A stretch of DNA of 64,000 bases from a virus (IMGVR_UViG_3300009788_000096:1-64000), one strand, 5' to 3'. Counted from the stretch's first letter, positions 1-64,000 are shown. The notes: a model not told the origin generated them from the letters alone. Numbers and translations are program-made.

Positions 1-49
1 CCTTTTCGCCAGGCAGTAGCTTCGTATTTCAAGCACTCACTTATAACTG

Positions 50-73
50 GCCGCGCAAACTTATTTGCACGGC
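50..73 (-). other. hairpin downstream of the 95-454 gene
   Basis: A 4+5 bp stem (GCCG, one mismatch, GCAAA against TTTGC, CGGC) with a short loop lies just after the stop of the leftward gene. No T-run follows, so a terminator role is uncertain. It lacks the CUGAUGA/GAAA core of the hammerheads further right. The rest of 1-94 shows nothing else recognisable. Confidence 0.35.
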
Positions 74-94
74 AGTGGATGATATCCAGTATTT

Positions 95-454
95 CTATAA
101 CTGGTTTACCCATTTTGTGACCTCTTCAATAGCGTGATCGGCGAAGAACTTACTTCGCCAAGCGGCACGAAAATAAATTCGAATCCGACGTTTAGTCATA
201 CGTTTAAATTTGGGAACATACAGAAGCTCGAAGATTTCTTGAGGGCAATCTAAAACTGTTTCAATAATCTCTTTTGCTTCGTTAGATAGCTTGTCGTATG
301 ACTCCTTTTTAAGAAACAATTTTTCAGGATTGGGAATTTTTGAAGCTAATACAATTTCTGTATGAATGGATTCAATAGTATTAATTTGAATCCATTCGCC
401 GAACATAATTTGAAAAGCACGCACGTAGTTTTCTTCCACAATTCTTTTAGGCAT
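95..454 (-). CDS. hypothetical protein, possible helix-turn-helix
   Basis: About 119 aa. The C-terminal half is helical and basic (KRMTKRRIRIYFRAAW region) and could be a DNA-binding helix-turn-helix; I do not recognise the family. ATG at 454 is preferred over an upstream TTG because AGGAGA lies about 9 nt upstream. That SD is encoded inside the last codons (IRRR) of the preceding gene, so the two genes are translationally coupled. Confidence 0.7.
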   Translation of the reverse strand: MPKRIVEENYVRAFQIMFGEWIQINTIESIHTEIVLASKIPNPEKLFLKKESYDKLSNEAKEIIETVLDCPQEIFELLYVPKFKRMTKRRIRIYFRAAWRSKFFADHAIEEVTKWVNQL

Positions 455-456
455 AA

Positions 457-927
457 TCAACGTCTCCTGATTTTCCGTCTCGGTTTTGATCTACGTTTGA
501 TCTTGCGTGGTTTGTCTTTCGTTTCAATTGGTCGTCGTTTGATTTTTCGTTTACTAACTTTCTTGCGCCTTTTAATGACTCTTTTCGGTGGATCAGGATT
601 TGGATTATAAGGATTGACTCTTTTCCGAAGGAACCAATAGGTTTCAATAATTTGGTGTATTTCTTTATCCCATTGACGGCACCTTTTACATTTGGCCCAA
701 CCGTTTAAACCGAGCCTGTTCCGACGCCTTGCTAAGCACTGCATCAGGACAAGATAGCATCCACTTTTTCGACAGAAGATAGGATTTTCGGTTGGTACGA
801 AATACTTACACGCTTTATGCTTCCTCCGGATCCGCTTCCCGATTGCTTCACAGCGACGCCTATCCTGTGTGACCTGTTTGGATATGTGCCATTGCTGACA
901 GTAGTAGCAGATGATCTTTGTTGCCAT
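457..927 (-). CDS. Cys-containing protein with basic KRxIKRR repeat tail
   Basis: 156 aa. The N-terminal ~90 residues hold several Cys and His (YYCQQWH, CRKSGC, CKRC), suggesting a small zinc-binding fold. The last ~45 residues are almost purely Lys/Arg with repeats of the form KRVIKRR, KRKIKRR, PRKIKRR and RRKIRRR. These repeats use different codons (AAACGACGA, AAAAGGCGC), so the motif is kept at protein level. SD TTTGGAGGG precedes the ATG. Function is unknown; nucleic-acid binding through the tail is an inference. Confidence 0.75.
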   Translation of the reverse strand: MATKIICYYCQQWHISKQVTQDRRRCEAIGKRIRRKHKACKYFVPTENPIFCRKSGCYLVLMQCLARRRNRLGLNGWAKCKRCRQWDKEIHQIIETYWFLRKRVNPYNPNPDPPKRVIKRRKKVSKRKIKRRPIETKDKPRKIKRRSKPRRKIRRR

Positions 928-962
928 TTATGTACCCTCCAAAACTGTAAGAAAATAAAACA

Positions 963-991
963 ATTATATCATAAACCCCTGTTAATTAAAA
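963..991 (-). promoter_or_regulatory. candidate sigma70-type promoter
   Basis: On the minus strand a perfect TATAAT lies 17 nt after a weak TTTTAA -35, about 36 nt upstream of the ATG at 927. A second possible -35 TTGACA with TATAGT (15 nt spacer) lies at 1007-1033. It could give the 95-927 gene pair its own transcript after the hairpin at 1099. Confidence 0.4.
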
Positions 992-1098
992 GCTTTTTCT
1001 TCAAAAACTATAAACCCTTAATATAATTGTCAAATCTTTATACAGCAAGCTTTGACTCCGGTGAATGTGGAAAACTGTTCCCGCTTAAAAACACTACA

Positions 1099-1124
1099 CC
1101 CCAGCTGCCCGAGAGCAGCTGAGG
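1099..1124 (-). terminator. strong hairpin, possible terminator
   Basis: A 10-nt arm inverted repeat (CCTCAGCTGC/GCAGCTGGGG, one GU) follows the stop of the 1146-2015 gene. The T-run GTTTTTAA is about 8 nt beyond the stem, further than in a classical intrinsic terminator. Flanking AAAACTGT and ACAGTTTT could add an outer helix. It sits where the hammerhead-punctuated operon would end. Confidence 0.4.
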
Positions 1125-1145
1125 TACAGTTTTTGCGAGGGCCAG

Positions 1146-2015
1146 TTAAATGTCCAACTTGCGCTTCAAATATAAATCGTTTATAGGCTTTAACCTTTTC
1201 AAAACTTTATCCATTTCACCGCCAACTTCTTCGCGGAATTCGTCATTGGATTTTAAACGATCGGCCGAGACAGATTTCATTTGCTTCTTCATTCTTGCCA
1301 TGATCATTTTCATTTTCTTATCATCCACATATCCACTCCACAATTCATCCCACTTTCCAAGAAAACGATCTATGGAATTTAGCGTGCCCTTATTAATCTT
1401 GCCGCTTTCGCATTGACTCGCCAGACGTTCGATACGTTTAAACATCCGGTGGGCAACAAGATTTAAAACCATTTCTTCCATTTGTCTTACCATGTCCTGG
1501 AATTTGGCTTGCTCACGCTTGTAGAGTTTTGGATCAAGAATGGATGCCTCTTTATCAGGCATCGTAATCTGAAAGAATTGCCAACTGAATCTGAAACGTC
1601 TTCGCAATTCTGCTTTGGACGGATACTTCTCTTTGCGATAGTAATCCGGATACTTCTTTTTCATTCTCTTTTTGAGGCGTTCATAAGAGTCAAGAAATAC
1701 TTCAACCCTTTTATCGTCTTCCTCTTGAAGCTCGATTAACGAGTTATCAAGCCGGGGCACTTGACTTTTTGGCACGAACCAGACGCCCTCAATAGGAAAA
1801 GGAATACTGTTTCGCATGAGTTCGCCTTTAGCAGTCCGGCGGATTGTGGAAATGTCTTTAAGCAGGGTTCGATCATCAATTAAGTCTTGCATTCCCCGGA
1901 CAATTTCCTTTGGGACATTATCACCAAGTAACTCTTTTGGAAGTTTGGCAGATGCAGTCCAACGATTAAACTTCAGGTTGCAAAGTACACCTTCACGCAA
2001 TTTGTCTTGGTCCAT
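1146..2015 (-). CDS. hypothetical protein, DUF3150-like
   Basis: 289 aa, highly charged, helical, with no signal peptide or TM segment. The opening (REGVLCNLKFNRWTASAKL) and the overall plan resemble DUF3150-type phage proteins that often sit near MoxR/AAA ATPases. That match is from memory and tentative. An AAA ATPase lies two genes upstream in the same operon, which agrees with such a pairing. SD AGGAGGATTTAATT precedes the ATG. Confidence 0.65.
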   Translation of the reverse strand: MDQDKLREGVLCNLKFNRWTASAKLPKELLGDNVPKEIVRGMQDLIDDRTLLKDISTIRRTAKGELMRNSIPFPIEGVWFVPKSQVPRLDNSLIELQEEDDKRVEVFLDSYERLKKRMKKKYPDYYRKEKYPSKAELRRRFRFSWQFFQITMPDKEASILDPKLYKREQAKFQDMVRQMEEMVLNLVAHRMFKRIERLASQCESGKINKGTLNSIDRFLGKWDELWSGYVDDKKMKMIMARMKKQMKSVSADRLKSNDEFREEVGGEMDKVLKRLKPINDLYLKRKLDI

Positions 2016-2053
2016 AATTAAATCCTCCTTGTAATATATTTTTGGTAGTTATA

Positions 2054-2126
2054 GGCTGCCCTCATCGGGCCACAGAGCCAATCCTGTGACGACGACCGCG
2101 GAACCACTATCCACGGTCGTTTCGGC
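2054..2126 (-). ncRNA. hammerhead ribozyme 1 (type II, core variant)
   Basis: CCGAAAC, long stem III (CGACCG...CGGTCG), GUC, then stem I GTCACAG/CTGTGGC. Predicted cut is between 2091 and 2090. The core reads CCGATGA instead of CTGATGA, a U4 to C change, so activity may be reduced. Loop I GGCT can pair with 3' flank AGCC. It lies 3 nt after the stop of the 2130-3320 gene and before the SD of 1146-2015. Confidence 0.65.
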
Positions 2127-2129
2127 ATA

Positions 2130-3320
2130 TTAGCGTTTACGACTCGCCATCAATGTTTCATCATGGAAAATTTGGTAGTAATCGCGACTTTCGTTTTCAC
2201 CGGAAAGTATATGCAAGATATCGAAACCTTGTTTTCTCGCAGTTTTCCTCACGACGGCGAGAAGTTTAGCTTTCGCCTTGGATTGTGAAATCTTGAATTT
2301 CTTGGAAATGGATTTCGCAATTTCACCAACAGTTGATCCTTCATTAACCATAGCGAGAATGGCATGTGCAGGACTGCCGGGAAGACGACCGAAGAGTTTT
2401 TGAATTTCATCCAGTTGACGCCTTTTAATAACCCTTTTCGGCTTTTCCGGTTCCTTTGGAGCCCGACGCTTAATAACCCGTTTTGGTTTTTCTTCTGCTT
2501 TTTTCCGCCGCTTGATGGGATCACGAACAGCGACCCACCGATCCCCGTCATACCTGCACGTTGTGCCTTTGATGTTTTTCTTATCACCAACTTTGGGATC
2601 ATCAGGTTTCGGCTCCGGCTTTTTTTTCTTTTTGATCTTTTTCTTCGGTCGTATAAGGTGTTCAGGCACTTCCATTTTCTTCGCCTTATAAACACCAGTC
2701 ACCGCATCCCGGCAATCAGTTATATAATTTTCGGGAAGTGTTTCGCCTTTGAGCCACCGGACCGGCAACGAGTTTAAGGCCTCCAATACGAAAGAAATTA
2801 CTTCAGGTTCGATGTTATCGAAGAAGTCCCTTTCGCTTGGAAGATGATGAACCTTATAACGGCCAGCTTTAAGGTGTGCCACGAAATCGCCAGAAGGTTT
2901 TTTAGCTTTCGCCTTTTTCTTTTTAGGCTCCGGCTTTTCCTTCGCCTTTTTCTTGGCTGCGGTCTGTTTGAAATCTTTAGCCAAATCTTTATCAGCCGCT
3001 TTTTTCATTTCCGCCACTTTCTTCGCCGATGTTTTCTTTTTGGCCTTTTTCTTTTTCGGCGTTGGTGTCGCGGAAGTCAAACCGATGTCTTTGTCAACCG
3101 GTGGCGTCTCGGTTTTCGGCTTGACACCACTCGTTAACACTTTGACTGCGCTATGCGCAAGGCATTTTGAGCAGGTGATCTGCTCGCAGGTTTTATCATC
3201 ATCGATGACCAAATCGCCTGTGCGCTTGTCACAGATAGCAACGTTCCCATCTGTGACCGCATGCAAATGATGCCTCTTAGCAGCCGGATTTTTACCTACT
3301 CCTAAAACTGTTTTTGTCAT
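2130..3320 (-). CDS. Lys-rich protein with internal KRVIKRR repeats and C-terminal helical domain
   Basis: 396 aa. The N-terminal ~60 aa carry a Cys pair (CEQITCSKC). A long Lys/Ala/Pro linker follows (~75-140), then a globular segment (~145-215), then basic repeats with two exact KRVIKRR copies near 285-305. The last ~90 aa look like a winged helix or SAM-like DNA-binding domain (EGSTVGEIAKSISKKFKIS). The two repeat copies use different codons, so the peptide rather than an SD is conserved. Its transcript is followed by hammerhead 1. Function unknown; DNA association inferred. Confidence 0.75.
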   Translation of the reverse strand: MTKTVLGVGKNPAAKRHHLHAVTDGNVAICDKRTGDLVIDDDKTCEQITCSKCLAHSAVKVLTSGVKPKTETPPVDKDIGLTSATPTPKKKKAKKKTSAKKVAEMKKAADKDLAKDFKQTAAKKKAKEKPEPKKKKAKAKKPSGDFVAHLKAGRYKVHHLPSERDFFDNIEPEVISFVLEALNSLPVRWLKGETLPENYITDCRDAVTGVYKAKKMEVPEHLIRPKKKIKKKKKPEPKPDDPKVGDKKNIKGTTCRYDGDRWVAVRDPIKRRKKAEEKPKRVIKRRAPKEPEKPKRVIKRRQLDEIQKLFGRLPGSPAHAILAMVNEGSTVGEIAKSISKKFKISQSKAKAKLLAVVRKTARKQGFDILHILSGENESRDYYQIFHDETLMASRKR

Positions 3321-3347
3321 AATACTACTCCTCTTCTGGTTATGGGG

Positions 3348-4765
3348 TTAGACGTCAACTCTTCGTTTGGCATCGGTCACTGCAACGGATGCAGGAACGG
3401 CCTCGGCTGGCAGGCATGTATTCTTTGCCCACTCGCGCAAGGCTATGATGTCGCCACTAAGAGTTATAGCTTGCGGTATGATACAATCTTGTGCTTTAAT
3501 AAGATCAATTCCGCGCATATCAGCTATATGAACCATGGCCTCAATTTCAGCACCGGTGAAGTCTTTCATTGTGGGAAGTACTTCAGGATAATCCAAACCA
3601 GCATTGTTCACATAGTGTTTTAAAATACTTTTGCGAACTTTAGCGGTTGGCAAGTCAATGAAAAAAGGACTTGTATCCCATCGGCCGGGACGTAGAAATT
3701 CGCCCGGAATCCCACGGAAACTATTTGCTGTGGCAACGATATAAATTCCTTCAGGGCGATCCTGAAGAAACTCAAGCCAACGACCGTTGCTCTTCGGGTA
3801 GTACCACTGTCTAAGTCCCCGGAACCACCGGCACCAGCGAATTGTTTTTCGAACTCATCTATAAGGACGACGCAGTTTCCAATGGCACAAATTAAGTCAA
3901 TTGTGTCATTTATATTTTGATCAGTTTCGCCTTGGTACTTACTGTAAAGTCTTCCCATATTAACGGAAAGTCCGAACTTCCCAGTTTCACCAACAATAGC
4001 CTTCATTAAGGAAGTCTTCCCGCAGCCAGGAACACCAATGGTCATGAGACCTTTAGCTCGCGGGTCGTAAATGGAATCCATAATGAAGTCCTTGATTTCT
4101 TTATAGCCGATAACATCTTGGAAAGTCAAGTTATTCGGCAAGACATCAAGGAAACCGGATTTAGCAATCGTCATAGCTTTATAGTCATTGATCGTACGGA
4201 GATCGAATTCGCCATGTTCGACGATTGATAATGAAAAAACATTGTCCAGTTCTTGTCGAGTCAAACCCATAGCTGATTTGCAAATCAGATCCATCCGGTC
4301 CTTTTCAGGAATGAATGATTCGTCTGGAACCGCCATGGAAGCGGCATCGAGAATCTCTTCCTTATCAGGAAGTTGCAGATCAAGAAGGATAAAATCCTTT
4401 TTTAACTCGGTGGGAATCTTTTCAATCGGACTTATGACTACTGCCGCCTTGCCTTGATTGGCCCAGCCCAGATTAAGGTTTTGAAGTGTTTGAATAATCT
4501 GAGGCTTGTCCATATACCAATGATAGTTATAAAGGAACATAACCGTATTCTCATCGGCATCATTTAAGGCGTCCAGTGGAGTCATGGGATTATTGTCTTT
4601 GAGGCAATCCCAATCTGTGACTTTAAATTTGCCACCATTTTTGAGTTGAAAGTCTTCGAGTGCTGGGTACACATTTCGGCGAACCCTATTTGGTTCATTT
4701 GTCTTCATCCAGAAAAGTGGAAATCCAGCTCGTAGGTAGTTAATCAACTTCGCTTGTGTTTTCAT
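3348..4765 (-). CDS. Ycf46-like AAA+ ATPase (frameshifted in this sequence)
   Basis: Frame 1 covers 4765 to about 3795. It carries the Ycf46-type N-terminal region (FILLDLQLPDKEE), Walker A GVPGCGKTS near residues 243-251 and Walker B VVLIDEFEK. After DSGTTRR the frame is lost. The -1 frame continues smoothly as SNGRWLEFLQD, then sensor-1 IVATAN, the arginine-rich EFLRPGRWD and lid helices to 3348. The break is near 3788-3796 and no convincing slippery heptamer is present, so a one-base assembly error or a real mutation is likeliest. DUF1257-like and DUF2997-like genes lie upstream in the operon, a grouping seen with ycf46 relatives. Confidence 0.8.
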
Positions 4766-4800
4766 AATTAATCCTCCTATAAAAAAGTTATAGTTTAAAA

Positions 4801-4860
4801 GCTACCTCATCAGTATAGCTTGCTTAAGGCCATAGACCCTCGGTGGCCGAGGGTTTCGGA
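4801..4860 (-). ncRNA. hammerhead ribozyme 2 (type II)
   Basis: CCGAAA, stem III CCCTCGG/CCGAGGG, GUC, stem I TATGGC/GCTATA, CUGAUGA, GG/CC stem II. Predicted cut is between 4835 and 4834. Loop I AAGC pairs with flank GCTT. Compared with copies 5 and 6, both partners have changed together (TTTAGC/GCTAAA there). Confidence 0.92.
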
Positions 4861-5070
4861 TTACTTCAACATGCCTTTGTGTTTCATTTCTGCACAAAGT
4901 CCGCGAGCTTCGATAATCAATGCTTTTAGTCTTTCTTCATCTTCGTTTTCAAATTCTTCATCAGAATCAGCTTGTGGAAGGTTTGCTAATTGAATAACTA
5001 ATCGTCCACATTTATTCAGCATTGATTCTTCCATTAGCGCTTGAGCAAATAGCTCGGTTTTTGAACTCAT
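4861..5070 (-). CDS. hypothetical acidic protein
   Basis: 69 aa, helical, with an acidic middle (DSDEEFENEDEE). The start at 5070 (MSSKTELF) is chosen because AAAGGAG lies upstream of it, and that SD would be inside the reading frame of a longer form starting at 5100. Its stop codon abuts hammerhead 2. No family recognised. Confidence 0.65.
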   Translation of the reverse strand: MSSKTELFAQALMEESMLNKCGRLVIQLANLPQADSDEEFENEDEERLKALIIEARGLCAEMKHKGMLK

Positions 5071-5103
5071 ACTTAAATCATCTCCTTTCGGATTATACAC
5101 TTA

Positions 5104-5286
5104 TCAATTAATGTCAGGTAATTCTTTTCGCCAGATACTGAAATCGCGGACCATTTCATCAAATGACTTCCATGTAAATCGGACATGAAGTTTCTTGCCA
5201 TTTTCATCAGTCAAATGCATGACCATTTTCTTTCCACGCCGAACCTTCAAACCGCGATACTCTTTAATTTCAATTCCTTTCGCCAT
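5104..5286 (-). CDS. hypothetical small basic protein
   Basis: 60 aa, beta-rich pattern (MVMHLTDENGKKLHVRF), mildly basic. AAAGGGATTAACT precedes the ATG. It is 2 nt downstream of the 5289-5522 gene, so probably coupled. No family recognised. Confidence 0.65.
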   Translation of the reverse strand: MAKGIEIKEYRGLKVRRGKKMVMHLTDENGKKLHVRFTWKSFDEMVRDFSIWRKELPDIN

Positions 5287-5288
5287 AG

Positions 5289-5522
5289 TTAATCCCTTTC
5301 CTGCAGTTCATCGATTAAGGAAGCTTCCCGCCACTGTCCACATTTGGTTTTAACAAAGTCTCCCCATGTGATTTGGTCGAAAGGGAGCCAACCTTTATTA
5401 TGGACTAACATCCGGGGCACACCTGAAATCTTACTGATCTTAGGTTTCCTGCCTTCCCGCATTGTCTTCTGTTTCAGAACTAATTTGTCCAAGTGATCAA
5501 TGAAGTCAATTGTTTCTGCCAT
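5289..5522 (-). CDS. hypothetical protein
   Basis: 77 aa, mixed charge, no TM or Cys motif. It is the first gene after hammerhead 3 and has the operon's standard leader (AGGAGGATTAATTATG). Function not recognised. Confidence 0.7.
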   Translation of the reverse strand: MAETIDFIDHLDKLVLKQKTMREGRKPKISKISGVPRMLVHNKGWLPFDQITWGDFVKTKCGQWREASLIDELQERD

Positions 5523-5548
5523 AATTAATCCTCCTTTAGTTATTAGGT

Positions 5549-5608
5549 TATCTCATCAGTACGCAAGTTCCTATCTTGCGTAGACTCCCGGAAGCCGGGA
5601 GTTTCGAA
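5549..5608 (-). ncRNA. hammerhead ribozyme 3 (type II)
   Basis: TCGAAAC, stem III CTCCCGG/CCGGGAG, GUC, perfect 8-bp stem I TACGCAAG/CTTGCGTA, CUGAUGA. Predicted cut is between 5583 and 5582. Stem II is GA/TC rather than GG/CC, a compensatory change. Loop I TAGG pairs with flank CCTA. Confidence 0.93.
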
Positions 5609-5980
5609 TTATGAATACTCCAATACCATTTTCTTGTCGCCGTTTGGAAGTGTTTCCATACTTACATTTGTTACTTCATCGTATGGAATCACGTTTTCAG
5701 TGGCCGCGATGTTGTAATCTTGGACAAGCAAATGCAGCTTGTCCATTGTTCCGGATTGACTTCCCCAGTGATCGTAAATGATATCTCCATCCGCTGTAAC
5801 GGCGATGGGATATTTCCAGCCGGGAAGCTTTATTTCGGCCACTGCATTTTTGACTACATGGCTGCCAAACAGGCGAACTTCAAGATTTGGGCCTGAAACA
5901 ATTTCGCCATGTTTTTGTGCGACAATGCAAAGTGTGGAAAGATCGGAAATCCGTTTACCGTATGTCGTGTTATGACTCAT
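5609..5980 (-). CDS. DUF1257 (Ycf35)-like protein
   Basis: 123 aa. It starts MSHNTTYGKRISDL and has the DUF1257-like middle (AEIKLPGWKYPIAVTADGDIIYDHWG) and a beta hairpin end (LPNGDKKMVLEYS). The family often sits beside Ycf46 ATPases and DUF2997 proteins, and both are present in this operon. Molecular function is not known. It overlaps the upstream gene by 11 nt. Confidence 0.7.
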   Translation of the reverse strand: MSHNTTYGKRISDLSTLCIVAQKHGEIVSGPNLEVRLFGSHVVKNAVAEIKLPGWKYPIAVTADGDIIYDHWGSQSGTMDKLHLLVQDYNIAATENVIPYDEVTNVSMETLPNGDKKMVLEYS

Positions 5981-6338
5981 TTAACTTCTCCTTTCTTAAT
6001 CTACCAGAATCGTATGCATCAGATGAACAGGCGTTATTGCAGTACTTCGTAGCTTCGCTATGATAGTACATGCAATCGTGATACATACATTTTTTTAAAT
6101 TCGACGTAACCAGTTTTTGACTTTTGACTACTCCCTTAGAATTTTCATCATTGAGAAGAGAAACAATATCGGCCTTGCTAAGCGACCATTTGAGATGAAC
6201 TTGATAAACCCGCTTGTCATAAAAATCTGAATAGCGGTTGAAAATTTGTTGCGCTTCCAAACGATCTATAGACCATATTGCGGTTTCAGTGTCAATACTG
6301 GTTATAACCGTTTTCCAAATAAATACACTATGTGGCAT
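5970..6338 (-). CDS. hypothetical protein with C-terminal Cys cluster
   Basis: 122 aa. ATG at 6338 follows AAAAGGAGAGGCC, so the longer upstream form is not used. A C-terminal Cys/His cluster (CMYHDC, H, CNNAC) suggests a zinc-binding module. It sits between two short genes and is likely co-translated with the DUF1257-like gene. Family unknown. Confidence 0.65.
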   Translation of the reverse strand: MPHSVFIWKTVITSIDTETAIWSIDRLEAQQIFNRYSDFYDKRVYQVHLKWSLSKADIVSLLNDENSKGVVKSQKLVTSNLKKCMYHDCMYYHSEATKYCNNACSSDAYDSGRLRKEKLNES

Positions 6339-6349
6339 GGCCTCTCCTT

Positions 6350-6511
6350 TTAGCCGCGAACACGGTCGAAGTGTTCGTAGTGGGTTTGGACAATCCAACC
6401 ATACTTTCCTAATAGCCAAATCAATTGACTAATATTCATAGTATGACATTTGCCGATAAGATTTTGACCCGACATAAAATGCTGGGCTTCAATATGATAT
6501 TCGGTCAACAT
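6350..6511 (-). CDS. hypothetical small protein
   Basis: 53 aa (MLTEYHIEAQHF...), short but with a good SD (AGGAGATCATT) and compact spacing to both neighbours. Rich in aromatics and His; a middle hydrophobic stretch (LIWLLGKYGWIV) is too short for a certain TM segment. Family unknown. Confidence 0.6.
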   Translation of the reverse strand: MLTEYHIEAQHFMSGQNLIGKCHTMNISQLIWLLGKYGWIVQTHYEHFDRVRG

Positions 6512-6520
6512 AATGATCTC

Positions 6521-6730
6521 CTATCCGCAATGCCCCGAGGGGAGGCCGTCTGCGAGGTTATTCTTTTCGGTTTGGTGATACTCGTCTTTGTACACGCGCT
6601 CTTTTGGCTTACCGAAAAGATCGTCAAGAAATGAAGTCATACTGATGCATCCTTCACCTACGGCGCCGAATACTTCAGTTTTAACACTTCCGTCTTTGCC
6701 AAAAATGATCTCAACTTTTTTCTCGTCCAT
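6521..6730 (-). CDS. DUF2997-like protein
   Basis: 69 aa. It matches the DUF2997 pattern: a short beta strand (VEIIFGKDGSVKTEVFG), a Gly-x-Gly-Cys turn and a helix (SFLDDLFG). The family is commonly next to DUF1257 and Ycf46-type ATPases, as here. Biochemical role unknown. Strong SD AGGAGGATTAGATT. Confidence 0.7.
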   Translation of the reverse strand: MDEKKVEIIFGKDGSVKTEVFGAVGEGCISMTSFLDDLFGKPKERVYKDEYHQTEKNNLADGLPSGHCG

Positions 6731-6782
6731 AATCTAATCCTCCTGTTAATAGGTTAATGATATTTTTCGAATAGCCTATTGA

Positions 6783-6813
6783 TGCATCGAAAGTAAAAAT
6801 GACTCTCGATGCA
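6783..6813 (-). other. intergenic hairpin without hammerhead core
   Basis: An 8-bp stem TGCATCGA/TCGATGCA with a 15-nt loop fills the gap where other gene junctions in this operon hold a hammerhead. No CUGAUGA and no GAAA partner are present. The downstream leader keeps the usual TTAACCTATTAACAGGAGG. It may be a different processing or stability element, or a replaced ribozyme. Confidence 0.5.
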
Positions 6814-6833
6814 CCTAAGGTTATACGAAGTCT

Positions 6834-7241
6834 TTAATCATCGGGTTCAAGCTTTTCCCTCAGATCATCGTCTTCCTCTTCATCTTCGTCGCAATCGCAC
6901 TCTTCAAAACTGTCGCCGCATGTATGGCAAATGTCAGTTTTTTGGATGTCCGGAGAAGCAGTATCAAAGTTTTCTTTTCCATCATGCCAATGGACAATAA
7001 CATCTACACCGGAATTGTGTTGGATTTCAGTCCAGTTTAGATTTCCAGTTAGTACTTTCATTTTCGGCTGTTCACTATCCACTTTCCGGTGCGTTTTTCT
7101 CGCTTTCTTTTTCGGTTTCGGTTTGTGGAAGTTAAGGGGAATAGCCTGTTTGCTAATCCGGGTGCAATATTCAGCGATTGCTTCTTTCGCCTCTCGGACA
7201 GTCAAATGGATAGTGGTTGTTCTTTCCTTAACAATGATCAT
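6834..7241 (-). CDS. hypothetical protein with CxxC motif and acidic tail
   Basis: 135 aa. The start at 7241 (MIIVKERTTT) fits AGGAGGATTAATT. A basic stretch near residue 50 (KPKPKKKARK) is followed by C-HTCG-DSFEEC-DC, a probable zinc knuckle, and a Glu/Asp-rich end. It is the only gene between hammerhead 4 and the hairpin at 6783. Family unknown. Confidence 0.65.
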   Translation of the reverse strand: MIIVKERTTTIHLTVREAKEAIAEYCTRISKQAIPLNFHKPKPKKKARKTHRKVDSEQPKMKVLTGNLNWTEIQHNSGVDVIVHWHDGKENFDTASPDIQKTDICHTCGDSFEECDCDEDEEEDDDLREKLEPDD

Positions 7242-7271
7242 AATTAATCCTCCTATAATAAGGTTAATAAA

Positions 7272-7334
7272 CGGCAGTCTCATCAGTAACGGAATGCCAA
7301 TCCGCTATAGTCCCGGTGGCCGGGACTTTCGACG
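7272..7334 (-). ncRNA. hammerhead ribozyme 4 (type II, CUA cleavage site)
   Basis: GTCGAAA, stem III GTCCCGG/CCGGGAC, cleavage triplet CUA instead of GUC, stem I TAGCGGA/TCCGTTA, CUGAUGA, 3-bp stem II GAC/GTC. Predicted cut is between 7308 and 7307. Loop I GGCA pairs with flank TGCC. NUA is an accepted hammerhead site. Confidence 0.9.
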
Positions 7335-7553
7335 TTATACAACCCAGTCAATTTTGAATTTCAGTTTGAGATAGTTAATGAAGTCAATCGCCATTTCTTT
7401 TTCGGCTTGGAATTTGCGAACATGAGCATTTTCCTCATTCCCGGAATGAACGAAGTGTCCATTAACTGTGACTTGACTTGCGTATTGGCAACCTTCCTCT
7501 TTTACATCTTCGGGTGGAATACGTTGCCAAATCATTTCAACGGAGTGGGTCAT
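7335..7553 (-). CDS. hypothetical protein
   Basis: 72 aa. It starts MTHSVEMIWQRIP and overlaps the upstream gene by 4 nt, with AAAAGGAGAAGTCAA as SD. No TM or metal motif. Its stop codon touches hammerhead 4. Family unknown. Confidence 0.65.
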   Translation of the reverse strand: MTHSVEMIWQRIPPEDVKEEGCQYASQVTVNGHFVHSGNEENAHVRKFQAEKEMAIDFINYLKLKFKIDWVV

Positions 7554-7756
7554 TTGACTTCTCCTTTTAAGTGTAGGCGGATGCTGGAAACAATACCGTT
7601 ATTATCCGAACTGTGATGCAAGGGCAGGGAGTTAATAAATGTTTCATGTTCCGCAATTTCATTTGCGATTTGATCTTCCCTTAAGTCATGTCCGTTATCA
7701 TCCCTTACAACAATAATGACTTCCGCCTTGATAAATTTTTTGATAATTGAAGACAT
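7550..7756 (-). CDS. hypothetical protein
   Basis: 68 aa with an amphipathic start (MSSIIKKFIKAEVIIVV) and mixed charge. SD AAGGAGATAACA. It is translationally coupled by 4-nt overlap to the next gene. Family unknown. Confidence 0.65.
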   Translation of the reverse strand: MSSIIKKFIKAEVIIVVRDDNGHDLREDQIANEIAEHETFINSLPLHHSSDNNGIVSSIRLHLKGEVK

Positions 7757-7766
7757 TGTTATCTCC

Positions 7767-8006
7767 TTATCGAATTTTGACTCGCCTTGGTGGCCTCAGG
7801 ATTTTGATCTTTGCTTCTTGTTGTTTTGCAAAGTATTTTTCATGTGAAATAAGACCTTTGCAAGCCGGGCAGGCGACCTCAGTTAATAGATGACCGGCCA
7901 GTGTGAATTTGGTGCGTTTAAATTGACCAGTCCGCTCGCAGAAATAACAAGCTGTTTCATCTGCTTGAGCTTCCATTGCCTCTTTTAAAACATCTCCTAA
8001 AGTCAT
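7767..8006 (-). CDS. small zinc-ribbon-like protein
   Basis: 79 aa. Two CxxC motifs (CYFC and CPAC) spaced about 30 residues apart suggest one zinc site. The basic C-terminus ends RPPRRVKIR. A role in nucleic-acid or protein binding is possible but not shown. It lies in a four-gene unit bounded by hammerheads 4 and 5. Confidence 0.65.
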   Translation of the reverse strand: MTLGDVLKEAMEAQADETACYFCERTGQFKRTKFTLAGHLLTEVACPACKGLISHEKYFAKQQEAKIKILRPPRRVKIR

Positions 8007-8014
8007 CTTAACTC

Positions 8015-8437
8015 CTATTTATAATGGATTCCCATTAAAGCGTCGCATTCTTCCATAATCCAAAAGTCTTTTACTTGCCCTTCCAAAAGAAGTTTTAGAA
8101 ACACTTCATAGAAGTTTTTGGAAGCCGTGCCCCACTCGCCGACACCACCTATTGCTCTTGACCAATAACCACTTTCCTGGCCAGCACTTGTTTCAAATTC
8201 AAACTTGATTCCCCATGTGCAATCGTGCCAGTCGACCAGAACATTTTCAGGTTCCGGATATGGAGCTTGACTTTCGTCAGTGAACATAGTGAAACCATGT
8301 TCGATTCCAATTTCAGCAACACCTTTTTCAAAGTGAGTAGGATCCGCTGGATTATAGGTACCTGAAGTACTGGAACCCATCAACTTTAACTTCTCGATAA
8401 AGAGATTTACAATTTGATCTTGACTCAATTGAATCAT
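8015..8437 (-). CDS. hypothetical protein
   Basis: 140 aa, acidic, Trp-rich C-terminal half (VDWHDCTWGIKFEFET). No TM. First gene after hammerhead 5, with leader AGGAGGATTAATTATG. No family recognised. Confidence 0.7.
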   Translation of the reverse strand: MIQLSQDQIVNLFIEKLKLMGSSTSGTYNPADPTHFEKGVAEIGIEHGFTMFTDESQAPYPEPENVLVDWHDCTWGIKFEFETSAGQESGYWSRAIGGVGEWGTASKNFYEVFLKLLLEGQVKDFWIMEECDALMGIHYK

Positions 8438-8470
8438 AATTAATCCTCCTATAATAGGTTAATAAATTTA

Positions 8471-8530
8471 GCTACCTCATCAGTATAGCTTGCTAAAGGC
8501 TATAGACTCCCGTTAGACGGGAGTTTCGGA
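8471..8530 (-). ncRNA. hammerhead ribozyme 5 (type II, archetype)
   Basis: TCCGAAAC, stem III CTCCCG/CGGGAG with TCTAA loop, GUC, 6-bp stem I TATAGC/GCTATA with CTTTAGCAA loop, CUGAUGA, GG/CC stem II. Predicted cut is between 8505 and 8504. Loop I TTTAGC pairs fully with flank GCTAAA. The upstream gene's TAA ends at the first base of the motif. Confidence 0.95.
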
Positions 8531-8785
8531 TTAAATATAAAAATCTTTTTCCCTCATCACTATAAAGTCATTAGGATCTAAGTTCCATCCGAACAATTCT
8601 TTATAGTAATTCAGAATGTCCGTAATGCCCTCATGATACCTGCCATCTTTTACTTCCCAAATGTCGATAGTATCTTCGTTTTGGACAAGGAAGATATAAC
8701 CTTTATCAGAGAGCTGACTTAATCTGGAAACTGAAGTGATGTTTTCCAATACTACTTTTCTTCCCGGCATTTCGACGGTATGCAT
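8531..8785 (-). CDS. hypothetical protein
   Basis: 84 aa, alternating beta and charged residues with no Cys motif. It starts MHTVEMPGRK after AAAGGAGAAGTCC. Together with the zinc-ribbon membrane protein upstream it forms a two-gene unit between hammerheads 6 and 5. Family unknown. Confidence 0.65.
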   Translation of the reverse strand: MHTVEMPGRKVVLENITSVSRLSQLSDKGYIFLVQNEDTIDIWEVKDGRYHEGITDILNYYKELFGWNLDPNDFIVMREKDFYI

Positions 8786-8797
8786 TGGACTTCTCCT

Positions 8798-9097
8798 TTA
8801 TGACTTTTCTCGGTTTTTGGTTCTGCTTCCAATGTAAACCAAGGCAACAGCAACCAGCAGCATAGTAATCGCTGTTCCTGGATCTTGTTTAAACGTTGCG
8901 AGAGCGACGAATGCCAGAATACAGGAACCGAGCTGAAGCAGGAACCCCAACGGTTTAGAGACAAATGCTTTGCGTTCGAACTTTGTGGGCTTAACAAAGT
9001 TTTTAGAATCGCCTTTTCGCGGTTGTCCACAGTTATTGCAAAACTGATCAGTCATTGCCAATTGGTTTCCGCAATCTGGACAAAAGTAATTTGCCAT
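8798..9097 (-). CDS. zinc-ribbon membrane protein
   Basis: 99 aa. It starts MANYFCPDCGNQL, a zinc-ribbon with CPDC and CNNC pairs, followed by a linker and two hydrophobic segments (about 45-65 and 68-85) that look like TM helices. The start at 9097 follows GGAGGATATTATC. This zinc-ribbon plus TM plan is common in bacteria; the specific role here is unknown. Confidence 0.75.
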   Translation of the reverse strand: MANYFCPDCGNQLAMTDQFCNNCGQPRKGDSKNFVKPTKFERKAFVSKPLGFLLQLGSCILAFVALATFKQDPGTAITMLLVAVALVYIGSRTKNREKS

Positions 9098-9130
9098 GAT
9101 AATATCCTCCATTTAAAAGTTATTGTTTTA

Positions 9131-9190
9131 GCTACCTCATCAGCGTGACTTGCTAAAGGCCACGGACTCCCGGATACCGGGAGTTTCGGA
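9131..9190 (-). ncRNA. hammerhead ribozyme 6 (type II)
   Basis: TCCGAAAC, stem III CTCCCGG/CCGGGAG, GUC, stem I CGTGGC/GTCACG, CUGAUGA. Predicted cut is between 9165 and 9164. Stem I differs at most positions from copy 5 (TATAGC/GCTATA) yet still pairs, while loop CTTTAGCAA and flank GCTAAA are unchanged. Confidence 0.94.
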
Positions 9191-9304
9191 TTAGATTACT
9201 GAGCATTGGATGGCGACCCATCCCCAGATGAAAAGATTCGCAAAAACTAAATAGGTCAGCGAATTGAATTTCATCCTTTTCATTCTTTTGTCAAACATAG
9301 ACAT
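9191..9304 (-). CDS. small single-pass membrane protein
   Basis: 37 aa. The start at 9304 (MSMFDKRMKRMKF) follows AATAAGGAGGCCTTT. A basic N-terminus precedes one hydrophobic helix (LTYLVFANLFIWGWVAI). Type II topology is likely. It ends directly at hammerhead 6. Function unknown. Confidence 0.6.
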   Translation of the reverse strand: MSMFDKRMKRMKFNSLTYLVFANLFIWGWVAIQCSVI

Positions 9305-9314
9305 AAAGGCCTCC

Positions 9315-9644
9315 TTATTTCTTTTTATAATACCTTGTTTTCCGCCTGTCCATATAGTCCTGTCGCCAGAAACCTTTTTCTTTCCCATGCTTATCATACT
9401 CTACCGTTTTCCGGCGATCAATATTTGACTGTTTTAAATATCCTTTTTGTTTCCCGTCGGCTCCGTATACGACCGTTTTACGAGGGTCTATACTGCTTTC
9501 CTTAAGATATTTTTCATCAGCCTTATATTGTGCTCCCGCTTTACATCCGGAAGCAAATAACCAAATGAAGCCACAGACAAACAGGAGGATAAGGAAGAGA
9601 AAATATCCGGCACAAGTCTTGAAATCTTGTTTAGTCATCTTCAT
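9315..9644 (-). CDS. predicted lipoprotein with three IDxRKT repeats
   Basis: 109 aa. The start at 9644 follows GAAAGGAAGATAGA. Residues ~10-32 form a signal-like hydrophobic helix ending in a lipobox (LFASGC). The mature part has three tandem repeats of about 22 residues with the consensus S-x-I-D-x-R-K-T-V-x-Y-x-x-x-G-K-x-K-G. It probably sits on the periplasmic face of a membrane; superinfection exclusion or envelope modification is only a guess. Overlaps the upstream gene by 14 nt. Confidence 0.65.
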   Translation of the reverse strand: MKMTKQDFKTCAGYFLFLILLFVCGFIWLFASGCKAGAQYKADEKYLKESSIDPRKTVVYGADGKQKGYLKQSNIDRRKTVEYDKHGKEKGFWRQDYMDRRKTRYYKKK

Positions 9645-9798
9645 TTCTATCTTCCTTTCGCCTGTCAAAAGTCCGACGATCTTTGCCCGGCTCAACAGAA
9701 GTATTGATTGCTGTGCGCCGATTTTTTTTCCTTGCCTCGGAAATTTCGTAGGCACCATCCATTTCTTTGACATCATCTTCAGATAAATGTCTTTGCAT
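9631..9798 (-). CDS. hypothetical small charged protein
   Basis: 55 aa (MQRHLSEDDV... ending RKEDRNEDD), strongly charged and probably disordered in its second half. It has the canonical AGGAGGATTAATTATG leader after hammerhead 7. Family unknown. Confidence 0.65.
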   Translation of the reverse strand: MQRHLSEDDVKEMDGAYEISEARKKNRRTAINTSVEPGKDRRTFDRRKEDRNEDD

Positions 9799-9832
9799 AA
9801 TTAATCCTCCTTATATGTAGTTATTCTTTTAG

Positions 9833-9903
9833 GCTACCTCATCAGTACCTTGCTGCCCAATTCAAGATAGATGGCAGCCGGCCGAGGCCAGCCACCATTT
9901 CGG
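9833..9903 (-). ncRNA. hammerhead ribozyme 7 (type II, AUC site, long stem III)
   Basis: CCGAAA, ~12-bp stem III TGGTGGCTGGCC/GGCCGGCTGCCA, cleavage triplet AUC, stem I TATCTTG/CAAGGTA, CUGAUGA, GG/CC. Predicted cut is between 9870 and 9869. Loop I TTGGGC pairs with flank GCCTAA. Here the stop codon lies 11 nt before the motif. Confidence 0.9.
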
Positions 9904-9914
9904 GTTATTCCATA

Positions 9915-10109
9915 TCAACCAGTTGCAATCTTAAGCATTTCGTCGTAAGTCACTTTAAATTGTGTTGCTAAGTTTTCGTAATAAACTTTACCTTGTTTGC
10001 AAGGAACAGGTTTATAAGTCAAACAATCGCCATGACTTACTTCTTGCCGCTTAAGTTTACTTTCTTTTTCTGCGAGGATGTCCCCGCAATGTATGCAAAC
10101 TACTTCCAT
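9915..10109 (-). CDS. hypothetical Cys-containing protein
   Basis: 64 aa. The start at 10109 (MEVVCIHCGD) follows AAGGAGAAAATTAATC. CIHC near the N-terminus with later Cys residues suggests a small zinc site. Two-gene unit with the protein upstream. Family unknown. Confidence 0.65.
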   Translation of the reverse strand: MEVVCIHCGDILAEKESKLKRQEVSHGDCLTYKPVPCKQGKVYYENLATQFKVTYDEMLKIATG

Positions 10110-10128
10110 GATTAATTTTCTCCTTATC

Positions 10129-10692
10129 TTACATTCCGTATAATGATGATGCTTTTTGTTCAACGTTATCCAAAAGATCCTCTTTCCAATCTGCAATGTG
10201 TTTGTCCAAAGCATTCTTCAGAGAAGTATGTGCACGGTCATGAATTTTCCGCGCAATAGCGATCTTCAAGCGATATCCGATTATTTGATGACCGATTTGT
10301 TTGGTGTGTTTAAACACACCAAGCCATTGCATGATTTGACTGGCTTCGTCGTAGATACGGTCACCAGTTAAGTCAAAACACCAATTTTCATCATCATACA
10401 CTTCGTCGGCATACCATCCACAAAGGTCCCGCACACCATCCTTTTCCGCTTTCTGAATTTTCTTCCGCGCAATAGGATCCATACGGACATTCATTTTAAG
10501 AGTTTCTTCATCATGACCAGCCATATCTCCGGCGGCATCTTGAAGCCAACCTAATATAGTACCTGCTATATTAGAAATCTTGTCTTCAATTTCTACCGGC
10601 CAAAAAGAAAAACGGCAAGTTGGACATTCTTTCTGATCAATTTCAAAATTGGATACTTCTCTGCAAAGTGGACATGTTAGTTCTGCAACCAT
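10129..10692 (-). CDS. hypothetical protein with N-terminal zinc finger
   Basis: 187 aa. Two CxxC pairs (CPLC, CPTC) about 16 residues apart form an N-terminal rubredoxin-like knuckle; the remainder is helical and charged. First gene after hammerhead 8 with the standard leader. Family not recognised. Confidence 0.7.
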   Translation of the reverse strand: MVAELTCPLCREVSNFEIDQKECPTCRFSFWPVEIEDKISNIAGTILGWLQDAAGDMAGHDEETLKMNVRMDPIARKKIQKAEKDGVRDLCGWYADEVYDDENWCFDLTGDRIYDEASQIMQWLGVFKHTKQIGHQIIGYRLKIAIARKIHDRAHTSLKNALDKHIADWKEDLLDNVEQKASSLYGM

Positions 10693-10729
10693 AATTAATC
10701 CTCCTATAAAAAGGTTATTAGTATTTGAC

Positions 10730-10789
10730 TTACCTCATCAGCACACAAGTTGTCATCTTATGTGGACTCCCGGAGACCGGGAGTTTCGG
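10730..10789 (-). ncRNA. hammerhead ribozyme 8 (type II)
   Basis: CCGAAAC, stem III CTCCCGG/CCGGGAG, GUC, 8-bp stem I CACATAAG/CTTGTGTG (one GU), CUGAUGA, GG/CC. Predicted cut is between 10765 and 10764. Loop I TGAC pairs with flank GTCA. Confidence 0.94.
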
Positions 10790-10987
10790 TTAACTTCTTT
10801 TCTTGTTTCTTTTTATCGTTGCTTTTCTTATCGCTTCAACAGCTTTCCATTGTCGGTGGTGTTTATAACATCTCGTAATGTTATTTTCCTTTTTCTGATC
10901 CACAAGTCGCTTTTTTAACTTCTTTTCGCAACCGATAAAAACACATTCCTTGACACTTAACTCTTTGAACGAATACTTCTTTTTCAC
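10790..10987 (-). CDS. hypothetical basic Cys/His protein
   Basis: 65 aa. It uses a GTG start overlapping the upstream TGA (GTGA), with AAAGGAGTAGAGA as SD. C-x4-C and a distant C-x2-H-H suggest a zinc finger. Lys/Arg-rich end (KRNKKRS). Its stop abuts hammerhead 8. Nucleic-acid binding possible. Confidence 0.6.
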   Translation of the reverse strand: MKKKYSFKELSVKECVFIGCEKKLKKRLVDQKKENNITRCYKHHRQWKAVEAIRKATIKRNKKRS

Positions 10988-11277
10988 TCTCTACTCCTTT
11001 GGACTTCGTCCCACGAATTTTCATCCGCTTCCAAGTCGATTTTATTCCAATCAGAACCGACTTCATAAATAGGTTCAGAACCGACTTCTTCATGTCGAAT
11101 ATTCATAGCATTGACTTTCCCGCATTTGCAGACATAAAGCTCGGCTCCGAAACCTAAAGAATCATCTGCTTCTCTTGGATCACCGAATACCAAGGCTTTA
11201 ACAGACTCTCCATTCGGATAACGGAAAACATCTTGAAGCCAATCCCAGAGCCATACTCTTCCGCAATCACATTTCAT
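10984..11277 (-). CDS. hypothetical protein with CxC motifs
   Basis: 97 aa. ATG at 11277 (MKCDCGRVW) follows AAAAGGAGGATTCGTA, so the longer form is rejected. CDC near the N-terminus and CKC near residue 53 could bind one metal. Acidic C-terminal half. A leader with a 4-codon reading frame and a long hairpin lies upstream. Family unknown. Confidence 0.65.
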   Translation of the reverse strand: MKCDCGRVWLWDWLQDVFRYPNGESVKALVFGDPREADDSLGFGAELYVCKCGKVNAMNIRHEEVGSEPIYEVGSDWNKIDLEADENSWDEVQRSRE

Positions 11278-11307
11278 TACGAATCCTCCTTTTGTTAAGG
11301 TTATTAT

Positions 11308-11361
11308 TAGTACAACCAACTGCGCCTATACTTGTTAGAACAGGCGGACTAAATTGTACTA
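11308..11361 (-). other. long leader hairpin after the MTAL mini-ORF
   Basis: Outer 8-bp stem TAGTACAA/TTGTACTA and inner stem CGCCT/AGGCG enclose ~25 nt. The 5' arm begins with the TAG stop of the 4-codon mini-ORF, so a ribosome stopping there would open the hairpin. No CUGAUGA core. Possible attenuator-like leader for the 10984-11277 gene; inference only. Confidence 0.45.
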
Positions 11362-11373
11362 AAGTGCGGTCAT
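11359..11373 (-). CDS. 4-codon mini-ORF (MTAL) with strong SD
   Basis: ATG ACC GCA CTT TAG follows AAAAGGAGGATTTT, an SD as good as those of the real genes. Either a leader peptide or the remnant of a deleted gene whose start region survives. Its stop overlaps the hairpin at 11308-11361. Confidence 0.35.
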   Translation of the reverse strand: MTAL

Positions 11374-11423
11374 AAAATCCTCCTTTTGTTATATAAAAAC
11401 AACTTAATTATAACATATTTTAT

Positions 11424-11506
11424 GGCAGCTTCATCAGACCCGCACCGCCGCGCACGGGTTACTCCAGCGGCACCCTTTAATAGCAAGCGTCCGCTGCAGT
11501 TTCGGC
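11424..11506 (-). ncRNA. hammerhead ribozyme 9 (type II, divergent)
   Basis: GCCGAAAC, stem III CTGCAGCGG/CCGCTGGAG with one G-G mismatch and a 20-nt loop, triplet GUA, stem I ACCCGTGC/GTGCGGGT, CUGAUGA. Predicted cut is between 11460 and 11459. Position 10.1 is A rather than G, then GCT/AGC can pair. Loop GGCG pairs weakly with flank TGCC. Confidence 0.75.
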
Positions 11507-11845
11507 TTAAAATTTTAAGCGATAGCCATGAGTGAAAAAGTAATCGGCTGTCGGGTTTTCCGGTATTTCTTCTGCTGATGTGATGGCGACTTTTGCAAAC
11601 GCAAACTCTTTGACTATACGCATACTTTTAGCCATATAGTCATGTCGACAGAGCATTGGAAATTTTGTGTCCGGTCCTGTGAAATTAAGATGTATGGACA
11701 CATCCCGGCCGTCGACGATAGCTATTCCAACGAAGTAAAAATCACCAAGTTTTAAATTAATAACATCGTCGCTTATCATCGGGTTATGAGTTATAAGGCC
11801 ACTGTAGCAGTCAAAATCCTCTTCAATAAAGTCTCTGAACTTCAT
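11507..11845 (-). CDS. hypothetical protein
   Basis: 112 aa, beta-rich (FYFVGIAIVDGRDVSIHLNF). It starts MKFRDFIEEDF with the operon's standard leader. Single-gene unit between hammerheads 10 and 9. Family unknown. Confidence 0.7.
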   Translation of the reverse strand: MKFRDFIEEDFDCYSGLITHNPMISDDVINLKLGDFYFVGIAIVDGRDVSIHLNFTGPDTKFPMLCRHDYMAKSMRIVKEFAFAKVAITSAEEIPENPTADYFFTHGYRLKF

Positions 11846-11878
11846 AATTAATCCTCCTGTAAATTAGGTTATTTTGAT

Positions 11879-11938
11879 TTACCTCATCAGTACGGAAGTA
11901 ATCAACTTCCGCAGACTCCCGTAGACCGGGAGTTTCGG
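11879..11938 (-). ncRNA. hammerhead ribozyme 10 (type II)
   Basis: CCGAAAC, stem III CTCCCG/CGGGAG with GTCTA loop, GUC, 8-bp stem I TGCGGAAG/CTTCCGTA, CUGAUGA, GG/CC. Predicted cut is between 11914 and 11913. Loop I TTGATT pairs fully with flank AATCAA. Confidence 0.95.
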
Positions 11939-11941
11939 CTG

Positions 11942-12289
11942 TTAAGATTCAATCTCGAAAGCATCGACCAGTTTTGAAACAGCGGAGATTGCCTTTTCAA
12001 CATGAGGATTGAAATTTCTTGTTGTATGGTGGGCACAATTTTCAATCGATGAAACTATATTTCTAACTGGAATAACTTCATCTCTCGCTGTCCATCTTTC
12101 GCCGGCCACTGCCGAATTAAAACGTTCTCGACTTCGCTCTACTTCTTCTTTTAAACCTTGTATTGATTCTAACAAGGATTCGAAGTAAAGATCGGCATAA
12201 CTCAATGCACTTTCTCTTACGAAGTTTGCAGTTTTGTCATCCCCTTTTTTCGTGTCCACTTTTCTGACTTTTCTGATTTTTCTTTTCAT
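11942..12289 (-). CDS. hypothetical helical protein, basic N-terminus
   Basis: 115 aa. It starts MKRKIRKVRKVDTKK, then a mostly helical body with possible coiled coil (residues ~35-75). No Cys motif. Single-gene unit. Family unknown. Confidence 0.7.
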   Translation of the reverse strand: MKRKIRKVRKVDTKKGDDKTANFVRESALSYADLYFESLLESIQGLKEEVERSRERFNSAVAGERWTARDEVIPVRNIVSSIENCAHHTTRNFNPHVEKAISAVSKLVDAFEIES

Positions 12290-12314
12290 AATAAATCCTC
12301 CTTAAAGTTATAGG

Positions 12315-12374
12315 TTACCTCATCAGTAGACAGGTTCCTATCCTGCCCAGACTCCCGTTAGACGGGAGTTTCGG
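12315..12374 (-). ncRNA. hammerhead ribozyme 11 (type II)
   Basis: CCGAAAC, stem III CTCCCG/CGGGAG, GUC, stem I TGGGCAGG/CCTGTCTA (two GU pairs), CUGAUGA, GG/CC. Predicted cut is between 12350 and 12349. Loop I ATAGG pairs with flank CCTAT. Confidence 0.94.
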
Positions 12375-12376
12375 TT

Positions 12377-12769
12377 TTAACAATATTCGTTAACATATTC
12401 TCGCATGTCCATCGCATCGAAAGTACTCCAAAGGCTTTCACAAACGGAATCAGTTATATATGATTCCAAGTCATATTTTTTGCCCAAACGACGATTGTAA
12501 GCAATTTGGCCGGGACTTCCTCTATACATAAAACGGAAGTAATTAGGATTTTTAATATCGAATAAAACAGTAAAATCGACCCATCCATCATACATTCCAT
12601 TTTCGTCCATGCAATGGAAACTCGCTTCCGCCCGGATTCTTGTCCGGGTTGAAAATGAGAGATGCCATTCAGAATCTATACCGGAACCATGAGGCAAAAC
12701 TTCAGCAACCAGTTCCAAAACTTTTTCCTTTACTGCGGTGAGATATTTGTTTTCATGAATTTTAGTCAT
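12377..12769 (-). CDS. hypothetical protein
   Basis: 130 aa, mixed alpha/beta, aromatic-rich (YFRFMYRGSPGQIAYNRR). SD AAGGAGGATTTCACA. Single-gene unit between hammerheads 12 and 11. Family unknown. Confidence 0.7.
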   Translation of the reverse strand: MTKIHENKYLTAVKEKVLELVAEVLPHGSGIDSEWHLSFSTRTRIRAEASFHCMDENGMYDGWVDFTVLFDIKNPNYFRFMYRGSPGQIAYNRRLGKKYDLESYITDSVCESLWSTFDAMDMREYVNEYC

Positions 12770-12805
12770 TGTGAAATCCTCCTTGTATTAGGTTAATAAA
12801 ATTGA

Positions 12806-12866
12806 TTTACCTCATCAGTACGAGAGTAATCAACTCTCGTAGACTCCCGGAGACCGGGAGTTTCGG
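12806..12866 (-). ncRNA. hammerhead ribozyme 12 (type II)
   Basis: CCGAAAC, stem III CTCCCGG/CCGGGAG, GUC, perfect 8-bp stem I TACGAGAG/CTCTCGTA, CUGAUGA, GG/CC. Predicted cut is between 12842 and 12841. Loop I TTGATT pairs with flank AATCAA, as in copy 10 although stem I differs. Confidence 0.95.
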
Positions 12867-12869
12867 CGG

Positions 12870-13337
12870 TTATTGATTATTTACTTCGTCGATCAGCATG
12901 ATTGCGAGATTGTATTTTCCTAAAGTTACTTCCTTCATGTGACCGTAAAAATAATCAATAACTTCATGATAACGAAAACAAACCAACATCCATATGGGAA
13001 CACGCCATTTCAGAGCAAGAAATGTTTCACTTTTTTCAAGTTGAAAGCTTTGATGTCCCGCCGCGGATTGTTTTACTTCGTTTCTGAACTTCTCAAAAAA
13101 ATCAGCCATTCCGCCCGGATTGCCACCGTTATGACAGCGATCCATAAGATAAGCGGTAACAGCGAGGTGATCTTTTTCAGGAACGTTGGAAATACGAACG
13201 CAAGAAAGAAGTAATTTAAACTTATCGCTTTTATCGTTCGCATAAAGATAAAGACCTTTGTTATCTTCGCCACCAAATTGTACAAAGTCAGCTAAATGAA
13301 TCAGTTTCGTAAATACTTCACGATTGAAATTTGCCAT
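12870..13337 (-). CDS. hypothetical protein
   Basis: 155 aa, no TM or clear motif; two Cys (LLSCVR, DRCHNGG) not in a zinc pattern. SD GGAGGATTTTATC. Single-gene unit between hammerheads 13 and 12. Family unknown. Confidence 0.7.
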   Translation of the reverse strand: MANFNREVFTKLIHLADFVQFGGEDNKGLYLYANDKSDKFKLLLSCVRISNVPEKDHLAVTAYLMDRCHNGGNPGGMADFFEKFRNEVKQSAAGHQSFQLEKSETFLALKWRVPIWMLVCFRYHEVIDYFYGHMKEVTLGKYNLAIMLIDEVNNQ

Positions 13338-13369
13338 GATAAAATCCTCCGTTATATAGTTATTATTTG

Positions 13370-13434
13370 GCTACCTCATCAGTACGTGGCAACCACACCA
13401 CGCAGACCGGGACTTTGAGAGCTCCCGGTTTCGG
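13370..13434 (-). ncRNA. hammerhead ribozyme 13 (type II)
   Basis: TCCGAAA, stem III CCGGGA/TCCCGG with a 10-nt loop, GUC, stem I TGCGTGG/CCACGTA, CUGAUGA, GG/CC. Predicted cut is between 13405 and 13404. Loop I TGGTT pairs with flank AGCCA (one GU). Confidence 0.94.
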
Positions 13435-13435
13435 A

Positions 13436-13678
13436 TTAAGCATTTTCGATATCGAAGCAGATGTCACGCTTCAACTGGGCAAGCCTGGCAAGTCTTTTCA
13501 TACCGTATTCTTTTGCAGCAATACGAAAAGATTCAAGCTTAACCAAGTTGGTCATCTTGTCGATACGATCACTTAACTGTCCATCGTCCATGGAAGTAAT
13601 ACGTTTAACAGCATGAGCGATAGAATTTTCAGTCACTTTAGTCGAAAGAATTTTTGCGATGTTAATTGTGTTACTCAT
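13436..13678 (-). CDS. hypothetical helical protein
   Basis: 80 aa. The start at 13678 (MSNTINIAKIL) follows AATGGAGGATTTTATT. All-helical with a repeated hydrophobic spacing; no metal motif. Stop is 1 nt from hammerhead 13. Family unknown. Confidence 0.65.
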   Translation of the reverse strand: MSNTINIAKILSTKVTENSIAHAVKRITSMDDGQLSDRIDKMTNLVKLESFRIAAKEYGMKRLARLAQLKRDICFDIENA

Positions 13679-13716
13679 AATAAAATCCTCCATTATTTAG
13701 TTATTAACTTCATTTG

Positions 13717-13780
13717 GCTACCTCATCAGCACCGACCAGCCACGGCCAGTGGACTGGGCCAACTAAAAGCCCAGTTTCGG
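13717..13780 (-). ncRNA. hammerhead ribozyme 14 (type II)
   Basis: CCGAAA, stem III CTGGGC/GCCCAG with a 9-nt loop, GUC, 8-bp stem I CACTGGCC/GGTCGGTG (two GU pairs), CUGAUGA, GG/CC. Predicted cut is between 13752 and 13751. Loop I TGGCT pairs with flank AGCCA. Stem III sequence is unrelated to copies 2-12 but still pairs. Confidence 0.94.
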
Positions 13781-13781
13781 T

Positions 13782-13925
13782 TTACTTTTGGTAATGTAGA
13801 TAAACTAAGAGTTTTTGTTCGACAAGTAATAACGCGATGTGAAGCGTTATATTACTTGACCAGATTTGGAACGCGGTTTCTTTTTTCGTTTCCGTATGGA
13901 TCGCTCGTAATTGATACTTTTTCAT
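13782..13925 (-). CDS. hypothetical small protein
   Basis: 47 aa (MKKYQLRAIHTETKK...). SD AAGGAGAGAAAA. The C-terminal half is hydrophobic (LHIALLLVEQKLLVYLHY), perhaps membrane-associated. Stop codon lies 1 nt from hammerhead 14. Family unknown. Confidence 0.55.
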   Translation of the reverse strand: MKKYQLRAIHTETKKETAFQIWSSNITLHIALLLVEQKLLVYLHYQK

Positions 13926-13935
13926 TTTTCTCTCC

Positions 13936-14085
13936 TTAGAAGATTACTTTTTTAAACAGTTTAATTTGAAGGTTTAAAAACCATTGGAAATGATACCAGC
14001 GAGCTAAACGAACATTGGATTCAACATCGATATTGGATTCAACATCGATATTTGAACTATTACTTTTGGTAATTTTCTTTTTCAT
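13936..14085 (-). CDS. hypothetical small protein with duplicated NIDVES
   Basis: 49 aa (MKKKITKSNSS...). SD TAGGAGGCTATA. A perfect tandem 18-nt duplication encodes NIDVES twice. The second half is aromatic and basic (RWYHFQWFLNL). Family unknown. Confidence 0.5.
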   Translation of the reverse strand: MKKKITKSNSSNIDVESNIDVESNVRLARWYHFQWFLNLQIKLFKKVIF

Positions 14086-14094
14086 TATAGCCTC

Positions 14095-14178
14095 CTAAGC
14101 CATATATAAAACAGTTGAAAACAAAGTAAAACACGAAATCGCGATAACAAGTAAAATCTTTTCATTCTTTTCTAACAT
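14095..14178 (-). CDS. very small membrane protein
   Basis: 27 aa (MLEKNEKILLVIAISCFTL...), a short charged start followed by one TM helix. SD CGGAGGTTTTAA. First gene after the most upstream hammerhead. Function unknown. Confidence 0.5.
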   Translation of the reverse strand: MLEKNEKILLVIAISCFTLFSTVLYMA

Positions 14179-14205
14179 TTAAAACCTCCGTTATATAGTT
14201 GTTTG

Positions 14206-14262
14206 ACTACCTCATCAGTATCCAGCCATCACACTGGATAGACATCTAAAAGATGTTTCGGA
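14206..14262 (-). ncRNA. hammerhead ribozyme 15 (type II, first in the operon)
   Basis: TCCGAAA, stem III CATCT/AGATG with TTT loop, GUC, perfect stem I TATCCAG/CTGGATA, CUGAUGA, GG/CC. Predicted cut is between 14241 and 14240. Loop I TGAT pairs with flank GTCA (one GU). It is the promoter-proximal copy and directly follows a predicted terminator. Confidence 0.93.
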
Positions 14263-14265
14263 AAG

Positions 14266-14297
14266 TAAAAAGAGGAGCGAACCCGAAGATCCGCTCC
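14266..14297 (-). terminator. intrinsic terminator, leftward
   Basis: Minus strand GGAGCG...CGCTCC stem (6 bp, 12-nt loop GATCTTCGGGTT that can pair further inside) followed at once by TCTTTTT. It lies between the noncoding divergent region and the first hammerhead, so leftward transcripts must read through it or start just inside. That makes it a possible control point. Confidence 0.6.
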
Positions 14298-15293
14298 CCA
14301 AGGCTTTAACCATTTAAAGGAGGAGGATTAAGCAATGCACGTTCCTGCGTAATTACTAAATTTCATTACGGTATATTCCGGTATTGGATTCGCATGAGTA
14401 CTTAAAACAGACACACGATCTTGCAGCTTTAATGTCTGCAGGGTGGAGCTGATTGATTCCGCCGAATCACCTATAAACAAAAAGATCAAAGATGCGAAAT
14501 TATCTTTTCTCCCCGACCTCCCAGTTCTAAAACCAGGAGCCCGGACCTTTAGCATTTTAGCCGTCGCCTTATTCTTCACGGTTATAACAAGAATCCGAGG
14601 ATTGATTCGGAAAGTGGAACGTGACTAACTTTTGATAAGTTAACTCGTAGCCAATAGTCGAAACCATTTAGCTCGTAATTTTCTTATCACAGATTGGGGT
14701 ATTGTAGAGTAAATTTTCTTTTTAGCGTTGGACACAAAAGTAATCTAAAAACGCATGGCTATTATCAGACGGTATAGGATAATCCATCGCCCTGGAAGCC
14801 TTTATAGAAAAAGTTGAACCTGATTCCAAACGTGAAGCTTTTAACTTTCCACGCCCAGTTTCGAGAACAATCACCTTGGCAGCATTGTTATAAACCGATT
14901 CCTCTGACAAAAAGTGTTTATCCCAACTGATCCAATTTCGCAATTGAAGTAAACATTGGGATAAATATAAAACGGCCAGGAAGTAAAAAGAAAAGAAAGG
15001 GTTTAAAACTTTATGCTATTGAAATTTTTAACCGCTCCTTTGCACAGTAACTATTTTAAGTCCGCATAATTCCGATGTATTTAAACAAGCTTAAAATTAA
15101 TTAAGCGGGAATCCCACATTAAACCAAATACTGTGTTTAAAAACCATCCCAGAGAAGCTTAAATTTTCAACCGCCTTATGTCAAAGATGATGCCCGCCGA
15201 CTATGTGAGCCCGGTCATTGTTTTTGTTTTGTTTTTAAACCCCGTTTTCTGAGCCTAAAAACCGGCGGTTTTGCATCTGAACCGCCTATATAT

Positions 15294-15321
15294 ATGATAA
15301 CACATGGGGGTTATATGACAA
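15294..15321 (-). promoter_or_regulatory. candidate leftward promoter
   Basis: Minus strand TTGTCA, 16-nt spacer, TATCAT: one mismatch from consensus in each box. It is positioned to drive the leftward operon. A weak inference, since AT-rich DNA gives many such matches. Confidence 0.3.
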
Positions 15322-15810
15322 GCTTTATATGCCCTAAAGGGCATATATATTGGCTAAATTGAACTATATAAATAGCTGCCTGGATGCCCCGACCTCGTAG
15401 GTCTGTGTGCCTGTTTGTGGGTCCCCTATTCCTATGGATTAGGTCAGGTTATAGATCCACGGTTCTACTGGGCTTAGTGCGCATTGTGCCAAAAAGCTCC
15501 TAAACTGCCCTTTTTGGCCTTTTAAACTATATGCCCATTTGACCTTTTTTGACCTTTTTTGCAGGTGTTTCTGGCCAGCCCTCGTGTGTCAAGGGTTTAG
15601 GTTGAGTTTAAACTCCACTTAGATCCACTGAAACCGGGGATCTATAAAATCCTGCCCTGAGAAATATTTTTTTGGCTTTTTTTGTCCAGAACTGCATATT
15701 TGGCCAACTGACACAAAGTAACACGCACCAGTGCCCCTATCCATAGGGATCTGCTGGGCTAAAAATACCTGCCCATAAGTGACTGGAGTTTCATCAAATA
15801 TCGACGTAAA

Positions 15811-16058
15811 TTAGGCTAAAATAGGCTAAAAAGGGGCAAAACAGCCCACACCAGCCGTGAGTCTATGCCACGGTTATAAGTGACTGTTTTAACACAATAT
15901 ATGGATATTTTAGCCTATTTTAGCTTATTTTAAGGCCAAAAACAGCCCACTGGGTCAATGCTGGCCGCGACTATAGGCCACTATAAACAGGTTAAATATA
16001 TATAGGCTAAAAACGGCCCAGTAGACCCAGCTATATCAAGGCTCCGCTGGGCTAAAAT
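15811..16058. repeat. GGCTAAAA-type direct and inverted repeats
   Basis: TAGGCTAAAATAGGCTAAAA at 15812-15831, the inverted TTTTAGCCTATTTTAGCTTA near 15908, ATAGGCTAAAAA near 16002 and GGGCTAAAATT near 16049; another GGGCTAAAAA is near 15754. Iteron-like spacing suggests a binding-site array for a replication initiator or regulator; inference. Confidence 0.45.
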
Positions 16059-16154
16059 TAACCGTTCCTAAACTATAAATACCGCCTATAAAAGATCACT
16101 TGACTAAACAGGTCCGCGAAGATTGGAAGAAAAGAAAACAAGTGTAATAAAGGC

Positions 16155-16184
16155 TTGTCAGGGTGATAGGTTGTGAAGTAAAAT
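16155..16184 (+). promoter_or_regulatory. candidate rightward promoter
   Basis: TTGTCA, 18-nt spacer, TAAAAT, about 50 nt before the terminase small subunit start. A TATAAATA box at 16074 resembles a T4-type late promoter and is an alternative. Confidence 0.3.
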
Positions 16185-16233
16185 TCTTTTATTTAAACCA
16201 AATTCGGATCCAATTAAAAGTGAAGTAAATAAT

Positions 16234-16800
16234 GTGAGAATAATAACCCGTAGAAATAGAGATAATCATCCAAGGCGTAAAATAAGAAGGCGATCCAGAA
16301 GTAAAGGAGCGCCGACCAAATTTACTCGAAGACGGAAGAATATCATTTATAATGGTTTAAGAGCGAGGTTGCCATTGGAAAGATGTTGCGATTTAGCAGG
16401 GATAAACTATACGACTTTTAGGACTTGGATGAAAAAAGGTCGAGAAAGTGATTCGGGGCTTCATCGCAATTTTCGTTTAAAAGTCAAGTGTATTCAGGCC
16501 GATTTGGAAAAAGAAGCATTAAATGTTATCCGAAAAGCACAATCAGGTGGAGAACGAATAAGAGAGACAAAAATTGAGATAGAATCGGGTTGGAAAGGTG
16601 ACATTAAAAAGGTGACAAAGTCAAGTAGGACCCGTCCAAGTGTTTGGCAAGCTGCGGCTTGGTATCTTGAACGCCGTCATCGTGAGACATATGGCAGGGA
16701 TCCAATTAATCCTGACGAAGAAAAGTCGGCTGAAGAGTTCGCAAAGGAAATTAAAGAGGCTGCGGACGCAATGTTTCAAACTGTTCCAGCGGAGGCTTAA
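16234..16800 (+). CDS. terS: terminase small subunit
   Basis: 188 aa. The N-terminus is Arg-rich (RRKIRRRSRSK), followed by a helix-turn-helix (LERCCDLAGINYTTFRTWMKKGRE, about residues 50-73) typical of small terminase subunits that recognise packaging sites, then a helical oligomerisation region and an acidic end. GTG start with only a weak SD. The stop overlaps the large subunit start region (TAATTG). The call rests on the HTH plus its position directly before the large subunit. Confidence 0.85.
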   Translation: MRIITRRNRDNHPRRKIRRRSRSKGAPTKFTRRRKNIIYNGLRARLPLERCCDLAGINYTTFRTWMKKGRESDSGLHRNFRLKVKCIQADLEKEALNVIRKAQSGGERIRETKIEIESGWKGDIKKVTKSSRTRPSVWQAAAWYLERRHRETYGRDPINPDEEKSAEEFAKEIKEAADAMFQTVPAEA

Positions 16801-18171
16801 TTGAGACAAGCGTTAGAAAAAGTAGAAGTATTATCGGATCGCTGGTATCCATTAGATTACCATCCAACTCAAGCTGAATTATGGAATTCCACATCCCGCT
16901 TTAACGTTGTTCCAGCTGGCCGTCGTTCTGGGAAAACCGAAATATCAGGAAAACGGAAAGTAATTATAAAGGCGTTACAAGGCGATCCGAAATATCCTGA
17001 TTATAACATCTTCGTAGCAGCTCCCACTTTTAATCAAGCAAAACGAATCTATTGGTCTGATCTGAAAAAACTCTCCCCGAAACATCTTATTAAAAGGGTT
17101 CGAGAATCCGGGCTTTCCATCGAATATATTATGGGAAGTACTATCCAAGTTATGGGTATGGACAAGCCCGAAAGAATAGAGGGATCTCCTTGGAATCATG
17201 GTGTCCTGGATGAATATGGAAACATGAAGGAGCAGACATGGCCAGAACACGTTCGCCCTGCCCTTGCTGATCGCAATGGGACATGTGACTTCATTGGTGT
17301 TCCGGAAGGTAGAAATCATTATTATGACTTGTGGAAACGGACCCTTAGTGATGACACTGGGTTGTGGGCTGGCCATCACTGGATAAGCGCAGATATTTTA
17401 CCTGCTGACGAAATAGAACAAGCGAAAAGAGATCTGGATGACTTAACTTACCAACAGGAATTCGAAGGATCATTTGTTCTTTTCGCAGGAATGGCTTATT
17501 ACAACTGGAACGAAAAAAGAAATGCTCAACCGTGGGCTCAGCATTATAATCCGAAAGGAGATCTAATTTTCATGTTGGATTTTAATGTTGAACCAGGAGT
17601 TGCGGCTGTTGCACAGGAAATGAGAAGTTATATTCCGGGTCAACTCGCTATTGTCGGAAAAAGTACTACCGCGATTATCGGAGAAGTTTATATTCCACGG
17701 AACTCTAATACGATAAGGGTTTGTAATAAGCTCGCAGAAGACTGGGGAGAACACAAGGGAAATGTCTTCTGCTATGGGGATTCCACAGGAGGAGCTGGAG
17801 GAAGCGCGAAGATCGCGGGCTCCGATTGGGATTTGGTGAAGAAAGTTCTATTTCCGGTTTTTGGCGAGCGCTTACATTTTAGGGTTCCGGCCGCAAACCC
17901 ACGCGAGAGAGTCAGAGTCAATTCGGTCAATTCTCGGTTGAAAAACGTTCTGGGCGAATCCTATTTAGTTGTTGATCCCGGAAAGGCTCCGCATGTAGTA
18001 AAAGACTTTGAAGGCGTAAGATTAATTGTGGGCGGAACGGGAGATATCGACAAAAAGGCCGATCCTAAGTTAACTCACTTGTCCGACGCGGTTGGTTACT
18101 ATATCCACAGAGAGTATCCTGTCCGTCGTTATGTGGCTTCCACTGAAAAACGTTTTCTCAAGGCAGCATAA
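16801..18171 (+). CDS. terL: terminase large subunit
   Basis: 456 aa, TTG start directly after the small subunit stop. It is the ATP-driven packaging motor and headful nuclease. Walker A AGRRSGKT at residues 39-46, Walker B VLDE near 135-138, then the RNase H-like nuclease acids: FMLDF near 258, YGDSTGG near 325 and SDAVGYY near 427. Length is normal for the family. This is the most secure call in the window. Confidence 0.96.
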   Translation: MRQALEKVEVLSDRWYPLDYHPTQAELWNSTSRFNVVPAGRRSGKTEISGKRKVIIKALQGDPKYPDYNIFVAAPTFNQAKRIYWSDLKKLSPKHLIKRVRESGLSIEYIMGSTIQVMGMDKPERIEGSPWNHGVLDEYGNMKEQTWPEHVRPALADRNGTCDFIGVPEGRNHYYDLWKRTLSDDTGLWAGHHWISADILPADEIEQAKRDLDDLTYQQEFEGSFVLFAGMAYYNWNEKRNAQPWAQHYNPKGDLIFMLDFNVEPGVAAVAQEMRSYIPGQLAIVGKSTTAIIGEVYIPRNSNTIRVCNKLAEDWGEHKGNVFCYGDSTGGAGGSAKIAGSDWDLVKKVLFPVFGERLHFRVPAANPRERVRVNSVNSRLKNVLGESYLVVDPGKAPHVVKDFEGVRLIVGGTGDIDKKADPKLTHLSDAVGYYIHREYPVRRYVASTEKRFLKAA

Positions 18172-18182
18172 GGAGAAGTGTT

Positions 18183-18404
18183 ATGGCAGTACGGATGAAA
18201 AGGAAATCACGAATTACATCAAAACAAAAGTCGGCTCGTAGAAAGAATATGGCGCTTGCCAGGAAGTCAAAAAAGGACAATAAAAAGAAGATTAAGAAAT
18301 CGTTGACTGGTAGACCTCAAATTACGACAAGCAGATCTGGCAAAAGAACGAAATGGACAAAGGGAGTTCCACGACCCACTGGACCCAGGAAACGAAGAAA
18401 ATAA
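18183..18404 (+). CDS. small very basic protein, paralogue of 20104-20325
   Basis: 73 aa, about 40% Lys/Arg. It shares KQKSARRKN..ARKSKK with the 20104 gene, so the two are paralogues flanking a seven-gene insertion. Probably binds DNA (head content or packaging accessory), but this is inference. SD AAGGAGAAGTGTT. Confidence 0.65.
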   Translation: MAVRMKRKSRITSKQKSARRKNMALARKSKKDNKKKIKKSLTGRPQITTSRSGKRTKWTKGVPRPTGPRKRRK

Positions 18405-18425
18405 ATCGCAAAGGAGCTGATTACT

Positions 18426-18563
18426 ATTTCTGATTCTGATCGGGTATGGAAGTTTCAAGGCAGTATAGTTATCTTCGTCATAATCGTTTACTCTATTGTT
18501 TTGATCTATAAAGTAGTCAACTGGAAAGCATTGTATATTTGGTTAAAACTTCTAAAATTCTAA
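18426..18563 (+). CDS. small membrane protein with non-AUG start
   Basis: 45 aa if started at ATT 18426, which lies 9 nt after AAAGGAG; no ATG, GTG or TTG fits that SD, though CTG 18417 is possible. One clear TM helix (SIVIFVIIVYSIVLIY). The stop TAA overlaps the next ATG (TAATG). Start codon uncertain. Confidence 0.4.
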   Translation: MSDSDRVWKFQGSIVIFVIIVYSIVLIYKVVNWKALYIWLKLLKF

Positions 18564-18847
18564 TGATGATTACGGTCTGTCCAAATTGCGGGTTACAACA
18601 TAAAGTCAAAACGAAAGTATTTAATATTAACGATTCAACGGTAACGGAACCAAATGTTGAAAACAACTTATCTTCATATAACTTTGCTACACACGATTGG
18701 GACTTCTCAAATGGGAGAAATCCAATTTGTGTCAAGTGCAACCAGACCCCACAGGACCTGGGTTTCTGGTCAAATGGAAGTGAGGATATTTTAAATGAGT
18801 GGAAACGAAGACCACAAGGATGGCGAAAGCCTTGCCCAAGAAGATAA
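18563..18847 (+). CDS. hypothetical zinc-ribbon protein
   Basis: 94 aa. CPNCG at the N-terminus and CVKC in the middle make a likely zinc ribbon. The start at 18563 overlaps the preceding stop; a longer TTG form is less likely. Overlaps the next gene by about 50 nt. Family unknown. Confidence 0.6.
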   Translation: MMITVCPNCGLQHKVKTKVFNINDSTVTEPNVENNLSSYNFATHDWDFSNGRNPICVKCNQTPQDLGFWSNGSEDILNEWKRRPQGWRKPCPRR

Positions 18848-19172
18848 AGTAGTAAATATCTATGAGGGCAGCGATCCAATACTTCAAGAGGATATTGTGT
18901 TCCGTCAGGGAAAAGATGGAGAACAAGTAGTCCATCTTTTTGACGATTTGCAATCTATTGAAACATTGAAGACAATCATTAATAAGATCAAAAACGATGA
19001 ACTGCATAATTTCATCGTAATTGCTCAACATAAAAATAACGAAGAAGAACGAGAAGCGACAGGACAAGAGAACGGAAATACCTTTTACTTCTATGGCAAA
19101 GATACATGTACTACATTGCTCGGCTTGGCTCAGCGGATAACGCAAATTATTGGCAACTTTATGGACACTTAA
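18795..19172 (+). CDS. hypothetical acidic protein
   Basis: 125 aa, acidic, no TM. Helical C-terminus (TTLLGLAQRITQIIGNF). Starts MSGNEDHKDG after GAGGATATTTTAA. Part of a compact set of overlapping small genes between terminase and portal. Family unknown. Confidence 0.65.
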   Translation: MSGNEDHKDGESLAQEDKVVNIYEGSDPILQEDIVFRQGKDGEQVVHLFDDLQSIETLKTIINKIKNDELHNFIVIAQHKNNEEEREATGQENGNTFYFYGKDTCTTLLGLAQRITQIIGNFMDT

Positions 19173-19174
19173 TA

Positions 19175-19426
19175 ATGGCAAAAGGAACATACCCTGAAAT
19201 TACCGATGGCGGAAAGTTTAATGTAGATATTGATAATGAATATCTTCGTTTTGCTTGTTGCAGTTGTGGTCATGTCCATATATTTGTTATCGACAGGGAA
19301 GAAAAAGGAAAGTGTAAAGTAACTCTGGATAGTGATCGAAAAGGAACCGCACAATTAAGGAGACACAATTTCGGGAGTCTACAAAAGAAGAATCCCACAA
19401 AATGGGATATAAAGAGGAAGAGATGA
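19175..19426 (+). CDS. hypothetical Cys/His protein
   Basis: 83 aa. ATG at 19175 (MAKGTYPEITDGG) is preferred over an upstream start inside the previous gene. CCSCGHVHIF could bind zinc. Basic C-terminus (WDIKRKR). Overlaps the next gene by 4 nt (ATGA). Confidence 0.6.
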   Translation: MAKGTYPEITDGGKFNVDIDNEYLRFACCSCGHVHIFVIDREEKGKCKVTLDSDRKGTAQLRRHNFGSLQKKNPTKWDIKRKR

Positions 19427-19752
19427 ACCCGTTCGACGAACACAGAAACATCCAACCTGTTGATGATCATAATAAATCACATGCCATCGCAGAAGTACTA
19501 CAAATGGTAAACAGCGATATGGTTTATTGTTGTCCTGATTGCGATTATTCATCTTTTTATCTCATTGCGGGGACTCGCAATCTGGAGTCGTTTGCTGGGT
19601 TCCAGTGTGCCAATGAAGATTGTCAACTGTTTTTTAAGTTCCCTAAAATTATATCAAGAAAAAAAGTACTTATCTACAAACCCGAATTAACGGACGATAA
19701 GAAAGAAGTCAAATTTTATAACACGTATGAAGGAGAAGAAGATGATGATTGA
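19423..19752 (+). CDS. hypothetical zinc-ribbon protein
   Basis: 109 aa. The start at 19423 follows AAAGAGGAAGAG. CCPDC and a later C-x4-C pair form a probable zinc ribbon. Acidic end (EGEEDDD). Coupled on both sides by overlaps. Confidence 0.6.
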   Translation: MNPFDEHRNIQPVDDHNKSHAIAEVLQMVNSDMVYCCPDCDYSSFYLIAGTRNLESFAGFQCANEDCQLFFKFPKIISRKKVLIYKPELTDDKKEVKFYNTYEGEEDDD

Positions 19753-20008
19753 TGATGTATACAAACCAAAGTCAGACAAAGAATGGCAAGCAGAAAATGA
19801 TGCCAACACTCTTGCGAGAGCAAACTTAATTACTTCGGATGCAGAGAGATTAAGTGCCGCGCAAGATGCAGCTGCTCAAATGGCTGAGAAAGAAAAAGAA
19901 GAAGCGGCAGCAATGACTAAGGTAGCAAAAGGCCAAAAGACCAGACCGGCCCGAGAAGGAACAGGTCAATCACCTTCAAGAGATTTCAATGTGTTCGAAA
20001 AGATTTAA
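19742..20008 (+). CDS. hypothetical helical protein
   Basis: 88 aa, charged and helical (AAAQMAEKEKEEAAAMTK), probable coiled coil at 25-60. Starts at the ATG pair 19742/19745 after AAGGAGAAGA. Sits just before the tRNA. Family unknown. Confidence 0.6.
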   Translation: MMIDDVYKPKSDKEWQAENDANTLARANLITSDAERLSAAQDAAAQMAEKEKEEAAAMTKVAKGQKTRPAREGTGQSPSRDFNVFEKI

Positions 20009-20014
20009 GTCAAA

Positions 20015-20086
20015 GAGGGAATAGCTCAGTGGTAGAGTGCCGGCTTTCCAGGCTGGATGTCGTAGGTTCAAATCCTGCTTCCCTCT
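20015..20086 (+). tRNA. tRNA-Gly (anticodon UCC)
   Basis: 72 nt. Acceptor GAGGGAA/TTCCCTC, D arm GCTC-AGTGGTA-GAGT, anticodon stem CCGGC/GCTGG with loop TTTCCAG giving UCC, short variable loop, T arm GTAGG-TTCAAAT-CCTGC. CCA is not encoded. It reads GGA (and GGN by wobble), probably supporting translation of phage genes. Confidence 0.95.
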
Positions 20087-20103
20087 CTAATAAGGAGGAT
20101 GTT

Positions 20104-20325
20104 ATGGCAAAACGGAAGATGACCGCATCAGAACGGCATTTTATGGGTAAGCCGAAGAAGATCAGTGCGAAACAAAAATCAGCTCGCAGGAAGAATATCA
20201 AAATTGCACGGAAGTCAAAGAAGGGAAGAGGAAAAGGGAAGAAGCGGACAAAGAAACAAGAACGTGATAATATGTTTTCCTCCAGAGAGAAAAGAGTATT
20301 GTCTTGGATCAAAGCGAATAGGTAA
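20104..20325 (+). CDS. small very basic protein, paralogue of 18183-18404
   Basis: 73 aa, Lys/Arg-rich, with KQKSARRKN and ARKSKKG in common with the 18183 gene; the C-terminus differs (SSREKRVLSWIKANR). Starts at 20104 after TAAGGAGGATGTT. Likely a DNA-binding head or packaging accessory; inference. Confidence 0.65.
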   Translation: MAKRKMTASERHFMGKPKKISAKQKSARRKNIKIARKSKKGRGKGKKRTKKQERDNMFSSREKRVLSWIKANR

Positions 20326-20341
20326 TAAGGGAGGTGATCTT

Positions 20342-20488
20342 ATGCCTAAAGGAACAAGGGTCCACAGGTGAGTGCTAAAAAAAACCCGTAGGGGTATGGG
20401 TAAAACGTCAGCGATTAAGCTCTGTCAGAAGTCAACTGGTCAGAGTTATGCGACAGGAAGGAAGTCAAGAAAAGGGAGGAAGTCATAA
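20342..20488 (+). CDS. small basic protein with in-frame UGA at codon 10
   Basis: 49 codons including TGA at 20369-20371. Strong SD AGGGAGGTGATCTT. After the UGA the same frame continues as VLKKTRRGMGKTSAI and ends QSYATGRKSRKGRKS, a plausible small basic phage protein. The next gene has UGA at the equivalent place before a similar V-x-K-x-x-RRG-G segment. Options are UGA recoding or readthrough (a Cys is usual before the Val in relatives I recall), reinitiation at the GTG right after TGA, or decay. UGA is a normal stop elsewhere in the window. Confidence 0.5.
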
Positions 20489-20595
20489 TGCCTAAAAAGA
20501 AAAAAGCGACCCTGAAACAATGAGTGGCTAAACGTCTTCGACGTGGAGGGTCGAAAAAAGCAGCAACAAAACATTGCAAGCAGTCAAGAAAATAA
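20488..20595 (+). CDS. small basic protein with in-frame UGA at codon 12
   Basis: 36 codons including TGA at 20521-20523. SD AAAAGGGAGGAAGTCATA; the start overlaps the previous stop (TAATG). After UGA the frame reads VAKRLRRGGSKKAA and KHCKQSRK, aligning with the previous gene around UGA-V-x-K and RRG-G. A short stem ACGTC/GACGT begins about 9 nt after the UGA. Homologous UGA positions in two genes argue against a random mutation. Confidence 0.5.
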
Positions 20596-20607
20596 AAAGG
20601 AAGAACA

Positions 20608-22170
20608 ATGCCTGAGCCTAAACAAAAATTAAAGATTGGGGATTTGAAAAAGGTCCATAAGCTATATGCACTGAATAGTGCGGAATGGCGATTCTTGTTA
20701 GCAGCCTATGAGGGAGCTAAAGAATTACTTCGACTCGGCTTTCTGGAAAAACACGAACGGGAAAGTCAAGATAATTACGAACGAAGATTAAAAGAAGCAT
20801 ATGGTTTTAGCTATTCCCGTTCCGTCGTGGACCTTTTCAATTTCTATCTTTTTAAGGAACCTGTTAAACGGGAATACGGAAAGCTCAAAGATGATAAACT
20901 GTTTGAGCTGTTTCTAAAGGACTGCAATCTTTATAAAGATGCATGGGATGACTTCTTGACGAACGTTGACTTGTATGCTTCCGTTTGTGGTTTCATGGGA
21001 TTGCTTATCGACAAGGCTTCTGTTGTCTTCGATAATAAACAGCAGCAATTAGAAGCAGAAGTATATCCCTATATCGCTGCATATTATCCAACCGCAATAC
21101 TGGATTGGGACTTTGATCGAGACGAATATAACAGGCCGTTCCTTGCATACTTAAAGCTTCTTGACGACGACGGCCAGTATAGGCTCTGGTGGCCGGACAA
21201 ATTTGAAATATGGGAAATACCAGAAGATGATCCTGATGAACAGGATGATCAGGGTGAAGACAAACAAACCGAAGTCGACGATGAGAAAAATGCGACCTTT
21301 ATAAAGGGAGGGGTTAATCCATTAGGGGAAATACCTTTTATATGGCTGTACAATCTTAAACACAAAAAGCGTCCATTGGGAATCAGCGATATACATGATG
21401 TTGCAAGAATTGATGTTTCCATACTGCGGAATTTAAGTCAAGGTGAGGAAGTAATTAATTGGGGAGCTTTCCCAATGCTTCGTATGCCTTTGAGAGAAAC
21501 GAAGCCCGGAGTTGATGGTGTGGCCGTTCCGACAAAGGAAGCAGAAGTAGGCGAACAAGCAGTATTGGAGTTTGACCCGGAACACCCGGAATCGAAGCCC
21601 GACTGGCTTGACTCTGCGGTAGCTGAACCGATTAATTCACTTCTTGCCTGGATTGCGAAGAAAGTCGGTGAGATATATCGTGCGGTTAATGCTGGTGGAC
21701 AATCATCGATGGAAACGTCTACAGCGGTAAAATCGGGTGCAACGTTAAAAGCAGAATTCCAATTACTCAATGCTTCACTTGTAAAGAAAGCAATCAATCT
21801 GGAACAGGCAGAAACAGAGACTTTGCGATTATGGTGTAAGTGGGAAGAACGAGAGGAGGATGTAAAGGAGACAAGTGTTGAAAGAGCAAGAAGTTATGAT
21901 GTTGACGATTTGACTTCTGCACTGGAAAACGTATTGACTTCATTAGTGATCGTAACATCGAAGAAGTTTAATGAAGCAATGCAAAAACAGGTTGTCCGTG
22001 ATATGATGCCTGCTGCTGATAATGATGAGTTAAAAGAAATTGATGATGAAATCGAAGAATCTGTAGAAACACCAGTTCAGGGAGCGACGGAACCAACCGA
22101 AGAGGATCTGGAAGAAGAAGATGAACGATTTCAATTTAACGAAGAAGAAGAGGAGGAGGAAGAGGAATAA
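20608..22170 (+). CDS. portal protein
   Basis: 520 aa. Position after terminase and before the MuF head protein, size and composition fit a phage portal (DUF4055-type siphovirus portals). Visible features: N-terminal helical region, a loop rich in Asp/Glu near 205-225, central beta region around residue 250-300, long C-terminal helices, and a poly-Glu tail. The portal forms the dodecameric DNA channel at one capsid vertex and docks the terminase. SD AAAAAGGAAGAACA. Confidence 0.8.
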   Translation: MPEPKQKLKIGDLKKVHKLYALNSAEWRFLLAAYEGAKELLRLGFLEKHERESQDNYERRLKEAYGFSYSRSVVDLFNFYLFKEPVKREYGKLKDDKLFELFLKDCNLYKDAWDDFLTNVDLYASVCGFMGLLIDKASVVFDNKQQQLEAEVYPYIAAYYPTAILDWDFDRDEYNRPFLAYLKLLDDDGQYRLWWPDKFEIWEIPEDDPDEQDDQGEDKQTEVDDEKNATFIKGGVNPLGEIPFIWLYNLKHKKRPLGISDIHDVARIDVSILRNLSQGEEVINWGAFPMLRMPLRETKPGVDGVAVPTKEAEVGEQAVLEFDPEHPESKPDWLDSAVAEPINSLLAWIAKKVGEIYRAVNAGGQSSMETSTAVKSGATLKAEFQLLNASLVKKAINLEQAETETLRLWCKWEEREEDVKETSVERARSYDVDDLTSALENVLTSLVIVTSKKFNEAMQKQVVRDMMPAADNDELKEIDDEIEESVETPVQGATEPTEEDLEEEDERFQFNEEEEEEEEE

Positions 22171-22718
22171 TGTTTAATAAACTTGATCTATATATGAGAC
22201 ATCGGCCTGATATGAAATCTGGGGATCTTGTTGAATTTGGTTCTTCTTCAATGATCGGGAAAGCTATTAAATGGTTCACTAAAAAAGATGTCAATCATTC
22301 TGCTTTCCTATTTCGCATTGACTCTTTCGTTGGCCTTAAGGACAGAGTATTTGTAATCGAAGCATTAAATGAAGGACTTGAGATAAATGCCCTGTCCTCA
22401 AGGATCAAGGAATATGCCGGAATGGTTTATTGGTATCCTTTGAAAAAGAAGTATGAAGCATTCCGTGACCCAATGTCTTCGTTCGCTTTCATGATGGAAG
22501 CAAAGACAGTTGAGAAGCGATATGACTATGTCTCGTTATTCGCAAATATGTTCGGTAAAGTTTCGATAGACGCAAAAAGGTTTTTCTGTTCTGAGTTTTA
22601 TCATGCATCAATGATTTATGCCGGAATGACTATTGCAAAGAAAGCGCTGAGACCGGGAGAGTTTGAAGAATTGGGCTTCCACGATAGCAGATTTACGATT
22701 GGAGAGGATATATCATGA
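22170..22718 (+). CDS. permuted papain-like (YiiX/NlpC-P60) cysteine peptidase or amidase
   Basis: 182 aa. GDLVEFG start, conserved His in VNHSAFLF (~47), acidic residue in FVIEAL (~63) and Cys in FFCSEFYHAS (~140): the order H-E-C of circularly permuted NlpC/P60 enzymes such as YiiX. Likely acts on peptide or lipid amide bonds; in a head operon it could act on the cell wall during entry or exit. Overlaps the portal stop by 1 nt. Confidence 0.7.
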   Translation: MFNKLDLYMRHRPDMKSGDLVEFGSSSMIGKAIKWFTKKDVNHSAFLFRIDSFVGLKDRVFVIEALNEGLEINALSSRIKEYAGMVYWYPLKKKYEAFRDPMSSFAFMMEAKTVEKRYDYVSLFANMFGKVSIDAKRFFCSEFYHASMIYAGMTIAKKALRPGEFEELGFHDSRFTIGEDIS

Positions 22719-22888
22719 TAAAAACAAAAAAGAAGAGAAGTCATATTGCACAAATGCTTAATCCGAAAACCGGACGTTATGTGAAAGTCAATAAGGATAA
22801 GGGGACTATCCTTCGCTATAAGCAAACTCCGGGACCTTATAAAGGAGTGCCAATAGCGCGTAAACAGAAGAGGAAGAATGCAGTATAG
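22715..22888 (+). CDS. small basic phage protein
   Basis: 57 aa (MIKTKKKRSHIAQ...). Contains LNPKTGRYVKV and TPGPYKGVP, a pattern I associate with short uncharacterised phage proteins encoded near portal genes. Overlaps the upstream TGA (ATGA). SD GGAGAGGATATATC. Confidence 0.6.
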   Translation: MIKTKKKRSHIAQMLNPKTGRYVKVNKDKGTILRYKQTPGPYKGVPIARKQKRKNAV

Positions 22889-23084
22889 GTTAAAGCGGGA
22901 TCTGGTGATCCCGTCTGGAACAGTATTTAAAAAGTCCCCGAACAGGTTGATGCTTGGAGCTGGCTGTCACGAATGCCAATTATTTACTCCTGACAAAATG
23001 TGCATTACTACTTTAGTTTGCAAATTACAAAATAGCGAAATATTCGAAGAGGAATTCGAAGAAGAGGATATCGAAGAAATCTAA
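22878..23084 (+). CDS. hypothetical protein
   Basis: 68 aa. It opens as a beta domain (YRLKRDLVIPSGTVF) with Cys residues in CHEC and later C-x6-C, and ends in a Glu-rich tail. Start overlaps the previous gene's end; stop overlaps the MuF gene start (TAATG). Family unknown. Confidence 0.65.
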   Translation: MQYRLKRDLVIPSGTVFKKSPNRLMLGAGCHECQLFTPDKMCITTLVCKLQNSEIFEEEFEEEDIEEI

Positions 23085-25342
23085 TGGCTGTTAGCCCTAC
23101 ACAACTTGTTTCAATGGTTCGCCGAGAACAGGGAAAAATTAACTCTGTAGAAGCGGAACATATCAAACGGTTATCCAGCACTATAAACGAATTGGAGAAA
23201 AATATACGCAGTTATATGGGACAGCTGCAAACGACCGCTGGCGGCAGGCTGACAGGCGTCAAAGTCAATTTAAAACAGGCTCAAGCGATACACAAGAAAA
23301 TGTTAGTGGAGTTTCAAACAACGTACGGCGTTGCAGTAAGAGATATGGTCGATGATTACGACGAACTCTCCGACTTTATTGAAGGGAGTTTTAAATCGCT
23401 TGATAAGTCAATTAGTTTTTCAGGATACGATCAAACAATGATGGACCTTTTAAAACAACAGAGTTACGATGACTATATGCAATATGGCACCGCAGCTCAA
23501 AACCGAATTGCTACCGGTATGTATAATGCCGTTATAGCAGGGCATTCCAGAGCCCAACTTGAACAACTGATTCGGGGAGTTTTAACAGGCCATAAAGATG
23601 TCCGTGGCCGGCCAATGGAAACTTATGCTAAGCAGCATACGAAAGATGCTGTCATGAATTTCTATAATGAAGTCCATCAGAAGAAAGCCGAAGATGTTGG
23701 TTTGAAGCATTTTATGTACTTCGGTGACATTATAAATACTTCACGGGATTTCTGTCGTATCCGTGTTGGGAAGTACTATACGAAGAAGACAATTAACTCT
23801 TGGAAACATGCATGGACAGGGAAGCGAGGGAACGCATGGGATTATAGAGGTGGTTGGAATTGTCGGCATCATTGGAGAGGCATCGATCCTGATTGGTTAG
23901 AAGAAGATGAATTCGGGCCAATCGAAGAAGATGAAATGGCTGCCTATATGGAAGAAGATAATTTTTCGGAAATAAAGGCAACCATTTCAGAGAAGGAAGG
24001 TTTAAAAAGACAACATGCCGCATCACTTGCAAAGAGTAAAACGCTCCGTGCACAGAGAGAAAAACTAAAAGGGTTACAGGTAACTCCTGCGCGGACTCAG
24101 AAGATAAAGGATCTGCGACAGGAGTTAATTGCGGAGAAGGGAATCCGTGATAATATAAAGGGTGGAGTTGTCAAGGCAAAGACCGATCTTGCGAAACAAG
24201 GGAGGAAAATTAAAAGAGACGTAGCGGAAGGAGTAACACCAAAGGCTCTGACGAAGGCTGAATTAGAACCGGTAACTGTGAAAGCGAGTGCCAGTGCAAA
24301 GGACTTAGGTATTAGCAGCATTCAAGATAGAAGTATGAGCCGAAAGAAATTCAAGGATTTTGATAAACAGGTTGTAACTCCTTTCAAAGAGCAAATGAGT
24401 CATATTGCAAACATGGGTGATGGGAGTATCGGAAAGCAATTAAAAGATATGCCGTTTAACGTTGAAGTATTTAACGAATCCGAAATTCCTCGTGCCCTTG
24501 CTAAGAAGACAATGGAAGCTTCTTATAATTCCGGGAAAAAGAGAATCCGGTATGCTATTAAGGGTGACAGTTTACTTTGGAAGAAAGGAGCACCGAGATC
24601 TGGTTACTGGAGAGTATCCGAACATGGCATTAGCACTTATAGTCATGAGGTTGGCCATCATGTGCAAGATGTAGTTATGGATAAACGTCTTGTTTCCAGA
24701 TGGAATCAGACATTTCATAGTCAGCCGGAAAGTTGGTGGAAGACAAATCTCTCTCAGTACGGTAGTCTTAATGCAGAGGAAGCATTCGCTGAATCGTTTG
24801 CTGCTTTTACTAATACGAAATACAAGAGGGGCATGCTTCCAAAAGACGTGGAAGGATTCTTCGATGACTTGTTCGGTGTCAAGCAAGCGAAGAAGTTGGC
24901 TAAAACGGTTGTTAAAGAAGCGGTAGAAGCAACTGCGGAAGTCAAAAAAGCTTGGTCTCAAACTCTTTATCACGGAGCGAATGAAGCAGGATATGCTAAT
25001 ATTCCAAAGGAAGGTTTTAAGTTTAGTTCACAGTCAATATTTGGGAAAGGCGTTTATTTTACTGATAAAAAAACAGATGCAGCTCAGTGGGCATTTTCAG
25101 ATAAAGCTATATTTAAAGTCAAAGCCAACGTGAAAAATGTTATGACTGTTGACTTCACTGATTTGAGTCCGTCTGGATTAGAGACGATTAAGGAGTGGAG
25201 TGATATCCAAGCTTTGGGTGGAGAAAAGGCGCGACAAGCTTTTTTAAAAGCTGGATATGATGGTTATTCAATAAAATTAGCGTCTGGCGAAACTCATTTT
25301 ATTGTGCTTGATCCAAAGTTAATAGAATTAAAAAAGGTATAA
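23084..25342 (+). CDS. MuF minor head protein fused to zincin and ADP-ribosyltransferase-like domains
   Basis: 752 aa polyvalent head protein. Residues ~1-290 are a MuF/SPP1 gp7-like head morphogenesis domain, ending with CRIRVGKYYT and NCRHHWRGI. A helical linker follows. Residues ~430-610 hold a metalloprotease-like domain with HEVGH at 521-525 and a downstream AEEAFAESFAAF glutamate. Residues ~625-752 look like an ART toxin fold: LYHGA near 628, GKGVYFTD near 655, and a final beta strand with HFIVLDP. Such proteins are packaged and can inject effectors with the DNA. Domain calls are by motif only. Confidence 0.8.
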   Translation: MAVSPTQLVSMVRREQGKINSVEAEHIKRLSSTINELEKNIRSYMGQLQTTAGGRLTGVKVNLKQAQAIHKKMLVEFQTTYGVAVRDMVDDYDELSDFIEGSFKSLDKSISFSGYDQTMMDLLKQQSYDDYMQYGTAAQNRIATGMYNAVIAGHSRAQLEQLIRGVLTGHKDVRGRPMETYAKQHTKDAVMNFYNEVHQKKAEDVGLKHFMYFGDIINTSRDFCRIRVGKYYTKKTINSWKHAWTGKRGNAWDYRGGWNCRHHWRGIDPDWLEEDEFGPIEEDEMAAYMEEDNFSEIKATISEKEGLKRQHAASLAKSKTLRAQREKLKGLQVTPARTQKIKDLRQELIAEKGIRDNIKGGVVKAKTDLAKQGRKIKRDVAEGVTPKALTKAELEPVTVKASASAKDLGISSIQDRSMSRKKFKDFDKQVVTPFKEQMSHIANMGDGSIGKQLKDMPFNVEVFNESEIPRALAKKTMEASYNSGKKRIRYAIKGDSLLWKKGAPRSGYWRVSEHGISTYSHEVGHHVQDVVMDKRLVSRWNQTFHSQPESWWKTNLSQYGSLNAEEAFAESFAAFTNTKYKRGMLPKDVEGFFDDLFGVKQAKKLAKTVVKEAVEATAEVKKAWSQTLYHGANEAGYANIPKEGFKFSSQSIFGKGVYFTDKKTDAAQWAFSDKAIFKVKANVKNVMTVDFTDLSPSGLETIKEWSDIQALGGEKARQAFLKAGYDGYSIKLASGETHFIVLDPKLIELKKV

Positions 25343-25345
25343 ACA

Positions 25346-25555
25346 ATGATTACACCACCTAATTGTTATAAGCGGAATTGCAAACACTTCCTCGGTGTTC
25401 ATAATGATTCTGATCCGTTTGATGAATCTGCGGAAGTAGTTAATTGTCTCGCTTTCCCAGAAGGCATTCCTGATGAGATTGCTTATGGTGTTGATAAACA
25501 TTTAAAGAAAGTCAAAGGACAAGTAGGAAAATTTGTATTTGAAGAAAGGGAATAA
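25346..25555 (+). CDS. hypothetical Cys-containing protein
   Basis: 69 aa with C-x4-C near the N-terminus and VNCLAFPEGIPDEIA in the middle, a short protein type that is frequent in phage head regions. Role unknown. Tight spacing with both neighbours. Confidence 0.65.
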   Translation: MITPPNCYKRNCKHFLGVHNDSDPFDESAEVVNCLAFPEGIPDEIAYGVDKHLKKVKGQVGKFVFEERE

Positions 25556-26032
25556 ATGTATAAACCAAAATATTTTATAATAGAGGAATTAGTTTCGAAA
25601 GACGAGTATTCCCAATATCACTCGCAGTACGGTGATAGACTTTTTCTTCTGTTTGACTATAGGATTTTAATTACTGCCGATATGTTGCGCGAACTTTTCG
25701 GACCAATTGTATGCAACACTTGGCATTACGGCGGATCCAATCACTACAGGGGATTCCGACCATGGCACGTTTGGGTTGGCGCAGTAATGAGTCAACACAA
25801 ATTTGGTCGGGCTCTGGACTTAGTTCCGGTAAAATTGTCAGCCGAAGAAGTTCGTCAAGACATAATCGCTCACCCTACAAGGGAAGCATATCAACACATC
25901 AAGGCGATTGAAGACGGAGTCGGTTGGTTGCACATTGATTGCAGGAACGAAAAAGAAGGACGCCCTCTACTTCGGTTTGGGGGAGGTCCAGTTACATCTG
26001 GCAAGGGAGATTCGGATGAATCGAATCGGTAG
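25556..26032 (+). CDS. M15-type peptidase-like protein (possible endolysin or tail peptidase)
   Basis: 158 aa. SQHKFGRALDLVP (His near 81, Asp near 88) and WLHIDCR (His near 125) match the zinc ligands H-x6-D...H of peptidase M15 (D-Ala-D-Ala carboxypeptidase/VanY type). It would cleave peptide cross-bridges of peptidoglycan. Its place in the head cluster is unusual for an endolysin, though no other lysin is obvious here. Confidence 0.7.
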   Translation: MYKPKYFIIEELVSKDEYSQYHSQYGDRLFLLFDYRILITADMLRELFGPIVCNTWHYGGSNHYRGFRPWHVWVGAVMSQHKFGRALDLVPVKLSAEEVRQDIIAHPTREAYQHIKAIEDGVGWLHIDCRNEKEGRPLLRFGGGPVTSGKGDSDESNR

Positions 26033-26111
26033 TATTAGTCAATTGCAAAAGTCAATAGCTAATATCTCACTTAAACTTTTAAACGTCCCCGGACGGGGCA
26101 AGGAGGCTTAA
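26016..26111 (+). CDS. very small protein
   Basis: 31 aa (MNRIGSISQLQ...). AGGGAGATTCGG is well placed before the ATG, and the gene bridges the M15 stop and the scaffold SD, which it encodes at its 3' end (GGCAAGGAGGCTTAA). May exist mainly for translational coupling. Confidence 0.4.
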   Translation: MNRIGSISQLQKSIANISLKLLNVPGRGKEA

Positions 26112-26112
26112 C

Positions 26113-26982
26113 ATGCCATGGATATTGAAAGTCGATGAGGAATCGAAAGCACCAGTATTGGAAGACGGGAAACCAGTTTATATCGACCCGGATGGGAAAG
26201 AGTTGGCTCTCGATCCCCCTGCTATGTACCAGAAGATCATTGATCTGGGTGCAGAGAGTAAGGGGCATCGGATCAAGAAGGAAGAGCTGAGTACGCAACT
26301 TGAATTATTTACGGAAGTGGAAGATCTGCCGAAGTGGAAGAAAGATGCAGATGCGGCGCTGGAACAGGTTGCGAATTTCAAAGATAAAGACTGGCTGAAG
26401 GCTGACAAGGTTGAGAAACTGAAATCGGACATGAAGACTGCGCATGAAGAAAACATCGCTGGTATCCAGAAGTCCTTTTCTCTAAAGGAAGCGGACTTCA
26501 CCGAGAAGATCGGTAAAAAGGATATCCAGATTCGCAAGCTCATGATCGATAATAAGTTTGCTACCCATCCTTTGTTCAGCGGGAAAAACCCAAAGTCGAA
26601 TGTTTTACCGGCAATGGCGGTTGACCATTTTGGGAAGCAGTTCAAAATCGAAGAGGCTGAAAAGACTGGGGAATTGACTCTGACGGGATATCACACAAAT
26701 GGTGATATTGTTTACTCGAAAGAGCAACCCGGAGAAGTGGCGGATTTCAATGAAGCAATGCTTCTCATCTTCGATAAGCATCCCAATAGAGAATCAATGC
26801 TGCCAAGTGGGCCTCCCGGTTCTGGTGGTGGTGGTGGAGATGGTGATGATGATACAACTAATCTCACCGAAATCGGCAAACTCGAAAAAGAATATGCTGC
26901 CGCTCGAGAAGCGAAAGATGCGAGAAAGTCGATTGCTTTGAAAAACCAAATATTCGAATTAAAAAAGAAGCAAAAAGGTTAG
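26113..26982 (+). CDS. capsid scaffolding-like protein
   Basis: 289 aa, strongly helical and charged, coiled coil about residues 45-160, a Gly/Asp-rich linker (GSGGGGGDGDDD near 238-249) and a final basic helix. Placement directly before the major capsid gene and this composition fit a scaffold protein. No protease domain is visible. Confidence 0.75.
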   Translation: MPWILKVDEESKAPVLEDGKPVYIDPDGKELALDPPAMYQKIIDLGAESKGHRIKKEELSTQLELFTEVEDLPKWKKDADAALEQVANFKDKDWLKADKVEKLKSDMKTAHEENIAGIQKSFSLKEADFTEKIGKKDIQIRKLMIDNKFATHPLFSGKNPKSNVLPAMAVDHFGKQFKIEEAEKTGELTLTGYHTNGDIVYSKEQPGEVADFNEAMLLIFDKHPNRESMLPSGPPGSGGGGGDGDDDTTNLTEIGKLEKEYAAAREAKDARKSIALKNQIFELKKKQKG

Positions 26983-27022
26983 AGCGCGGCATAGCAAACC
27001 ATTGAAAAGGAGTTAATTTAAA

Positions 27023-27985
27023 ATGGCAAACGTAAATGCAGCCGCAACAACTTGGAATTGTCCTAACTATACTGGGGAACTCTACCTGATCGGCGCGAAC
27101 CAAACGCCGTTCCTGAATATGATTGGAGGTCTTCAGGCTGGTGCAATCAGAACGGTATCCGATTTTCAGTTTCCGTTGGCTCAACCGTGGTCTCTTGAAG
27201 CACCGAGCCAGCCGGCTATTACGGAAACCGCATCCTTGACTGCTCCCACTCCGTGGACTTATGTGAGAGATCAGGATGTCAATACCGTTCAAATCTTCCA
27301 ACGCCAGGTAAGTGTATCCTACGCGAAGCAATCCGTTGTGGGCCAGGTCACGGCCGATGCCACGACCAAACTGATCGACGTTACCGGTGTGCAGCCCGTG
27401 CAGAACGAACGGGATTTCCAGATTTCCGCGCACATGCGTCAGATCGCAGTCAACGCGGATTACACGTTCCTTAATGGTTCGTATGCGCAGGCGACGTCAG
27501 CTGCTGTGGCAGCTAAAACCAGAGGAGTCATTACGGCCTGTGCAACCAATAGCGTGAATGCTGCCGCTGCTGCGCTGACCAAAGGCCTCATTGATCAACT
27601 GCTGAGAACCATGGCAGGTAACGGAGCGGAGTTCATCAATCCGGTTATCTTCGTGAACGCCTTCCAGAAGCAGAAGATCAGCGACATTTATGGTTATGCG
27701 CCGCAGGACAGGAACGTTGGTGGTTACAACATCAATCAGATCGAGACCGACTTTGCAATCCTCGGTATTGTGTGGGCGCCCAATGTTCCGGCTGCCACCC
27801 TGCTGATCGCCGACCTGTCGGTTTGCTCTCCTGTATTTCTGCCTGTACCGGAAAAGGGAGTTCTGTTTTACGAAGAACTGTCGAAAACCGGTGCGTCTGA
27901 AAAGGGTCAGATTTATGGGCAGCTTGGTGTTGACTATGGTCCCGAGGAGTATCACGGAACCATTACAAGCCTGGCCACTTCGTAA
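27023..27985 (+). CDS. major capsid protein, SU10-like (DUF5309)
   Basis: 320 aa. It opens with an N-terminal segment (TPFLNMIGG) typical of the SU10 family of HK97-fold capsids, followed by mixed alpha/beta with many Asn/Ala/Gln. Codons are noticeably more GC-rich and optimised than neighbours, as expected for the most abundant protein. Good SD AAAAGGAG and a longer upstream gap (40 nt). Confidence 0.88.
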   Translation: MANVNAAATTWNCPNYTGELYLIGANQTPFLNMIGGLQAGAIRTVSDFQFPLAQPWSLEAPSQPAITETASLTAPTPWTYVRDQDVNTVQIFQRQVSVSYAKQSVVGQVTADATTKLIDVTGVQPVQNERDFQISAHMRQIAVNADYTFLNGSYAQATSAAVAAKTRGVITACATNSVNAAAAALTKGLIDQLLRTMAGNGAEFINPVIFVNAFQKQKISDIYGYAPQDRNVGGYNINQIETDFAILGIVWAPNVPAATLLIADLSVCSPVFLPVPEKGVLFYEELSKTGASEKGQIYGQLGVDYGPEEYHGTITSLATS

Positions 27986-28063
27986 TCAATCCTTGACTCA
28001 GAAGTAGTTTTATTTTTTTGTTTGACTTTACTTCAATTAACTGTTAAATGAGGAGGTTACGAA

Positions 28064-28216
28064 ATGTCTTATGAAACTGTAAGAAATTGGATGAAAACGA
28101 ACCCTGCGGTTCCGCCCCAAATGCGTAAGTGGGCAGAAGGGATCGACGGTTCTGTTACGTGGATCACAACGACCACGACCACCAGTACTTCTACGACGAC
28201 CACTACGAGTTCTTAA
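28064..28216 (+). CDS. small protein with poly-Thr tail
   Basis: 50 aa. A short helical or charged head (MSYETVRNWMKTNP...) and a C-terminal tract of Thr with Ser (~18 residues, ending TSS). Strong SD AGGAGG. Directly follows the major capsid gene, so it may be a capsid decoration or vertex protein; it carries the shortest version of the Thr tail seen in eight other proteins. Confidence 0.65.
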   Translation: MSYETVRNWMKTNPAVPPQMRKWAEGIDGSVTWITTTTTTSTSTTTTTSS

Positions 28217-28259
28217 TTTTTCCGGTGGTTAGGACACAACGTCGAAAAGGAGTAGAAAA

Positions 28260-28709
28260 ATGACAAGAAGATTTTTCAGGGCAACACTGCCCACCATCGT
28301 ATGGAATCCAAAAGAGGATAGAGCTTTGGCGGAATTTGTCAACGGTCAATTTACTACCGAAGACGAGGAAGTCGCTGAAACCCTTCTTTCTCTCGGCTAT
28401 CCAGAAATTGGTTTGGATGATGAAGCGCCACCCATGATTATCCCCGCACCTGTTAAAGAAATCGGCGATGTGCCGATTATGCCGGGACAAATGACCGAAC
28501 AATCGGCGGCGAAGAAGATCCAAAGGGATGGCATCATGGCCAAGGAGAAAAAACCGGAGGCAACGGACGCTGACACGTCTGAATCAACATCGTCCTCCGG
28601 TGGGACCAGTGAGAAGTCAACTGCTTCCAAGCCGAAAAAGAAATCGGCGAAGAAGAAGAAGGCTCCCGCAAAAAAGAAGTCAAAGCGATCCATTAAAAGG
28701 AGAACGTAA
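28260..28709 (+). CDS. head protein with Lys-rich KRSIKRR tail
   Basis: 149 aa. The N-terminal ~75 residues are globular; then a Ser/Thr linker and a Lys/Ala-rich tail (KKKSAKKKKAPAKKK) ending KRSIKRRT. The last codons ATT AAA AGG AGA form the SD for the next gene, 10 nt downstream. Position suggests a head or head-tail joining protein with a DNA-interacting tail; inference. Confidence 0.7.
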   Translation: MTRRFFRATLPTIVWNPKEDRALAEFVNGQFTTEDEEVAETLLSLGYPEIGLDDEAPPMIIPAPVKEIGDVPIMPGQMTEQSAAKKIQRDGIMAKEKKPEATDADTSESTSSSGGTSEKSTASKPKKKSAKKKKAPAKKKSKRSIKRRT

Positions 28710-28712
28710 CCA

Positions 28713-29159
28713 ATGGCTGTCACATTTTATTCTATAGATGATGACATAGTCAAGATCCGGCCAAATATCTTGGGTTTGGGTGTGTCTGATTGGGAAGAGA
28801 AACATCAAAAGGCGTTTGCCATTATTAACCGTACCCTTATAGCTCGATGGTACATGACGGTTGCGGATGATAATGATATTGACTGGCGAACGACTGAATT
28901 CGATCCCGGTAAAATTGATGTTACACAAGTCAATGACTTGTCGTGTTACAAGACTCTTGAGCTTTGTTACATGCATCTCATGAAAGACGCACCTGAGCCG
29001 GATGGTTTTGAACGGCAATCCGATATGTTCCGTAAACGTTATAACGAAGAGTTGCGCGAAATCTTGGCACTTGGATTAAATTATGATTGGGACGAGGATG
29101 ATGAAATCTCGGCCGAAGAAAAATACCAGCCAAGCCAACGTAGATTAGTGCGAGTTTAG
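28713..29159 (+). CDS. head-tail connector-like protein
   Basis: 148 aa, helical, acidic, with conserved-looking YKTLELCYMHLMKD. Position after the capsid genes and before the virion morphogenesis protein matches a head-tail adaptor (gp6/gp15-like). Family call is by synteny. Confidence 0.6.
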   Translation: MAVTFYSIDDDIVKIRPNILGLGVSDWEEKHQKAFAIINRTLIARWYMTVADDNDIDWRTTEFDPGKIDVTQVNDLSCYKTLELCYMHLMKDAPEPDGFERQSDMFRKRYNEELREILALGLNYDWDEDDEISAEEKYQPSQRRLVRV

Positions 29160-29161
29160 TT

Positions 29162-29629
29162 ATGCCGGAATCATTGGAGATAAAAAATCTTGACCGCCTT
29201 ATGGGGCGAATCAGTCATGCCGAGCGAAATTGGCTTACTCGGGAACTGATGGCCAAGATCGGTTTGTACATTACTACCCGCATTGCTGCGCGGACTCGTG
29301 TCGGTAAAGATGTTGAGGGGAATATGTTTAAACCGTACTCTGCGAGTTATAAGTTATTCCGAAAGAAAACTGGCCGTACGACGGATATTGTCAACTTAAC
29401 TTTAACAGGCGAGATGATGGCGTCAATGACTTCAGAAGTATTAAGTGATCATGAAGTCAGGGCATTCTTTATGTCCGGTTCAGGTGGTAAAACGGACAAT
29501 CCATCAAAAGCCTTTTTTATCCACACTGCGCAGAATAGGAAATTCTTCGCTCTGAGTGAAGTAGAACAAACTCGGATTTTACAAATGGTTACTGACCATT
29601 TTAACGACATTTTATTTGAGGCAACGTAA
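29162..29629 (+). CDS. virion morphogenesis / tail completion protein
   Basis: 155 aa. Pattern AARTRVGKDVEGNMFKPYS followed by LTLTGEMMASM resembles phage virion morphogenesis (HK97 gp10/Mu gpG-like) proteins that complete the head-tail interface. Overlaps the next start by 1 nt. Confidence 0.7.
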   Translation: MPESLEIKNLDRLMGRISHAERNWLTRELMAKIGLYITTRIAARTRVGKDVEGNMFKPYSASYKLFRKKTGRTTDIVNLTLTGEMMASMTSEVLSDHEVRAFFMSGSGGKTDNPSKAFFIHTAQNRKFFALSEVEQTRILQMVTDHFNDILFEAT

Positions 29630-30081
29630 TGGCAACAGACAGTGTACGTGAACAGATTCTTGTTTGGGACGAAGCACTTCTTAATAGCATGGGCGTAATT
29701 CAGTCAGTCGCCCGGAAGATGCCAGACATGGCAACGCTTAAGAACTTTGCCATTACACAGTTTCCTATTGTAGCAATCGTTGGACGCCTCCCTGTCCCGG
29801 TGGAGCATGTCAAAGGCCGCAAACCGGGAGGCGTGGACCTAATAAAGTTCCGGATGAAAGTTGACTTGTTTGTATATATTCAGGATGCAAAGACTCCGGA
29901 CACAACGATTTCTAATCTTGCCGATGATATCTGGGCGAAGCTTTATTCTGATCAGACGAAAGGCGGACTTGTAACTGAAGTCAAGGTCGGCCTTGTGGAA
30001 GGCACGGAATACTGGGATCCCTTTGCGGCTTTCCAGATAACTGATAACTCGATTTACTACCGAAACACAGGAGGTATTTAA
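29629..30081 (+). CDS. tail terminator-like protein
   Basis: 150 aa, alpha/beta with FRMKVDLFVYIQ and a final beta strand region. It lies between the completion protein and the tail tube, the usual place of the tail terminator. Family call by synteny. Confidence 0.65.
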   Translation: MATDSVREQILVWDEALLNSMGVIQSVARKMPDMATLKNFAITQFPIVAIVGRLPVPVEHVKGRKPGGVDLIKFRMKVDLFVYIQDAKTPDTTISNLADDIWAKLYSDQTKGGLVTEVKVGLVEGTEYWDPFAAFQITDNSIYYRNTGGI

Positions 30082-30082
30082 A

Positions 30083-30643
30083 ATGCCAACACCTGCAAAT
30101 GTCTCAAATCTTGCGATCGGTAAAGGCATCCTCTACATTGGAGAATGGAGCGGAATGACTCCGCCGACCGATCCTGCTGGTTATAGCGATATGGGTAATG
30201 TCACGTCTATCGAGGTAGAACCGATGATTGAAAGGCTGCCGCATTACTCTTCGCGTACCGGCTTTAGAACGAAAGACAAAAACCCGATTATCCAAACCGA
30301 ATATGCTATTCGCTGGGATTGCGATGAGATAGCTGCCGTGAATTTAAAGCTGTTTCTTCTGGGCACCAAAGTTGCCAATGTCATTTCTGCTCTGCAAGCA
30401 ACGGACAAAGAGTATGCCCTCAAGTTTATTTCCGATAATCCCATCGGGCCCAATCAGACGTGGCGTTGTTGGAAGATGACTGTAACTCCCAATGGCCCAT
30501 TGCAGCTGATCGGCGAAGAGTATATGGCAATGAGTTTCGCTGGTGAAGGACTTGCCGATATTGCTAATCACGCAAGCAGTCCTTACATGACCATAACGTA
30601 CGTAACCACAACCACCACAACTACCACAACGACCACTTCTTAA
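30083..30643 (+). CDS. major tail tube protein with poly-Thr C-terminus
   Basis: 186 aa. N-terminal beta start (GKGILYIGEWSG), central beta strands and MSFAGEGLADI fit a siphovirus tail tube protein. The C-terminus is a ~13-residue Thr tract ending S. If this is the tube protein, hundreds of Thr tails would be displayed along the tail. Followed by the tail chaperone pair, as expected. Confidence 0.75.
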   Translation: MPTPANVSNLAIGKGILYIGEWSGMTPPTDPAGYSDMGNVTSIEVEPMIERLPHYSSRTGFRTKDKNPIIQTEYAIRWDCDEIAAVNLKLFLLGTKVANVISALQATDKEYALKFISDNPIGPNQTWRCWKMTVTPNGPLQLIGEEYMAMSFAGEGLADIANHASSPYMTITYVTTTTTTTTTTTS

Positions 30644-30675
30644 TAGTCGGTGGCAAGTTGCAAGCGAGGTAAAAA

Positions 30676-31053
30676 ATGCGAAAGACGAAATCTTTTAAAA
30701 TCAAAGGTTATGATAAACAGTACGAAGTCAAAGAAATGACCGTGCGTGAAATCATTGACCTAATTCAGGACAAAGCACTCGACGGTGATCTTACTCTGGA
30801 TGGGTTTAAGGAGTACTTCTCTGACCAGCTCCCGAAGTTCACCAATATAAAAGACCTCGATGAGATCATTGATATGGCTCCCAGTGAATTGACAGAAATC
30901 TGGGAAAACTTCTCGGAAGCGAATTCAGTTTTTTTCGCAGTGGCCCGCAAGGCGGGACTGGAACAAATCTTAGGGAAGTTGAAAGCGGCGATTATCGCGG
31001 ACTTTTTAAGTTGGCTTGTGCCCTTATCGAAGTCGGGCACCAAGAGTGCTTAG
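30676..31053 (+). CDS. tail assembly chaperone (G-type)
   Basis: 125 aa. It has the usual small acidic helical form of a gpG chaperone and lies between tail tube and tape measure genes. A predicted -1 ribosomal frameshift 45 nt before its stop would produce a G-T fusion. These chaperones coat the tape measure during tail assembly and are not kept in the virion. Confidence 0.75.
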   Translation: MRKTKSFKIKGYDKQYEVKEMTVREIIDLIQDKALDGDLTLDGFKEYFSDQLPKFTNIKDLDEIIDMAPSELTEIWENFSEANSVFFAVARKAGLEQILGKLKAAIIADFLSWLVPLSKSGTKSA

Positions 31054-31199
31054 ATTATGGATATTCGTTCTTTATAGATGCATGGAACGAGCACCAATAT
31101 TTAAAGTTCGATAATGAGAAGTCAATTGCAATAGCCTTTCGAACTGCTCGTTTCGCTAATGACAAAGAATGGCGAAAGTATCTAAGAAAAAAAGGATAA
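31002..31199 (+). CDS. T domain of the tail chaperone, made by -1 frameshift
   Basis: Zero frame GAC TTT TTA AGT; slipping one base at CTTTTTA (31002-31008) gives AAG TTG GCT TGT and continues to 31199 (62 residues, ending YLRKKG). The heptamer is near but not identical to the X-XXY-YYZ rule (C replaces the first T). Location, length and lack of an SD match lambda gpGT organisation. Confidence 0.65.
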   Translation, partial: LFKLACALIEVGHQECLDYGYSFFIDAWNEHQYLKFDNEKSIAIAFRTARFANDKEWRKYLRKKG

Positions 31200-31203
31200 G
31201 TCA

Positions 31204-33909
31204 ATGCCAGAAAGCGAAACTTTAGAAATACTTGTAAAACTTCGCGATCAAGCTAAAAAGCCTCTTAGCGCATTCAATGCCGAGTTGGCGGAAACTGAAG
31301 AACTCGCTGATCGAGCGGGAGACCAGTTAGACCAGACACGAAAAGGTTTGGACAGAACTGGGAAACAGTTGACGAAAACTTCTAAAAGAATGAAGAACTT
31401 CAATGCCGGTTTAAAACAATTGAAAGCTGGGCTCACCGGTATTCGTGGAGGTTTAAACTATGCTGTAAGAGGATTGTTCTCTTTAAAGGCTGCATTGGCT
31501 GGCGCTGGTGTGGGTCTGCTCGCAAGAAGCTTTATTCAAGCTGCAAGTACTGCTGAGCAATACCGCACAAGATTGACTGTTTTACTCGGTTCGGTAAAAG
31601 AAGGTAACCGTTTATTTGCGGAAATGACGGAATTTGCTTCAGGCGTAGCCTTTGAATACGAAGAAATCATGGGCGCTGCAACCGCGTTATCTGGTGTTAT
31701 GAAGGGTGGCGTTGATGAAGTAAAAGAATGGATGCCTTTAATATCCGACCTTGCTGCTGCTTCAGGTTTGGGAATACAGGAATCAACTACACAAGTTATC
31801 CGAATGTATTCCTCTGGAGCTGCGGCAGCCGATATGTTTAGGGAAAGAGGCATATTGGCTATGCTCGGTTTTCAAGCTGGTGTTTCTGTTTCTGCAGAAG
31901 AAACCAGAAAAAGATTAATGGAAGCATTTGAAGATCCAGCTTCACGATTCCGTGGAGCAGCCGAATTGTTGTCCAGAACCTGGGGTGGTATGATGTCCAT
32001 GATGTCAGATGCCTGGTTCCAATTCCGAAATACTGTTATGGAAGCTGGTGTGTTTGACTATATCAAAGCTGCCATCCAAATGATGCTTGACTTCTTTAAA
32101 AGGTTAAAGACCGAAGGCAATATGGAAAAATGGGCAAAGAGTCTTTCTGATAATGTTATCGGTGCATTTGAAGTCATTATCAAAGGAGCTGCCCTTGTTG
32201 GTGATGTATTCCGCGGATGGAAAATGATTTGGCTTAGCTTGAAAGTTGCCTTCGCTGCATTCGCACAATATCTCAATACTGGCCTTGCCTTCATTGCAGA
32301 TATAATTGATTCTATCCGTGCGAAGATAAATGAACTTGGAGCGGACGCAGCAAAGATCGGGAAGATATTAAAATTTACTCCCGGTATGCAGGGCCTCGGT
32401 CTGTTGCTTGAACAATTGGAATCCAATAATGTTGAAATCGGAAAGATGGGTGACCAGTTAAGAGACAACGCAAAATTCTGGGAAGACATTGGCGATGAGT
32501 CCGGTGAAGCATTACTTGCAGTGGCCGGTCAGGAATCTTATTATAGTAAAGTGGATGGTTTGCTATCGAAGATTCGGTTAAAGGCCGAAGACTATCGCAA
32601 AGAAGTAGAGAAGGCAGGGACTGCACGACCAGCAACTGCTCTTGTTCCGGAAGCAAGTCTAAAAGCTTTAAGTGCATCTGCGGTGGCTCGCTTAAAAGCT
32701 ACGACCGCCCTCGCTTTAGCGGAGTTGAATGCCTTTTATAAACAAGGTGAGGTTGGGCTGGCAGAATACTTCAATAAAAGGGAATCACTTCTCACGGATC
32801 AATACGAAAAGGAACTTGCTTTACTTCGGAAAAGAGAGTCATTAGTCTCTGCGGAAAAGCCTGAAGAGAAGTTAAAGATCCAAGATCAAATCTTCGCTCT
32901 TGAGAAGAAGTATAATATAGATCGTATTAAGTTACAAGACGATCGGGTCAGTGCGGAGAAAAAGGCGGCATCCGATATACTCGCGATTGATAGGGCATTA
33001 GCGGATATGCGGAAAAATATACTTATGGGGCCGGCTGCTTCGATGCAGGCAATGTTTGATCTGGAAGCAGAAGAGCTCGATCGCAGGCAACAAGAAGAGA
33101 TTCAAAAACTTACTGACTTAAAAGCGCAAGAAGCAGATATCGAGGAAGCGTACAGATTGCAACAACTCGAGAGGGATAAGGTTCTGGCCAATCAGCGCTT
33201 GCGTGTGCAAGAAGCAACAATGGAAGGAATCAAAACAACTCTCGGTTTTATGGAGAGTGCGTTTGCTGATGCCTACGAAGCTTCTGGAGAATCCATCAAG
33301 GAATTCTTTCTACTTCAAAAAGCTGCAGCAATCGCAACGACTATTATATCTACCTACGAAGCTGCACAAAAAGCATATTCTTCAATGGTTGGAATTCCCT
33401 ATGTTGGCCCTGCCCTTGGTATTGCTGCCGCCGCTGCCGCTGTCGCTGGAGGCATGGCGAGAGTCGGAGTTATTCTGGCTCAGAAAATGGCAAAAGGTGG
33501 TATGGTTGAAGGGCATAGTCCAACTGCCACTTCTGATAATATTCCAATCAGCGCAACCGCCGGAGAGTTTATGCAGCCTGTTAGTGCGGTGAAGTATTAT
33601 AGTAAAAGAGGAATGGAAGCGATTAAAAGTAAAATAATTCCTCGTGAAGTCATTGCTGCCTATGCTTCTAACATCCGTCCGCCTGCCCCGAATTATTCTC
33701 GTGGATTCCAAGCTGGCGGTCCAATTGGAAGCGCAGGTGGTGGCGATCAGGAAGCCGGAAAGACTCCGGGTGAAGCAATCAATGTTATCAATGTCCTTGA
33801 TCCAAACTTGATGGATCAATACGTATCAACGGCTCACGGACAGAAGAATATCGTAAACGTAATCAGTCAAAATGCTTTTGCAGTAAAACAAATAATCGAA
33901 GCGGAGTAA
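31204..33909 (+). CDS. tail tape measure protein
   Basis: 901 aa, the longest protein of the tail block except the fibre at 48019. Long helical and coiled-coil N-terminus, hydrophobic segments at ~85-110, ~330-370 and ~735-765 (GIAAAAAAVAGGMARVGVILA), and SATAGEFMQPVSAVKYYSKRG, a motif seen in tape measure ends. Determines tail length and assists DNA entry. Confidence 0.9.
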   Translation: MPESETLEILVKLRDQAKKPLSAFNAELAETEELADRAGDQLDQTRKGLDRTGKQLTKTSKRMKNFNAGLKQLKAGLTGIRGGLNYAVRGLFSLKAALAGAGVGLLARSFIQAASTAEQYRTRLTVLLGSVKEGNRLFAEMTEFASGVAFEYEEIMGAATALSGVMKGGVDEVKEWMPLISDLAAASGLGIQESTTQVIRMYSSGAAAADMFRERGILAMLGFQAGVSVSAEETRKRLMEAFEDPASRFRGAAELLSRTWGGMMSMMSDAWFQFRNTVMEAGVFDYIKAAIQMMLDFFKRLKTEGNMEKWAKSLSDNVIGAFEVIIKGAALVGDVFRGWKMIWLSLKVAFAAFAQYLNTGLAFIADIIDSIRAKINELGADAAKIGKILKFTPGMQGLGLLLEQLESNNVEIGKMGDQLRDNAKFWEDIGDESGEALLAVAGQESYYSKVDGLLSKIRLKAEDYRKEVEKAGTARPATALVPEASLKALSASAVARLKATTALALAELNAFYKQGEVGLAEYFNKRESLLTDQYEKELALLRKRESLVSAEKPEEKLKIQDQIFALEKKYNIDRIKLQDDRVSAEKKAASDILAIDRALADMRKNILMGPAASMQAMFDLEAEELDRRQQEEIQKLTDLKAQEADIEEAYRLQQLERDKVLANQRLRVQEATMEGIKTTLGFMESAFADAYEASGESIKEFFLLQKAAAIATTIISTYEAAQKAYSSMVGIPYVGPALGIAAAAAAVAGGMARVGVILAQKMAKGGMVEGHSPTATSDNIPISATAGEFMQPVSAVKYYSKRGMEAIKSKIIPREVIAAYASNIRPPAPNYSRGFQAGGPIGSAGGGDQEAGKTPGEAINVINVLDPNLMDQYVSTAHGQKNIVNVISQNAFAVKQIIEAE

Positions 33910-33913
33910 AATC

Positions 33914-35188
33914 ATGCCATACCAAACAGGCGTAGTAACACAATTTTTAGGAGCAAACGGATTACTTCAGAAACTTTTAGATTTTATATCAGGAACGGAA
34001 GTAACTGGAGAAACTTTATCTAGCAGCGGAGTCTCATGGTCTGGGAGTTTAGCGAGCTCTCCTGTTGGACTTGGAAGGCTTGTTATTACCTATGAATTTT
34101 CTTCAGTTGAATATGAGGCTACAGATGATGGTTCCGGAAATATCACTGGAACAAATATTTCTGCCGGTACTATCAACTATACCAATGGAGCTTACAGCAT
34201 TACTTTTACTGGCACACCGGACGCAGCGCCAACTGCCGATTATATCCACGGAGTTCCCGGACAGGATTGGCGTGTAGAATTAAACCGAACCACCAGAGAT
34301 GATGGTGGTGATGGATATACGGAACCATGTCCGGGAGCAAAGGAAGTAGTGCTTTCAAATACAGGTCTATCAGGAGCGGAAGCAGTTATTGTTGGAATCA
34401 GGGAATGCTTCTATGTGACGGAAGACTTTTATAACTGGGACTTAAACGGTTATCTGAATTTTAACGCAGCGGGTGAATGGGATCAAAACGCAATCACTCA
34501 TGGGATGCCTACGTATAGTTCTACATTCGAAAGTTTTTATCGCCATCCCGGGATGGCACTTCGTAATGATACAATGAACTATTGGTTCTATTCGAATCAG
34601 CAGCGTTTTATAGTTATAGTAAAGGTTGCATCTAACTATGAATCATGTTATCTCGGCTTTGGCAGGCGATTTGGTAATCCCGGCGATTATCCTTATCCAT
34701 TGTTTATCGGTGGTTGTATTAGTGGAAACAGAATATCATCTGATACTACATTGTTTCATCAATTTTTTATTCAAATAAATCGTGCAGATAATAACTGCCA
34801 AGTTTGGACTGTGACTCCGGGAACGGATTATATGACTTGGATAGGACAATCAAGCGCAAACGCGGGTCAAAGAATACTGCCTTACGGTACATGGGGAGAT
34901 CTGGGTGCGCTTAACCCAACAAAGAATGGCGAACGAATAATGACTCCCGTTTATATATGCCCATATAGTTCGTTACTCGGTTCGCTATATTATGATCTGG
35001 ATGAAGTATATCATATTGCGGGCATTGGCTTACAAAGTGAAGACTTGGTTAATTATGCTGGCAGTAGGTATCGGGTATTTCAAAATATATTCCGAACAAC
35101 TTATTTTGACTATATGGCAGTAAAGGAAGGTGCCGCAGTTTCAACAACGACAACCACGACAACCACGACAACTACGACTTCAACTTAA
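33914..35188 (+). CDS. tail-associated beta-sandwich protein with poly-Thr tail
   Basis: 424 aa. A start helix (QFLGANGLLQKLLDFI), then a beta-rich body with repeated Tyr/Asn/Gly, and a ~15-residue Thr tail. Overall plan resembles the next gene. Probably a distal tail or surface protein. Family not recognised. Confidence 0.7.
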   Translation: MPYQTGVVTQFLGANGLLQKLLDFISGTEVTGETLSSSGVSWSGSLASSPVGLGRLVITYEFSSVEYEATDDGSGNITGTNISAGTINYTNGAYSITFTGTPDAAPTADYIHGVPGQDWRVELNRTTRDDGGDGYTEPCPGAKEVVLSNTGLSGAEAVIVGIRECFYVTEDFYNWDLNGYLNFNAAGEWDQNAITHGMPTYSSTFESFYRHPGMALRNDTMNYWFYSNQQRFIVIVKVASNYESCYLGFGRRFGNPGDYPYPLFIGGCISGNRISSDTTLFHQFFIQINRADNNCQVWTVTPGTDYMTWIGQSSANAGQRILPYGTWGDLGALNPTKNGERIMTPVYICPYSSLLGSLYYDLDEVYHIAGIGLQSEDLVNYAGSRYRVFQNIFRTTYFDYMAVKEGAAVSTTTTTTTTTTTTST

Positions 35189-35198
35189 GGAAAAGATT

Positions 35199-36167
35199 AT
35201 GACTCTTTTAAATTATGCGTATTATGCAAATCCAACAAGTCATCACGATGTATTGACTAAGTTGAGGACTTTCGCTTTAGCACAAGGATGGACATCGGAT
35301 TATTATCATAGTGAAAGTGTCGAATGGGCCGCAACCGGTGGTTCTCCAGCTTATGACTTCATTGGTGGGGCCGAGTCTGCGTTGGGTCTTTGGTCTAATG
35401 GTCATGGTTTACAAGATTTAATTGTACGTTTTCGATGTACACAAAGTGGTGTGGATCCACAAAACGAAACGATGTATTGTGCTGGCATTCAGCCGGGAAC
35501 GAGTCGAGTTCCCGATGGAGGTCAGTCTGCACAGCCGCATGCCCAAACAGGTTATTATACTCATTCAAGATATGCTACTCATTCAATGTCTCCCGGAACG
35601 ATGCATGGAGTTTGGTTCTTTGGCAATGCACACTTTATCTATATGGTTCTTGCTCCCGATTCTTCGTTTTGCACATTTCTTTTATTTGGAACCCCAAGCC
35701 TTTTTAAACCAACGGATAAGGGAGTTTATCTCGTTACGGGCGGCACTTACTTTGATTACTATGTCTATTGGTACGATGCATGGGGAGCTCAATCCAAGTA
35801 CGCGCTTGCTCATGAAAGAACTGCAAACACAAGTTACTATAATAGTTGGGATGCGAATTATGATCGAAGGTTACCTACATGGCGTAATAGTACTTATGTT
35901 AATGCCACAACTGTAATTTATAATACTTTATATTATGCCATTCAATTAAATTCATGGACTGGCAAACGAACCATGATTCAACCAATGGTTTATATGATGC
36001 GATATCCTGATTCTGTTTACTATCCTCTTGGAACTTGGCCAGTTTTCTTAATCCCCTTTACTGGCCTTGGAATGGGAGACATATTGACTTATGGAGCAGA
36101 ACAATATATGGTTTTTCCAGATTCTTTTAATGTGAGACAAAACGGCATCGCATTTAGGATTGTATAA
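35199..36167 (+). CDS. tail-associated beta-rich protein, related to previous
   Basis: 322 aa. The start at 35199 follows TTAAGGAAAAGATT; the longer frame upstream lies inside the Thr repeat DNA. The body resembles the previous protein (helical start LLNYAYYANPTSHHDVL, long beta region, bulky aromatics), but lacks a Thr tail. Virion protein by context. Confidence 0.65.
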   Translation: MTLLNYAYYANPTSHHDVLTKLRTFALAQGWTSDYYHSESVEWAATGGSPAYDFIGGAESALGLWSNGHGLQDLIVRFRCTQSGVDPQNETMYCAGIQPGTSRVPDGGQSAQPHAQTGYYTHSRYATHSMSPGTMHGVWFFGNAHFIYMVLAPDSSFCTFLLFGTPSLFKPTDKGVYLVTGGTYFDYYVYWYDAWGAQSKYALAHERTANTSYYNSWDANYDRRLPTWRNSTYVNATTVIYNTLYYAIQLNSWTGKRTMIQPMVYMMRYPDSVYYPLGTWPVFLIPFTGLGMGDILTYGAEQYMVFPDSFNVRQNGIAFRIV

Positions 36168-37252
36168 TGGGAGTCTCAAACGCATTACTCACACAATTTG
36201 ATCCGCAATTGTATGCAACCGATGCTTACAATAAAACCAAAACTGGAAGTAGAGTTTTAATAACGGATCCTTCAACTGCTTATAAGCAAACTGACTTTGG
36301 TCTGGGGATACGTGTAGGGCAGGGGTATGCGGATATTGCCAGGGTTCATAGTGCAATACTTCCTTTTTCTTTTGGCGATGATGTTATGTTTTGGAGAGTC
36401 TGGTTTGAACCTGTTCTTATAGATGCTGGTTTTATTGTTGAAGATAAAGAATATTATGTGAAAGTTTGGAATGCGCATCTCGATGTGACAGCTTCTATTA
36501 CAGCAGTATCGTCAGTCAGTCCAGTGGGAACAACTATAACTCATGATCCGCTTCCTATAACGATTGGAAAGTTTGGAGATGAATGGATAACTATAAAGGT
36601 TCTTGAAGAAGGGCCTCCGGTACAAAATACTGTTTACGAATTCACAATCAATGCTGTTGACTATGAAACGGAAATAGATGGGATACGTGTTTCGCCATTT
36701 ATGTGGGAACCAAATTGGAATAAAAAAGTCAATGTCGAAATGCACTTTGATACGGCATTGGATAGAAATAAATACTTTGTCGAACAGCGTAGGCCATTGA
36801 GACACAAGCCATATTATAAGTTTTCTTTTAGTGTTAATCCAAGTGGTGTAGATGCACAGAAGTTAAAACAGTTATTAGCTTATGCCCATGATAAGGTTTT
36901 GGGCCTTCCTTTGTTTAATGAGCAAGCACATCCAAGTCAAAGTTTTAATGGTTCGGCCACTATAGTATGTTCGAATGATTTAAGTAAATTTTGGAATCTT
37001 AATAACCAAGCGACCTTTGTTGTAGTTGTAGATCATCAAGCATTGCAAGCGGAAATAAAAGAAATTGAATCCGTTGCTGCTGGCCAAATCGTTTGTACAC
37101 TCCCAGTTTCGGATACTTTTACTTGGCAGTCAAGTGTCGTCTATCCGGTGGTTATGGTCATTGGAGAAAGCTTTGACTTCCGTCCGGAAAGTGATGATGT
37201 AATTAACAGCAACCTAAGTTTCTCAGAATATGAAAGGTCAAGTGCTACATAA
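36167..37252 (+). CDS. tail protein of unknown family
   Basis: 361 aa, beta-rich, no TM. Sits between tape measure and BR0599-like gene and overlaps both neighbours by 1 nt. Likely distal tail/baseplate component. Family not recognised. Confidence 0.65.
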   Translation: MGVSNALLTQFDPQLYATDAYNKTKTGSRVLITDPSTAYKQTDFGLGIRVGQGYADIARVHSAILPFSFGDDVMFWRVWFEPVLIDAGFIVEDKEYYVKVWNAHLDVTASITAVSSVSPVGTTITHDPLPITIGKFGDEWITIKVLEEGPPVQNTVYEFTINAVDYETEIDGIRVSPFMWEPNWNKKVNVEMHFDTALDRNKYFVEQRRPLRHKPYYKFSFSVNPSGVDAQKLKQLLAYAHDKVLGLPLFNEQAHPSQSFNGSATIVCSNDLSKFWNLNNQATFVVVVDHQALQAEIKEIESVAAGQIVCTLPVSDTFTWQSSVVYPVVMVIGESFDFRPESDDVINSNLSFSEYERSSAT

Positions 37253-37866
37253 TGGCTGATAGTTTAGAAGACTTAGGAGGTTATAGTATTTTTCCAGTTG
37301 AACCCAATTGGCTTCATAAACCCAGTATGAATCTTGAGCTTGCAAGAATACTGATGAAGTATACTGGTACTGCCGCGAAGTTATCTTCCTTTACGGATCA
37401 TGTGCCAGAAGCATGGAAGTTGGGTTTTACTCCAAGTAAAGAAGATGAACATGACTTAATCGTTTTTTTCATTGCAAGGTATGGAAAGCATGGTGGTTTC
37501 TGGATAAAGATTCCAGCGCGGGAGTTTACACTTTACTCTAATTCCCTTAGTGGTTCAACGGAAATAAGGGTTGAAAATAATGGTGCTGAGCAACAGTATC
37601 AGGGATACGAAAGAATTTGGATAGACATGCACAGCAATGATATTTTAACCCGCAAGGTATTGACTACCACCAAGGAAGATGATTATCTTTCGTTGGGACT
37701 TAGTGTCTCTTTGGATAGGGACGTTACACCATCCACTCATTTTAAAATTTGTCGATTGCTCTTTTGTAGATTTGATGAAGATATGTTGAAGATGAGTTTT
37801 GGTCAGAACCAGTACCCCGACATAACACTTGCGGTACGCGAATTAGTTAGGGAATATCCAGCATGA
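37252..37866 (+). CDS. tail protein of unknown family
   Basis: 204 aa, beta-rich with HGGFWIKIPAREFTLY. Directly precedes the BR0599-like gene, where gene transfer agents carry gp12-type distal tail proteins. Overlaps the next start by 4 nt (ATGA). Confidence 0.6.
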   Translation: MADSLEDLGGYSIFPVEPNWLHKPSMNLELARILMKYTGTAAKLSSFTDHVPEAWKLGFTPSKEDEHDLIVFFIARYGKHGGFWIKIPAREFTLYSNSLSGSTEIRVENNGAEQQYQGYERIWIDMHSNDILTRKVLTTTKEDDYLSLGLSVSLDRDVTPSTHFKICRLLFCRFDEDMLKMSFGQNQYPDITLAVRELVREYPA

Positions 37867-38654
37867 CTTTAGCAACTGAATATCCTAAAGCAGAAATGGA
37901 GGCCATGCCGGAGATGTATGACTTCGAGTATGGAGGCACTCACGAAAGATTTACTTCTTGGTCACAGGATCTAACTTTCCTTGGATATACTTTCCATAAT
38001 GCACCAATTAAAAGAAGTGGTTTTTCTTTTGATAAAGAATTTACGAATGTTCGAGTAAACATAAACGCACCAGTAACCACTGGTTTCGAGCGATGGATTT
38101 CAAATGCTCCGTTGGAACCAACAGTGGTAACCATTTATCGCGGATTAAAATCTGATCTAACTGAATACACAATACTTTTTTCTGGGTGGATATTAAATGT
38201 TGGCTTTAAAGATCAGGTTGCATCTGCTACATGTGAGAGTAATTCGGGGATTTTAAATCACGTTGCCCCGCGAATCGTTTATCAGAGTTTCTGTAACCAT
38301 GAGTTATTTGATTCATATTGCAAACTTGATGATTCTTTATATGAAGTCCCAGCAGTAGTAACAGTAAGCGGAGCGGTTTTATCAAGTGCTACGTTTGATA
38401 GTTTCGATGATGATTACTTCAAAATGGGAAGATGCAGATTTGGTCAAGATGAAAGATTAATAACAGATCATACGGGAGCGGACATAGCTCTTCATATGCC
38501 ATTTGATGCATCGCTCGTAAACGGCTCAAGTGTTATAGGTCTTCCGGGATGTGATGGAAGTCCTGACGTTTGTAAAGCATTTGATAATTTCGATGATAAC
38601 TTTTTAGGCTTCGCTTATATACCGAGTAAGAATCCAGTAATTTGGGGTGTGTAA
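37863..38654 (+). CDS. BR0599/DUF2163-family baseplate hub-associated protein
   Basis: 263 aa. Features: beta domain with IKRSGFSFDKEFTNVRVN, then a Cys-rich C-terminal region (CNHELFDSYCKLD, LPGCDGSPDVCKAFDN) typical of DUF2163/BR0599 proteins that bind a metal cluster in GTA gp13-type hub subunits. Followed by an NlpC/P60 gene and the central hub, the conserved order. Confidence 0.85.
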   Translation: MTLATEYPKAEMEAMPEMYDFEYGGTHERFTSWSQDLTFLGYTFHNAPIKRSGFSFDKEFTNVRVNINAPVTTGFERWISNAPLEPTVVTIYRGLKSDLTEYTILFSGWILNVGFKDQVASATCESNSGILNHVAPRIVYQSFCNHELFDSYCKLDDSLYEVPAVVTVSGAVLSSATFDSFDDDYFKMGRCRFGQDERLITDHTGADIALHMPFDASLVNGSSVIGLPGCDGSPDVCKAFDNFDDNFLGFAYIPSKNPVIWGV

Positions 38655-39157
38655 TGATTCCGGTTTTTGAAAATGAAAAACTGTGGGAGCATATGGAAAG
38701 TATTCTTGCTTCGTGGCATAATACTCCTTACAAGCATATGGGGATGACGAAGCAAAGAGGTGCTGATTGCACAATGTTTTTGGCTTGCTGTTATAACGAA
38801 GCTGGAGTAATGGCAAATCTCTATCCGCCAGAATACTACCCGAGAGATTGGAACATTCATACCGGAGAAGAACTGGTGCGAAACAGTTTAATATACCATC
38901 TGCAAACAGGCTTGGCTAAAGGCTTTACTGCAGATATTTTTGAAAAGAAAGAAATTGAAAGAGAAGACTTTATTCGCGGCGATCTGCTTGGGTTCAAAAC
39001 GCCAAGAAGTAAATGCACTAATCATACAGCCATGTGGTTGGGCAGAGATGATTGGATGGTGAATTGTATTCAAGGTGGGGGAGTTTGCGAATTAGAATGG
39101 ACACGTGTTTGGAATAGACTTTTTACTACCGCATTTAGAATAATGGTTAAGGAGTAA
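38654..39157 (+). CDS. NlpC/P60 tail peptidase
   Basis: 167 aa. Active-site Cys in GADCTMFL (near residue 40), His in NHTAMWLG, and the HNTPYKHMG opening of tail-associated NlpC/P60 hydrolases (GTA gp14 type). Cuts peptidoglycan peptides during DNA entry. Starts ATG in TAATG overlap with the previous gene. Confidence 0.85.
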   Translation: MIPVFENEKLWEHMESILASWHNTPYKHMGMTKQRGADCTMFLACCYNEAGVMANLYPPEYYPRDWNIHTGEELVRNSLIYHLQTGLAKGFTADIFEKKEIEREDFIRGDLLGFKTPRSKCTNHTAMWLGRDDWMVNCIQGGGVCELEWTRVWNRLFTTAFRIMVKE

Positions 39158-39159
39158 TT

Positions 39160-41454
39160 ATGGGATTAGTACTCGCTGCTGTTGCTGTCGCTGTTATTAT
39201 CGGAGGCGCAGCTCTCGCTTATATGTTCGCAGGCAAGGGCGGAGGGCAGCAACCCGATATGTCTCCTTCAACGATGGATGACATGGATATCACTCAGGCA
39301 GCGGAAGGTTCCGTTGTTCCTGTTGTATACGGTCGTGTCCGTTTGGCTGGAAATATTATATGGTATGAAAATTTAAACACTGTCGCAGAAACACAAGAAG
39401 TCGAAACAGGGAAAGGTGGTAGCGATGAAGAGGATGTGATAACAGGTTATCATTACTACCTTGATGTTTGGCAAGCGGTCTGTCGTGGGAAGATTTCTTG
39501 GATTGCAACCTATGTCCAAGATGAACTTAAGAATGTCAACGCAACTTTGACTTTGAAAAATGATGGAACGCAGAATACTTTTCCTTCTGCTTTACAAATA
39601 AGTTTTGGTGATGATACTCCACCGGGAGAAAACGCAAATAAACTTCCGGGCATTGCTCACGTTTTTTATAGAAAACTATATCTCGGCTTAAATGCAACCA
39701 ATGCGCCAACGATCCATTTTATTGTTGAAAAAGATTTGACTGGCATCGGAGTGACTGATCCCGAGATTGCGAATGGTTCAAATCCACATGCCATTATTTA
39801 TGATATACTTCTTGAAGCTGGAGCTCTTTCTTCCCAAATAGATATAGATTCATTTAATGCAGCTGGTCAATATTGGAAAGATAAAGGTTATGGATTAAAT
39901 CTAAAATTCACGAGGCAAAGTAAAGCGAAAGAGAAGATTGCTTTTATCTTGAAGATGCTTGGTGGTGCATTCGGTGTAAATCATGAAAACAAGTTTATTC
40001 TAAAAGCATTTGATGAAAACGATACTTCTTCTGCGACTATTAATACCGAAGATTGGTTGGAGTTTCAGTTCGCCAGAAGAACTTGGTTTGATACCTTTAA
40101 TGAATTCCGTTGTAACTATGTAGACCAGAATCAACACTATAGTCAAAGGACTTTGATTGCGCGGAACCCTGCTAACACTGCATTGCAGGGAAAGAAGTCT
40201 TCGGTGTCAATTGACTTGTCTGGTTTCCGTTCGAAACTTACTGCTGCTAAACGCCTATGGGAGATAATGAAAAAGGAGAGTTATCCCTATGCGAAGATAA
40301 AGGGTTCAACATCTTTAAAGCTTTATGAAACCAATGTAGGCGACATTGTAACAATAAACAATAGCGAATACAATATTGCCGATGCTGAATTTCGTGTTGT
40401 CGTAAAAGATATTTCTGAAATTGATCAAAATAAAATCGGCTGGGAACTGGAGCAATTTAGCGAAACTCTTTTCGATGACTATTATGGCTCTGGTGGGTTT
40501 CCGGGCGGAGTTCGTCCTGTTACGGTTCCAGAGAAGCTTATCCATCAAGGCGTCTATGAAATTCCTTATAATCCAGCGACGGAATATCATAGAGTTTATT
40601 TACTCTTCGCTGCAAGGGAGAATAACTTCGAGGCAGGGTTTGAAGTGCTCTTTTCTGCGACAGGAGTTGACTATACGAGTAAAGGTATTTTCAATGCATG
40701 GTCGCAGTACGGGACTTTAGATGAAGCATACACAATAAACACTTATACTATCGATGATGAAATAGGAATTTTATATACTCCATATCGGGATGATCCGCAA
40801 TTCGCAACGGGAAGCAGAACCGATTTGTTTGTGATTGATCGATATCTTTTAATTGATGATGAGATTATGAAGTTCCAAACGGTTACGGCAGAAGGGCCAG
40901 GCAGTTATCGCTTGACTGGTGTGATTCGGGGTATGTTTAATACGATTCCCGCTACGCATGGTTCTGGTTCTTCAATTTGGTTATTCAATTTAAGTGCGAG
41001 TAGTATGTTACGCAATATCTCATCATCGGATTTCTATTTGAAATTTTTACCTTATTATAAGAGCAAGAAAGTCGATCCCGGTGATGCGACGGCGATTCAT
41101 GTTACGACCGTTTATAATAGGGCAAAGCAACCTTGGATTCCAACTGCTATAAAGGCGGTCAGGAGTGGGTCTGATGTAACCCTCACTATTTATACTACAA
41201 CACAAACACGCGACGGCGCTGGTAAAGCTGGGGCTGCCTCACAAACTGATTATGTACCGACAAGTGTTGACGATAAGCTGGAAGTGTATGATAGTGACGA
41301 GGGATCCGGTGCCAGTCAACTATTAACAAGTGGCGCGGATTCAAGAAGTAATGCTGGAGCATTTACTTATTACGCAAGGCAAAAGAATGGAACCTTTACT
41401 TCAAGTTGGGTTTCGGTTTATGTTGATACTGCCGATGGAATATATTGGAGCTAA
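39160..41454 (+). CDS. central tail hub / host-contact protein
   Basis: 764 aa. N-terminal hydrophobic segment (LAAVAVAVIIGGAALAYMFA) followed by VVPVVYGRVRLAGNIIW, a signature of phage tail hub proteins of the GTA gp15/lambda gpJ type; later fibronectin-like and Ig-like beta segments. It forms the tail tip and precedes the adhesin genes, as in most siphoviruses. Confidence 0.85.
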   Translation: MGLVLAAVAVAVIIGGAALAYMFAGKGGGQQPDMSPSTMDDMDITQAAEGSVVPVVYGRVRLAGNIIWYENLNTVAETQEVETGKGGSDEEDVITGYHYYLDVWQAVCRGKISWIATYVQDELKNVNATLTLKNDGTQNTFPSALQISFGDDTPPGENANKLPGIAHVFYRKLYLGLNATNAPTIHFIVEKDLTGIGVTDPEIANGSNPHAIIYDILLEAGALSSQIDIDSFNAAGQYWKDKGYGLNLKFTRQSKAKEKIAFILKMLGGAFGVNHENKFILKAFDENDTSSATINTEDWLEFQFARRTWFDTFNEFRCNYVDQNQHYSQRTLIARNPANTALQGKKSSVSIDLSGFRSKLTAAKRLWEIMKKESYPYAKIKGSTSLKLYETNVGDIVTINNSEYNIADAEFRVVVKDISEIDQNKIGWELEQFSETLFDDYYGSGGFPGGVRPVTVPEKLIHQGVYEIPYNPATEYHRVYLLFAARENNFEAGFEVLFSATGVDYTSKGIFNAWSQYGTLDEAYTINTYTIDDEIGILYTPYRDDPQFATGSRTDLFVIDRYLLIDDEIMKFQTVTAEGPGSYRLTGVIRGMFNTIPATHGSGSSIWLFNLSASSMLRNISSSDFYLKFLPYYKSKKVDPGDATAIHVTTVYNRAKQPWIPTAIKAVRSGSDVTLTIYTTTQTRDGAGKAGAASQTDYVPTSVDDKLEVYDSDEGSGASQLLTSGADSRSNAGAFTYYARQKNGTFTSSWVSVYVDTADGIYWS

Positions 41455-41458
41455 TTAA

Positions 41459-43729
41459 ATGGCAAAGCTTTCACCGACACAATTACAGAAGTTAAAATAT
41501 GCCACGCAGGGCTGGAATGAAATAATGGAGCGAAATGCTCGACTGCTGGATGAAACACTTCTGAAAGTATCCGGAATGGTCGATGTCAATTTGACTTCAT
41601 TGTCGAATGATGATATGCTTGTATGGGATGTACCGACCCAGAAGTTTATCAACGTTCCTTGGAGTACGATAATTGCACCTACTACTACCACAACCACTTC
41701 GACATCAACGACGACTGCGACTTCAACGACGACTGCGACTTCAGCGTTGCTCCTGCTGATTTATTACAACATGGAATCATTGCTGAATACAACTACAACA
41801 ACGACAACCACTACAACGACTACTGTTACAACGACGAGTTTTACTTGTGCCATCGGATATTCTGGGAACTTGTGTGGGGTTCCTACAAATGCGTTCTGTT
41901 ATCAAAACTACGGCGGTTATACATGCAGTCAGGCATTTACGGATCATACTGATCCATGGGCAAGTGGTCCTGCTGATCAACAATATAGTGGTTACACTTT
42001 TGGGGTTCCTCAAATTGTTAATAAGATTGATATCCAAGCCCATACCTCTCCATACAATCGCCATCCGGTCGCTTTCCAATTCCGTGCTTCTAATGGTTCT
42101 GCACCAACTAATCTATCAGAAGCAGAAGGTGGTACGCAGATATTGCAAGTAAAGATGGCAGGGACGTTTGACTATCCAACCCACCATAGTGTTGGTGATC
42201 TTGGCCATTGGTCTTCTGAAGAAGTCAAAACTTGGACATTTTCAAATATCACCGCATATAAACACTATTGGATATTGATGTGGGATAAGGATGAAGCTAA
42301 TTTTAGTAGAGGTGCTGATTTTCATATTGGCGAAATGAATATGTATAGTTGTGGGGCAAGGCTAAGTACTACCACAACAACGACTTCTACAACAACGACA
42401 ACTATGACTGTTTGTACGACAACAACTGTTACGGTACCATTTTATAAGTGTGCTTTAGATCCAGTCGATCTGGGTGCTAATATTACTTTGCAGCATTATA
42501 ACATGAGGGCAATCCATTCTGCTGCCAGTGCTTGGAATTCCGCTATAAGTAAATATTATACAAGAAAGAATGCTTTCGGACAGAATAAGTTTTACTTTGA
42601 AATTGAATGTCGACCTTCTACTGATGATCAATGGATTCTCGGTCTTGCCAATGAAAGTTTCAATGTTGATGGATATCCTGGCGATAGTACAGCCGGTTGG
42701 GGTTATCGTGGAAATGGGAACAAGTATTACAATGGGAGTGCTGGAGGTTATGGAGATGCATTTGGCGATGGCGACGTTATCGGTGTAGCCTTTAACTTGC
42801 TTACAAATAAAGTTTGGTTCTCCAAGAATGGCGCATGGCAAGCCGGTGGTGATCCTGCTGCGGGTACGGGTGAAGCATATAGTAATTTGACTGGATCACA
42901 ATTCTATGCGGCAATCGGACTTTATCAAGAAACTCATGGTCAATTAAGATTGTCTTCAGATGATTGGGACTCTGTGGCACCTTCAGGATTTGTTGAATTT
43001 GCTTGTGATGAGATTACAACAACGACTTCAACAACGACAACCTCAACGACAACCACAACAAGTTCAGTAAGCACAACAACTGTTACGGTGCCATTATATA
43101 AGTGTGCTTTTGACCCGGCTAATAAAGGTGCTTTTATTACTTTGGAATATTACAATAAACGGGCTCGGTCAACCGGTTCTAATTGGGACTCTGCGGCAAG
43201 TAAATATTATACAAGAAAGAGTGCATTCGGACAAAATAAATTTTACTTTGAATCATATCTACATTCTGGAAATAATATGATTCATGGTATTGGAAATGAA
43301 AACCTTGTCACTACAAATTATCCGGGCAGTGATGCAAATGGTTGGGGTTATAATACTGCCAATGGTAGAAAGTATCACAGTGGCGCTTGGACACTTATTG
43401 GTAGTGCAATGAGTCAAGGCGAAACTGTTGGTATCGCAATTGACTTAACTGATTTGGATATAGGCCAAGGCAAGATTTGGTTTGCCGATCAAGGTTCATG
43501 GATAGAAGGCGATCCTGCAGCTGGCACCGGAGCAAGTTATAGTAATTTGACTGGAGCGCAGATTTATGCGCTGATCGCTGCCTATAGTAATGGTGTAACG
43601 GCCGAACTTAGATTATCTTCTGACGATTGGGTCCAGTCCGCTCCGTCGGGATTTGTTGAATTTGCTTGTGTTGAGATTACCACCACAACGACAACAACGA
43701 CAACCACTACAACGACAACTACAACATAG
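41459..43729 (+). CDS. modular adhesin: anchor, discoidin-like, two SPRY-like domains joined by poly-Thr linkers
   Basis: 756 aa. Residues 1-62 are an anchor domain shared with the 45021 and 45230 genes (N..LLDETLLKVSGMVDV). Thr-rich linkers fall near 65-85, 110-127, 303-325 and 520-542, with a Thr tail at 742-756. Between them: a discoidin-like galactose-binding domain (~130-300, CSQAFTDHTDPWASG) and two SPRY-like domains (~325-520, ~545-740; GWGYRGNGNKYYNG, VGIAIDL). Likely a receptor-binding or glycan-binding fibre with glycosylated stalks; the glycosylation is inferred. Confidence 0.8.
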   Translation: MAKLSPTQLQKLKYATQGWNEIMERNARLLDETLLKVSGMVDVNLTSLSNDDMLVWDVPTQKFINVPWSTIIAPTTTTTTSTSTTTATSTTTATSALLLLIYYNMESLLNTTTTTTTTTTTTVTTTSFTCAIGYSGNLCGVPTNAFCYQNYGGYTCSQAFTDHTDPWASGPADQQYSGYTFGVPQIVNKIDIQAHTSPYNRHPVAFQFRASNGSAPTNLSEAEGGTQILQVKMAGTFDYPTHHSVGDLGHWSSEEVKTWTFSNITAYKHYWILMWDKDEANFSRGADFHIGEMNMYSCGARLSTTTTTTSTTTTTMTVCTTTTVTVPFYKCALDPVDLGANITLQHYNMRAIHSAASAWNSAISKYYTRKNAFGQNKFYFEIECRPSTDDQWILGLANESFNVDGYPGDSTAGWGYRGNGNKYYNGSAGGYGDAFGDGDVIGVAFNLLTNKVWFSKNGAWQAGGDPAAGTGEAYSNLTGSQFYAAIGLYQETHGQLRLSSDDWDSVAPSGFVEFACDEITTTTSTTTTSTTTTTSSVSTTTVTVPLYKCAFDPANKGAFITLEYYNKRARSTGSNWDSAASKYYTRKSAFGQNKFYFESYLHSGNNMIHGIGNENLVTTNYPGSDANGWGYNTANGRKYHSGAWTLIGSAMSQGETVGIAIDLTDLDIGQGKIWFADQGSWIEGDPAAGTGASYSNLTGAQIYALIAAYSNGVTAELRLSSDDWVQSAPSGFVEFACVEITTTTTTTTTTTTTTTT

Positions 43730-43737
43730 AGTATATA

Positions 43738-45012
43738 ATGAAAAAGTTTCCTGACATTCAAGCGAATTATCCGGGTCGAGCATTTGGCGTCGTTCAAACG
43801 ACTACCAGACCTCTGCTCGGTACTTATAGCTTTGACTTCGACGGCACGGACTTTATAAGAACTGTAGTCCATCCCGGAACCGATATCAATATTGCGATTT
43901 CATTATGGATTCGTTTTGATACGGTTCCAACGGATGCAGTCAATAGACCTGTTGCTATAATGAGTAATAGTGATGGAACTAATTCTGGTCTTGGATTAGT
44001 CAAAGTCACCGGAGCCGCAAGAGTTCATATGGTTCGTTCTGCAAATGGAGCTGCCGGAGCTTATGAAGTAGACGATCAAGCAACTCCCGGTTCTGGCTTT
44101 GCGGTTTCTCCTAATACTTGGTATCACATGGTTGTGCAGAAGACAACTACGAATTTTGAACTTTGGGTCAATGCTGTTAAGGTTCTTGATCGAGCCGGCT
44201 CCTTTGGCAATGCCGATGCGACCGGATTTGATGGATTACTTCTTGGCTCTAAAACAGATAATTCAAATGGAATCGACGGGAAGATTGATCAAGTCAAAGT
44301 ATTTGATCTTGGTACCAGCGGCGGTTTAGCTCAAAGTCAAATTCGTGAGTTATATTTTGAAGGTGCAACAACGACAACTACTTCAACGACAACCACGACA
44401 ACCACGACAACTACTTCAACAACGATTGATCTTTGTCCTGGTGGATATTCCTCTGAATTATGTACTGATGGGGTAAACAGGGCATTTTGTCGTCAGACCT
44501 ATGGTGGTTATCAATGTTCCTGGGCTTTTGATGGTAACTATAATAACCCGTGGGTGGGTGGTACATTAGATCAGCAATACGTTGGTTACAGTTTCGTCGT
44601 TCCACAAATTGTCAATAAATTTTCTATTCTTGCATATAATGGTTCGACATTTCCGAGGACGCCGGATGCTTTCCAACTCCGTGCTTCTAATACTGCTGCC
44701 CCAACTAATTTAACAGAAGCTGAGGGCGGTACATTAATCCATCAAGTAAAGATGCCGGGAACGTTTGACTACCCAACCCATCATACTGTTGGTAACCTCG
44801 GGCATTGGAGTCAAGGCGAACTTAAATCTTGGGAATTCGATAATGGCATTGCATATAAACATTATTGGATGCTGTTCTGGGACAAAGATGAAAACGACTT
44901 TGGTCGGAGTGGGGATTATAATTTTGGTGACCTCAGTATGTATAGCTGCGGCCCACGTTTAACAACGACAACCACGACAACCACGACTTCAACGACAACT
45001 ACTTCATCATAA
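43738..45012 (+). CDS. modular adhesin: LamG-like plus discoidin-like domain with poly-Thr linkers
   Basis: 424 aa. Residues ~20-205 look like a LamG/concanavalin domain (YSFDFDGTDFIRT, ISLWIRFDT, DGKIDQVKVFD). A Thr linker at ~208-228 leads to a discoidin-like domain (~229-408) closely similar to the one in the previous gene (QTYGGYQCSWAFDG, AYKHYWMLFWDKDEN), then a ~15-residue Thr/Ser tail. Probable carbohydrate-binding tail fibre component. Confidence 0.8.
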   Translation: MKKFPDIQANYPGRAFGVVQTTTRPLLGTYSFDFDGTDFIRTVVHPGTDINIAISLWIRFDTVPTDAVNRPVAIMSNSDGTNSGLGLVKVTGAARVHMVRSANGAAGAYEVDDQATPGSGFAVSPNTWYHMVVQKTTTNFELWVNAVKVLDRAGSFGNADATGFDGLLLGSKTDNSNGIDGKIDQVKVFDLGTSGGLAQSQIRELYFEGATTTTTSTTTTTTTTTTSTTIDLCPGGYSSELCTDGVNRAFCRQTYGGYQCSWAFDGNYNNPWVGGTLDQQYVGYSFVVPQIVNKFSILAYNGSTFPRTPDAFQLRASNTAAPTNLTEAEGGTLIHQVKMPGTFDYPTHHTVGNLGHWSQGELKSWEFDNGIAYKHYWMLFWDKDENDFGRSGDYNFGDLSMYSCGPRLTTTTTTTTTSTTTTSS

Positions 45013-45020
45013 GGTGACTA

Positions 45021-45230
45021 ATGACTATACTATCACCCAGCGGTTTGGAAACGGACGATTATAGCCAAGCAAATTGGTGGGCAATCTATAACAGAAATGT
45101 GGAACTGTTGAATGCTGTTTTGATAAAGTTGCAGGGATTGGGAGACGTAAAGGTAGACAAGTTAAAAGATGACAGTTTTCTTTTCTGGGATGATGCTAAT
45201 TCGAAATGGAAAGTGGGGATTTATCCATAA
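45021..45230 (+). CDS. small virion anchor-domain protein
   Basis: 69 aa consisting only of the anchor domain seen at the N-terminus of the 41459 protein: W..I..RNVELLNAVLIKLQGLGDVKVDKL..D..LFWDD..SKW. No Thr tail. Stop overlaps the next ATG. Confidence 0.65.
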   Translation: MTILSPSGLETDDYSQANWWAIYNRNVELLNAVLIKLQGLGDVKVDKLKDDSFLFWDDANSKWKVGIYP

Positions 45231-45511
45231 TGGCAACCTATTATACATTGACTAACACTGGTTTGCGTTATTCTGATATTGGTTATTCTGCATGGAATGT
45301 CAATGTCAATAACTATAACTGGAGCGCGCTCAATAATACTCTCTTGAAGTATTCGGCTTTGTTAGACGTTGATCCCACTGGCTTAGTTCAAGGCGACGTT
45401 TTAATATATAACTCATCTTCTGAAAAATGGGAAAGGAAAGCTTTAAACCCTGGCTATCACGTGATCAGTACAACGACAACTACGACTTCTACTACTACGA
45501 CTTCGACATAA
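45230..45511 (+). CDS. small virion anchor-domain protein with poly-Thr tail
   Basis: 93 aa. A third copy of the anchor domain (LNNTLLKYSALLDVDPTGLVQGDVLIY) followed by a ~14-residue Thr/Ser tail. It shows the minimal unit: anchor plus Thr tract without a binding domain. ATG overlaps the previous stop. Confidence 0.65.
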   Translation: MATYYTLTNTGLRYSDIGYSAWNVNVNNYNWSALNNTLLKYSALLDVDPTGLVQGDVLIYNSSSEKWERKALNPGYHVISTTTTTTSTTTTST

Positions 45512-45519
45512 GGAGCGGC

Positions 45520-46053
45520 ATGGATATTAAATTCTTCGTAAAAGACTACTGGTCAATTGTTTTAAGTTGCATTGCATTAGTTACTTCCGTCATAATTGTT
45601 TGGAGATATAAGATTCCAGATATTGAGAAGCGACTGACAAAGGTTGAATTAACTTCACATTCGCAAGAAGTAACCCGACTTGACTTAACCGATCGAGTTT
45701 CAAAACATGAAATTTATCGTAAGGATGGAAGCTATATATATCAACAATCTGAGGGTTGCAAGAAGATGCAGGACACATGCCAGACAAAGATCTGCATGAA
45801 AATTGATGGAGTAACTAAAATTATGAATAAACGAATGGTTTCAATCGAAGACAAGATGGAAGAAATGGATCTTTCAAGAGAAAGCACCAGAAGCGAATTT
45901 AAAGAAGTATTAGAAAAATTGCACAAGCAACAAGTTGAGATGGTAAGGGTCGCTACGCAAGTGAAGACATTGCTGGCAAATGGTCAAGCGCAGCAGACCG
46001 CAATTATAGTTAGAGAAGTACTCAAAGAGATCAAACAGAACCGCTTGGTTTAG
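45520..46053 (+). CDS. membrane-anchored coiled-coil protein
   Basis: 177 aa. The start at 45520 follows TAAGGAGCGGC. One N-terminal TM helix (YWSIVLSCIALVTSVIIVW), then long coiled coil (~35-170) with two Cys (CKKMQDTC). Lies just before the holin-like gene, so it may be a spanin-like or lysis accessory protein; inference. Confidence 0.6.
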   Translation: MDIKFFVKDYWSIVLSCIALVTSVIIVWRYKIPDIEKRLTKVELTSHSQEVTRLDLTDRVSKHEIYRKDGSYIYQQSEGCKKMQDTCQTKICMKIDGVTKIMNKRMVSIEDKMEEMDLSRESTRSEFKEVLEKLHKQQVEMVRVATQVKTLLANGQAQQTAIIVREVLKEIKQNRLV

Positions 46054-46070
46054 GCAAGGAGGTGTTATAT

Positions 46071-46349
46071 ATGGAAGAAGTTAGTTTTGGGGCTTATGCG
46101 GCTCCGGTGTTGCTAACAGTCATTTTAGGTATTGTCTACAAGTTCGTCGATGCCACTGGTAAATGGAAAGTGTTAATAGCAGTACTCTGCGGAATCGGTC
46201 TGGGAGTGCTTGCTATCGCTTACCAAGGGAAGGAATGGTCCATCGTGAACATTGTGGACTTCGCGATCTACGGATTGATGCTTGGTGCCAGTGCCATTGG
46301 TTTGCATCAAATGCAGAAGCAGGCAAGAAAGCCGAAGAAAAAAGTTTAA
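46071..46349 (+). CDS. holin-like membrane protein
   Basis: 92 aa. Three hydrophobic segments (about 8-25, 32-50, 60-80) and a basic tail (QARKPKKKV), which fits a class I holin. ATG at 46071 is 8 nt from AAGGAGGT; a GTG start at 46062 would overlap the SD. Neighbours (coiled-coil membrane protein, lipoprotein) support a lysis cassette. Confidence 0.6.
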   Translation: MEEVSFGAYAAPVLLTVILGIVYKFVDATGKWKVLIAVLCGIGLGVLAIAYQGKEWSIVNIVDFAIYGLMLGASAIGLHQMQKQARKPKKKV

Positions 46350-46381
46350 TAAAAAATTCAATAAGAAGGAGGTGAAGTTAA

Positions 46382-46789
46382 ATGAGGAAAATGCGTAATT
46401 CTTTAATCTGCTTGGTTATCTTTTTTGCAATGGTAACGATGGCATGTCAAAGCGGTATCGGTGGGATGAGCGTAAAGCAGCAAGCGGCATGGACGAACAA
46501 TGTCTATGCGAGGCAGTATGACTTGTATCTCGACCAGATTTTACTACCGTCGATTTCAGGAAGTGAACGTCAGACCTTGAAGGATAATCCAAGGCTAATC
46601 ACGCAAGACATGCTGCGTACAAACTTTAGCAAGAATGAAGCCGAAGTCCTTAAGGCGAAGAAGCAAGTCTTTACGGAGCTGCATCCGCTGCTGGTAACGT
46701 ATAACGAATATATCACCGGCGGCATGGCGGTACCGGCGAACCTTGAGTACCAGATTGTCTCGCTAATCAACCGGCTTCTGGCTGATTAG
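46382..46789 (+). CDS. predicted lipoprotein
   Basis: 135 aa. Signal peptide with lipobox VTMAC (Cys ~21), helical mature part. Strong SD AAGGAGGTGAAG. It could be an outer-membrane spanin partner or moron lipoprotein. Suggests a diderm host, weakly. Confidence 0.6.
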   Translation: MRKMRNSLICLVIFFAMVTMACQSGIGGMSVKQQAAWTNNVYARQYDLYLDQILLPSISGSERQTLKDNPRLITQDMLRTNFSKNEAEVLKAKKQVFTELHPLLVTYNEYITGGMAVPANLEYQIVSLINRLLAD

Positions 46790-46830
46790 CCTCAACCGAA
46801 ATTTAATTTCTGAAAAAGGAGCAATTTAAA

Positions 46831-47025
46831 ATGAGTCAAGAAGCAACTGTTAATATGGTTGCCGGTCTGGTCAGCTTGGCTGTGGAGTTCGCTGCGGCTT
46901 CCAATATCGCAAAGGAAGACGTTGATCGCATTTATGCGGAGTCCTATGAAAAAGTCAAAGCGAAAGATCCGGCGACTCATGCCCATCCAGATTTTGATGA
47001 GGCAACGGAAGGCGGTGGCGAATGA
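46831..47025 (+). CDS. hypothetical small acidic protein
   Basis: 64 aa, no TM, helical (VNMVAGLVSLAVEFAAASNIAKED), Gly/Glu end. SD AAAAGGAGCAATTTAAA. Overlaps the next gene by 4 nt. Family unknown. Confidence 0.6.
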   Translation: MSQEATVNMVAGLVSLAVEFAAASNIAKEDVDRIYAESYEKVKAKDPATHAHPDFDEATEGGGE

Positions 47026-47465
47026 GAAAGTTCAAATTTTTAATCTTCATTATGTTTATGGTGTTCGCCTTTTCATTTCCAGCTCTGGCCGATATTAATA
47101 AGGAATTTACTTTCGCTTGGGAACAGAATGTGGATGATCTTCCCCAAATGAAAGAGTGGAGAATGTATTGGTCGGATGCGGCAGGCGGTCCGTACACTGC
47201 GGTTCTTGATACGGACGGGAATCCAATTATTATTCCTTATGATCCTTTGGATCCCGACGGAATTTATGATTCGACACAAATAATGATAGTGCCCGGAACA
47301 CCCGGAACAACTGTAACGAAGTACTTCGTCTTGACTGCGGTCGATCAGTCGGATAATGAATCCGATTATAGCGCCGAAGCAATTGACGATAGCACTGGAA
47401 ACGGTTGGGTTGAAATTAGAATTCCCTTGGGTAGACCTTTTAGCTTGCATATCATTATGCAATAA
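47022..47465 (+). CDS. secreted protein, fibronectin III-like
   Basis: 147 aa. Signal peptide (MRKFKFLIFIMFMVFAFSFPALA) then one beta domain: FAWEQNVDDLPQMKEWRMYWSDAAGGPY and KYFVLTAVDQSDNESDYS fit a fibronectin type III fold. Exported, role unknown. Confidence 0.65.
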   Translation: MRKFKFLIFIMFMVFAFSFPALADINKEFTFAWEQNVDDLPQMKEWRMYWSDAAGGPYTAVLDTDGNPIIIPYDPLDPDGIYDSTQIMIVPGTPGTTVTKYFVLTAVDQSDNESDYSAEAIDDSTGNGWVEIRIPLGRPFSLHIIMQ

Positions 47466-47488
47466 CTAAAAGGGTAAGGTAAAACTTT

Positions 47489-47556
47489 GGCTCCCGTCCT
47501 TAGGTTCCTCCCTTTGCCGTTGAAGCATTTACTTGCCAATACGGGGACGGGAAGCC
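47489..47556. other. intergenic long-range hairpin
   Basis: GGCTCCCGTCC and GGACGGGAAGCC pair as an 11-bp helix with one bulge, enclosing ~45 nt. It separates the lysis-like genes from the YkgJ-like gene. No T-run on either side, so it is not a typical terminator. Confidence 0.4.
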
Positions 47557-47607
47557 ATTTAACTCCGCATTTGGGCTGATGAAGAATTGGGCTGGAAGGA
47601 ATTTGAA

Positions 47608-48000
47608 ATGGCACTGTCATGGAAGCGGAATGGAGACTGCGTTCGCTGCGGCTGGTGTTGTGAGAGAACACTTTATTATGACTATGAAGTAGAGGTTGGT
47701 AATAATGAAGCGATTATACTCTCACTTAAAAAATGCAATACAAACGACTCTTTTATTAAGAAGGTTAATACATGGATCGAAGCGCATGAAATGGTTTATG
47801 AAGATCGAAGAGTAGTCAAGATAGAGGTTGGTTGTGAATTTTTTAAGTGGAAGTATAATGACGGAATGAGGAAGGGATTCTGTACCGTTTATAAAGACAA
47901 AGAGAAAGGATGTCAATACGATAAAAGAAAATCTTTTCCAGAATCAGTCAATGATTTATCCGTAGAAAATACCTGCGGGTATACATTCGAAAAGAAGTAA
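47608..48000 (+). CDS. YkgJ-like Cys-cluster protein
   Basis: 130 aa. The start at 47608 follows GGAAGGAATTTGAA. NGDCVRCGWCCERT matches the zinc/iron-chelating YkgJ family opening, with further Cys near 80, 92, 100 and 120. Metal-binding or redox role likely; placement among fibre genes is odd. Confidence 0.65.
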   Translation: MALSWKRNGDCVRCGWCCERTLYYDYEVEVGNNEAIILSLKKCNTNDSFIKKVNTWIEAHEMVYEDRRVVKIEVGCEFFKWKYNDGMRKGFCTVYKDKEKGCQYDKRKSFPESVNDLSVENTCGYTFEKK

Positions 48001-48018
48001 TTCGAAAGGAATTGAGAA

Positions 48019-50769
48019 ATGACAATCCAAGAATTAGATATGGAAAATGGCGATTATGATTTGACTTCATTAATTACCGTGTTAACTCATATTCCCGATG
48101 CCGATAATGCTATGGAATGTCGAGCTCTCGTATTTTTTGGTGATGGCACTAAGAATCTTGATGGCACAGGTGGAAACTTCAATGTTGTCATAACTATTGG
48201 GAGTCAAACATTACAGCCCAGTCCGAAGGTTTATACCTTTGGAACGGAAGTACGATCTGCTCTCCGCACTGATCCATTTACTGTCCCCGCAAACGAACAA
48301 GTTATAGTCAAAGTTCTATCTCCAAATGGTGCTGATACAGATGTTGATGTCACAGCATATCTTCATAGTGACAATGTTGCAAACGACGTTTGGGATGAAT
48401 TACTTACAGGCGGAACTCATAATATTGCGACAAGCGCAGGACGCCGGCTCCGGACTTTACAAGATTTCGGTCTTTATGAAGGCGGAGCGGTATGGGTTGA
48501 TACGGTGAATGGTGTCGCCGGAACAGTCAATTTTGAAAACGGGGTAGTAAACAATCCTGTGGATAGCATTGCAGATGCGAAGACAATAGCAGACAGCATC
48601 GGGCTCAAAACAATCCATTTCCTTGCGGGATCGTCTGTAACTCTTGCAGAAGCATTTGACAGCTTTGTTTTTGAAGGAATGGCATATACGGTTGATTTAA
48701 ACGGACAGTCTGTTAATGGGACATGGTTTCAAAGAGCGACTATTGTTGGAAATGACGATGGTTCAAATACGATTCCGACACGTTATCTTCGTTGCATAAT
48801 GGGAAACAATACTCTCGGGTTATCATACCTTGGAGATTGTGCGTTTGAAGGGGATTTGGTGTTGGCGCAAGAGGGCACCTATATTACAGATCGTTGTTTG
48901 TCAGCAGTTGCCGGAACAGAAACTCCGTCCATTGATTTTCAAAACGAGAACGAAAATAAATATTTGAACATGCGCCATTATTCTGGAGGGATTGAAATTA
49001 AAAACTTTGGTCATGGGACAGCAGATCACCATATGTCACTTGAGGGTGATGGTCAGCTTGTCTTTAATTCGAATTGTTCAAATGCCAATGCCGGTGATGA
49101 ACTCGCTATTCGTGGAAATTTTACTATCACTGATAATGTAGGTGGTGGATGGGCTGGCACATTATCTGATGATGCCAGATTTGACTCTGTGGAATTAGTG
49201 GATAACGTTTGGGATGAATTACTTACGGGTGGAGCGCATAATATTCCGACTTCTGCGGGAAGAAGATTGCGCGAAATTGCAGGCACTGTTATTGCTTCTG
49301 ATATTGCGCAAGGTCCGGGCACTGGAAACAATCAAATTCAATTGGCTGCCGCCGCTTCCGCAGTTGACGGCGCTTATGATCCAGCGATGGTTGTAATAAT
49401 GTTAGGGACAGGAGCAGGACAAAGCCGATTAATTTATGAGTATGACGGCGCAACCAAAATTGCAACTGTAGATCGAAATTGGAAAGTAAATCCAAGTACC
49501 GATAGTGAATATGTTCTCTTCGGCCATCCAGGAAGAGAACACGTTAACGAAGGACTTGCTCAAGCCGGATCAACGAGCAGCACGATTAAGTTAAATTCAC
49601 TGGCAAGTGATCAAGATAATATTTACAATGGGCAGATGGTTTTTATCCGGTCAGGTACTGGAGAAGATCAGGTTGGGCTTGTGAAGTCATACGTTGGAGG
49701 TACTAAAGTTGCAACGATGTGGGATAACTGGGGCGTAACACCTGACGGTACAAGCGGTTACGTAATGATGCCGATGGATATGCGACCAGAAACCATAGCA
49801 AGAGGAGTTTGGGATAGATTAGTTGCGAGTCATTTAACTTCTGGAAGCGCAGGTTTGGCTCTGATGCATACCACTTATGGTAGTGTAGTTCATATTGATA
49901 CGGTTGGCGGCAGTGCAGGTACAACGTATCCAAAAGGCACAGTTGAAGATCCAGTGGATAATTATGCCGATGCAAAGATAATAGCGACAACGTATGGTTT
50001 AGAAGAGTTTCACTTGCTCAGCAATTTGACTCTTGGAGCTTCTGATAATGCAGATAATTTTAAATTTTCCGCTCCGACTGGTATTAATATTATATTAACA
50101 GTAACTTCAGGTTGCAGTACAATCAATACAACTTTTGAACGATTGGTTCTAACAGGCACATTAGATGGTGGTGTTTGGATAGAACGATGTAGTATTGCGG
50201 GACTGAATGACATTCAAGGATTTGTACTTGAATGTATATTTTTGGCAAATAGTTCTCTTACTGGTCCTTCTTCTACAGTAATGTATAATTGTGGCACCGC
50301 AGTAGTAGCCCCACCGATTACATTGGGTTTAAACAGTTCACCACTAACTATGGCAGGTTGGAAAGGCGGACTAAAAATAGGAAGCAAAATTGGTTCTCAA
50401 AATATTATAATAGATTTATTGTCCGGCACTTTGGAAATTGCTTCAACTTGCACTGCTGGAAAAATAATTGTCAAAGGCATTGGGCATATAACAGCAGATA
50501 ACTCAGGTGCTAACTGCATTATAGACACCACCGATTTAATAAAGGCAAGTCATATTGACTTCATGAAAAATATAGAAGGCGGACGTTGGAGAATTAATCA
50601 TATAACTCATCAAATGTTATTCTACAAAGAAGATAATGTTACGGAAGTTGCGCGGTTTAATTTATTTGATCATGCTGGAATCCCAGCGTCTGAAAACGTA
50701 TACGAAAGAGTTCGAGTGACAACCACAACAACTACAACAACCACTACTACTACCACAACATCAAGTTAG
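48019..50769 (+). CDS. large tail fibre protein with poly-Thr tail
   Basis: 916 aa. Three copies of a motif VWDELLTGG.HNI.TSAGRRLR (near residues 123, 396 and, degenerate, 596) separate beta-helix-like segments (ADAKTIADSIGLKTIHFLAG; FHLLSNLTL). The C-terminus has KEDNVTEVARFNLFD then a ~16-residue Thr tract ending SS. Probably a trimeric fibre or spike. Largest protein in the window. Confidence 0.8.
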   Translation: MTIQELDMENGDYDLTSLITVLTHIPDADNAMECRALVFFGDGTKNLDGTGGNFNVVITIGSQTLQPSPKVYTFGTEVRSALRTDPFTVPANEQVIVKVLSPNGADTDVDVTAYLHSDNVANDVWDELLTGGTHNIATSAGRRLRTLQDFGLYEGGAVWVDTVNGVAGTVNFENGVVNNPVDSIADAKTIADSIGLKTIHFLAGSSVTLAEAFDSFVFEGMAYTVDLNGQSVNGTWFQRATIVGNDDGSNTIPTRYLRCIMGNNTLGLSYLGDCAFEGDLVLAQEGTYITDRCLSAVAGTETPSIDFQNENENKYLNMRHYSGGIEIKNFGHGTADHHMSLEGDGQLVFNSNCSNANAGDELAIRGNFTITDNVGGGWAGTLSDDARFDSVELVDNVWDELLTGGAHNIPTSAGRRLREIAGTVIASDIAQGPGTGNNQIQLAAAASAVDGAYDPAMVVIMLGTGAGQSRLIYEYDGATKIATVDRNWKVNPSTDSEYVLFGHPGREHVNEGLAQAGSTSSTIKLNSLASDQDNIYNGQMVFIRSGTGEDQVGLVKSYVGGTKVATMWDNWGVTPDGTSGYVMMPMDMRPETIARGVWDRLVASHLTSGSAGLALMHTTYGSVVHIDTVGGSAGTTYPKGTVEDPVDNYADAKIIATTYGLEEFHLLSNLTLGASDNADNFKFSAPTGINIILTVTSGCSTINTTFERLVLTGTLDGGVWIERCSIAGLNDIQGFVLECIFLANSSLTGPSSTVMYNCGTAVVAPPITLGLNSSPLTMAGWKGGLKIGSKIGSQNIIIDLLSGTLEIASTCTAGKIIVKGIGHITADNSGANCIIDTTDLIKASHIDFMKNIEGGRWRINHITHQMLFYKEDNVTEVARFNLFDHAGIPASENVYERVRVTTTTTTTTTTTTTTSS

Positions 50770-50774
50770 GAGAT

Positions 50775-51404
50775 ATGATGGCAGTTAAAAGACAAAGTTT
50801 AAAAGGAATTGGAAAGAAGAAGAAAGCTCGCAAAGCGGCAGCTGCACAAGGGCAAATGACGCGATGGTTGAAGCCGACTGGGAATTGGAGCATGGCATGG
50901 GATGTATCAATTACTACAGGCACAGATATTACTCCCAGCGAAAGATTAAAGGAAAAATACACTTGGTGGGATGATAAGTATAGCATCGTTGCGCAGGAAG
51001 TCGCTGCTCCTCCGGGATTCGGGATTTCCTTTAAGTTTAAACCTGTTCCCAAAACACATGACTTTTATGTTGACTTCGTTGGTCATTATACTGGTACGCA
51101 TTCCGGCCCACATTTCCCGCGTGTTGAAATTTGGGATTATAATACGACTGCATGGGTTGATACAGGTATAGAACTGGATCTCACCATGAGCGAAGATCAA
51201 AGTCTTACTTCTAACCTTATAGATAAAACCGGAGATTGGTGGGAAGCAGTAACCGATAATGTCTGGTTACAACTTGCGCATCCTAATGTTGCTGGTAATG
51301 CAGCTCATGAGATTCATGTAACCAAAATGGGCTTGAGGCAAAAAATAGTAATAACAACCACAACCACTACAACGACTACGACAACCACAACGACATCGAG
51401 TTAA
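50775..51404 (+). CDS. virion protein with poly-Thr tail
   Basis: 209 aa. Basic N-terminus (KKKKARKAAAAQGQ), a beta-sandwich body that looks like a carbohydrate-binding or discoidin-type fold (FYVDFVGHYTGTHSG, VEIWDYNTTAWVDTG), then a ~16-residue Thr tail ending SS. Immediately upstream of a sulfotransferase-like gene. Confidence 0.7.
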   Translation: MMAVKRQSLKGIGKKKKARKAAAAQGQMTRWLKPTGNWSMAWDVSITTGTDITPSERLKEKYTWWDDKYSIVAQEVAAPPGFGISFKFKPVPKTHDFYVDFVGHYTGTHSGPHFPRVEIWDYNTTAWVDTGIELDLTMSEDQSLTSNLIDKTGDWWEAVTDNVWLQLAHPNVAGNAAHEIHVTKMGLRQKIVITTTTTTTTTTTTTTSS

Positions 51405-51413
51405 GGAGCCATT

Positions 51414-52088
51414 ATGAAAAAGAGAAAAATATTTGTCGCTGCAATGGGCGGGCATGGGACAACCTATATTCAAAAGCATATAGGCCGTTGTGCTAAACGA
51501 CCGGATGTATGTTGGGGTGAAGGGTTGAATATTAAAAAATATCCAGAAGTAATGAAGGATATGCCGGTCGTCGTGAAAGCGAATATCTGGAGGCGACGGA
51601 CAAGAGGCCACGAGTTAAATCCAGAATACACAATAGAAGAAAACTTTGTCAGGATGATTGATTGGACAAAAGAAGATTGGATCTTATTTTCCGGTTGGTG
51701 TTCGATGAAGTCAATGTTTTTAACGGATAATGATATCGCTGCGTTCTGTCTGGTTCGCCATCCTCTTCACGCCTATGTTTCTTACTTCGGCCATCAACAC
51801 CCCAACCATTGTAGAACGCTTGGCGGCTTCAATACTGCCGCTGCGGTTCGCAAGTGGACGGGTCAATGGAATTCCATTATCTCAGATTTCTTGGCCTCGC
51901 CTGGCAAGATAGTCAGATATGAATACTTCTATAAAGACCTTCGTTATTACAAATATATTCGCGATCGGCTTTATCGTTTTGATACAACCAAAAGAAATTA
52001 CAGGGAGTTAAAGAAACCATTAGTCAAGGAACTTAAAGAGCAGGTGTCTGATAACTTCTTCCAAATATATAAGGAGTGGAAGATATGA
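51414..52088 (+). CDS. sulfotransferase-like protein
   Basis: 224 aa. AMGGHGTTYIQKHIG near the N-terminus is a 5'-PSB P-loop, and CLVRHPLHAYVSYF near residue 105 fits the 3'-phosphate binding R-x-P...S motif of PAPS-dependent sulfotransferases. Would transfer sulfate to a hydroxyl of a glycan or protein. Directly after a Thr-tailed virion protein. Confidence 0.65.
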   Translation: MKKRKIFVAAMGGHGTTYIQKHIGRCAKRPDVCWGEGLNIKKYPEVMKDMPVVVKANIWRRRTRGHELNPEYTIEENFVRMIDWTKEDWILFSGWCSMKSMFLTDNDIAAFCLVRHPLHAYVSYFGHQHPNHCRTLGGFNTAAAVRKWTGQWNSIISDFLASPGKIVRYEYFYKDLRYYKYIRDRLYRFDTTKRNYRELKKPLVKELKEQVSDNFFQIYKEWKI

Positions 52089-52234
52089 GTAAAGTTTTAA
52101 TTATTACAAAAGGTTTCGGAAAGGAACAGACCCTTGTTGTAAAAGGGTTCGGCGAGATGGGCATTATTTATGCCCGCAAGGCGATCCACATTTTCAGAAA
52201 AATCATACGGAAGGGGATAAGACATGGCAATTGA
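52085..52234 (+). CDS. small repetitive Gly/Phe protein
   Basis: 49 aa. Two short repeats (ITKGFGKEQTL, VVKGFGEMG) then a basic helix. This short GFG-repeat protein type is, from memory, seen near structural genes of other uncultured phages. ATGA overlap with the sulfotransferase-like gene. Confidence 0.55.
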   Translation: MSKVLIITKGFGKEQTLVVKGFGEMGIIYARKAIHIFRKIIRKGIRHGN

Positions 52235-52562
52235 AAGTTTTAGAAAGCAGTCATGGGAAGAGTGGGTTATTGCCGGCTCTATCGAAGATGTTGTAGATGC
52301 GGGAGAAACGATTGATTTGGCAAATAGCACCATCAAAGCATGGCAATGGGATGATCTTGTAACGGAGGTTACAACAACTGTAGTTGAAATCCTTACAAAA
52401 GCGAAAGATGATGTTAAGCATTATCTTAAAGTCCGAGTCAAAGGAGGCAGCGCTATCGCAGGCACAGCTAATCCGGGTGTTTATAAGATTACGTTTTATA
52501 TTATTACGAGTCTTTTAAACAAATATGAAATTGACGTTAAAATGAAAATATGGGAAACTTAA
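52224..52562 (+). CDS. virion protein of unknown family
   Basis: 112 aa, beta-rich (HYLKVRVKGGSAIAG, VYKITFYIITSLLNKYEIDVKMKIWE). SD AAGGGGATAAG. Likely a virion or fibre-associated protein by position. Family unknown. Confidence 0.6.
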   Translation: MAIESFRKQSWEEWVIAGSIEDVVDAGETIDLANSTIKAWQWDDLVTEVTTTVVEILTKAKDDVKHYLKVRVKGGSAIAGTANPGVYKITFYIITSLLNKYEIDVKMKIWET

Positions 52563-52563
52563 A

Positions 52564-52698
52564 ATGGCAACTACTACCACTACAACAACAACGACCACTT
52601 CTACGACGACGACAACAATAATTCCGTCTGGCGATCCTAAATTGATTTTTATACATGATGAAGTCAAAAAAGTTTTCAAATATCAAAAGAAAGAATAA
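52564..52698 (+). CDS. small protein with N-terminal poly-Thr tract
   Basis: 44 aa. Unlike the others, the Thr/Ser run (~17 residues) is at the N-terminus, followed by IIPSGDPKLIFIHDEVKKVF. It starts 1 nt after the previous stop. It shows that the tract is not tied to gene ends by DNA position alone. Confidence 0.55.
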   Translation: MATTTTTTTTTTSTTTTTIIPSGDPKLIFIHDEVKKVFKYQKKE

Positions 52699-52735
52699 GT
52701 TTTTAAATTTAAAACGAAACAGTTATAAAATGAGT

Positions 52736-52803
52736 TATAATATATTATAGAAATGTCTTCAATAATGAAGACAAACCGCCACTCATAACCGTGACCCCAT
52801 AGG
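52736..52803 (+). promoter_or_regulatory. candidate promoter and structured 5' leader of the glycan gene block
   Basis: TATAAT at 52736 in an AT-rich run (a TATAAAAT box lies just upstream), followed by hairpin GTCTTC/GAAGAC and a second hairpin GTGA-CCCC-ATA-GGGG-..-TCAC. This 130-nt gap is one of the few in the late block and would let the glycosyltransferase genes be expressed separately. Confidence 0.4.
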
Positions 52804-52831
52804 GGAATCACAAATGAAAAGGAGAAGTCAA

Positions 52832-54157
52832 ATGTTTAAACCTCAGAACGTAGCCATCCTCACCAACTTCCAAGATTTCAATCCCGGCTATTCCCTGTCA
52901 GGAATCGTAGCGGACCAATGTATAATGCTTGATCGCTACGGCCACAAAGTTCATCTTTATACTTGTGATAGTTATAATGATGAATTCGATGATGTTGACC
53001 TGCCATGTGAAGTACACCGAAAAATTCCGTTTTGTCACCTTACCGATTACAAAGAGGAAAAGGATTTTTCCAAGGAACACGAGATGTATGGCAAAACGTT
53101 GAAGAATGTTTTGGTGGAAGAATTCAAGACGAAGAAAATCGAGATTGCTTTTACTCATGATTGGATTTTCACCGGATGGAATCTTCCGTTTTCTTATGGT
53201 ATCCGCCTTGCCAACCCACATCTGGGTGGAGTCAATTGGATGCATTGGGTTCATAGCGTTCCTTCTGATCTTGAATATCCGCAAGGTAGGGATTGGTGGG
53301 ATATTAGGAGATATGGCCCGAATCATAAAATTATTTTCCCCAATGCCATCGAAAGAACCCGGGTGGCCGAACAGTTTAAAGGACAAATTGATGATGTCCG
53401 TATAATCCCGCATATCAAGGATCTGCGAACATGGTATGACTTTGATGAGGAAACATGGGAATTCATAGATGACTTCCCCGGCGTAATGCAAGCGGACATT
53501 GTGCAAATCTATCCGGCTTCCACTGATCGTCTTCGTGCGAAACAGATCGACATGGTTGCAAATCTTTTTGCTCGCTTTAAAGAAAAAGGTTTTACTGTTT
53601 GTCTTGTCGTTGCAAACCAATGGGCAACCGAAAAAGAGCAGGAAAAAGATATCCAAAACTTTTTGGATCTTGCACCTAAACTGGGATTGAAGCCAAATGA
53701 AGAATTGATCTTTACTTCGGCATGGAAAGATGGCAAGTATAATACCGGTCTACCGAAGAAGATATTGAGGGAGCTGCAATTATGTTCCAATATTTTCGTC
53801 TTCCCAACGGTAGAGGAATCATTTGGTCTGGTTGGACCGGAGGCTGCGCTTGGTGGTAACTTCATGGTTCTAAACAAAAGTCTTTATATGATGTTCGAGA
53901 TATTTGGGAACTCTGGACTTTACTGTGATTTCGGTTCCTACCATAACATCTTCGATCCTAAAAATATTGGAATTACTATGGATCAATATCTGGCAGGGGT
54001 TTGTAATCTGATTCTGGGGAGGTTTTCACAGAATGAAGTATTTCAAACCCGGACTTGGTGTCGAAGAGTTTATAATATGGATAACCTATATAATCAAGTC
54101 TACCAACCGTTGATGGCAGAGTCCCGTCTGTGGGGCTTCCCCACCAAAGCATTATAA
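52832..54157 (+). CDS. glycosyltransferase, GT-B type (GT4-like)
   Basis: 441 aa. The start at 52832 follows AAAAGGAGAAGTC. N-terminal Rossmann-like half (GYSLSGIVADQCIMLDRYGHKVHLYT) and C-terminal nucleotide-sugar site (FVFPTVEESFGLVGPEAALGG, the E-x7-E region). Uses an NDP-sugar to extend a glycan. First gene of the modification block. Confidence 0.8.
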   Translation: MFKPQNVAILTNFQDFNPGYSLSGIVADQCIMLDRYGHKVHLYTCDSYNDEFDDVDLPCEVHRKIPFCHLTDYKEEKDFSKEHEMYGKTLKNVLVEEFKTKKIEIAFTHDWIFTGWNLPFSYGIRLANPHLGGVNWMHWVHSVPSDLEYPQGRDWWDIRRYGPNHKIIFPNAIERTRVAEQFKGQIDDVRIIPHIKDLRTWYDFDEETWEFIDDFPGVMQADIVQIYPASTDRLRAKQIDMVANLFARFKEKGFTVCLVVANQWATEKEQEKDIQNFLDLAPKLGLKPNEELIFTSAWKDGKYNTGLPKKILRELQLCSNIFVFPTVEESFGLVGPEAALGGNFMVLNKSLYMMFEIFGNSGLYCDFGSYHNIFDPKNIGITMDQYLAGVCNLILGRFSQNEVFQTRTWCRRVYNMDNLYNQVYQPLMAESRLWGFPTKAL

Positions 54158-54167
54158 GGAGGCAAAG

Positions 54168-55388
54168 ATGGAGATAACCATTAAGTCATTTAACGGCATT
54201 GGTGATTTACTTTTTGTAACTCCAACGCTGAAAGTAATTAAGGAGGCCTATCCTGATTGTCATATAACAGTCAATACTAATTATCCGGACTTGTTGGAGG
54301 ACAATCCAAACGTTGACGTGATTGGATCTGAGAACGTAGGAACGTTTCTGGGGTACGATGATCCAATTCACCAGAAATGGCCGACAGCGCATCATATATT
54401 AAAGGACTGGCATATAATCTGTGAAGAATATGGCCTGCATACTGATAAGCCAGCGCTGCAACCAGAACTTTATCTTAATTTTATGACGGCACTGGATGTG
54501 CTTGAAAAACATCGATCCCCAATAGGAGTGCAAATTATACACAAGGGGCATTGGCATGCAAAAAAGATTTGGCCTAAATTTGATTATCTTTCGCGGCTCC
54601 CTAAGTTTGTGCCAATTCCAAAGGTGCCTTCGATTAAGGATTTGATTTACTTCATTGCTTGTTGCAAGGCGGTAGTATGCGCTGAAGGTGGAATCTCACA
54701 TATCGCAAAGGCAGTAGGAACACCAGCGATAGTCATTTACGGAGGCTTTGCCAAACCGGAATGGAATGGTTATGAAGATCAAATAAATGTTTGCAATGAA
54801 AAATGGTGTTCCTATTGTTACAACCCGAAACCATGCGAAAATGAAATTGAAAGAATTTGCATGAAAGAAATTTCAATCGAACACGTTTGCCGGCTGGCTG
54901 AAGGTTTGGAAAAGATTCCAGAGCTTGAACAACACAATGCAATGAAGTTTATAAAAGAAGATGCTTTATGTTGGTCAAGAACCTGCTCTTCCCATAGACC
55001 CGACATGTTAGATATCGGTGCTGGCAATAATCCCTTGCGTGGCGCGAGAGGGATAGATACAGGTAAAGATGAAGATGCTTATAACATCTACACAGCGGAT
55101 CGTTCGCAAGATTTTATCTTCTCTTCCCATTGCATCGAGCATTTGGATTATCCTTCTAAAGCTTTGAGAGAATGGAGCAGAGTGCTTCGTACCGGCGGTC
55201 TGCTTTATCTTTATTTCCCGTCGCCGGATTATATACCTTGGAGACAGAAGTCAATGCCGAAATGGCATAAGCATGATTTTCGCATTGAAAGTATTTTGGC
55301 AATGCTCCCCGACGATTTATACCCAATTGAAATCGCCCATACAGATTGGTTCTTCGGTCAAAAAATTATAGCGAGAAAGGAAAAGTAA
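54168..55388 (+). CDS. GT9-like glycosyltransferase fused to SAM methyltransferase
   Basis: 406 aa. N-terminal ~250 residues resemble ADP-heptose-type GT9 enzymes (GIGDLLFVTPTLKVIKEAYP, AEGGISHIAKAVGTPAIVIYGG). C-terminal ~150 residues hold a class I methyltransferase (DMLDIGAGNNPL, SSHCIEHLDYP, VLRTGGLLYLYFPS). The fusion suggests sugar transfer and methylation of the same glycan. Confidence 0.8.
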   Translation: MEITIKSFNGIGDLLFVTPTLKVIKEAYPDCHITVNTNYPDLLEDNPNVDVIGSENVGTFLGYDDPIHQKWPTAHHILKDWHIICEEYGLHTDKPALQPELYLNFMTALDVLEKHRSPIGVQIIHKGHWHAKKIWPKFDYLSRLPKFVPIPKVPSIKDLIYFIACCKAVVCAEGGISHIAKAVGTPAIVIYGGFAKPEWNGYEDQINVCNEKWCSYCYNPKPCENEIERICMKEISIEHVCRLAEGLEKIPELEQHNAMKFIKEDALCWSRTCSSHRPDMLDIGAGNNPLRGARGIDTGKDEDAYNIYTADRSQDFIFSSHCIEHLDYPSKALREWSRVLRTGGLLYLYFPSPDYIPWRQKSMPKWHKHDFRIESILAMLPDDLYPIEIAHTDWFFGQKIIARKEK

Positions 55389-55389
55389 A

Positions 55390-56172
55390 ATGGCTAAAAA
55401 AATGATCAAGAAGCAAAAACTTAAATGCACGGCGGAGGGTTACAAAGAAGCATTGAACCGGGTGAGGGCTGCGGAAGATCCTGTTGATGCGCTTTGCAAA
55501 TTTTATAATGAAACAGTCGGGATGAAAAAAGGCCGGACGGTTTTCGATACGCAATTTGTTCCGTTCATCGAGAAGTATGGATGTGACAGGGAAATAAGTT
55601 TGGAGATTGGCTATGGCCCCGGTTCTCTTGTGGCCGAAGCAGGGAAGCATTTCCGTGAGACATGGGGGATAGATGCTCATGAGGCACGGAATCTGGTTGG
55701 CCATTTGTTGGAAGCAAATGAATGCTATAACTATAAACTCCTTATCAGTCCTGATGGAAGAAGTATTCCCACGAAGAAAAATAACATTGACTTCATTTAT
55801 TCATGGACTGTTTTTATGCACTTCGGGAAAATCGGTATCGCCAGTGATTATCTTCGTGATGCCTATGCGGTTTTGAAACCGGGAGGTCTGGCGCTCATTT
55901 ACTTCTCCAGAATGTATCGAAGTCGAAAGCATGAAACAAAAGAGGAATGGCTGGCTGCAATTGAGCACGAAGAGGAAATGGAACGGTATCGAGAGATTAG
56001 TGGCAGTACAATCCAAAAGATTAATCTTCAAATCTCCATGCAGCAAATGGTTGATATGTGCGAATGTGTCGGTTTTGAAGTCTTGGAACGAACGGCATCG
56101 ACCAGAAGAATCGACGGAATACTTTGCCACCACGGTCAACATGGGGTAGTACTTCGAAAAGAAAAGGAGTAA
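55390..56172 (+). CDS. SAM-dependent methyltransferase
   Basis: 260 aa. Motif I SLEIGYGPGSL, an acidic residue after WGIDAHEA, and motif IV-VI VLKPGGLALIYFSR. Class I fold. In this block it probably methylates a sugar (capping), which is inference. SD GAAAGGAAAAGTAAA. Confidence 0.8.
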   Translation: MAKKMIKKQKLKCTAEGYKEALNRVRAAEDPVDALCKFYNETVGMKKGRTVFDTQFVPFIEKYGCDREISLEIGYGPGSLVAEAGKHFRETWGIDAHEARNLVGHLLEANECYNYKLLISPDGRSIPTKKNNIDFIYSWTVFMHFGKIGIASDYLRDAYAVLKPGGLALIYFSRMYRSRKHETKEEWLAAIEHEEEMERYREISGSTIQKINLQISMQQMVDMCECVGFEVLERTASTRRIDGILCHHGQHGVVLRKEKE

Positions 56173-56175
56173 AAC

Positions 56176-56898
56176 ATGAGAGAAAAAGAAGTTGCAGTTG
56201 TGGCAATGCCAAGGACAGGCTCCACATATCTTTTTAGATGCTTGGCTGGTCTCAAGCATGCAGGTGGAAGTCCGAAAGGCGCCAACCTTGCAAAGCTTCC
56301 AATAATGAAGTGCCACAGTTTAGCTCCACCCGAAACTTTCGGTGATCCGTGGTCAAGCCAAATAAGTGAGCATTGTCTTAAAGGAAGAAAAGTCATTTGG
56401 CTTTTCGGTGATCCAATAGCTTCTGTCGTTTCCACAATGAAGAAAAGGTTTGACCATGTTCATGCGAAGAATTGTGGCTGCTTTAAACCGCTGGGGATGG
56501 TGGATCTGATAGATAGAGATGACTTTAACTATGAGTGGATGTTTGACTCATGGACATCTATCCGACATGACTTTCCCGTTTTATGTGTAAGGTATGAAAC
56601 CTTATGGAAAAACCGTTTTGTGATCGAATGGTTTCTGGGAAGAAAAGTCAAATGGAATGAGTGGAGTCCTCGGTCTAACAGGTGGACCACAGAAGAACTT
56701 CCAAACTTTCTTTCGAAAGCCTTAAATAAAACCTATTCAAGTTTGGTTGAAAAAGTTCAAATGCATCCGGATGTAACTTTAAATGGTGGAGATACATTGA
56801 GAATATCCGGGGATTTGGTAAGGATAGAAAAAGGCGTTGGATTTGGCAAAAACTATTTTTATGACTTAGTAAAAAAAGGAGAAACGGAAAATGGCTGA
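56176..56898 (+). CDS. sulfotransferase-like protein 2
   Basis: 240 aa. PRTGSTYLFRCLAG is the sulfotransferase 5'-PSB loop and WLFGDPIASVVSTMKKRF the 3'-PB region. Only weakly similar to the 51414 protein, so not a recent duplicate. Together they imply that the phage places sulfate on some acceptor. Confidence 0.75.
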   Translation: MREKEVAVVAMPRTGSTYLFRCLAGLKHAGGSPKGANLAKLPIMKCHSLAPPETFGDPWSSQISEHCLKGRKVIWLFGDPIASVVSTMKKRFDHVHAKNCGCFKPLGMVDLIDRDDFNYEWMFDSWTSIRHDFPVLCVRYETLWKNRFVIEWFLGRKVKWNEWSPRSNRWTTEELPNFLSKALNKTYSSLVEKVQMHPDVTLNGGDTLRISGDLVRIEKGVGFGKNYFYDLVKKGETENG

Positions 56899-57943
56899 GC
56901 TGTCAATTATTGTACCGTATGTGAACGAGTATCCACAAATCCTTTTTACACTTCAAAGTATTGCGCAAGACCTACGAGGTCGCGTTGACTTTGAAGTCAT
57001 TGCTGTAAACAACTATTGCGATGAAGTCATTGCTCAAGATCGCGATAGCACAAGACGAATCATTCGAAGATTAAAAGCATTTTACAATATCGAGGCTTCA
57101 GATGAAGAAATTGTTGAAACATTGGTCGGTGAAGAAATTGGACTCATTGGGCCAGAAGATAAAGGTGGCAAGGCAGTAGAAGCATGTGCTAAAGGGAACG
57201 ACTGGCTTACGGCGATTTCATACACGGACAAGTTAAGTCATTGGAATGCGAAGCGTTTCGGCATTGAAAATAGCAGTGGTGATTATTTTCAATTCATTGA
57301 TTCCCATTGCATCGTCGGCCGGAATTTGCTGTATGATATGTTTGACTTTTATAAAGATAACGCTTGGAGCATGGATGGCACGCTCCATCCGCCCTTGACA
57401 TATCTCATTTTGGAATGGCGAAGATTAATATATGGATTAAGATTTGTCCATACCGAAAAACAAGCGCAACTTGACTATAAGTTTTCGAGTTACCAACATC
57501 CCGAGAGTGGCTTGCCATACGAGGTTCCGTGTATGTCGACTTGTGGTATGCTAATGACTCGGGAGCTATACGAAGAAACTGGTGGCTGGCCTAAAGAACT
57601 GGGAATTTATAGTGGAGGCGAGCACTTCATGAATTTCACCCTTGCTGTTCTTGGAAAGAAGAAGTATATCTTTCCAACTAAATTTGCGTTGTATCATCAT
57701 GCCGAAAAAAGAGGATATGCTTTTAACTCCGGTGATACTCTTCGCAATCGCTTAATAGCAGCATATCTATACGGTGGCCTTGATTGGTTTTATGAAAATA
57801 TAAAGAAGTGTAAAGGTCGGCCAAATGTGATTAAGAAGTTTCAAGCGGAGATTCCATTATTGTGCAAAGATCAGCGGCAATGGATTAAAGATCGACAAGA
57901 GATGACTATATTCGAATGGCTGGAAAAGTGGGGAAAGATATGA
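56891..57943 (+). CDS. glycosyltransferase family 2
   Basis: 350 aa. AELSIIVPYVNEYPQIL start, GDYFQFIDSHCIVG in the DxD/SxC position, and W-P-K-E-L near the acceptor region. GT-A fold. DGTLHPP and HHAEKRGY later. Overlaps its neighbours at both ends. Confidence 0.8.
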   Translation: MAELSIIVPYVNEYPQILFTLQSIAQDLRGRVDFEVIAVNNYCDEVIAQDRDSTRRIIRRLKAFYNIEASDEEIVETLVGEEIGLIGPEDKGGKAVEACAKGNDWLTAISYTDKLSHWNAKRFGIENSSGDYFQFIDSHCIVGRNLLYDMFDFYKDNAWSMDGTLHPPLTYLILEWRRLIYGLRFVHTEKQAQLDYKFSSYQHPESGLPYEVPCMSTCGMLMTRELYEETGGWPKELGIYSGGEHFMNFTLAVLGKKKYIFPTKFALYHHAEKRGYAFNSGDTLRNRLIAAYLYGGLDWFYENIKKCKGRPNVIKKFQAEIPLLCKDQRQWIKDRQEMTIFEWLEKWGKI

Positions 57944-58344
57944 AAAAAGAAACGGATTATAAAAGCTACCTTGACTCTCTTGAAGAAAAAGTAATTATCC
58001 CTGGAATCGTTTCTGGTGAACTGTGCAAGAAAAGAAAAGTTCCCGCAAGAAAAGGCAAGCTGTATAAAAGCGATTTCGGAAAATTTGTAGGCGAGTCATT
58101 CGATTGTAAGGATGCAGCTGCCATAGATTATTACGGGTACTTTAAAAAATCGAGTGGCTTCAAGCCTCTAATTACTTCGTACGAAGACATTGAAGTCAAG
58201 TCAATAAAGATAAAGGTTTGCCATTTCGCTTCTATCAAAATCGAATACGTATCAAAGATGGCACCGGAGTTGATGGAGGAGTTCTTTAACTTCAAAGGCT
58301 ATTTACTTCTCTTGAGGGGATTTAAGAGCGGGAACTTTGACTAA
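57940..58344 (+). CDS. hypothetical protein at the end of the modification block
   Basis: 134 aa. The start at 57940 overlaps the GT2 stop (ATGA). Basic, mixed alpha/beta (RKRKVPARKGKLYKSDFGKFV). Family unknown; possibly an accessory to the glycan genes because of coupling. Confidence 0.6.
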   Translation: MKKETDYKSYLDSLEEKVIIPGIVSGELCKKRKVPARKGKLYKSDFGKFVGESFDCKDAAAIDYYGYFKKSSGFKPLITSYEDIEVKSIKIKVCHFASIKIEYVSKMAPELMEEFFNFKGYLLLLRGFKSGNFD

Positions 58345-58353
58345 GTGGATCCA

Positions 58354-58384
58354 AGAGTAGCGGTGGTTAAGCCTCCGCTGCTCT
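58354..58384. terminator. bidirectional hairpin between convergent operons
   Basis: AGAG-AGCGG-GG / CC-CCGCT-CTCT stem with TTAAG loop and two mismatches, lying between the plus-strand block and the minus-strand block and overlapping the stop of the latter. Moderate T-run only on the plus side (CTCTTTG). A likely shared terminator. Confidence 0.5.
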
Positions 58385-58549
58385 TTGAAATACTTCTTCA
58401 AGCTTGTCATACTGTTTTTCTGTTAAGTAATTATTATCTTCATAAAACGTTTCCACATTGGCCACGAAGTTAGTCTCCCAATCGTCCAATGGATCATGTT
58501 CCATGAACTGGAAGATATGTTCGATTCGGCTATGTTTTCTTATCTTCAT
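58367..58549 (-). CDS. hypothetical acidic protein
   Basis: 60 aa, acidic, aromatic. Its SD AAAAGGAGAAGC is encoded by the IKRRS codons that end the upstream gene. Overlaps the bidirectional terminator at its 3' end. Family unknown. Confidence 0.65.
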   Translation of the reverse strand: MKIRKHSRIEHIFQFMEHDPLDDWETNFVANVETFYEDNNYLTEKQYDKLEEVFQRAAEA

Positions 58550-58905
58550 TTGCTTCTCCTTTTAATGACTCGCTTTTTCTTTCTCCTTTTAATAATTCGT
58601 TTTCCTTGTTGAAATTTAAACGCAACTGACAGTTCGTTAATTCTGGATTGTATCCCTCGTATTCTTGATTTTAAACTTCTGATATATTCATAATACTGGT
58701 CTTCGTTTTTGATATAGAAGTATCCGCTGCCACGACTTCCTATTGGATGCCTCCTTGAGATAAGTTCACGGATAATCTTCCGGACTCCCGGCTGAGACAA
58801 GTCCCATTTGTCTTTAGTATTTAATATACGTCCGATTTGTTGGGCTGTTATTGGATTAGTCCAGCTTGCATTTTTAATTAATTCAAGAATTTCGCGAGCG
58901 TTCAT
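58546..58905 (-). CDS. winged-helix protein with double IKRR tail
   Basis: 119 aa. The start at 58905 (MNAREILELIK) fits AAGAGGAGAAAAAGAAG. Residues ~1-70 look like a winged helix (TAQQIGRILN, GVRKIIRELISRRHPIGSRGSGYFY), then a coiled coil and the tail KRIIKRRKKKRVIKRRSK. The last ATT AAA AGG AGA forms the SD of the next gene. Probably binds DNA. Confidence 0.7.
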   Translation of the reverse strand: MNAREILELIKNASWTNPITAQQIGRILNTKDKWDLSQPGVRKIIRELISRRHPIGSRGSGYFYIKNEDQYYEYIRSLKSRIRGIQSRINELSVAFKFQQGKRIIKRRKKKRVIKRRSK

Positions 58906-59126
58906 CTTCTTTTTCTCCTCTTGATAATCCGTTTTTGCTTCACGATTTTTAACCTGTTTAACTTCTTGAAGTGGCGTGGACATAAGGCCAGCCTTAATCC
59001 GCGTGGATCTCCAGCCTCACGATTGCCGATAACAACTCCAATAATATCATCACGCCATTTACAGTCGGGGTCTAAGTCAAAGCACTCCCAACAGACACGA
59101 CTTCCCTGTAATCTAACAAGTCTCAT
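58902..59126 (-). CDS. Cys/His protein with IKRR tail
   Basis: 74 aa. CWECFDLDPDC and CPRHFKKL could bind zinc; the tail is KRIIKRRKRR, and its AAGAGGAGAAAA codons serve as SD for the winged-helix gene. Overlaps both neighbours by 4 nt. Confidence 0.65.
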   Translation of the reverse strand: MRLVRLQGSRVCWECFDLDPDCKWRDDIIGVVIGNREAGDPRGLRLALCPRHFKKLNRLKIVKQKRIIKRRKRR

Positions 59127-59344
59127 CTTATCACGATCCTCGCCGTTTTGGGATTAACAAATACTTCAGGTTTGACATTCTCAGGCTGATCATTGAGTTG
59201 AGTCAAGGGATCAGCAGTAGGTATGTGAAGCATAGTGTCAAAGTCAACCTCAATAGTTATGCTGGCGCCAGTTTTGAATACATGATCAAAAAGATGTTGA
59301 AGTGTTTCCGCTGTATTTTGACTTATCTCAACTTTTAGTTTCAT
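59123..59344 (-). CDS. hypothetical protein
   Basis: 73 aa, helical start (KLKVEISQNTAETLQHLFDH) then an extended region. No motif. Overlaps the upstream gene by 1 nt and the downstream gene by 4 nt. Family unknown. Confidence 0.65.
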   Translation of the reverse strand: MKLKVEISQNTAETLQHLFDHVFKTGASITIEVDFDTMLHIPTADPLTQLNDQPENVKPEVFVNPKTARIVIR

Positions 59345-59670
59345 TATACTCTCCTTCGTAGATTCTTTGCTGTCGTTGATTTCCCATAGAAGATATTAAC
59401 AAGTAAAGAATTTTCACCATATAATATCCTCGCCTCCTTGTAAAGCCTATATCCAAAGCATTCCTTATATTGAATAACCACATCGGTTCTAACGACCTCT
59501 CCCCATTTCCCAAAAAGATAAGTCAATGGCAAACGAAGTAAATCAATACGAGATTTGATTCTCCAAGGTTTCATCCAGATGTGAGGGTACATTGTTGAAG
59601 TGGTTGTTGCTTGGAATCTTATTAACGTAGTGGTTGTCGTGTTATTTCCAAATTGCGCCGGCTCAAGCAT
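59344..59670 (-). CDS. hypothetical basic protein
   Basis: 108 aa. The start at 59670 (MLEPAQFGNN) follows AACTTGGAGGTAAAA. Short TTTTT run near the N-terminus is not a tract of the poly-Thr type. Basic, mixed fold. Family unknown. Confidence 0.65.
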   Translation of the reverse strand: MLEPAQFGNNTTTTTLIRFQATTTSTMYPHIWMKPWRIKSRIDLLRLPLTYLFGKWGEVVRTDVVIQYKECFGYRLYKEARILYGENSLLVNIFYGKSTTAKNLRRRV

Positions 59671-59690
59671 TTTTACCTCCAAGTTAAAAT

Positions 59691-59760
59691 GGGGTGCCCC
59701 GATTGATTTCTATTCACAAGCACATTCCCCAACATGCTTGACCCTTTGATCGGGCACCCC
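59691..59760 (-). other. structured intergenic RNA element
   Basis: Outer inverted repeat GGGGTGCCC-GAT / ATC-GGGGCACCCC (about 12 bp) encloses an inner hairpin AAGCA/TGCTT and a GAAA. It fills the gap between two minus-strand genes as the hammerheads do on the left. GGGTC precedes the inner hairpin, but CUGAUGA is absent, so I cannot call it a hammerhead. Unknown structured RNA. Confidence 0.5.
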
Positions 59761-59766
59761 AAATTG

Positions 59767-60015
59767 TTAAGCTAAAAAACCAGTTTTGTGTGCTGGATCT
59801 ATTTGACTAATATATGTAATCCCAGCTTTACTTATGGTTGCTGGAAACTCAACGGACAACAAGCTCGGGTGCCTTATTCGAATTTTAACATTGTATGCTT
59901 CTTTGGCATCCCATGTCCAGCTTTCAAATTCTTTTGCTGTTCCAGCAAACATTTCCACTCCGTCAAAGCAAGAGTAAACTCCAATAACACATTGATCTGG
60001 TAGTAAAACTCGCAT
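59767..60015 (-). CDS. hypothetical protein
   Basis: 82 aa, beta-rich (MRVLLPDQCVIGVYSCFDG). SD AAGGGGGAAATTATATT. Stands alone between two structured gaps. Family unknown. Confidence 0.65.
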   Translation of the reverse strand: MRVLLPDQCVIGVYSCFDGVEMFAGTAKEFESWTWDAKEAYNVKIRIRHPSLLSVEFPATISKAGITYISQIDPAHKTGFLA

Positions 60016-60038
60016 AATATAATTTCCCCCTTATAAGT

Positions 60039-60071
60039 TATAAACGCCTTATAGACGCCGGCTGGCGCGTC
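60039..60071 (-). other. paired hairpins with complementary loops
   Basis: Minus strand GACGC-loop-GCGTC directly followed by TATAA-GGCGT-TTATA. CGCC of the first loop region and GGCG of the second are complementary, so a kissing interaction is possible. GUC separates the two stems as in the hammerheads, but the CUGAUGA and GAAA segments are missing. Possible decayed or different element. Confidence 0.35.
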
Positions 60072-60085
60072 ACAGTGAGTCAATT

Positions 60086-60832
60086 TTACTTAAGTTTCAA
60101 ACCAAAATTAATATCCAGAGAACCGCTGACAACTATGTTTATTGTTTCGGCGTCACTGGGTTTTAATTCCAAATCATGAAGACATTCATAAAGGTGGCTT
60201 ATTTGTTTTCTGAATTCTTCAAGCTCGTCTTTTAATATTTTCTTAACGATTTTAGCCCAGTCAGGAACGCCTTGCGCTTCAGGGTCGGAAGGTTGTTGAT
60301 ACGATGGAAGATCCCGTGAGTATTTTATTGCCTGATTCAGTTTGAGTTTGGTGCCTTCTTCGGTGCACCGATATTGATGCAGACTGCTGCCATCGGCAAC
60401 GACTTTCTGTGTTTCGATGAAAGCTCCAAACGCAGTCTTCACCATTTTGGCCATGCAGTTTTGGATTTGTTTTTTATCGTGGTGTCTCCTTAATTGGGGC
60501 AATATATCATTCACGGTAAATACTTTCCCACCGATCAGATGGCAAATGATTGCCCCTTTTAATGAATCGGTATTGTCAATGTGTTTTTCCAAATATTCTC
60601 TGTTTATTTGCGCTTGATCCAGAATAGTCATTTTTCCTGCCCTCCTTTCAGGCGTGCTACTCGTATATTTCGGTTTTTTGTAAATCAATTTCTTTTTTTG
60701 TTTTTGTTTTTTGAATTCCTCTTCGGTTGCGGTTGCTGCTTCTTGTTCATATTCCTGCTTGAAGTAATCTTCGAGAGATTTCCCGTCAACCATTATCCCT
60801 TCCCAGTTTTTTTTATCCTCGGCCGGTGCCAT
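60086..60832 (-). CDS. hypothetical helical protein
   Basis: 248 aa, charged; Lys/Gln-rich region ~35-50, a possible winged helix (~95-160, GKVFTVNDILPQLRRHHDKKQIQNCMAK) and helical end. SD GAGAGGTAGTC inside the end of the upstream gene. Family unknown; DNA binding possible. Confidence 0.65.
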   Translation of the reverse strand: MAPAEDKKNWEGIMVDGKSLEDYFKQEYEQEAATATEEEFKKQKQKKKLIYKKPKYTSSTPERRAGKMTILDQAQINREYLEKHIDNTDSLKGAIICHLIGGKVFTVNDILPQLRRHHDKKQIQNCMAKMVKTAFGAFIETQKVVADGSSLHQYRCTEEGTKLKLNQAIKYSRDLPSYQQPSDPEAQGVPDWAKIVKKILKDELEEFRKQISHLYECLHDLELKPSDAETINIVVSGSLDINFGLKLK

Positions 60833-61199
60833 GACTACCTCTCATTGTTAAGATGTCCGTTTGGAGCAATCTTAATTCGTCGGCGAAAGACTGCCGTACT
60901 TTCAATCCGAATGTTGTCTGCCACCATTCCTCAGGATACTTGTCTGTTGTAACATTCTGCAACGAAGTATTCGCTTGAGTTATGATACTTAATATGTTGG
61001 TGACAGTGAATTCAGTCTGAAACTCAACCGACGTTTTTATGAGTTTGACTAATTCGGAAAAATTAAAAGTAATCATTCTTCCAAAGTCTTCGTTCCACCA
61101 ATCAGCACCATGTTTATCATCTGTAATCGTTGGACGATTCACTTGGTCTATGCGCGTTAGAACAGTGCCTTTAGTAAAAGTTAAACCGCGTACCGCCAT
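60813..61199 (-). CDS. hypothetical protein with internal duplication
   Basis: 128 aa. Two similar halves: DKHGADWWNEDFGRMITFNFSEL and DKYPEEWWQTTFGLKVRQSFADEL share D-x6-WW-x3-FG and a following helix. SD AAAGGAGGTGAAGTCTA; start overlaps the upstream stop. Family unknown. Confidence 0.65.
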   Translation of the reverse strand: MAVRGLTFTKGTVLTRIDQVNRPTITDDKHGADWWNEDFGRMITFNFSELVKLIKTSVEFQTEFTVTNILSIITQANTSLQNVTTDKYPEEWWQTTFGLKVRQSFADELRLLQTDILTMRGSHGTGRG

Positions 61200-61516
61200 T
61201 AGACTTCACCTCCTTTCTTTTTAGAGATTGCTTCGCACAATGATAATGCAGTTTGAATAATATGCATCCACCTATTGTCGAAGTCATGTGCGTCCCAGTT
61301 TTCAGTATAAGTTAAACCGCGAAGGAAATTTCGGACATGCATTCCTTCACGAAAATGGACAGAATGAGGAATACCGTCTTCGGTCCAAATGGATTGAACT
61401 AAACTACCATATTCGTCAACGCACATTTGGAAGAAAGCAATTCCGTCGTAGCCAAGCCAAACTAATATTCTGGCAAACATATCTTTTTCAATCTCGCTGA
61501 TTTCATTCGGTTTCAT
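61199..61516 (-). CDS. hypothetical protein
   Basis: 105 aa. The start at 61516 uses AAAAGGAGGAAGAT, encoded by the IKRRKI end of the upstream gene. Acidic, aromatic-rich (NWDAHDFDNRWMHII). Family unknown. Confidence 0.65.
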   Translation of the reverse strand: MKPNEISEIEKDMFARILVWLGYDGIAFFQMCVDEYGSLVQSIWTEDGIPHSVHFREGMHVRNFLRGLTYTENWDAHDFDNRWMHIIQTALSLCEAISKKKGGEV

Positions 61517-62151
61517 ATCTTCCTCCTTTTGATAATTCGCTTTTTCTTTCTTCTCTTGATAAATCGTTGACCACCAAAGGTCCGCTGCGGGTGACACCAC
61601 TTTAGAAAGTCATCAAGACGAAGAATAACGATGTTATAGTTATTTACAAAAACATGAAACCGCGACTTACCACCAAGCGGTCCGTTTTGTCTTTCTATAA
61701 ATTTGAAAGTATAATCATCCATTACGATGCATTTATCTTTACGATCACGTTTGAAGATAAGGAAAGAATATCTTCGTGCATGCTCGGCTTTTTCTTTTGA
61801 AAGTTTCCTCCACCACTTTAATAATAAGGCATCATGTTTCGCAGTCAAAGGATTATCGAGGATAGACAATGGATCGACAGAAGAACTTGGCGCCCTCTTC
61901 TTTTTCTTTCCACCTCCGCCATATCCTCTTTTAAATTCCCAAATTGCGAGTGTAGTATATGGTTTACTATATATTGCAGTTGACATCATGTCGCCGGCTG
62001 CATCCATAGTTTCCCTCATTTGTTTCATGCGAGTCGTAGCGCGAGCACCAGATCCGGGAGTCCGCCAGAAGACATCGTCTCGCATTTGACTTGTAACCCA
62101 CAGCGATAACTCTTTGCACATTTCCCTTTCGAACCCGCTTCCTTTAGCCAT
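61513..62151 (-). CDS. PD-(D/E)XK nuclease, Holliday-junction-resolvase-like, with double IKRR tail
   Basis: 212 aa. FEREMCKEL...DDVFWRTPGSGAR, GDMM and WEFKRG trace the PD-(D/E)XK core (E, D, E-x-K) of phage resolvase-like or VRR-type nucleases. The tail reads FIKRRKKKRIIKRRKI; its ATC AAA AGG AGG codons are the SD for the next gene. Likely role in recombination or DNA branch processing; substrate not determined. Confidence 0.7.
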   Translation of the reverse strand: MAKGSGFEREMCKELSLWVTSQMRDDVFWRTPGSGARATTRMKQMRETMDAAGDMMSTAIYSKPYTTLAIWEFKRGYGGGGKKKKRAPSSSVDPLSILDNPLTAKHDALLLKWWRKLSKEKAEHARRYSFLIFKRDRKDKCIVMDDYTFKFIERQNGPLGGKSRFHVFVNNYNIVILRLDDFLKWCHPQRTFGGQRFIKRRKKKRIIKRRKI

Positions 62152-62369
62152 TAGTTTACCCTTATTAACTTTATGTTCATGATAGTCGGCTTGCCAAAAA
62201 TTTCAGATGGAATGCTTAAGTTTTCTTCATCTTCGAAAAAATTAAATCTTAGATGTTTATGCTCTTCACAGACATGAATACCTATACGCATGTTTAGATT
62301 ATTGTTTGAACACCAAACAGTTTCCACCCATAGTTCATTGCAATTTTCTACAGCACAATCCATAGCCAT
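62151..62369 (-). CDS. small Cys/His protein, paralogue of 62985-63200
   Basis: 72 aa. CAVENCNELW, then CEEHKHLRFNFFEDEE and an extended C-terminus. Same layout as the 62985 gene: C-x4-C, ~30 residues, C-E-E-H-K-x4-F-FF. Probable zinc finger. Overlaps the nuclease start by 1 nt. Confidence 0.65.
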   Translation of the reverse strand: MAMDCAVENCNELWVETVWCSNNNLNMRIGIHVCEEHKHLRFNFFEDEENLSIPSEIFGKPTIMNIKLIRVN

Positions 62370-62374
62370 TTTAT

Positions 62375-62656
62375 TTATCCTCCTCGGCCAACCATATCGG
62401 CTAATGATGTTTCACATATTTCCATCGCAGTTTTGCTTACTTCAGCTTTACTTTTGGAAGTAACGTAAACAGCTTTCGTAAACATTTCCTCACTGCAAGA
62501 GGTGCAGTACTTATGGCTTATCCCCCAGCCGGGAGCCAAGGTTCTACAAGTTGTTAAACACCAAGGGCATTTGACGCTGATGATAAGGCGTTCTTGGATT
62601 CTCTTGGGAAGCATTTTGTATATTATATTATACATTATTATTTTTAGTTTAGCCAT
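62375..62656 (-). CDS. hypothetical zinc-binding protein
   Basis: 93 aa. Basic helical N-terminus, CPWCLTTC and CTSC pairs for a zinc knuckle, helical C-terminus. SD AAAAAGGAAAAGTAAA. Family unknown. Confidence 0.65.
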   Translation of the reverse strand: MAKLKIIMYNIIYKMLPKRIQERLIISVKCPWCLTTCRTLAPGWGISHKYCTSCSEEMFTKAVYVTSKSKAEVSKTAMEICETSLADMVGRGG

Positions 62657-62657
62657 T

Positions 62658-62792
62658 TTACTTTTCCTTTTTCCTCACTTTTTTCATTGCTTCAAATAAA
62701 GTAGTCTTGCCATACATCCGTGCATATAGCATCATGAACTTTTTGTCTTTTTTCTTCAGCAGACTTTCAACTAACTTTATTTGAGTTTCCAT
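62658..62792 (-). CDS. hypothetical small basic helical protein
   Basis: 44 aa from ATG 62792 (METQIKLVESLL); alternatives at 62807 and 62840 exist and the SD is weak (GACGAAGATA). Lys-rich helix ending KKVRKKEK. Overlaps the upstream gene's end. Confidence 0.5.
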   Translation of the reverse strand: METQIKLVESLLKKKDKKFMMLYARMYGKTTLFEAMKKVRKKEK

Positions 62793-62985
62793 TATCTTCG
62801 TCGTCATTTTCAATCTTATGTTCCTTTTCAATATCGTCAACTAAATTTGCAATCAATCCCATGATATGTTTGCACTCTCCTGTTTGGCGCGGATAGTTTA
62901 GCTCTCTTGGATAAGCGATATCGTAAAGTATTAACGACAGTGCCCGCAAGACAAGAAGTGCAAATCTGATTCTAAACTTTTTCAT
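62767..62985 (-). CDS. hypothetical protein with hydrophobic N-terminal helix
   Basis: 72 aa. KKFRIRFALLVLRALSLILYDIAY could be a membrane-associated helix; the end is acidic and Asn-rich (NDDEDNGNSN). Start overlaps the upstream stop. Family unknown. Confidence 0.6.
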   Translation of the reverse strand: MKKFRIRFALLVLRALSLILYDIAYPRELNYPRQTGECKHIMGLIANLVDDIEKEHKIENDDEDNGNSNKVS

Positions 62986-63200
62986 TAGTATATCCTTATT
63001 GCTTTAAGAATTATTTTTACTGGACCGGTTACATCCGGCGCCGATATTTGATCTTCAAGTTCCTTAAAAAAAGTAAACTCGTAATTCTTATGCTCTTCGC
63101 AAAGTGCAAAGCTTACATGGATTGTATTCTTTTTATTTGTCTCAACCCTAAGAAGTGTTGACAAATTTGGGCAATGTTCTATAACGCAAGTGCCACACAT
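62985..63200 (-). CDS. small Cys/His protein, paralogue of 62151-62369
   Basis: 71 aa. CGTCVIEHCPNL then CEEHKNYEFTFFKELE. Shares the C-x4-C...CEEHK...FF plan with the 62151 gene, so an internal duplication within the block. Likely zinc-binding. Confidence 0.65.
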   Translation of the reverse strand: MCGTCVIEHCPNLSTLLRVETNKKNTIHVSFALCEEHKNYEFTFFKELEDQISAPDVTGPVKIILKAIRIY

Positions 63201-63202
63201 GA

Positions 63203-63394
63203 CTACATCCTTTTTAACTTGTTTTTAGGAACCTTCCCTTCTATTTTACGCCAGTTGTTATCACTATCTTTGAAATATAAGGTTACGAATATTTGATGTT
63301 TCGTTTCCCTCCTTATCTTGACTCTTGTCGCTCCGTCCTTGTTCAACATGAAAAAGGGTTTTTCTGACATATCCTCTTGGATTTTTTTTGACAT
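63203..63394 (-). CDS. hypothetical basic protein
   Basis: 63 aa. The start at 63394 (MSKKIQEDMSEKPF) follows CCGGAGGCAAAAAG. Beta hairpin middle (HQIFVTLYFKDSDNNW), Lys-rich end. It overlaps the 63264-63560 frame by 131 nt; a frameshift error between the two cannot be excluded. Confidence 0.55.
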   Translation of the reverse strand: MSKKIQEDMSEKPFFMLNKDGATRVKIRRETKHQIFVTLYFKDSDNNWRKIEGKVPKNKLKRM

Positions 63395-63560
63395 CTTTTT
63401 GCCTCCGGGTTCTTCCATTATGTCTATAGATTCTGAAGTATCTGCAACATTTCGAATTGCAATAACCAAGTGTGAATCCGGACTCCGCCAGCATTGATTC
63501 CGTCGACCAGTCAAGAGTATAGTCATCGCCGCAATTTGGACAGTGTTCTGGGAATATCAT
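63264..63560 (-). CDS. zinc-knuckle protein
   Basis: 98 aa. CPNCGDDYTLDW and CNSKCC make a zinc site in the first half. The second half runs out of frame with 63203-63394 and looks less protein-like (GRTRRQKDVKKNP). Either true overlap or an error; the N-terminal half is the more secure part. Confidence 0.55.
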   Translation of the reverse strand: MIFPEHCPNCGDDYTLDWSTESMLAESGFTLGYCNSKCCRYFRIYRHNGRTRRQKDVKKNPRGYVRKTLFHVEQGRSDKSQDKEGNETSNIRNLIFQR

Positions 63561-63835
63561 GGTGGTGTCCTCTGTCCTCCGAGAATTGAGTTTTGGGTAT
63601 TCATCGTTTCAATAATAAGTTGCAGGCAGCCGAGTAGCATTGGAAGCGTCTTGTGGCCAAGTAGTAAAAGGCCAACGAAGATTTCACCGCCGCAATGAAT
63701 ACATTTATCGCCCATGATCTTCGTGATGTCCTCTTTAAACGGATCAAGATCGATAAGCATTTCCTGTTTGCAATGCATACAAACAATGCGAGGCCTGAGT
63801 TCTTCCTTTTGAATTTTAATTAATTCACCAGTCAT
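63557..63835 (-). CDS. zinc-ribbon protein
   Basis: 92 aa. CMHC and CIHC pairs about 25 residues apart form a zinc ribbon; the rest is hydrophobic/helical (LLLLGHKTLPMLLGCLQLII). SD AAAGGAGAATAAACA. Start region 4 nt after the partial gene at the window edge. Confidence 0.65.
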   Translation of the reverse strand: MTGELIKIQKEELRPRIVCMHCKQEMLIDLDPFKEDITKIMGDKCIHCGGEIFVGLLLLGHKTLPMLLGCLQLIIETMNTQNSILGGQRTPP

Positions 63836-63838
63836 TGT

Positions 63839-64000
63839 TTATTCTCCTTTATCTTCTTTTGCTTCTTCTTTTAGTCGGCGTTCCTTCCTATCGAACATAT
63901 CATGAGGAAGCGAATACCAACCGTCGCGTTTGTTGACTGCCAGTTCAAATGCTTCTAAACATCCCATCAAAAATTCTGCCAGAAGATAATCCGGGGTATC
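63839..64000 (-). CDS. partial hypothetical protein (C-terminal end, cut by window)
   Basis: The last 53 codons are visible: PDYLLAEFLMGCLEAFELAVNKRDGWY then a Lys/Glu-rich end. The first codon in the window is internal. The pattern resembles short uncharacterised phage proteins with an LxxCLxAFExAxxxRxxWY helix. Its final codons provide the SD of the next gene. Confidence 0.55.
   Translation of the reverse strand, partial: DTPDYLLAEFLMGCLEAFELAVNKRDGWYSLPHDMFDRKERRLKEEAKEDKGE

What the first reader, a model, noticed from the sequence alone, without database searches (positions are those of the whole stretch)
2054..14262. Tandem array of 15 type II hammerhead ribozymes punctuating a phage operon
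Seen directly: in 15 intergenic gaps of the leftward operon the RNA strand reads CGAAA, hairpin, NUH, hairpin, CUGAUGA (14 exact, one CCGAUGA), with a short stem II closing the junction. This is the hammerhead fold with stem II open (type II), a form known from bacterial and phage sequences. Each copy lies between a stop codon (usually 0-3 nt away) and an SD. Inference: the operon RNA self-cleaves into units of one to seven genes, each with a stem III hairpin and 2',3'-cyclic phosphate at its 3' end and a 5'-OH stem I leader, which could set stability and relative expression gene by gene. I know of single or few phage hammerheads, not of an array serving as systematic operon punctuation.
Basis: partly seen in the sequence, partly recalled or inferred. 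Interest (0 to 1): 0.96.

Follow-up and report, generated by a model that had tools for sequence, protein, structure and literature searches.

The report
Ribozyme array cutting a phage operon
One operon of an uncultured phage carries a small self-cutting RNA (hammerhead ribozyme) in 15 of its 16 large gaps between genes, probably to chop one long message into short ones; the same arrangement turned up in classic laboratory phages such as Streptomyces phage R4, so it can now be tested directly.

Summary
All 15 copies are genuine type II hammerhead motifs, all on the minus strand. Fourteen are found by Rfam RF02276 and the 15th by a local scan. Zero occur in 200 shuffles. Loop I and the 3' tail covary. 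The operon (14.26 to 1.1 kb) has 16 gaps of 60 nt or more; 15 hold a hammerhead, and the 16th holds a long imperfect hairpin (motif A).

The array idea itself is not new: Perreault 2011 reported clustered prophage hammerheads and proposed transcript processing. New here:
(1) Scale and a positional rule, repeated in 8 further uncultured phages.
(2) Nine to eleven copies in cultured Streptomyces phages, including R4.
(3) Slots are conserved while occupants change. One phage alternates hammerheads with Twister-P5 ribozymes. The window's nearest relative by terminase has no hammerheads but fills the same junctions with motif A/B hairpins.
(4) Among 120 copies, core changes occur only at position 7, plus two U4C; NUH always holds.
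(5) Copies are homogenised within a phage.

Best reading: co-transcriptional self-cleavage into short mRNAs, each starting with a strong ribosome-binding site. Cleavage was not tested experimentally. Motifs A/B are either host-nuclease (RNase III-type) sites or an unknown ribozyme.

The parts
14201..14263 (-). type II hammerhead 1 (first in transcription order), cut 14241/14240
   Evidence: Rfam 49.9 bits; cut site
13712..13782 (-). type II hammerhead 2, cut 13752/13751
   Evidence: Rfam 57.8 bits
13365..13436 (-). type II hammerhead 3, cut 13405/13404
   Evidence: Rfam 57.3 bits
12801..12868 (-). type II hammerhead 4, cut 12842/12841
   Evidence: Rfam 36.8 bits, E=8e-4
12309..12376 (-). type II hammerhead 5, cut 12350/12349
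   Evidence: Rfam 40.2 bits
11873..11940 (-). type II hammerhead 6, cut 11914/11913
   Evidence: Rfam 39.6 bits
11420..11507 (-). type II hammerhead 7, cut 11460/11459 (GUA triplet)
   Evidence: Rfam 37.1 bits
10724..10791 (-). type II hammerhead 8, cut 10765/10764
   Evidence: Rfam 33.9 bits, E=0.005
9828..9905 (-). type II hammerhead 9, cut 9870/9869 (AUC triplet)
   Evidence: Rfam 34.4 bits, E=0.003
9126..9191 (-). type II hammerhead 10, cut 9165/9164
   Evidence: Rfam 36.5 bits
8466..8531 (-). type II hammerhead 11, cut 8505/8504
   Evidence: Rfam 39.7 bits
7269..7334 (-). type II hammerhead 12, cut 7308/7307 (CUA triplet; compensated G15.2-C16.2)
   Evidence: 24.6 bits, E=0.013 in local scan; structure scan
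6771..6824 (-). motif A: long imperfect hairpin with UA/AAU internal loop in the only large gap without a hammerhead, upstream of the DUF2997 gene
   Evidence: only credible window hit in geometric search; same element repeated in relative G002
5542..5609 (-). type II hammerhead 13, cut 5583/5582
   Evidence: Rfam 40.1 bits
4796..4861 (-). type II hammerhead 14, cut 4835/4834, upstream of AAA ATPase gene
   Evidence: Rfam 32.3 bits, E=0.012
2050..2127 (-). type II hammerhead 15 (CCGAUGA core, U4C), cut 2091/2090, upstream of DUF3150 gene
   Evidence: Rfam 40.1 bits
14272..14299 (-). strong intrinsic terminator just upstream of the first hammerhead
1093..1130 (-). strong intrinsic terminator at operon end
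3620..4765 (-). AAA ATPase gene in the array operon (reading continues in another frame at 3348-3653)
   Evidence: Pfam PF00004
1146..2015 (-). DUF3150 gene, last gene of the operon
   Evidence: Pfam PF11348
6521..6730 (-). DUF2997 gene, downstream of motif A here and of a hammerhead in six relatives
   Evidence: Pfam PF11211

Best explanation
The leftward operon is transcribed as one long RNA. In 15 inter-unit gaps it folds a type II hammerhead ribozyme that cuts itself as it is made. Each cut leaves the upstream message ending in the stem III hairpin with a 2',3'-cyclic phosphate, right after its stop codon. The downstream message begins with the stem I hairpin and a 5'-OH, followed by a strong GGAGG ribosome-binding site. 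The outcome is a set of short, separately stable and separately translated mRNAs of about 0.35 to 2.7 kb. What selection keeps is cleavage at the slot, not the hammerhead itself: other phages use Twister-P5 or long hairpins in equivalent slots. Shown by computation: fold, covariation, core and NUH conservation, position and slot exchange. Inferred: cleavage in the cell, end chemistry, and the effect on stability and translation.
For: Covariance-model hits. None in shuffles. Loop I/tail pseudoknot matched within copies: score 177.5 against 135.5+-9.7 when tails are swapped, 3 of 100,000 permutations as good; over 112 copies 1265 against 1003+-28, none of 20,000. Stem III 669 of 678 and stem I 667 of 678 positions paired, against 448 and 334 when arms are swapped. 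Core changes only at N7 (26 copies) or U4C (2), and cleavage triplet always NUH, in 120 copies of 13 phages. Fifteen of 16 large gaps filled, same pattern in eight other array phages. First genes of units carry GGAGG in 16 of 16 cases, internal genes in 2 of 16. Hammerhead and Twister-P5 alternate in one operon. Promoter- and terminator-like sites in the region are no more frequent than in shuffles. Precedent: prophage hammerhead clusters cleave in vitro, and one in E. coli (PMC3088659).
Against: No cleavage data exist for this phage. Copies were mostly collected with a model that rewards an intact core, so core conservation is partly built in (softened by reading cores largely from stem geometry). 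In plain MFE folds stem I is missing in five of 15 copies. One copy is U4C, which lowers activity in vitro (PMC3088659). A relative lacks hammerheads altogether, so they are not essential to this operon.
Confidence: 0.78

Rival explanations
1. The elements are repeats that mainly help gene-cassette shuffling: a ribozyme plus leader copied from gap to gap gives homology for recombination, and cleavage is incidental or only makes the repeats harmless.
For: Copies within a phage are more alike (0.79) than copies at the same junction in different phages (0.65), which are no more alike than copies at unrelated junctions (0.65); near-identical copies in G027.
Against: Stems differ widely among the window's copies while the core, NUH and pseudoknot hold; unrelated Twister-P5 ribozymes fill alternate slots in G055, which repeat spreading alone does not predict.
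Confidence: 0.12
2. They work only as stable hairpins (mRNA end protection, translational insulation) without cutting.
For: Stem III lies right after stop codons and is stable (-3.5 to -20 kcal/mol); motif A/B hairpins without a hammerhead core fill the same slots in G002.
Against: Hairpins alone need no CUGAUGA/GAAA core, NUH triplet or tertiary pseudoknot, all of which are kept.
Confidence: 0.06
3. Cleavage is regulated rather than constitutive: a ribosome finishing at the stop codon next to the ribozyme blocks folding, so an untranslated upstream gene lets the ribozyme cut. (This is a refinement of the best explanation, not exclusive of it.)
For: The 5' arm starts 0 to a few nt from the stop codon in most window copies (sequence) and in most relatives.
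Against: In the Streptomyces phages the distance varies from -1 to 45 nt or more; no direct data.
Confidence: 0.15

Closest known systems
Clustered prophage hammerheads (Perreault et al. 2011, PMC3088659)
   Same: Type II fold with loop I/tail pseudoknot; several ribozymes flanking genes in phage DNA; processing into gene- or operon-length mRNAs already proposed and cleavage of three clusters shown.
   Different: The tested clusters were about 2 kb fragments, one of them with three ribozymes. Here 15 copies fill 15 of 16 large gaps of one 13-kb operon, with slot exchange and cultured phages identified.
Twister and hammerhead enrichment near Mu-like phage genes and near each other (earlier work as summarised in PMC10085705)
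   Same: Two ribozyme classes in similar phage-linked locations, reason stated as unknown.
   Different: Here alternation of the two classes within a single operon (G055: six hammerheads, four Twister-P5) and a rule for where they sit.
Phage T7 early-region RNase III sites (own knowledge, not tested)
   Same: Long polycistronic early RNA cut between genes into stable mRNAs at structured intercistronic sites; motif A/B look like such duplexes.
   Different: T7 depends on a host nuclease; the window's array is predicted to cut itself and leave 5'-OH and cyclic phosphate ends.

Membership tests
Type II hammerhead ribozyme (Rfam RF02276) | Core C3-U4-G5-A6-N7-G8-A9 and G12-A13-A14 | tested here: met
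   14 of 15 exact, one U4C
Type II hammerhead ribozyme (Rfam RF02276) | A15.1-U16.1 pair and NUH cleavage triplet | tested here: met
   15 of 15: GUC 12, AUC, GUA, CUA one each
Type II hammerhead ribozyme (Rfam RF02276) | Stems I and III closed by loops, stem II short and open | tested here: met
Type II hammerhead ribozyme (Rfam RF02276) | Loop I pairs with the 3' tail | tested here: met
   swap test, 3 of 100,000 permutations as good
Type II hammerhead ribozyme (Rfam RF02276) | Covariance-model score above gathering threshold | tested here: inconclusive
   9 of 15 at or above 37 bits, 5 at 32-37, 1 at 24.6 with E=0.013; low scores come from divergent stems, core intact
Type II hammerhead ribozyme (Rfam RF02276) | Self-cleavage between H17 and N1.1 | not testable with these tools
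   needs in vitro transcription
Motif A/B as RNase III-type processing sites | About two helical turns of duplex with an internal loop | tested here: met
   22-25 bp with asymmetric internal loop
Motif A/B as RNase III-type processing sites | Cut by RNase III | not testable with these tools
   needs enzyme assay
Motif A/B as a known ribozyme class | Match to a known self-cleaving ribozyme family model | tested here: inconclusive
   no match in G002 for Hammerhead_II, twister-sister or pistol; no acceptable match at window 6700-7340 among all Rfam families. Hatchet, twister-P1/P5, hairpin and HDV-type were not searched in G002

The most novel reading that the evidence does not exclude
Phage operons contain a conserved 'cut here' slot that accepts unrelated self-cleaving RNAs, and motifs A and B (repeated imperfect hairpins with conserved UA/AAU or CUU/ACGC internal loops in relative G002, one in the window) are an undescribed self-cleaving ribozyme class rather than host-nuclease sites.
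Probability: 0.12. Interest if true: 0.92.

Novelty: new variant of a known kind. Interest (0 to 1): 0.74.

Why it matters
What bacterial and phage hammerheads are for is described as an open question (PMC6155905; PMC10085705). A 15-copy array with a strict positional rule, the same slots filled by other element types in relatives, and equivalent arrays in phage R4 and three other cultured Streptomyces phages turn that question into a direct experiment. If confirmed, RNA self-cleavage is a mainstream way for some phages to set message boundaries, and several annotated mini-genes in R4 are ribozymes.

Tried and rejected
Bacterial-genome pattern scan: only 3 of 50 genomes held real RF02276 matches (at most 4, in Fervidicella), so the bacterial hits are mostly chance. 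A cultured close relative of the window phage itself was not found: terminase best hit 54% identity (uncultured), portal 27%, DUF3150 no hit. Twister-P5 in the Streptomyces phages was suspected from a blastn hit, but the element there is a hammerhead. Motif A as a degenerate hammerhead: no CUGAUGA/GAAA core. Motif A/B as pistol or twister-sister: no match. Viral scan for motif B: of seven stretches only G002 (three copies) has the hairpin; the other six do not fold alike. The viral scan for motif A was too loose to interpret. Promoters in the gaps: none above chance. RNA repair or ligation enzymes: none seen among the proteins scanned, which was not every gene. MAFFT alignment A1 misaligns long stem III copies, so pair counts were done by geometry in Python instead.

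Full report
What is there. The window is bases 1-64000 of a 95,402-base uncultured virus record, a tailed phage by its portal, terminase and tape-measure genes. The minus-strand operon from 14.26 kb to 1.1 kb contains 15 type II hammerhead motifs and no RF02276 match lies elsewhere in the record. Terminators stand at 14299-14272, just before the first ribozyme, and at 1130-1093, at the operon end. With my gene calls, 16 gaps of 60 nt or more separate real genes; 15 hold a hammerhead. The exception, 6833-6731, holds a long hairpin. The apparent gap at 3619-3321 is the second part of the AAA gene, read in another frame. Units are 0.35-2.7 kb. The first gene of every unit has GGAGG before its start (16 of 16), internal genes rarely do (2 of 16).

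More than chance. A structure-rule scan finds 14 of the 15 copies on the operon strand, none on the other strand, and none in 200 dinucleotide shuffles. The pseudoknot between loop I and the 3' tail is specific to each copy: swapping tails between copies lowers the pairing score from 177.5 to 135.5+-9.7.

Relatives. All six viral records found with the operon's AAA ATPase carry 3 to 10 RF02276 matches, while the records found only through the terminase carry none, apart from a fragment identical to the window's own phage. A pattern scan of viral contigs adds further array phages: G052 (11 RF02276 matches, 13 by inspection), G061 (6-7), G055 (6). In all of them the gaps of the array operon are filled in the same way. 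A blastn search from G055 led to cultured Streptomyces phages: Puginator 10, VieEnRose 10, Alvy 11, and from there, through the shared subfamily Arquatrovirinae, to R4, host S. coelicolor A3(2), 9. With the deposited annotation, 6 of 6, 9 of 12 and 9 of 11 large gaps in Alvy, Puginator and VieEnRose hold a hammerhead. The held paper library has nothing relevant on hammerheads in Streptomyces phages.

Catalysis is what is kept. Reading cores mainly from stem geometry in 121 parsed copies of 13 phages gives CUGAUGA 92, CUGACGA 23, CUGAAGA 3, CCGAUGA 2 and one misparse; the triplet before the cut is always NUH, never NUG (a reading with no core term at all on 82 copies of nine phages agrees). Position 7 is known as the tolerant core position (own knowledge), and U4C is a natural variant with low activity in vitro that still supports viroid infection (PMC3088659). 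Stem III and stem I pair in 669 and 667 of 678 positions, against 448 and 334 when arms are swapped between copies. Most copies were found with a model that favours an intact core, which weakens but does not remove this argument.

Slots are conserved, occupants are not. Upstream of the AAA gene all seven hammerhead phages have a hammerhead; upstream of DUF2997 six relatives have one, while the window has motif A. G002, whose terminase is the closest found (71%), has the AAA-DUF3150-DUF2997 operon and no RF02276 match, but its 90-130 nt gaps hold two repeated imperfect hairpins, motif A (UA/AAU internal loop) and motif B (CUU/ACGC), followed by the same ribosome-binding leader. A geometric search for motif A finds five in G002 and, on the operon strand of the window, only the one at 6824-6771. 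In G055 four Twister-P5 ribozymes alternate with six hammerheads in one operon. Hammerheads at the same junction in different phages are no more alike (0.649) than at different junctions (0.652), whereas copies within a phage are (0.788): copies are overwritten from within the genome while the slot stays.

Mechanism. Best reading: co-transcriptional self-cleavage cuts the operon RNA into short messages with hairpin-capped ends and independent strong translation starts. Shown by computation: fold, covariation, core conservation, position, slot exchange. Shown elsewhere: similar prophage clusters cleave in vitro and one in E. coli (PMC3088659). Inferred: cleavage in this phage, end chemistry, effect on decay and translation, and host-nuclease cutting of motifs A/B by analogy with T7 (own knowledge).

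Novelty. Hammerhead clusters in prophages and the processing idea are known. The 15-copy systematic array, exchange with Twister-P5 and with motif A/B hairpins at equivalent junctions, and the identification of R4-type laboratory phages as carriers of such arrays were not found in the library searched; that library lacks most subscription journals.

Limits.

Noticed in passing
G002 record 25667-16567 (minus strand); loci L188, L189: Repeated imperfect hairpins (motifs A and B) fill the operon gaps of the closest terminase relative, which has no hammerheads; possible RNase III sites or a new ribozyme.
   Followed up: partly
Streptomyces phage R4 NC_019414: gp60.1 41762-41845, gp67.1 44125-44217, gp75.1 47073-47174: Three annotated mini-genes coincide with hammerhead ribozymes (L184:3777-3841, 6145-6209, 9097-9161) and are probably not genes; Alvy gene 84 overlaps one too.
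   Followed up: partly
L126 (G055) 9937-15458, minus strand: Four Twister-P5 and six hammerhead II ribozymes interleaved in one operon.
   Followed up: yes
window 11375-11278, minus strand: After hammerhead 7 there is a strong ribosome-binding site, a four-codon reading frame (ATGACCGCACTTTAG) and a 9-bp plus 5-bp hairpin (TTAGTACAA...TTGTACTAA), then a second ribosome-binding site; looks like a unit whose gene was lost.
   Followed up: partly
window 3348-4765, minus strand: AAA ATPase reading is split over two overlapping frames (3620-4765 and 3348-3653), while relatives have one frame of about 469 aa; programmed frameshift, mutation or sequencing error.
   Followed up: no
window 14262-16300: Two kilobases without clear genes between the divergent operons, with direct and inverted repeats (e.g. 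TAAATTAGGCTAAAATAGG); probably promoter or origin region. The terminator at 14299-14272 sits directly before the first ribozyme, which suggests read-through or antitermination.
   Followed up: partly
L015:12673-16050 (record 72673-76050), minus strand: DNA polymerase III alpha with a C-terminal uracil-DNA-glycosylase-like domain in one 1125-aa protein.
   Followed up: no
L016 (record 78267-83714), minus strand: TET-associated glycosyltransferase, radical SAM and B12-binding proteins together, suggesting hypermodified phage DNA.
   Followed up: no
window 23084-25342, plus strand: 752-aa protein with weak ADP-ribosyltransferase (PARP/ART-PolyVal) domain matches, near the portal gene; a phage polyvalent-type protein.
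   Followed up: no
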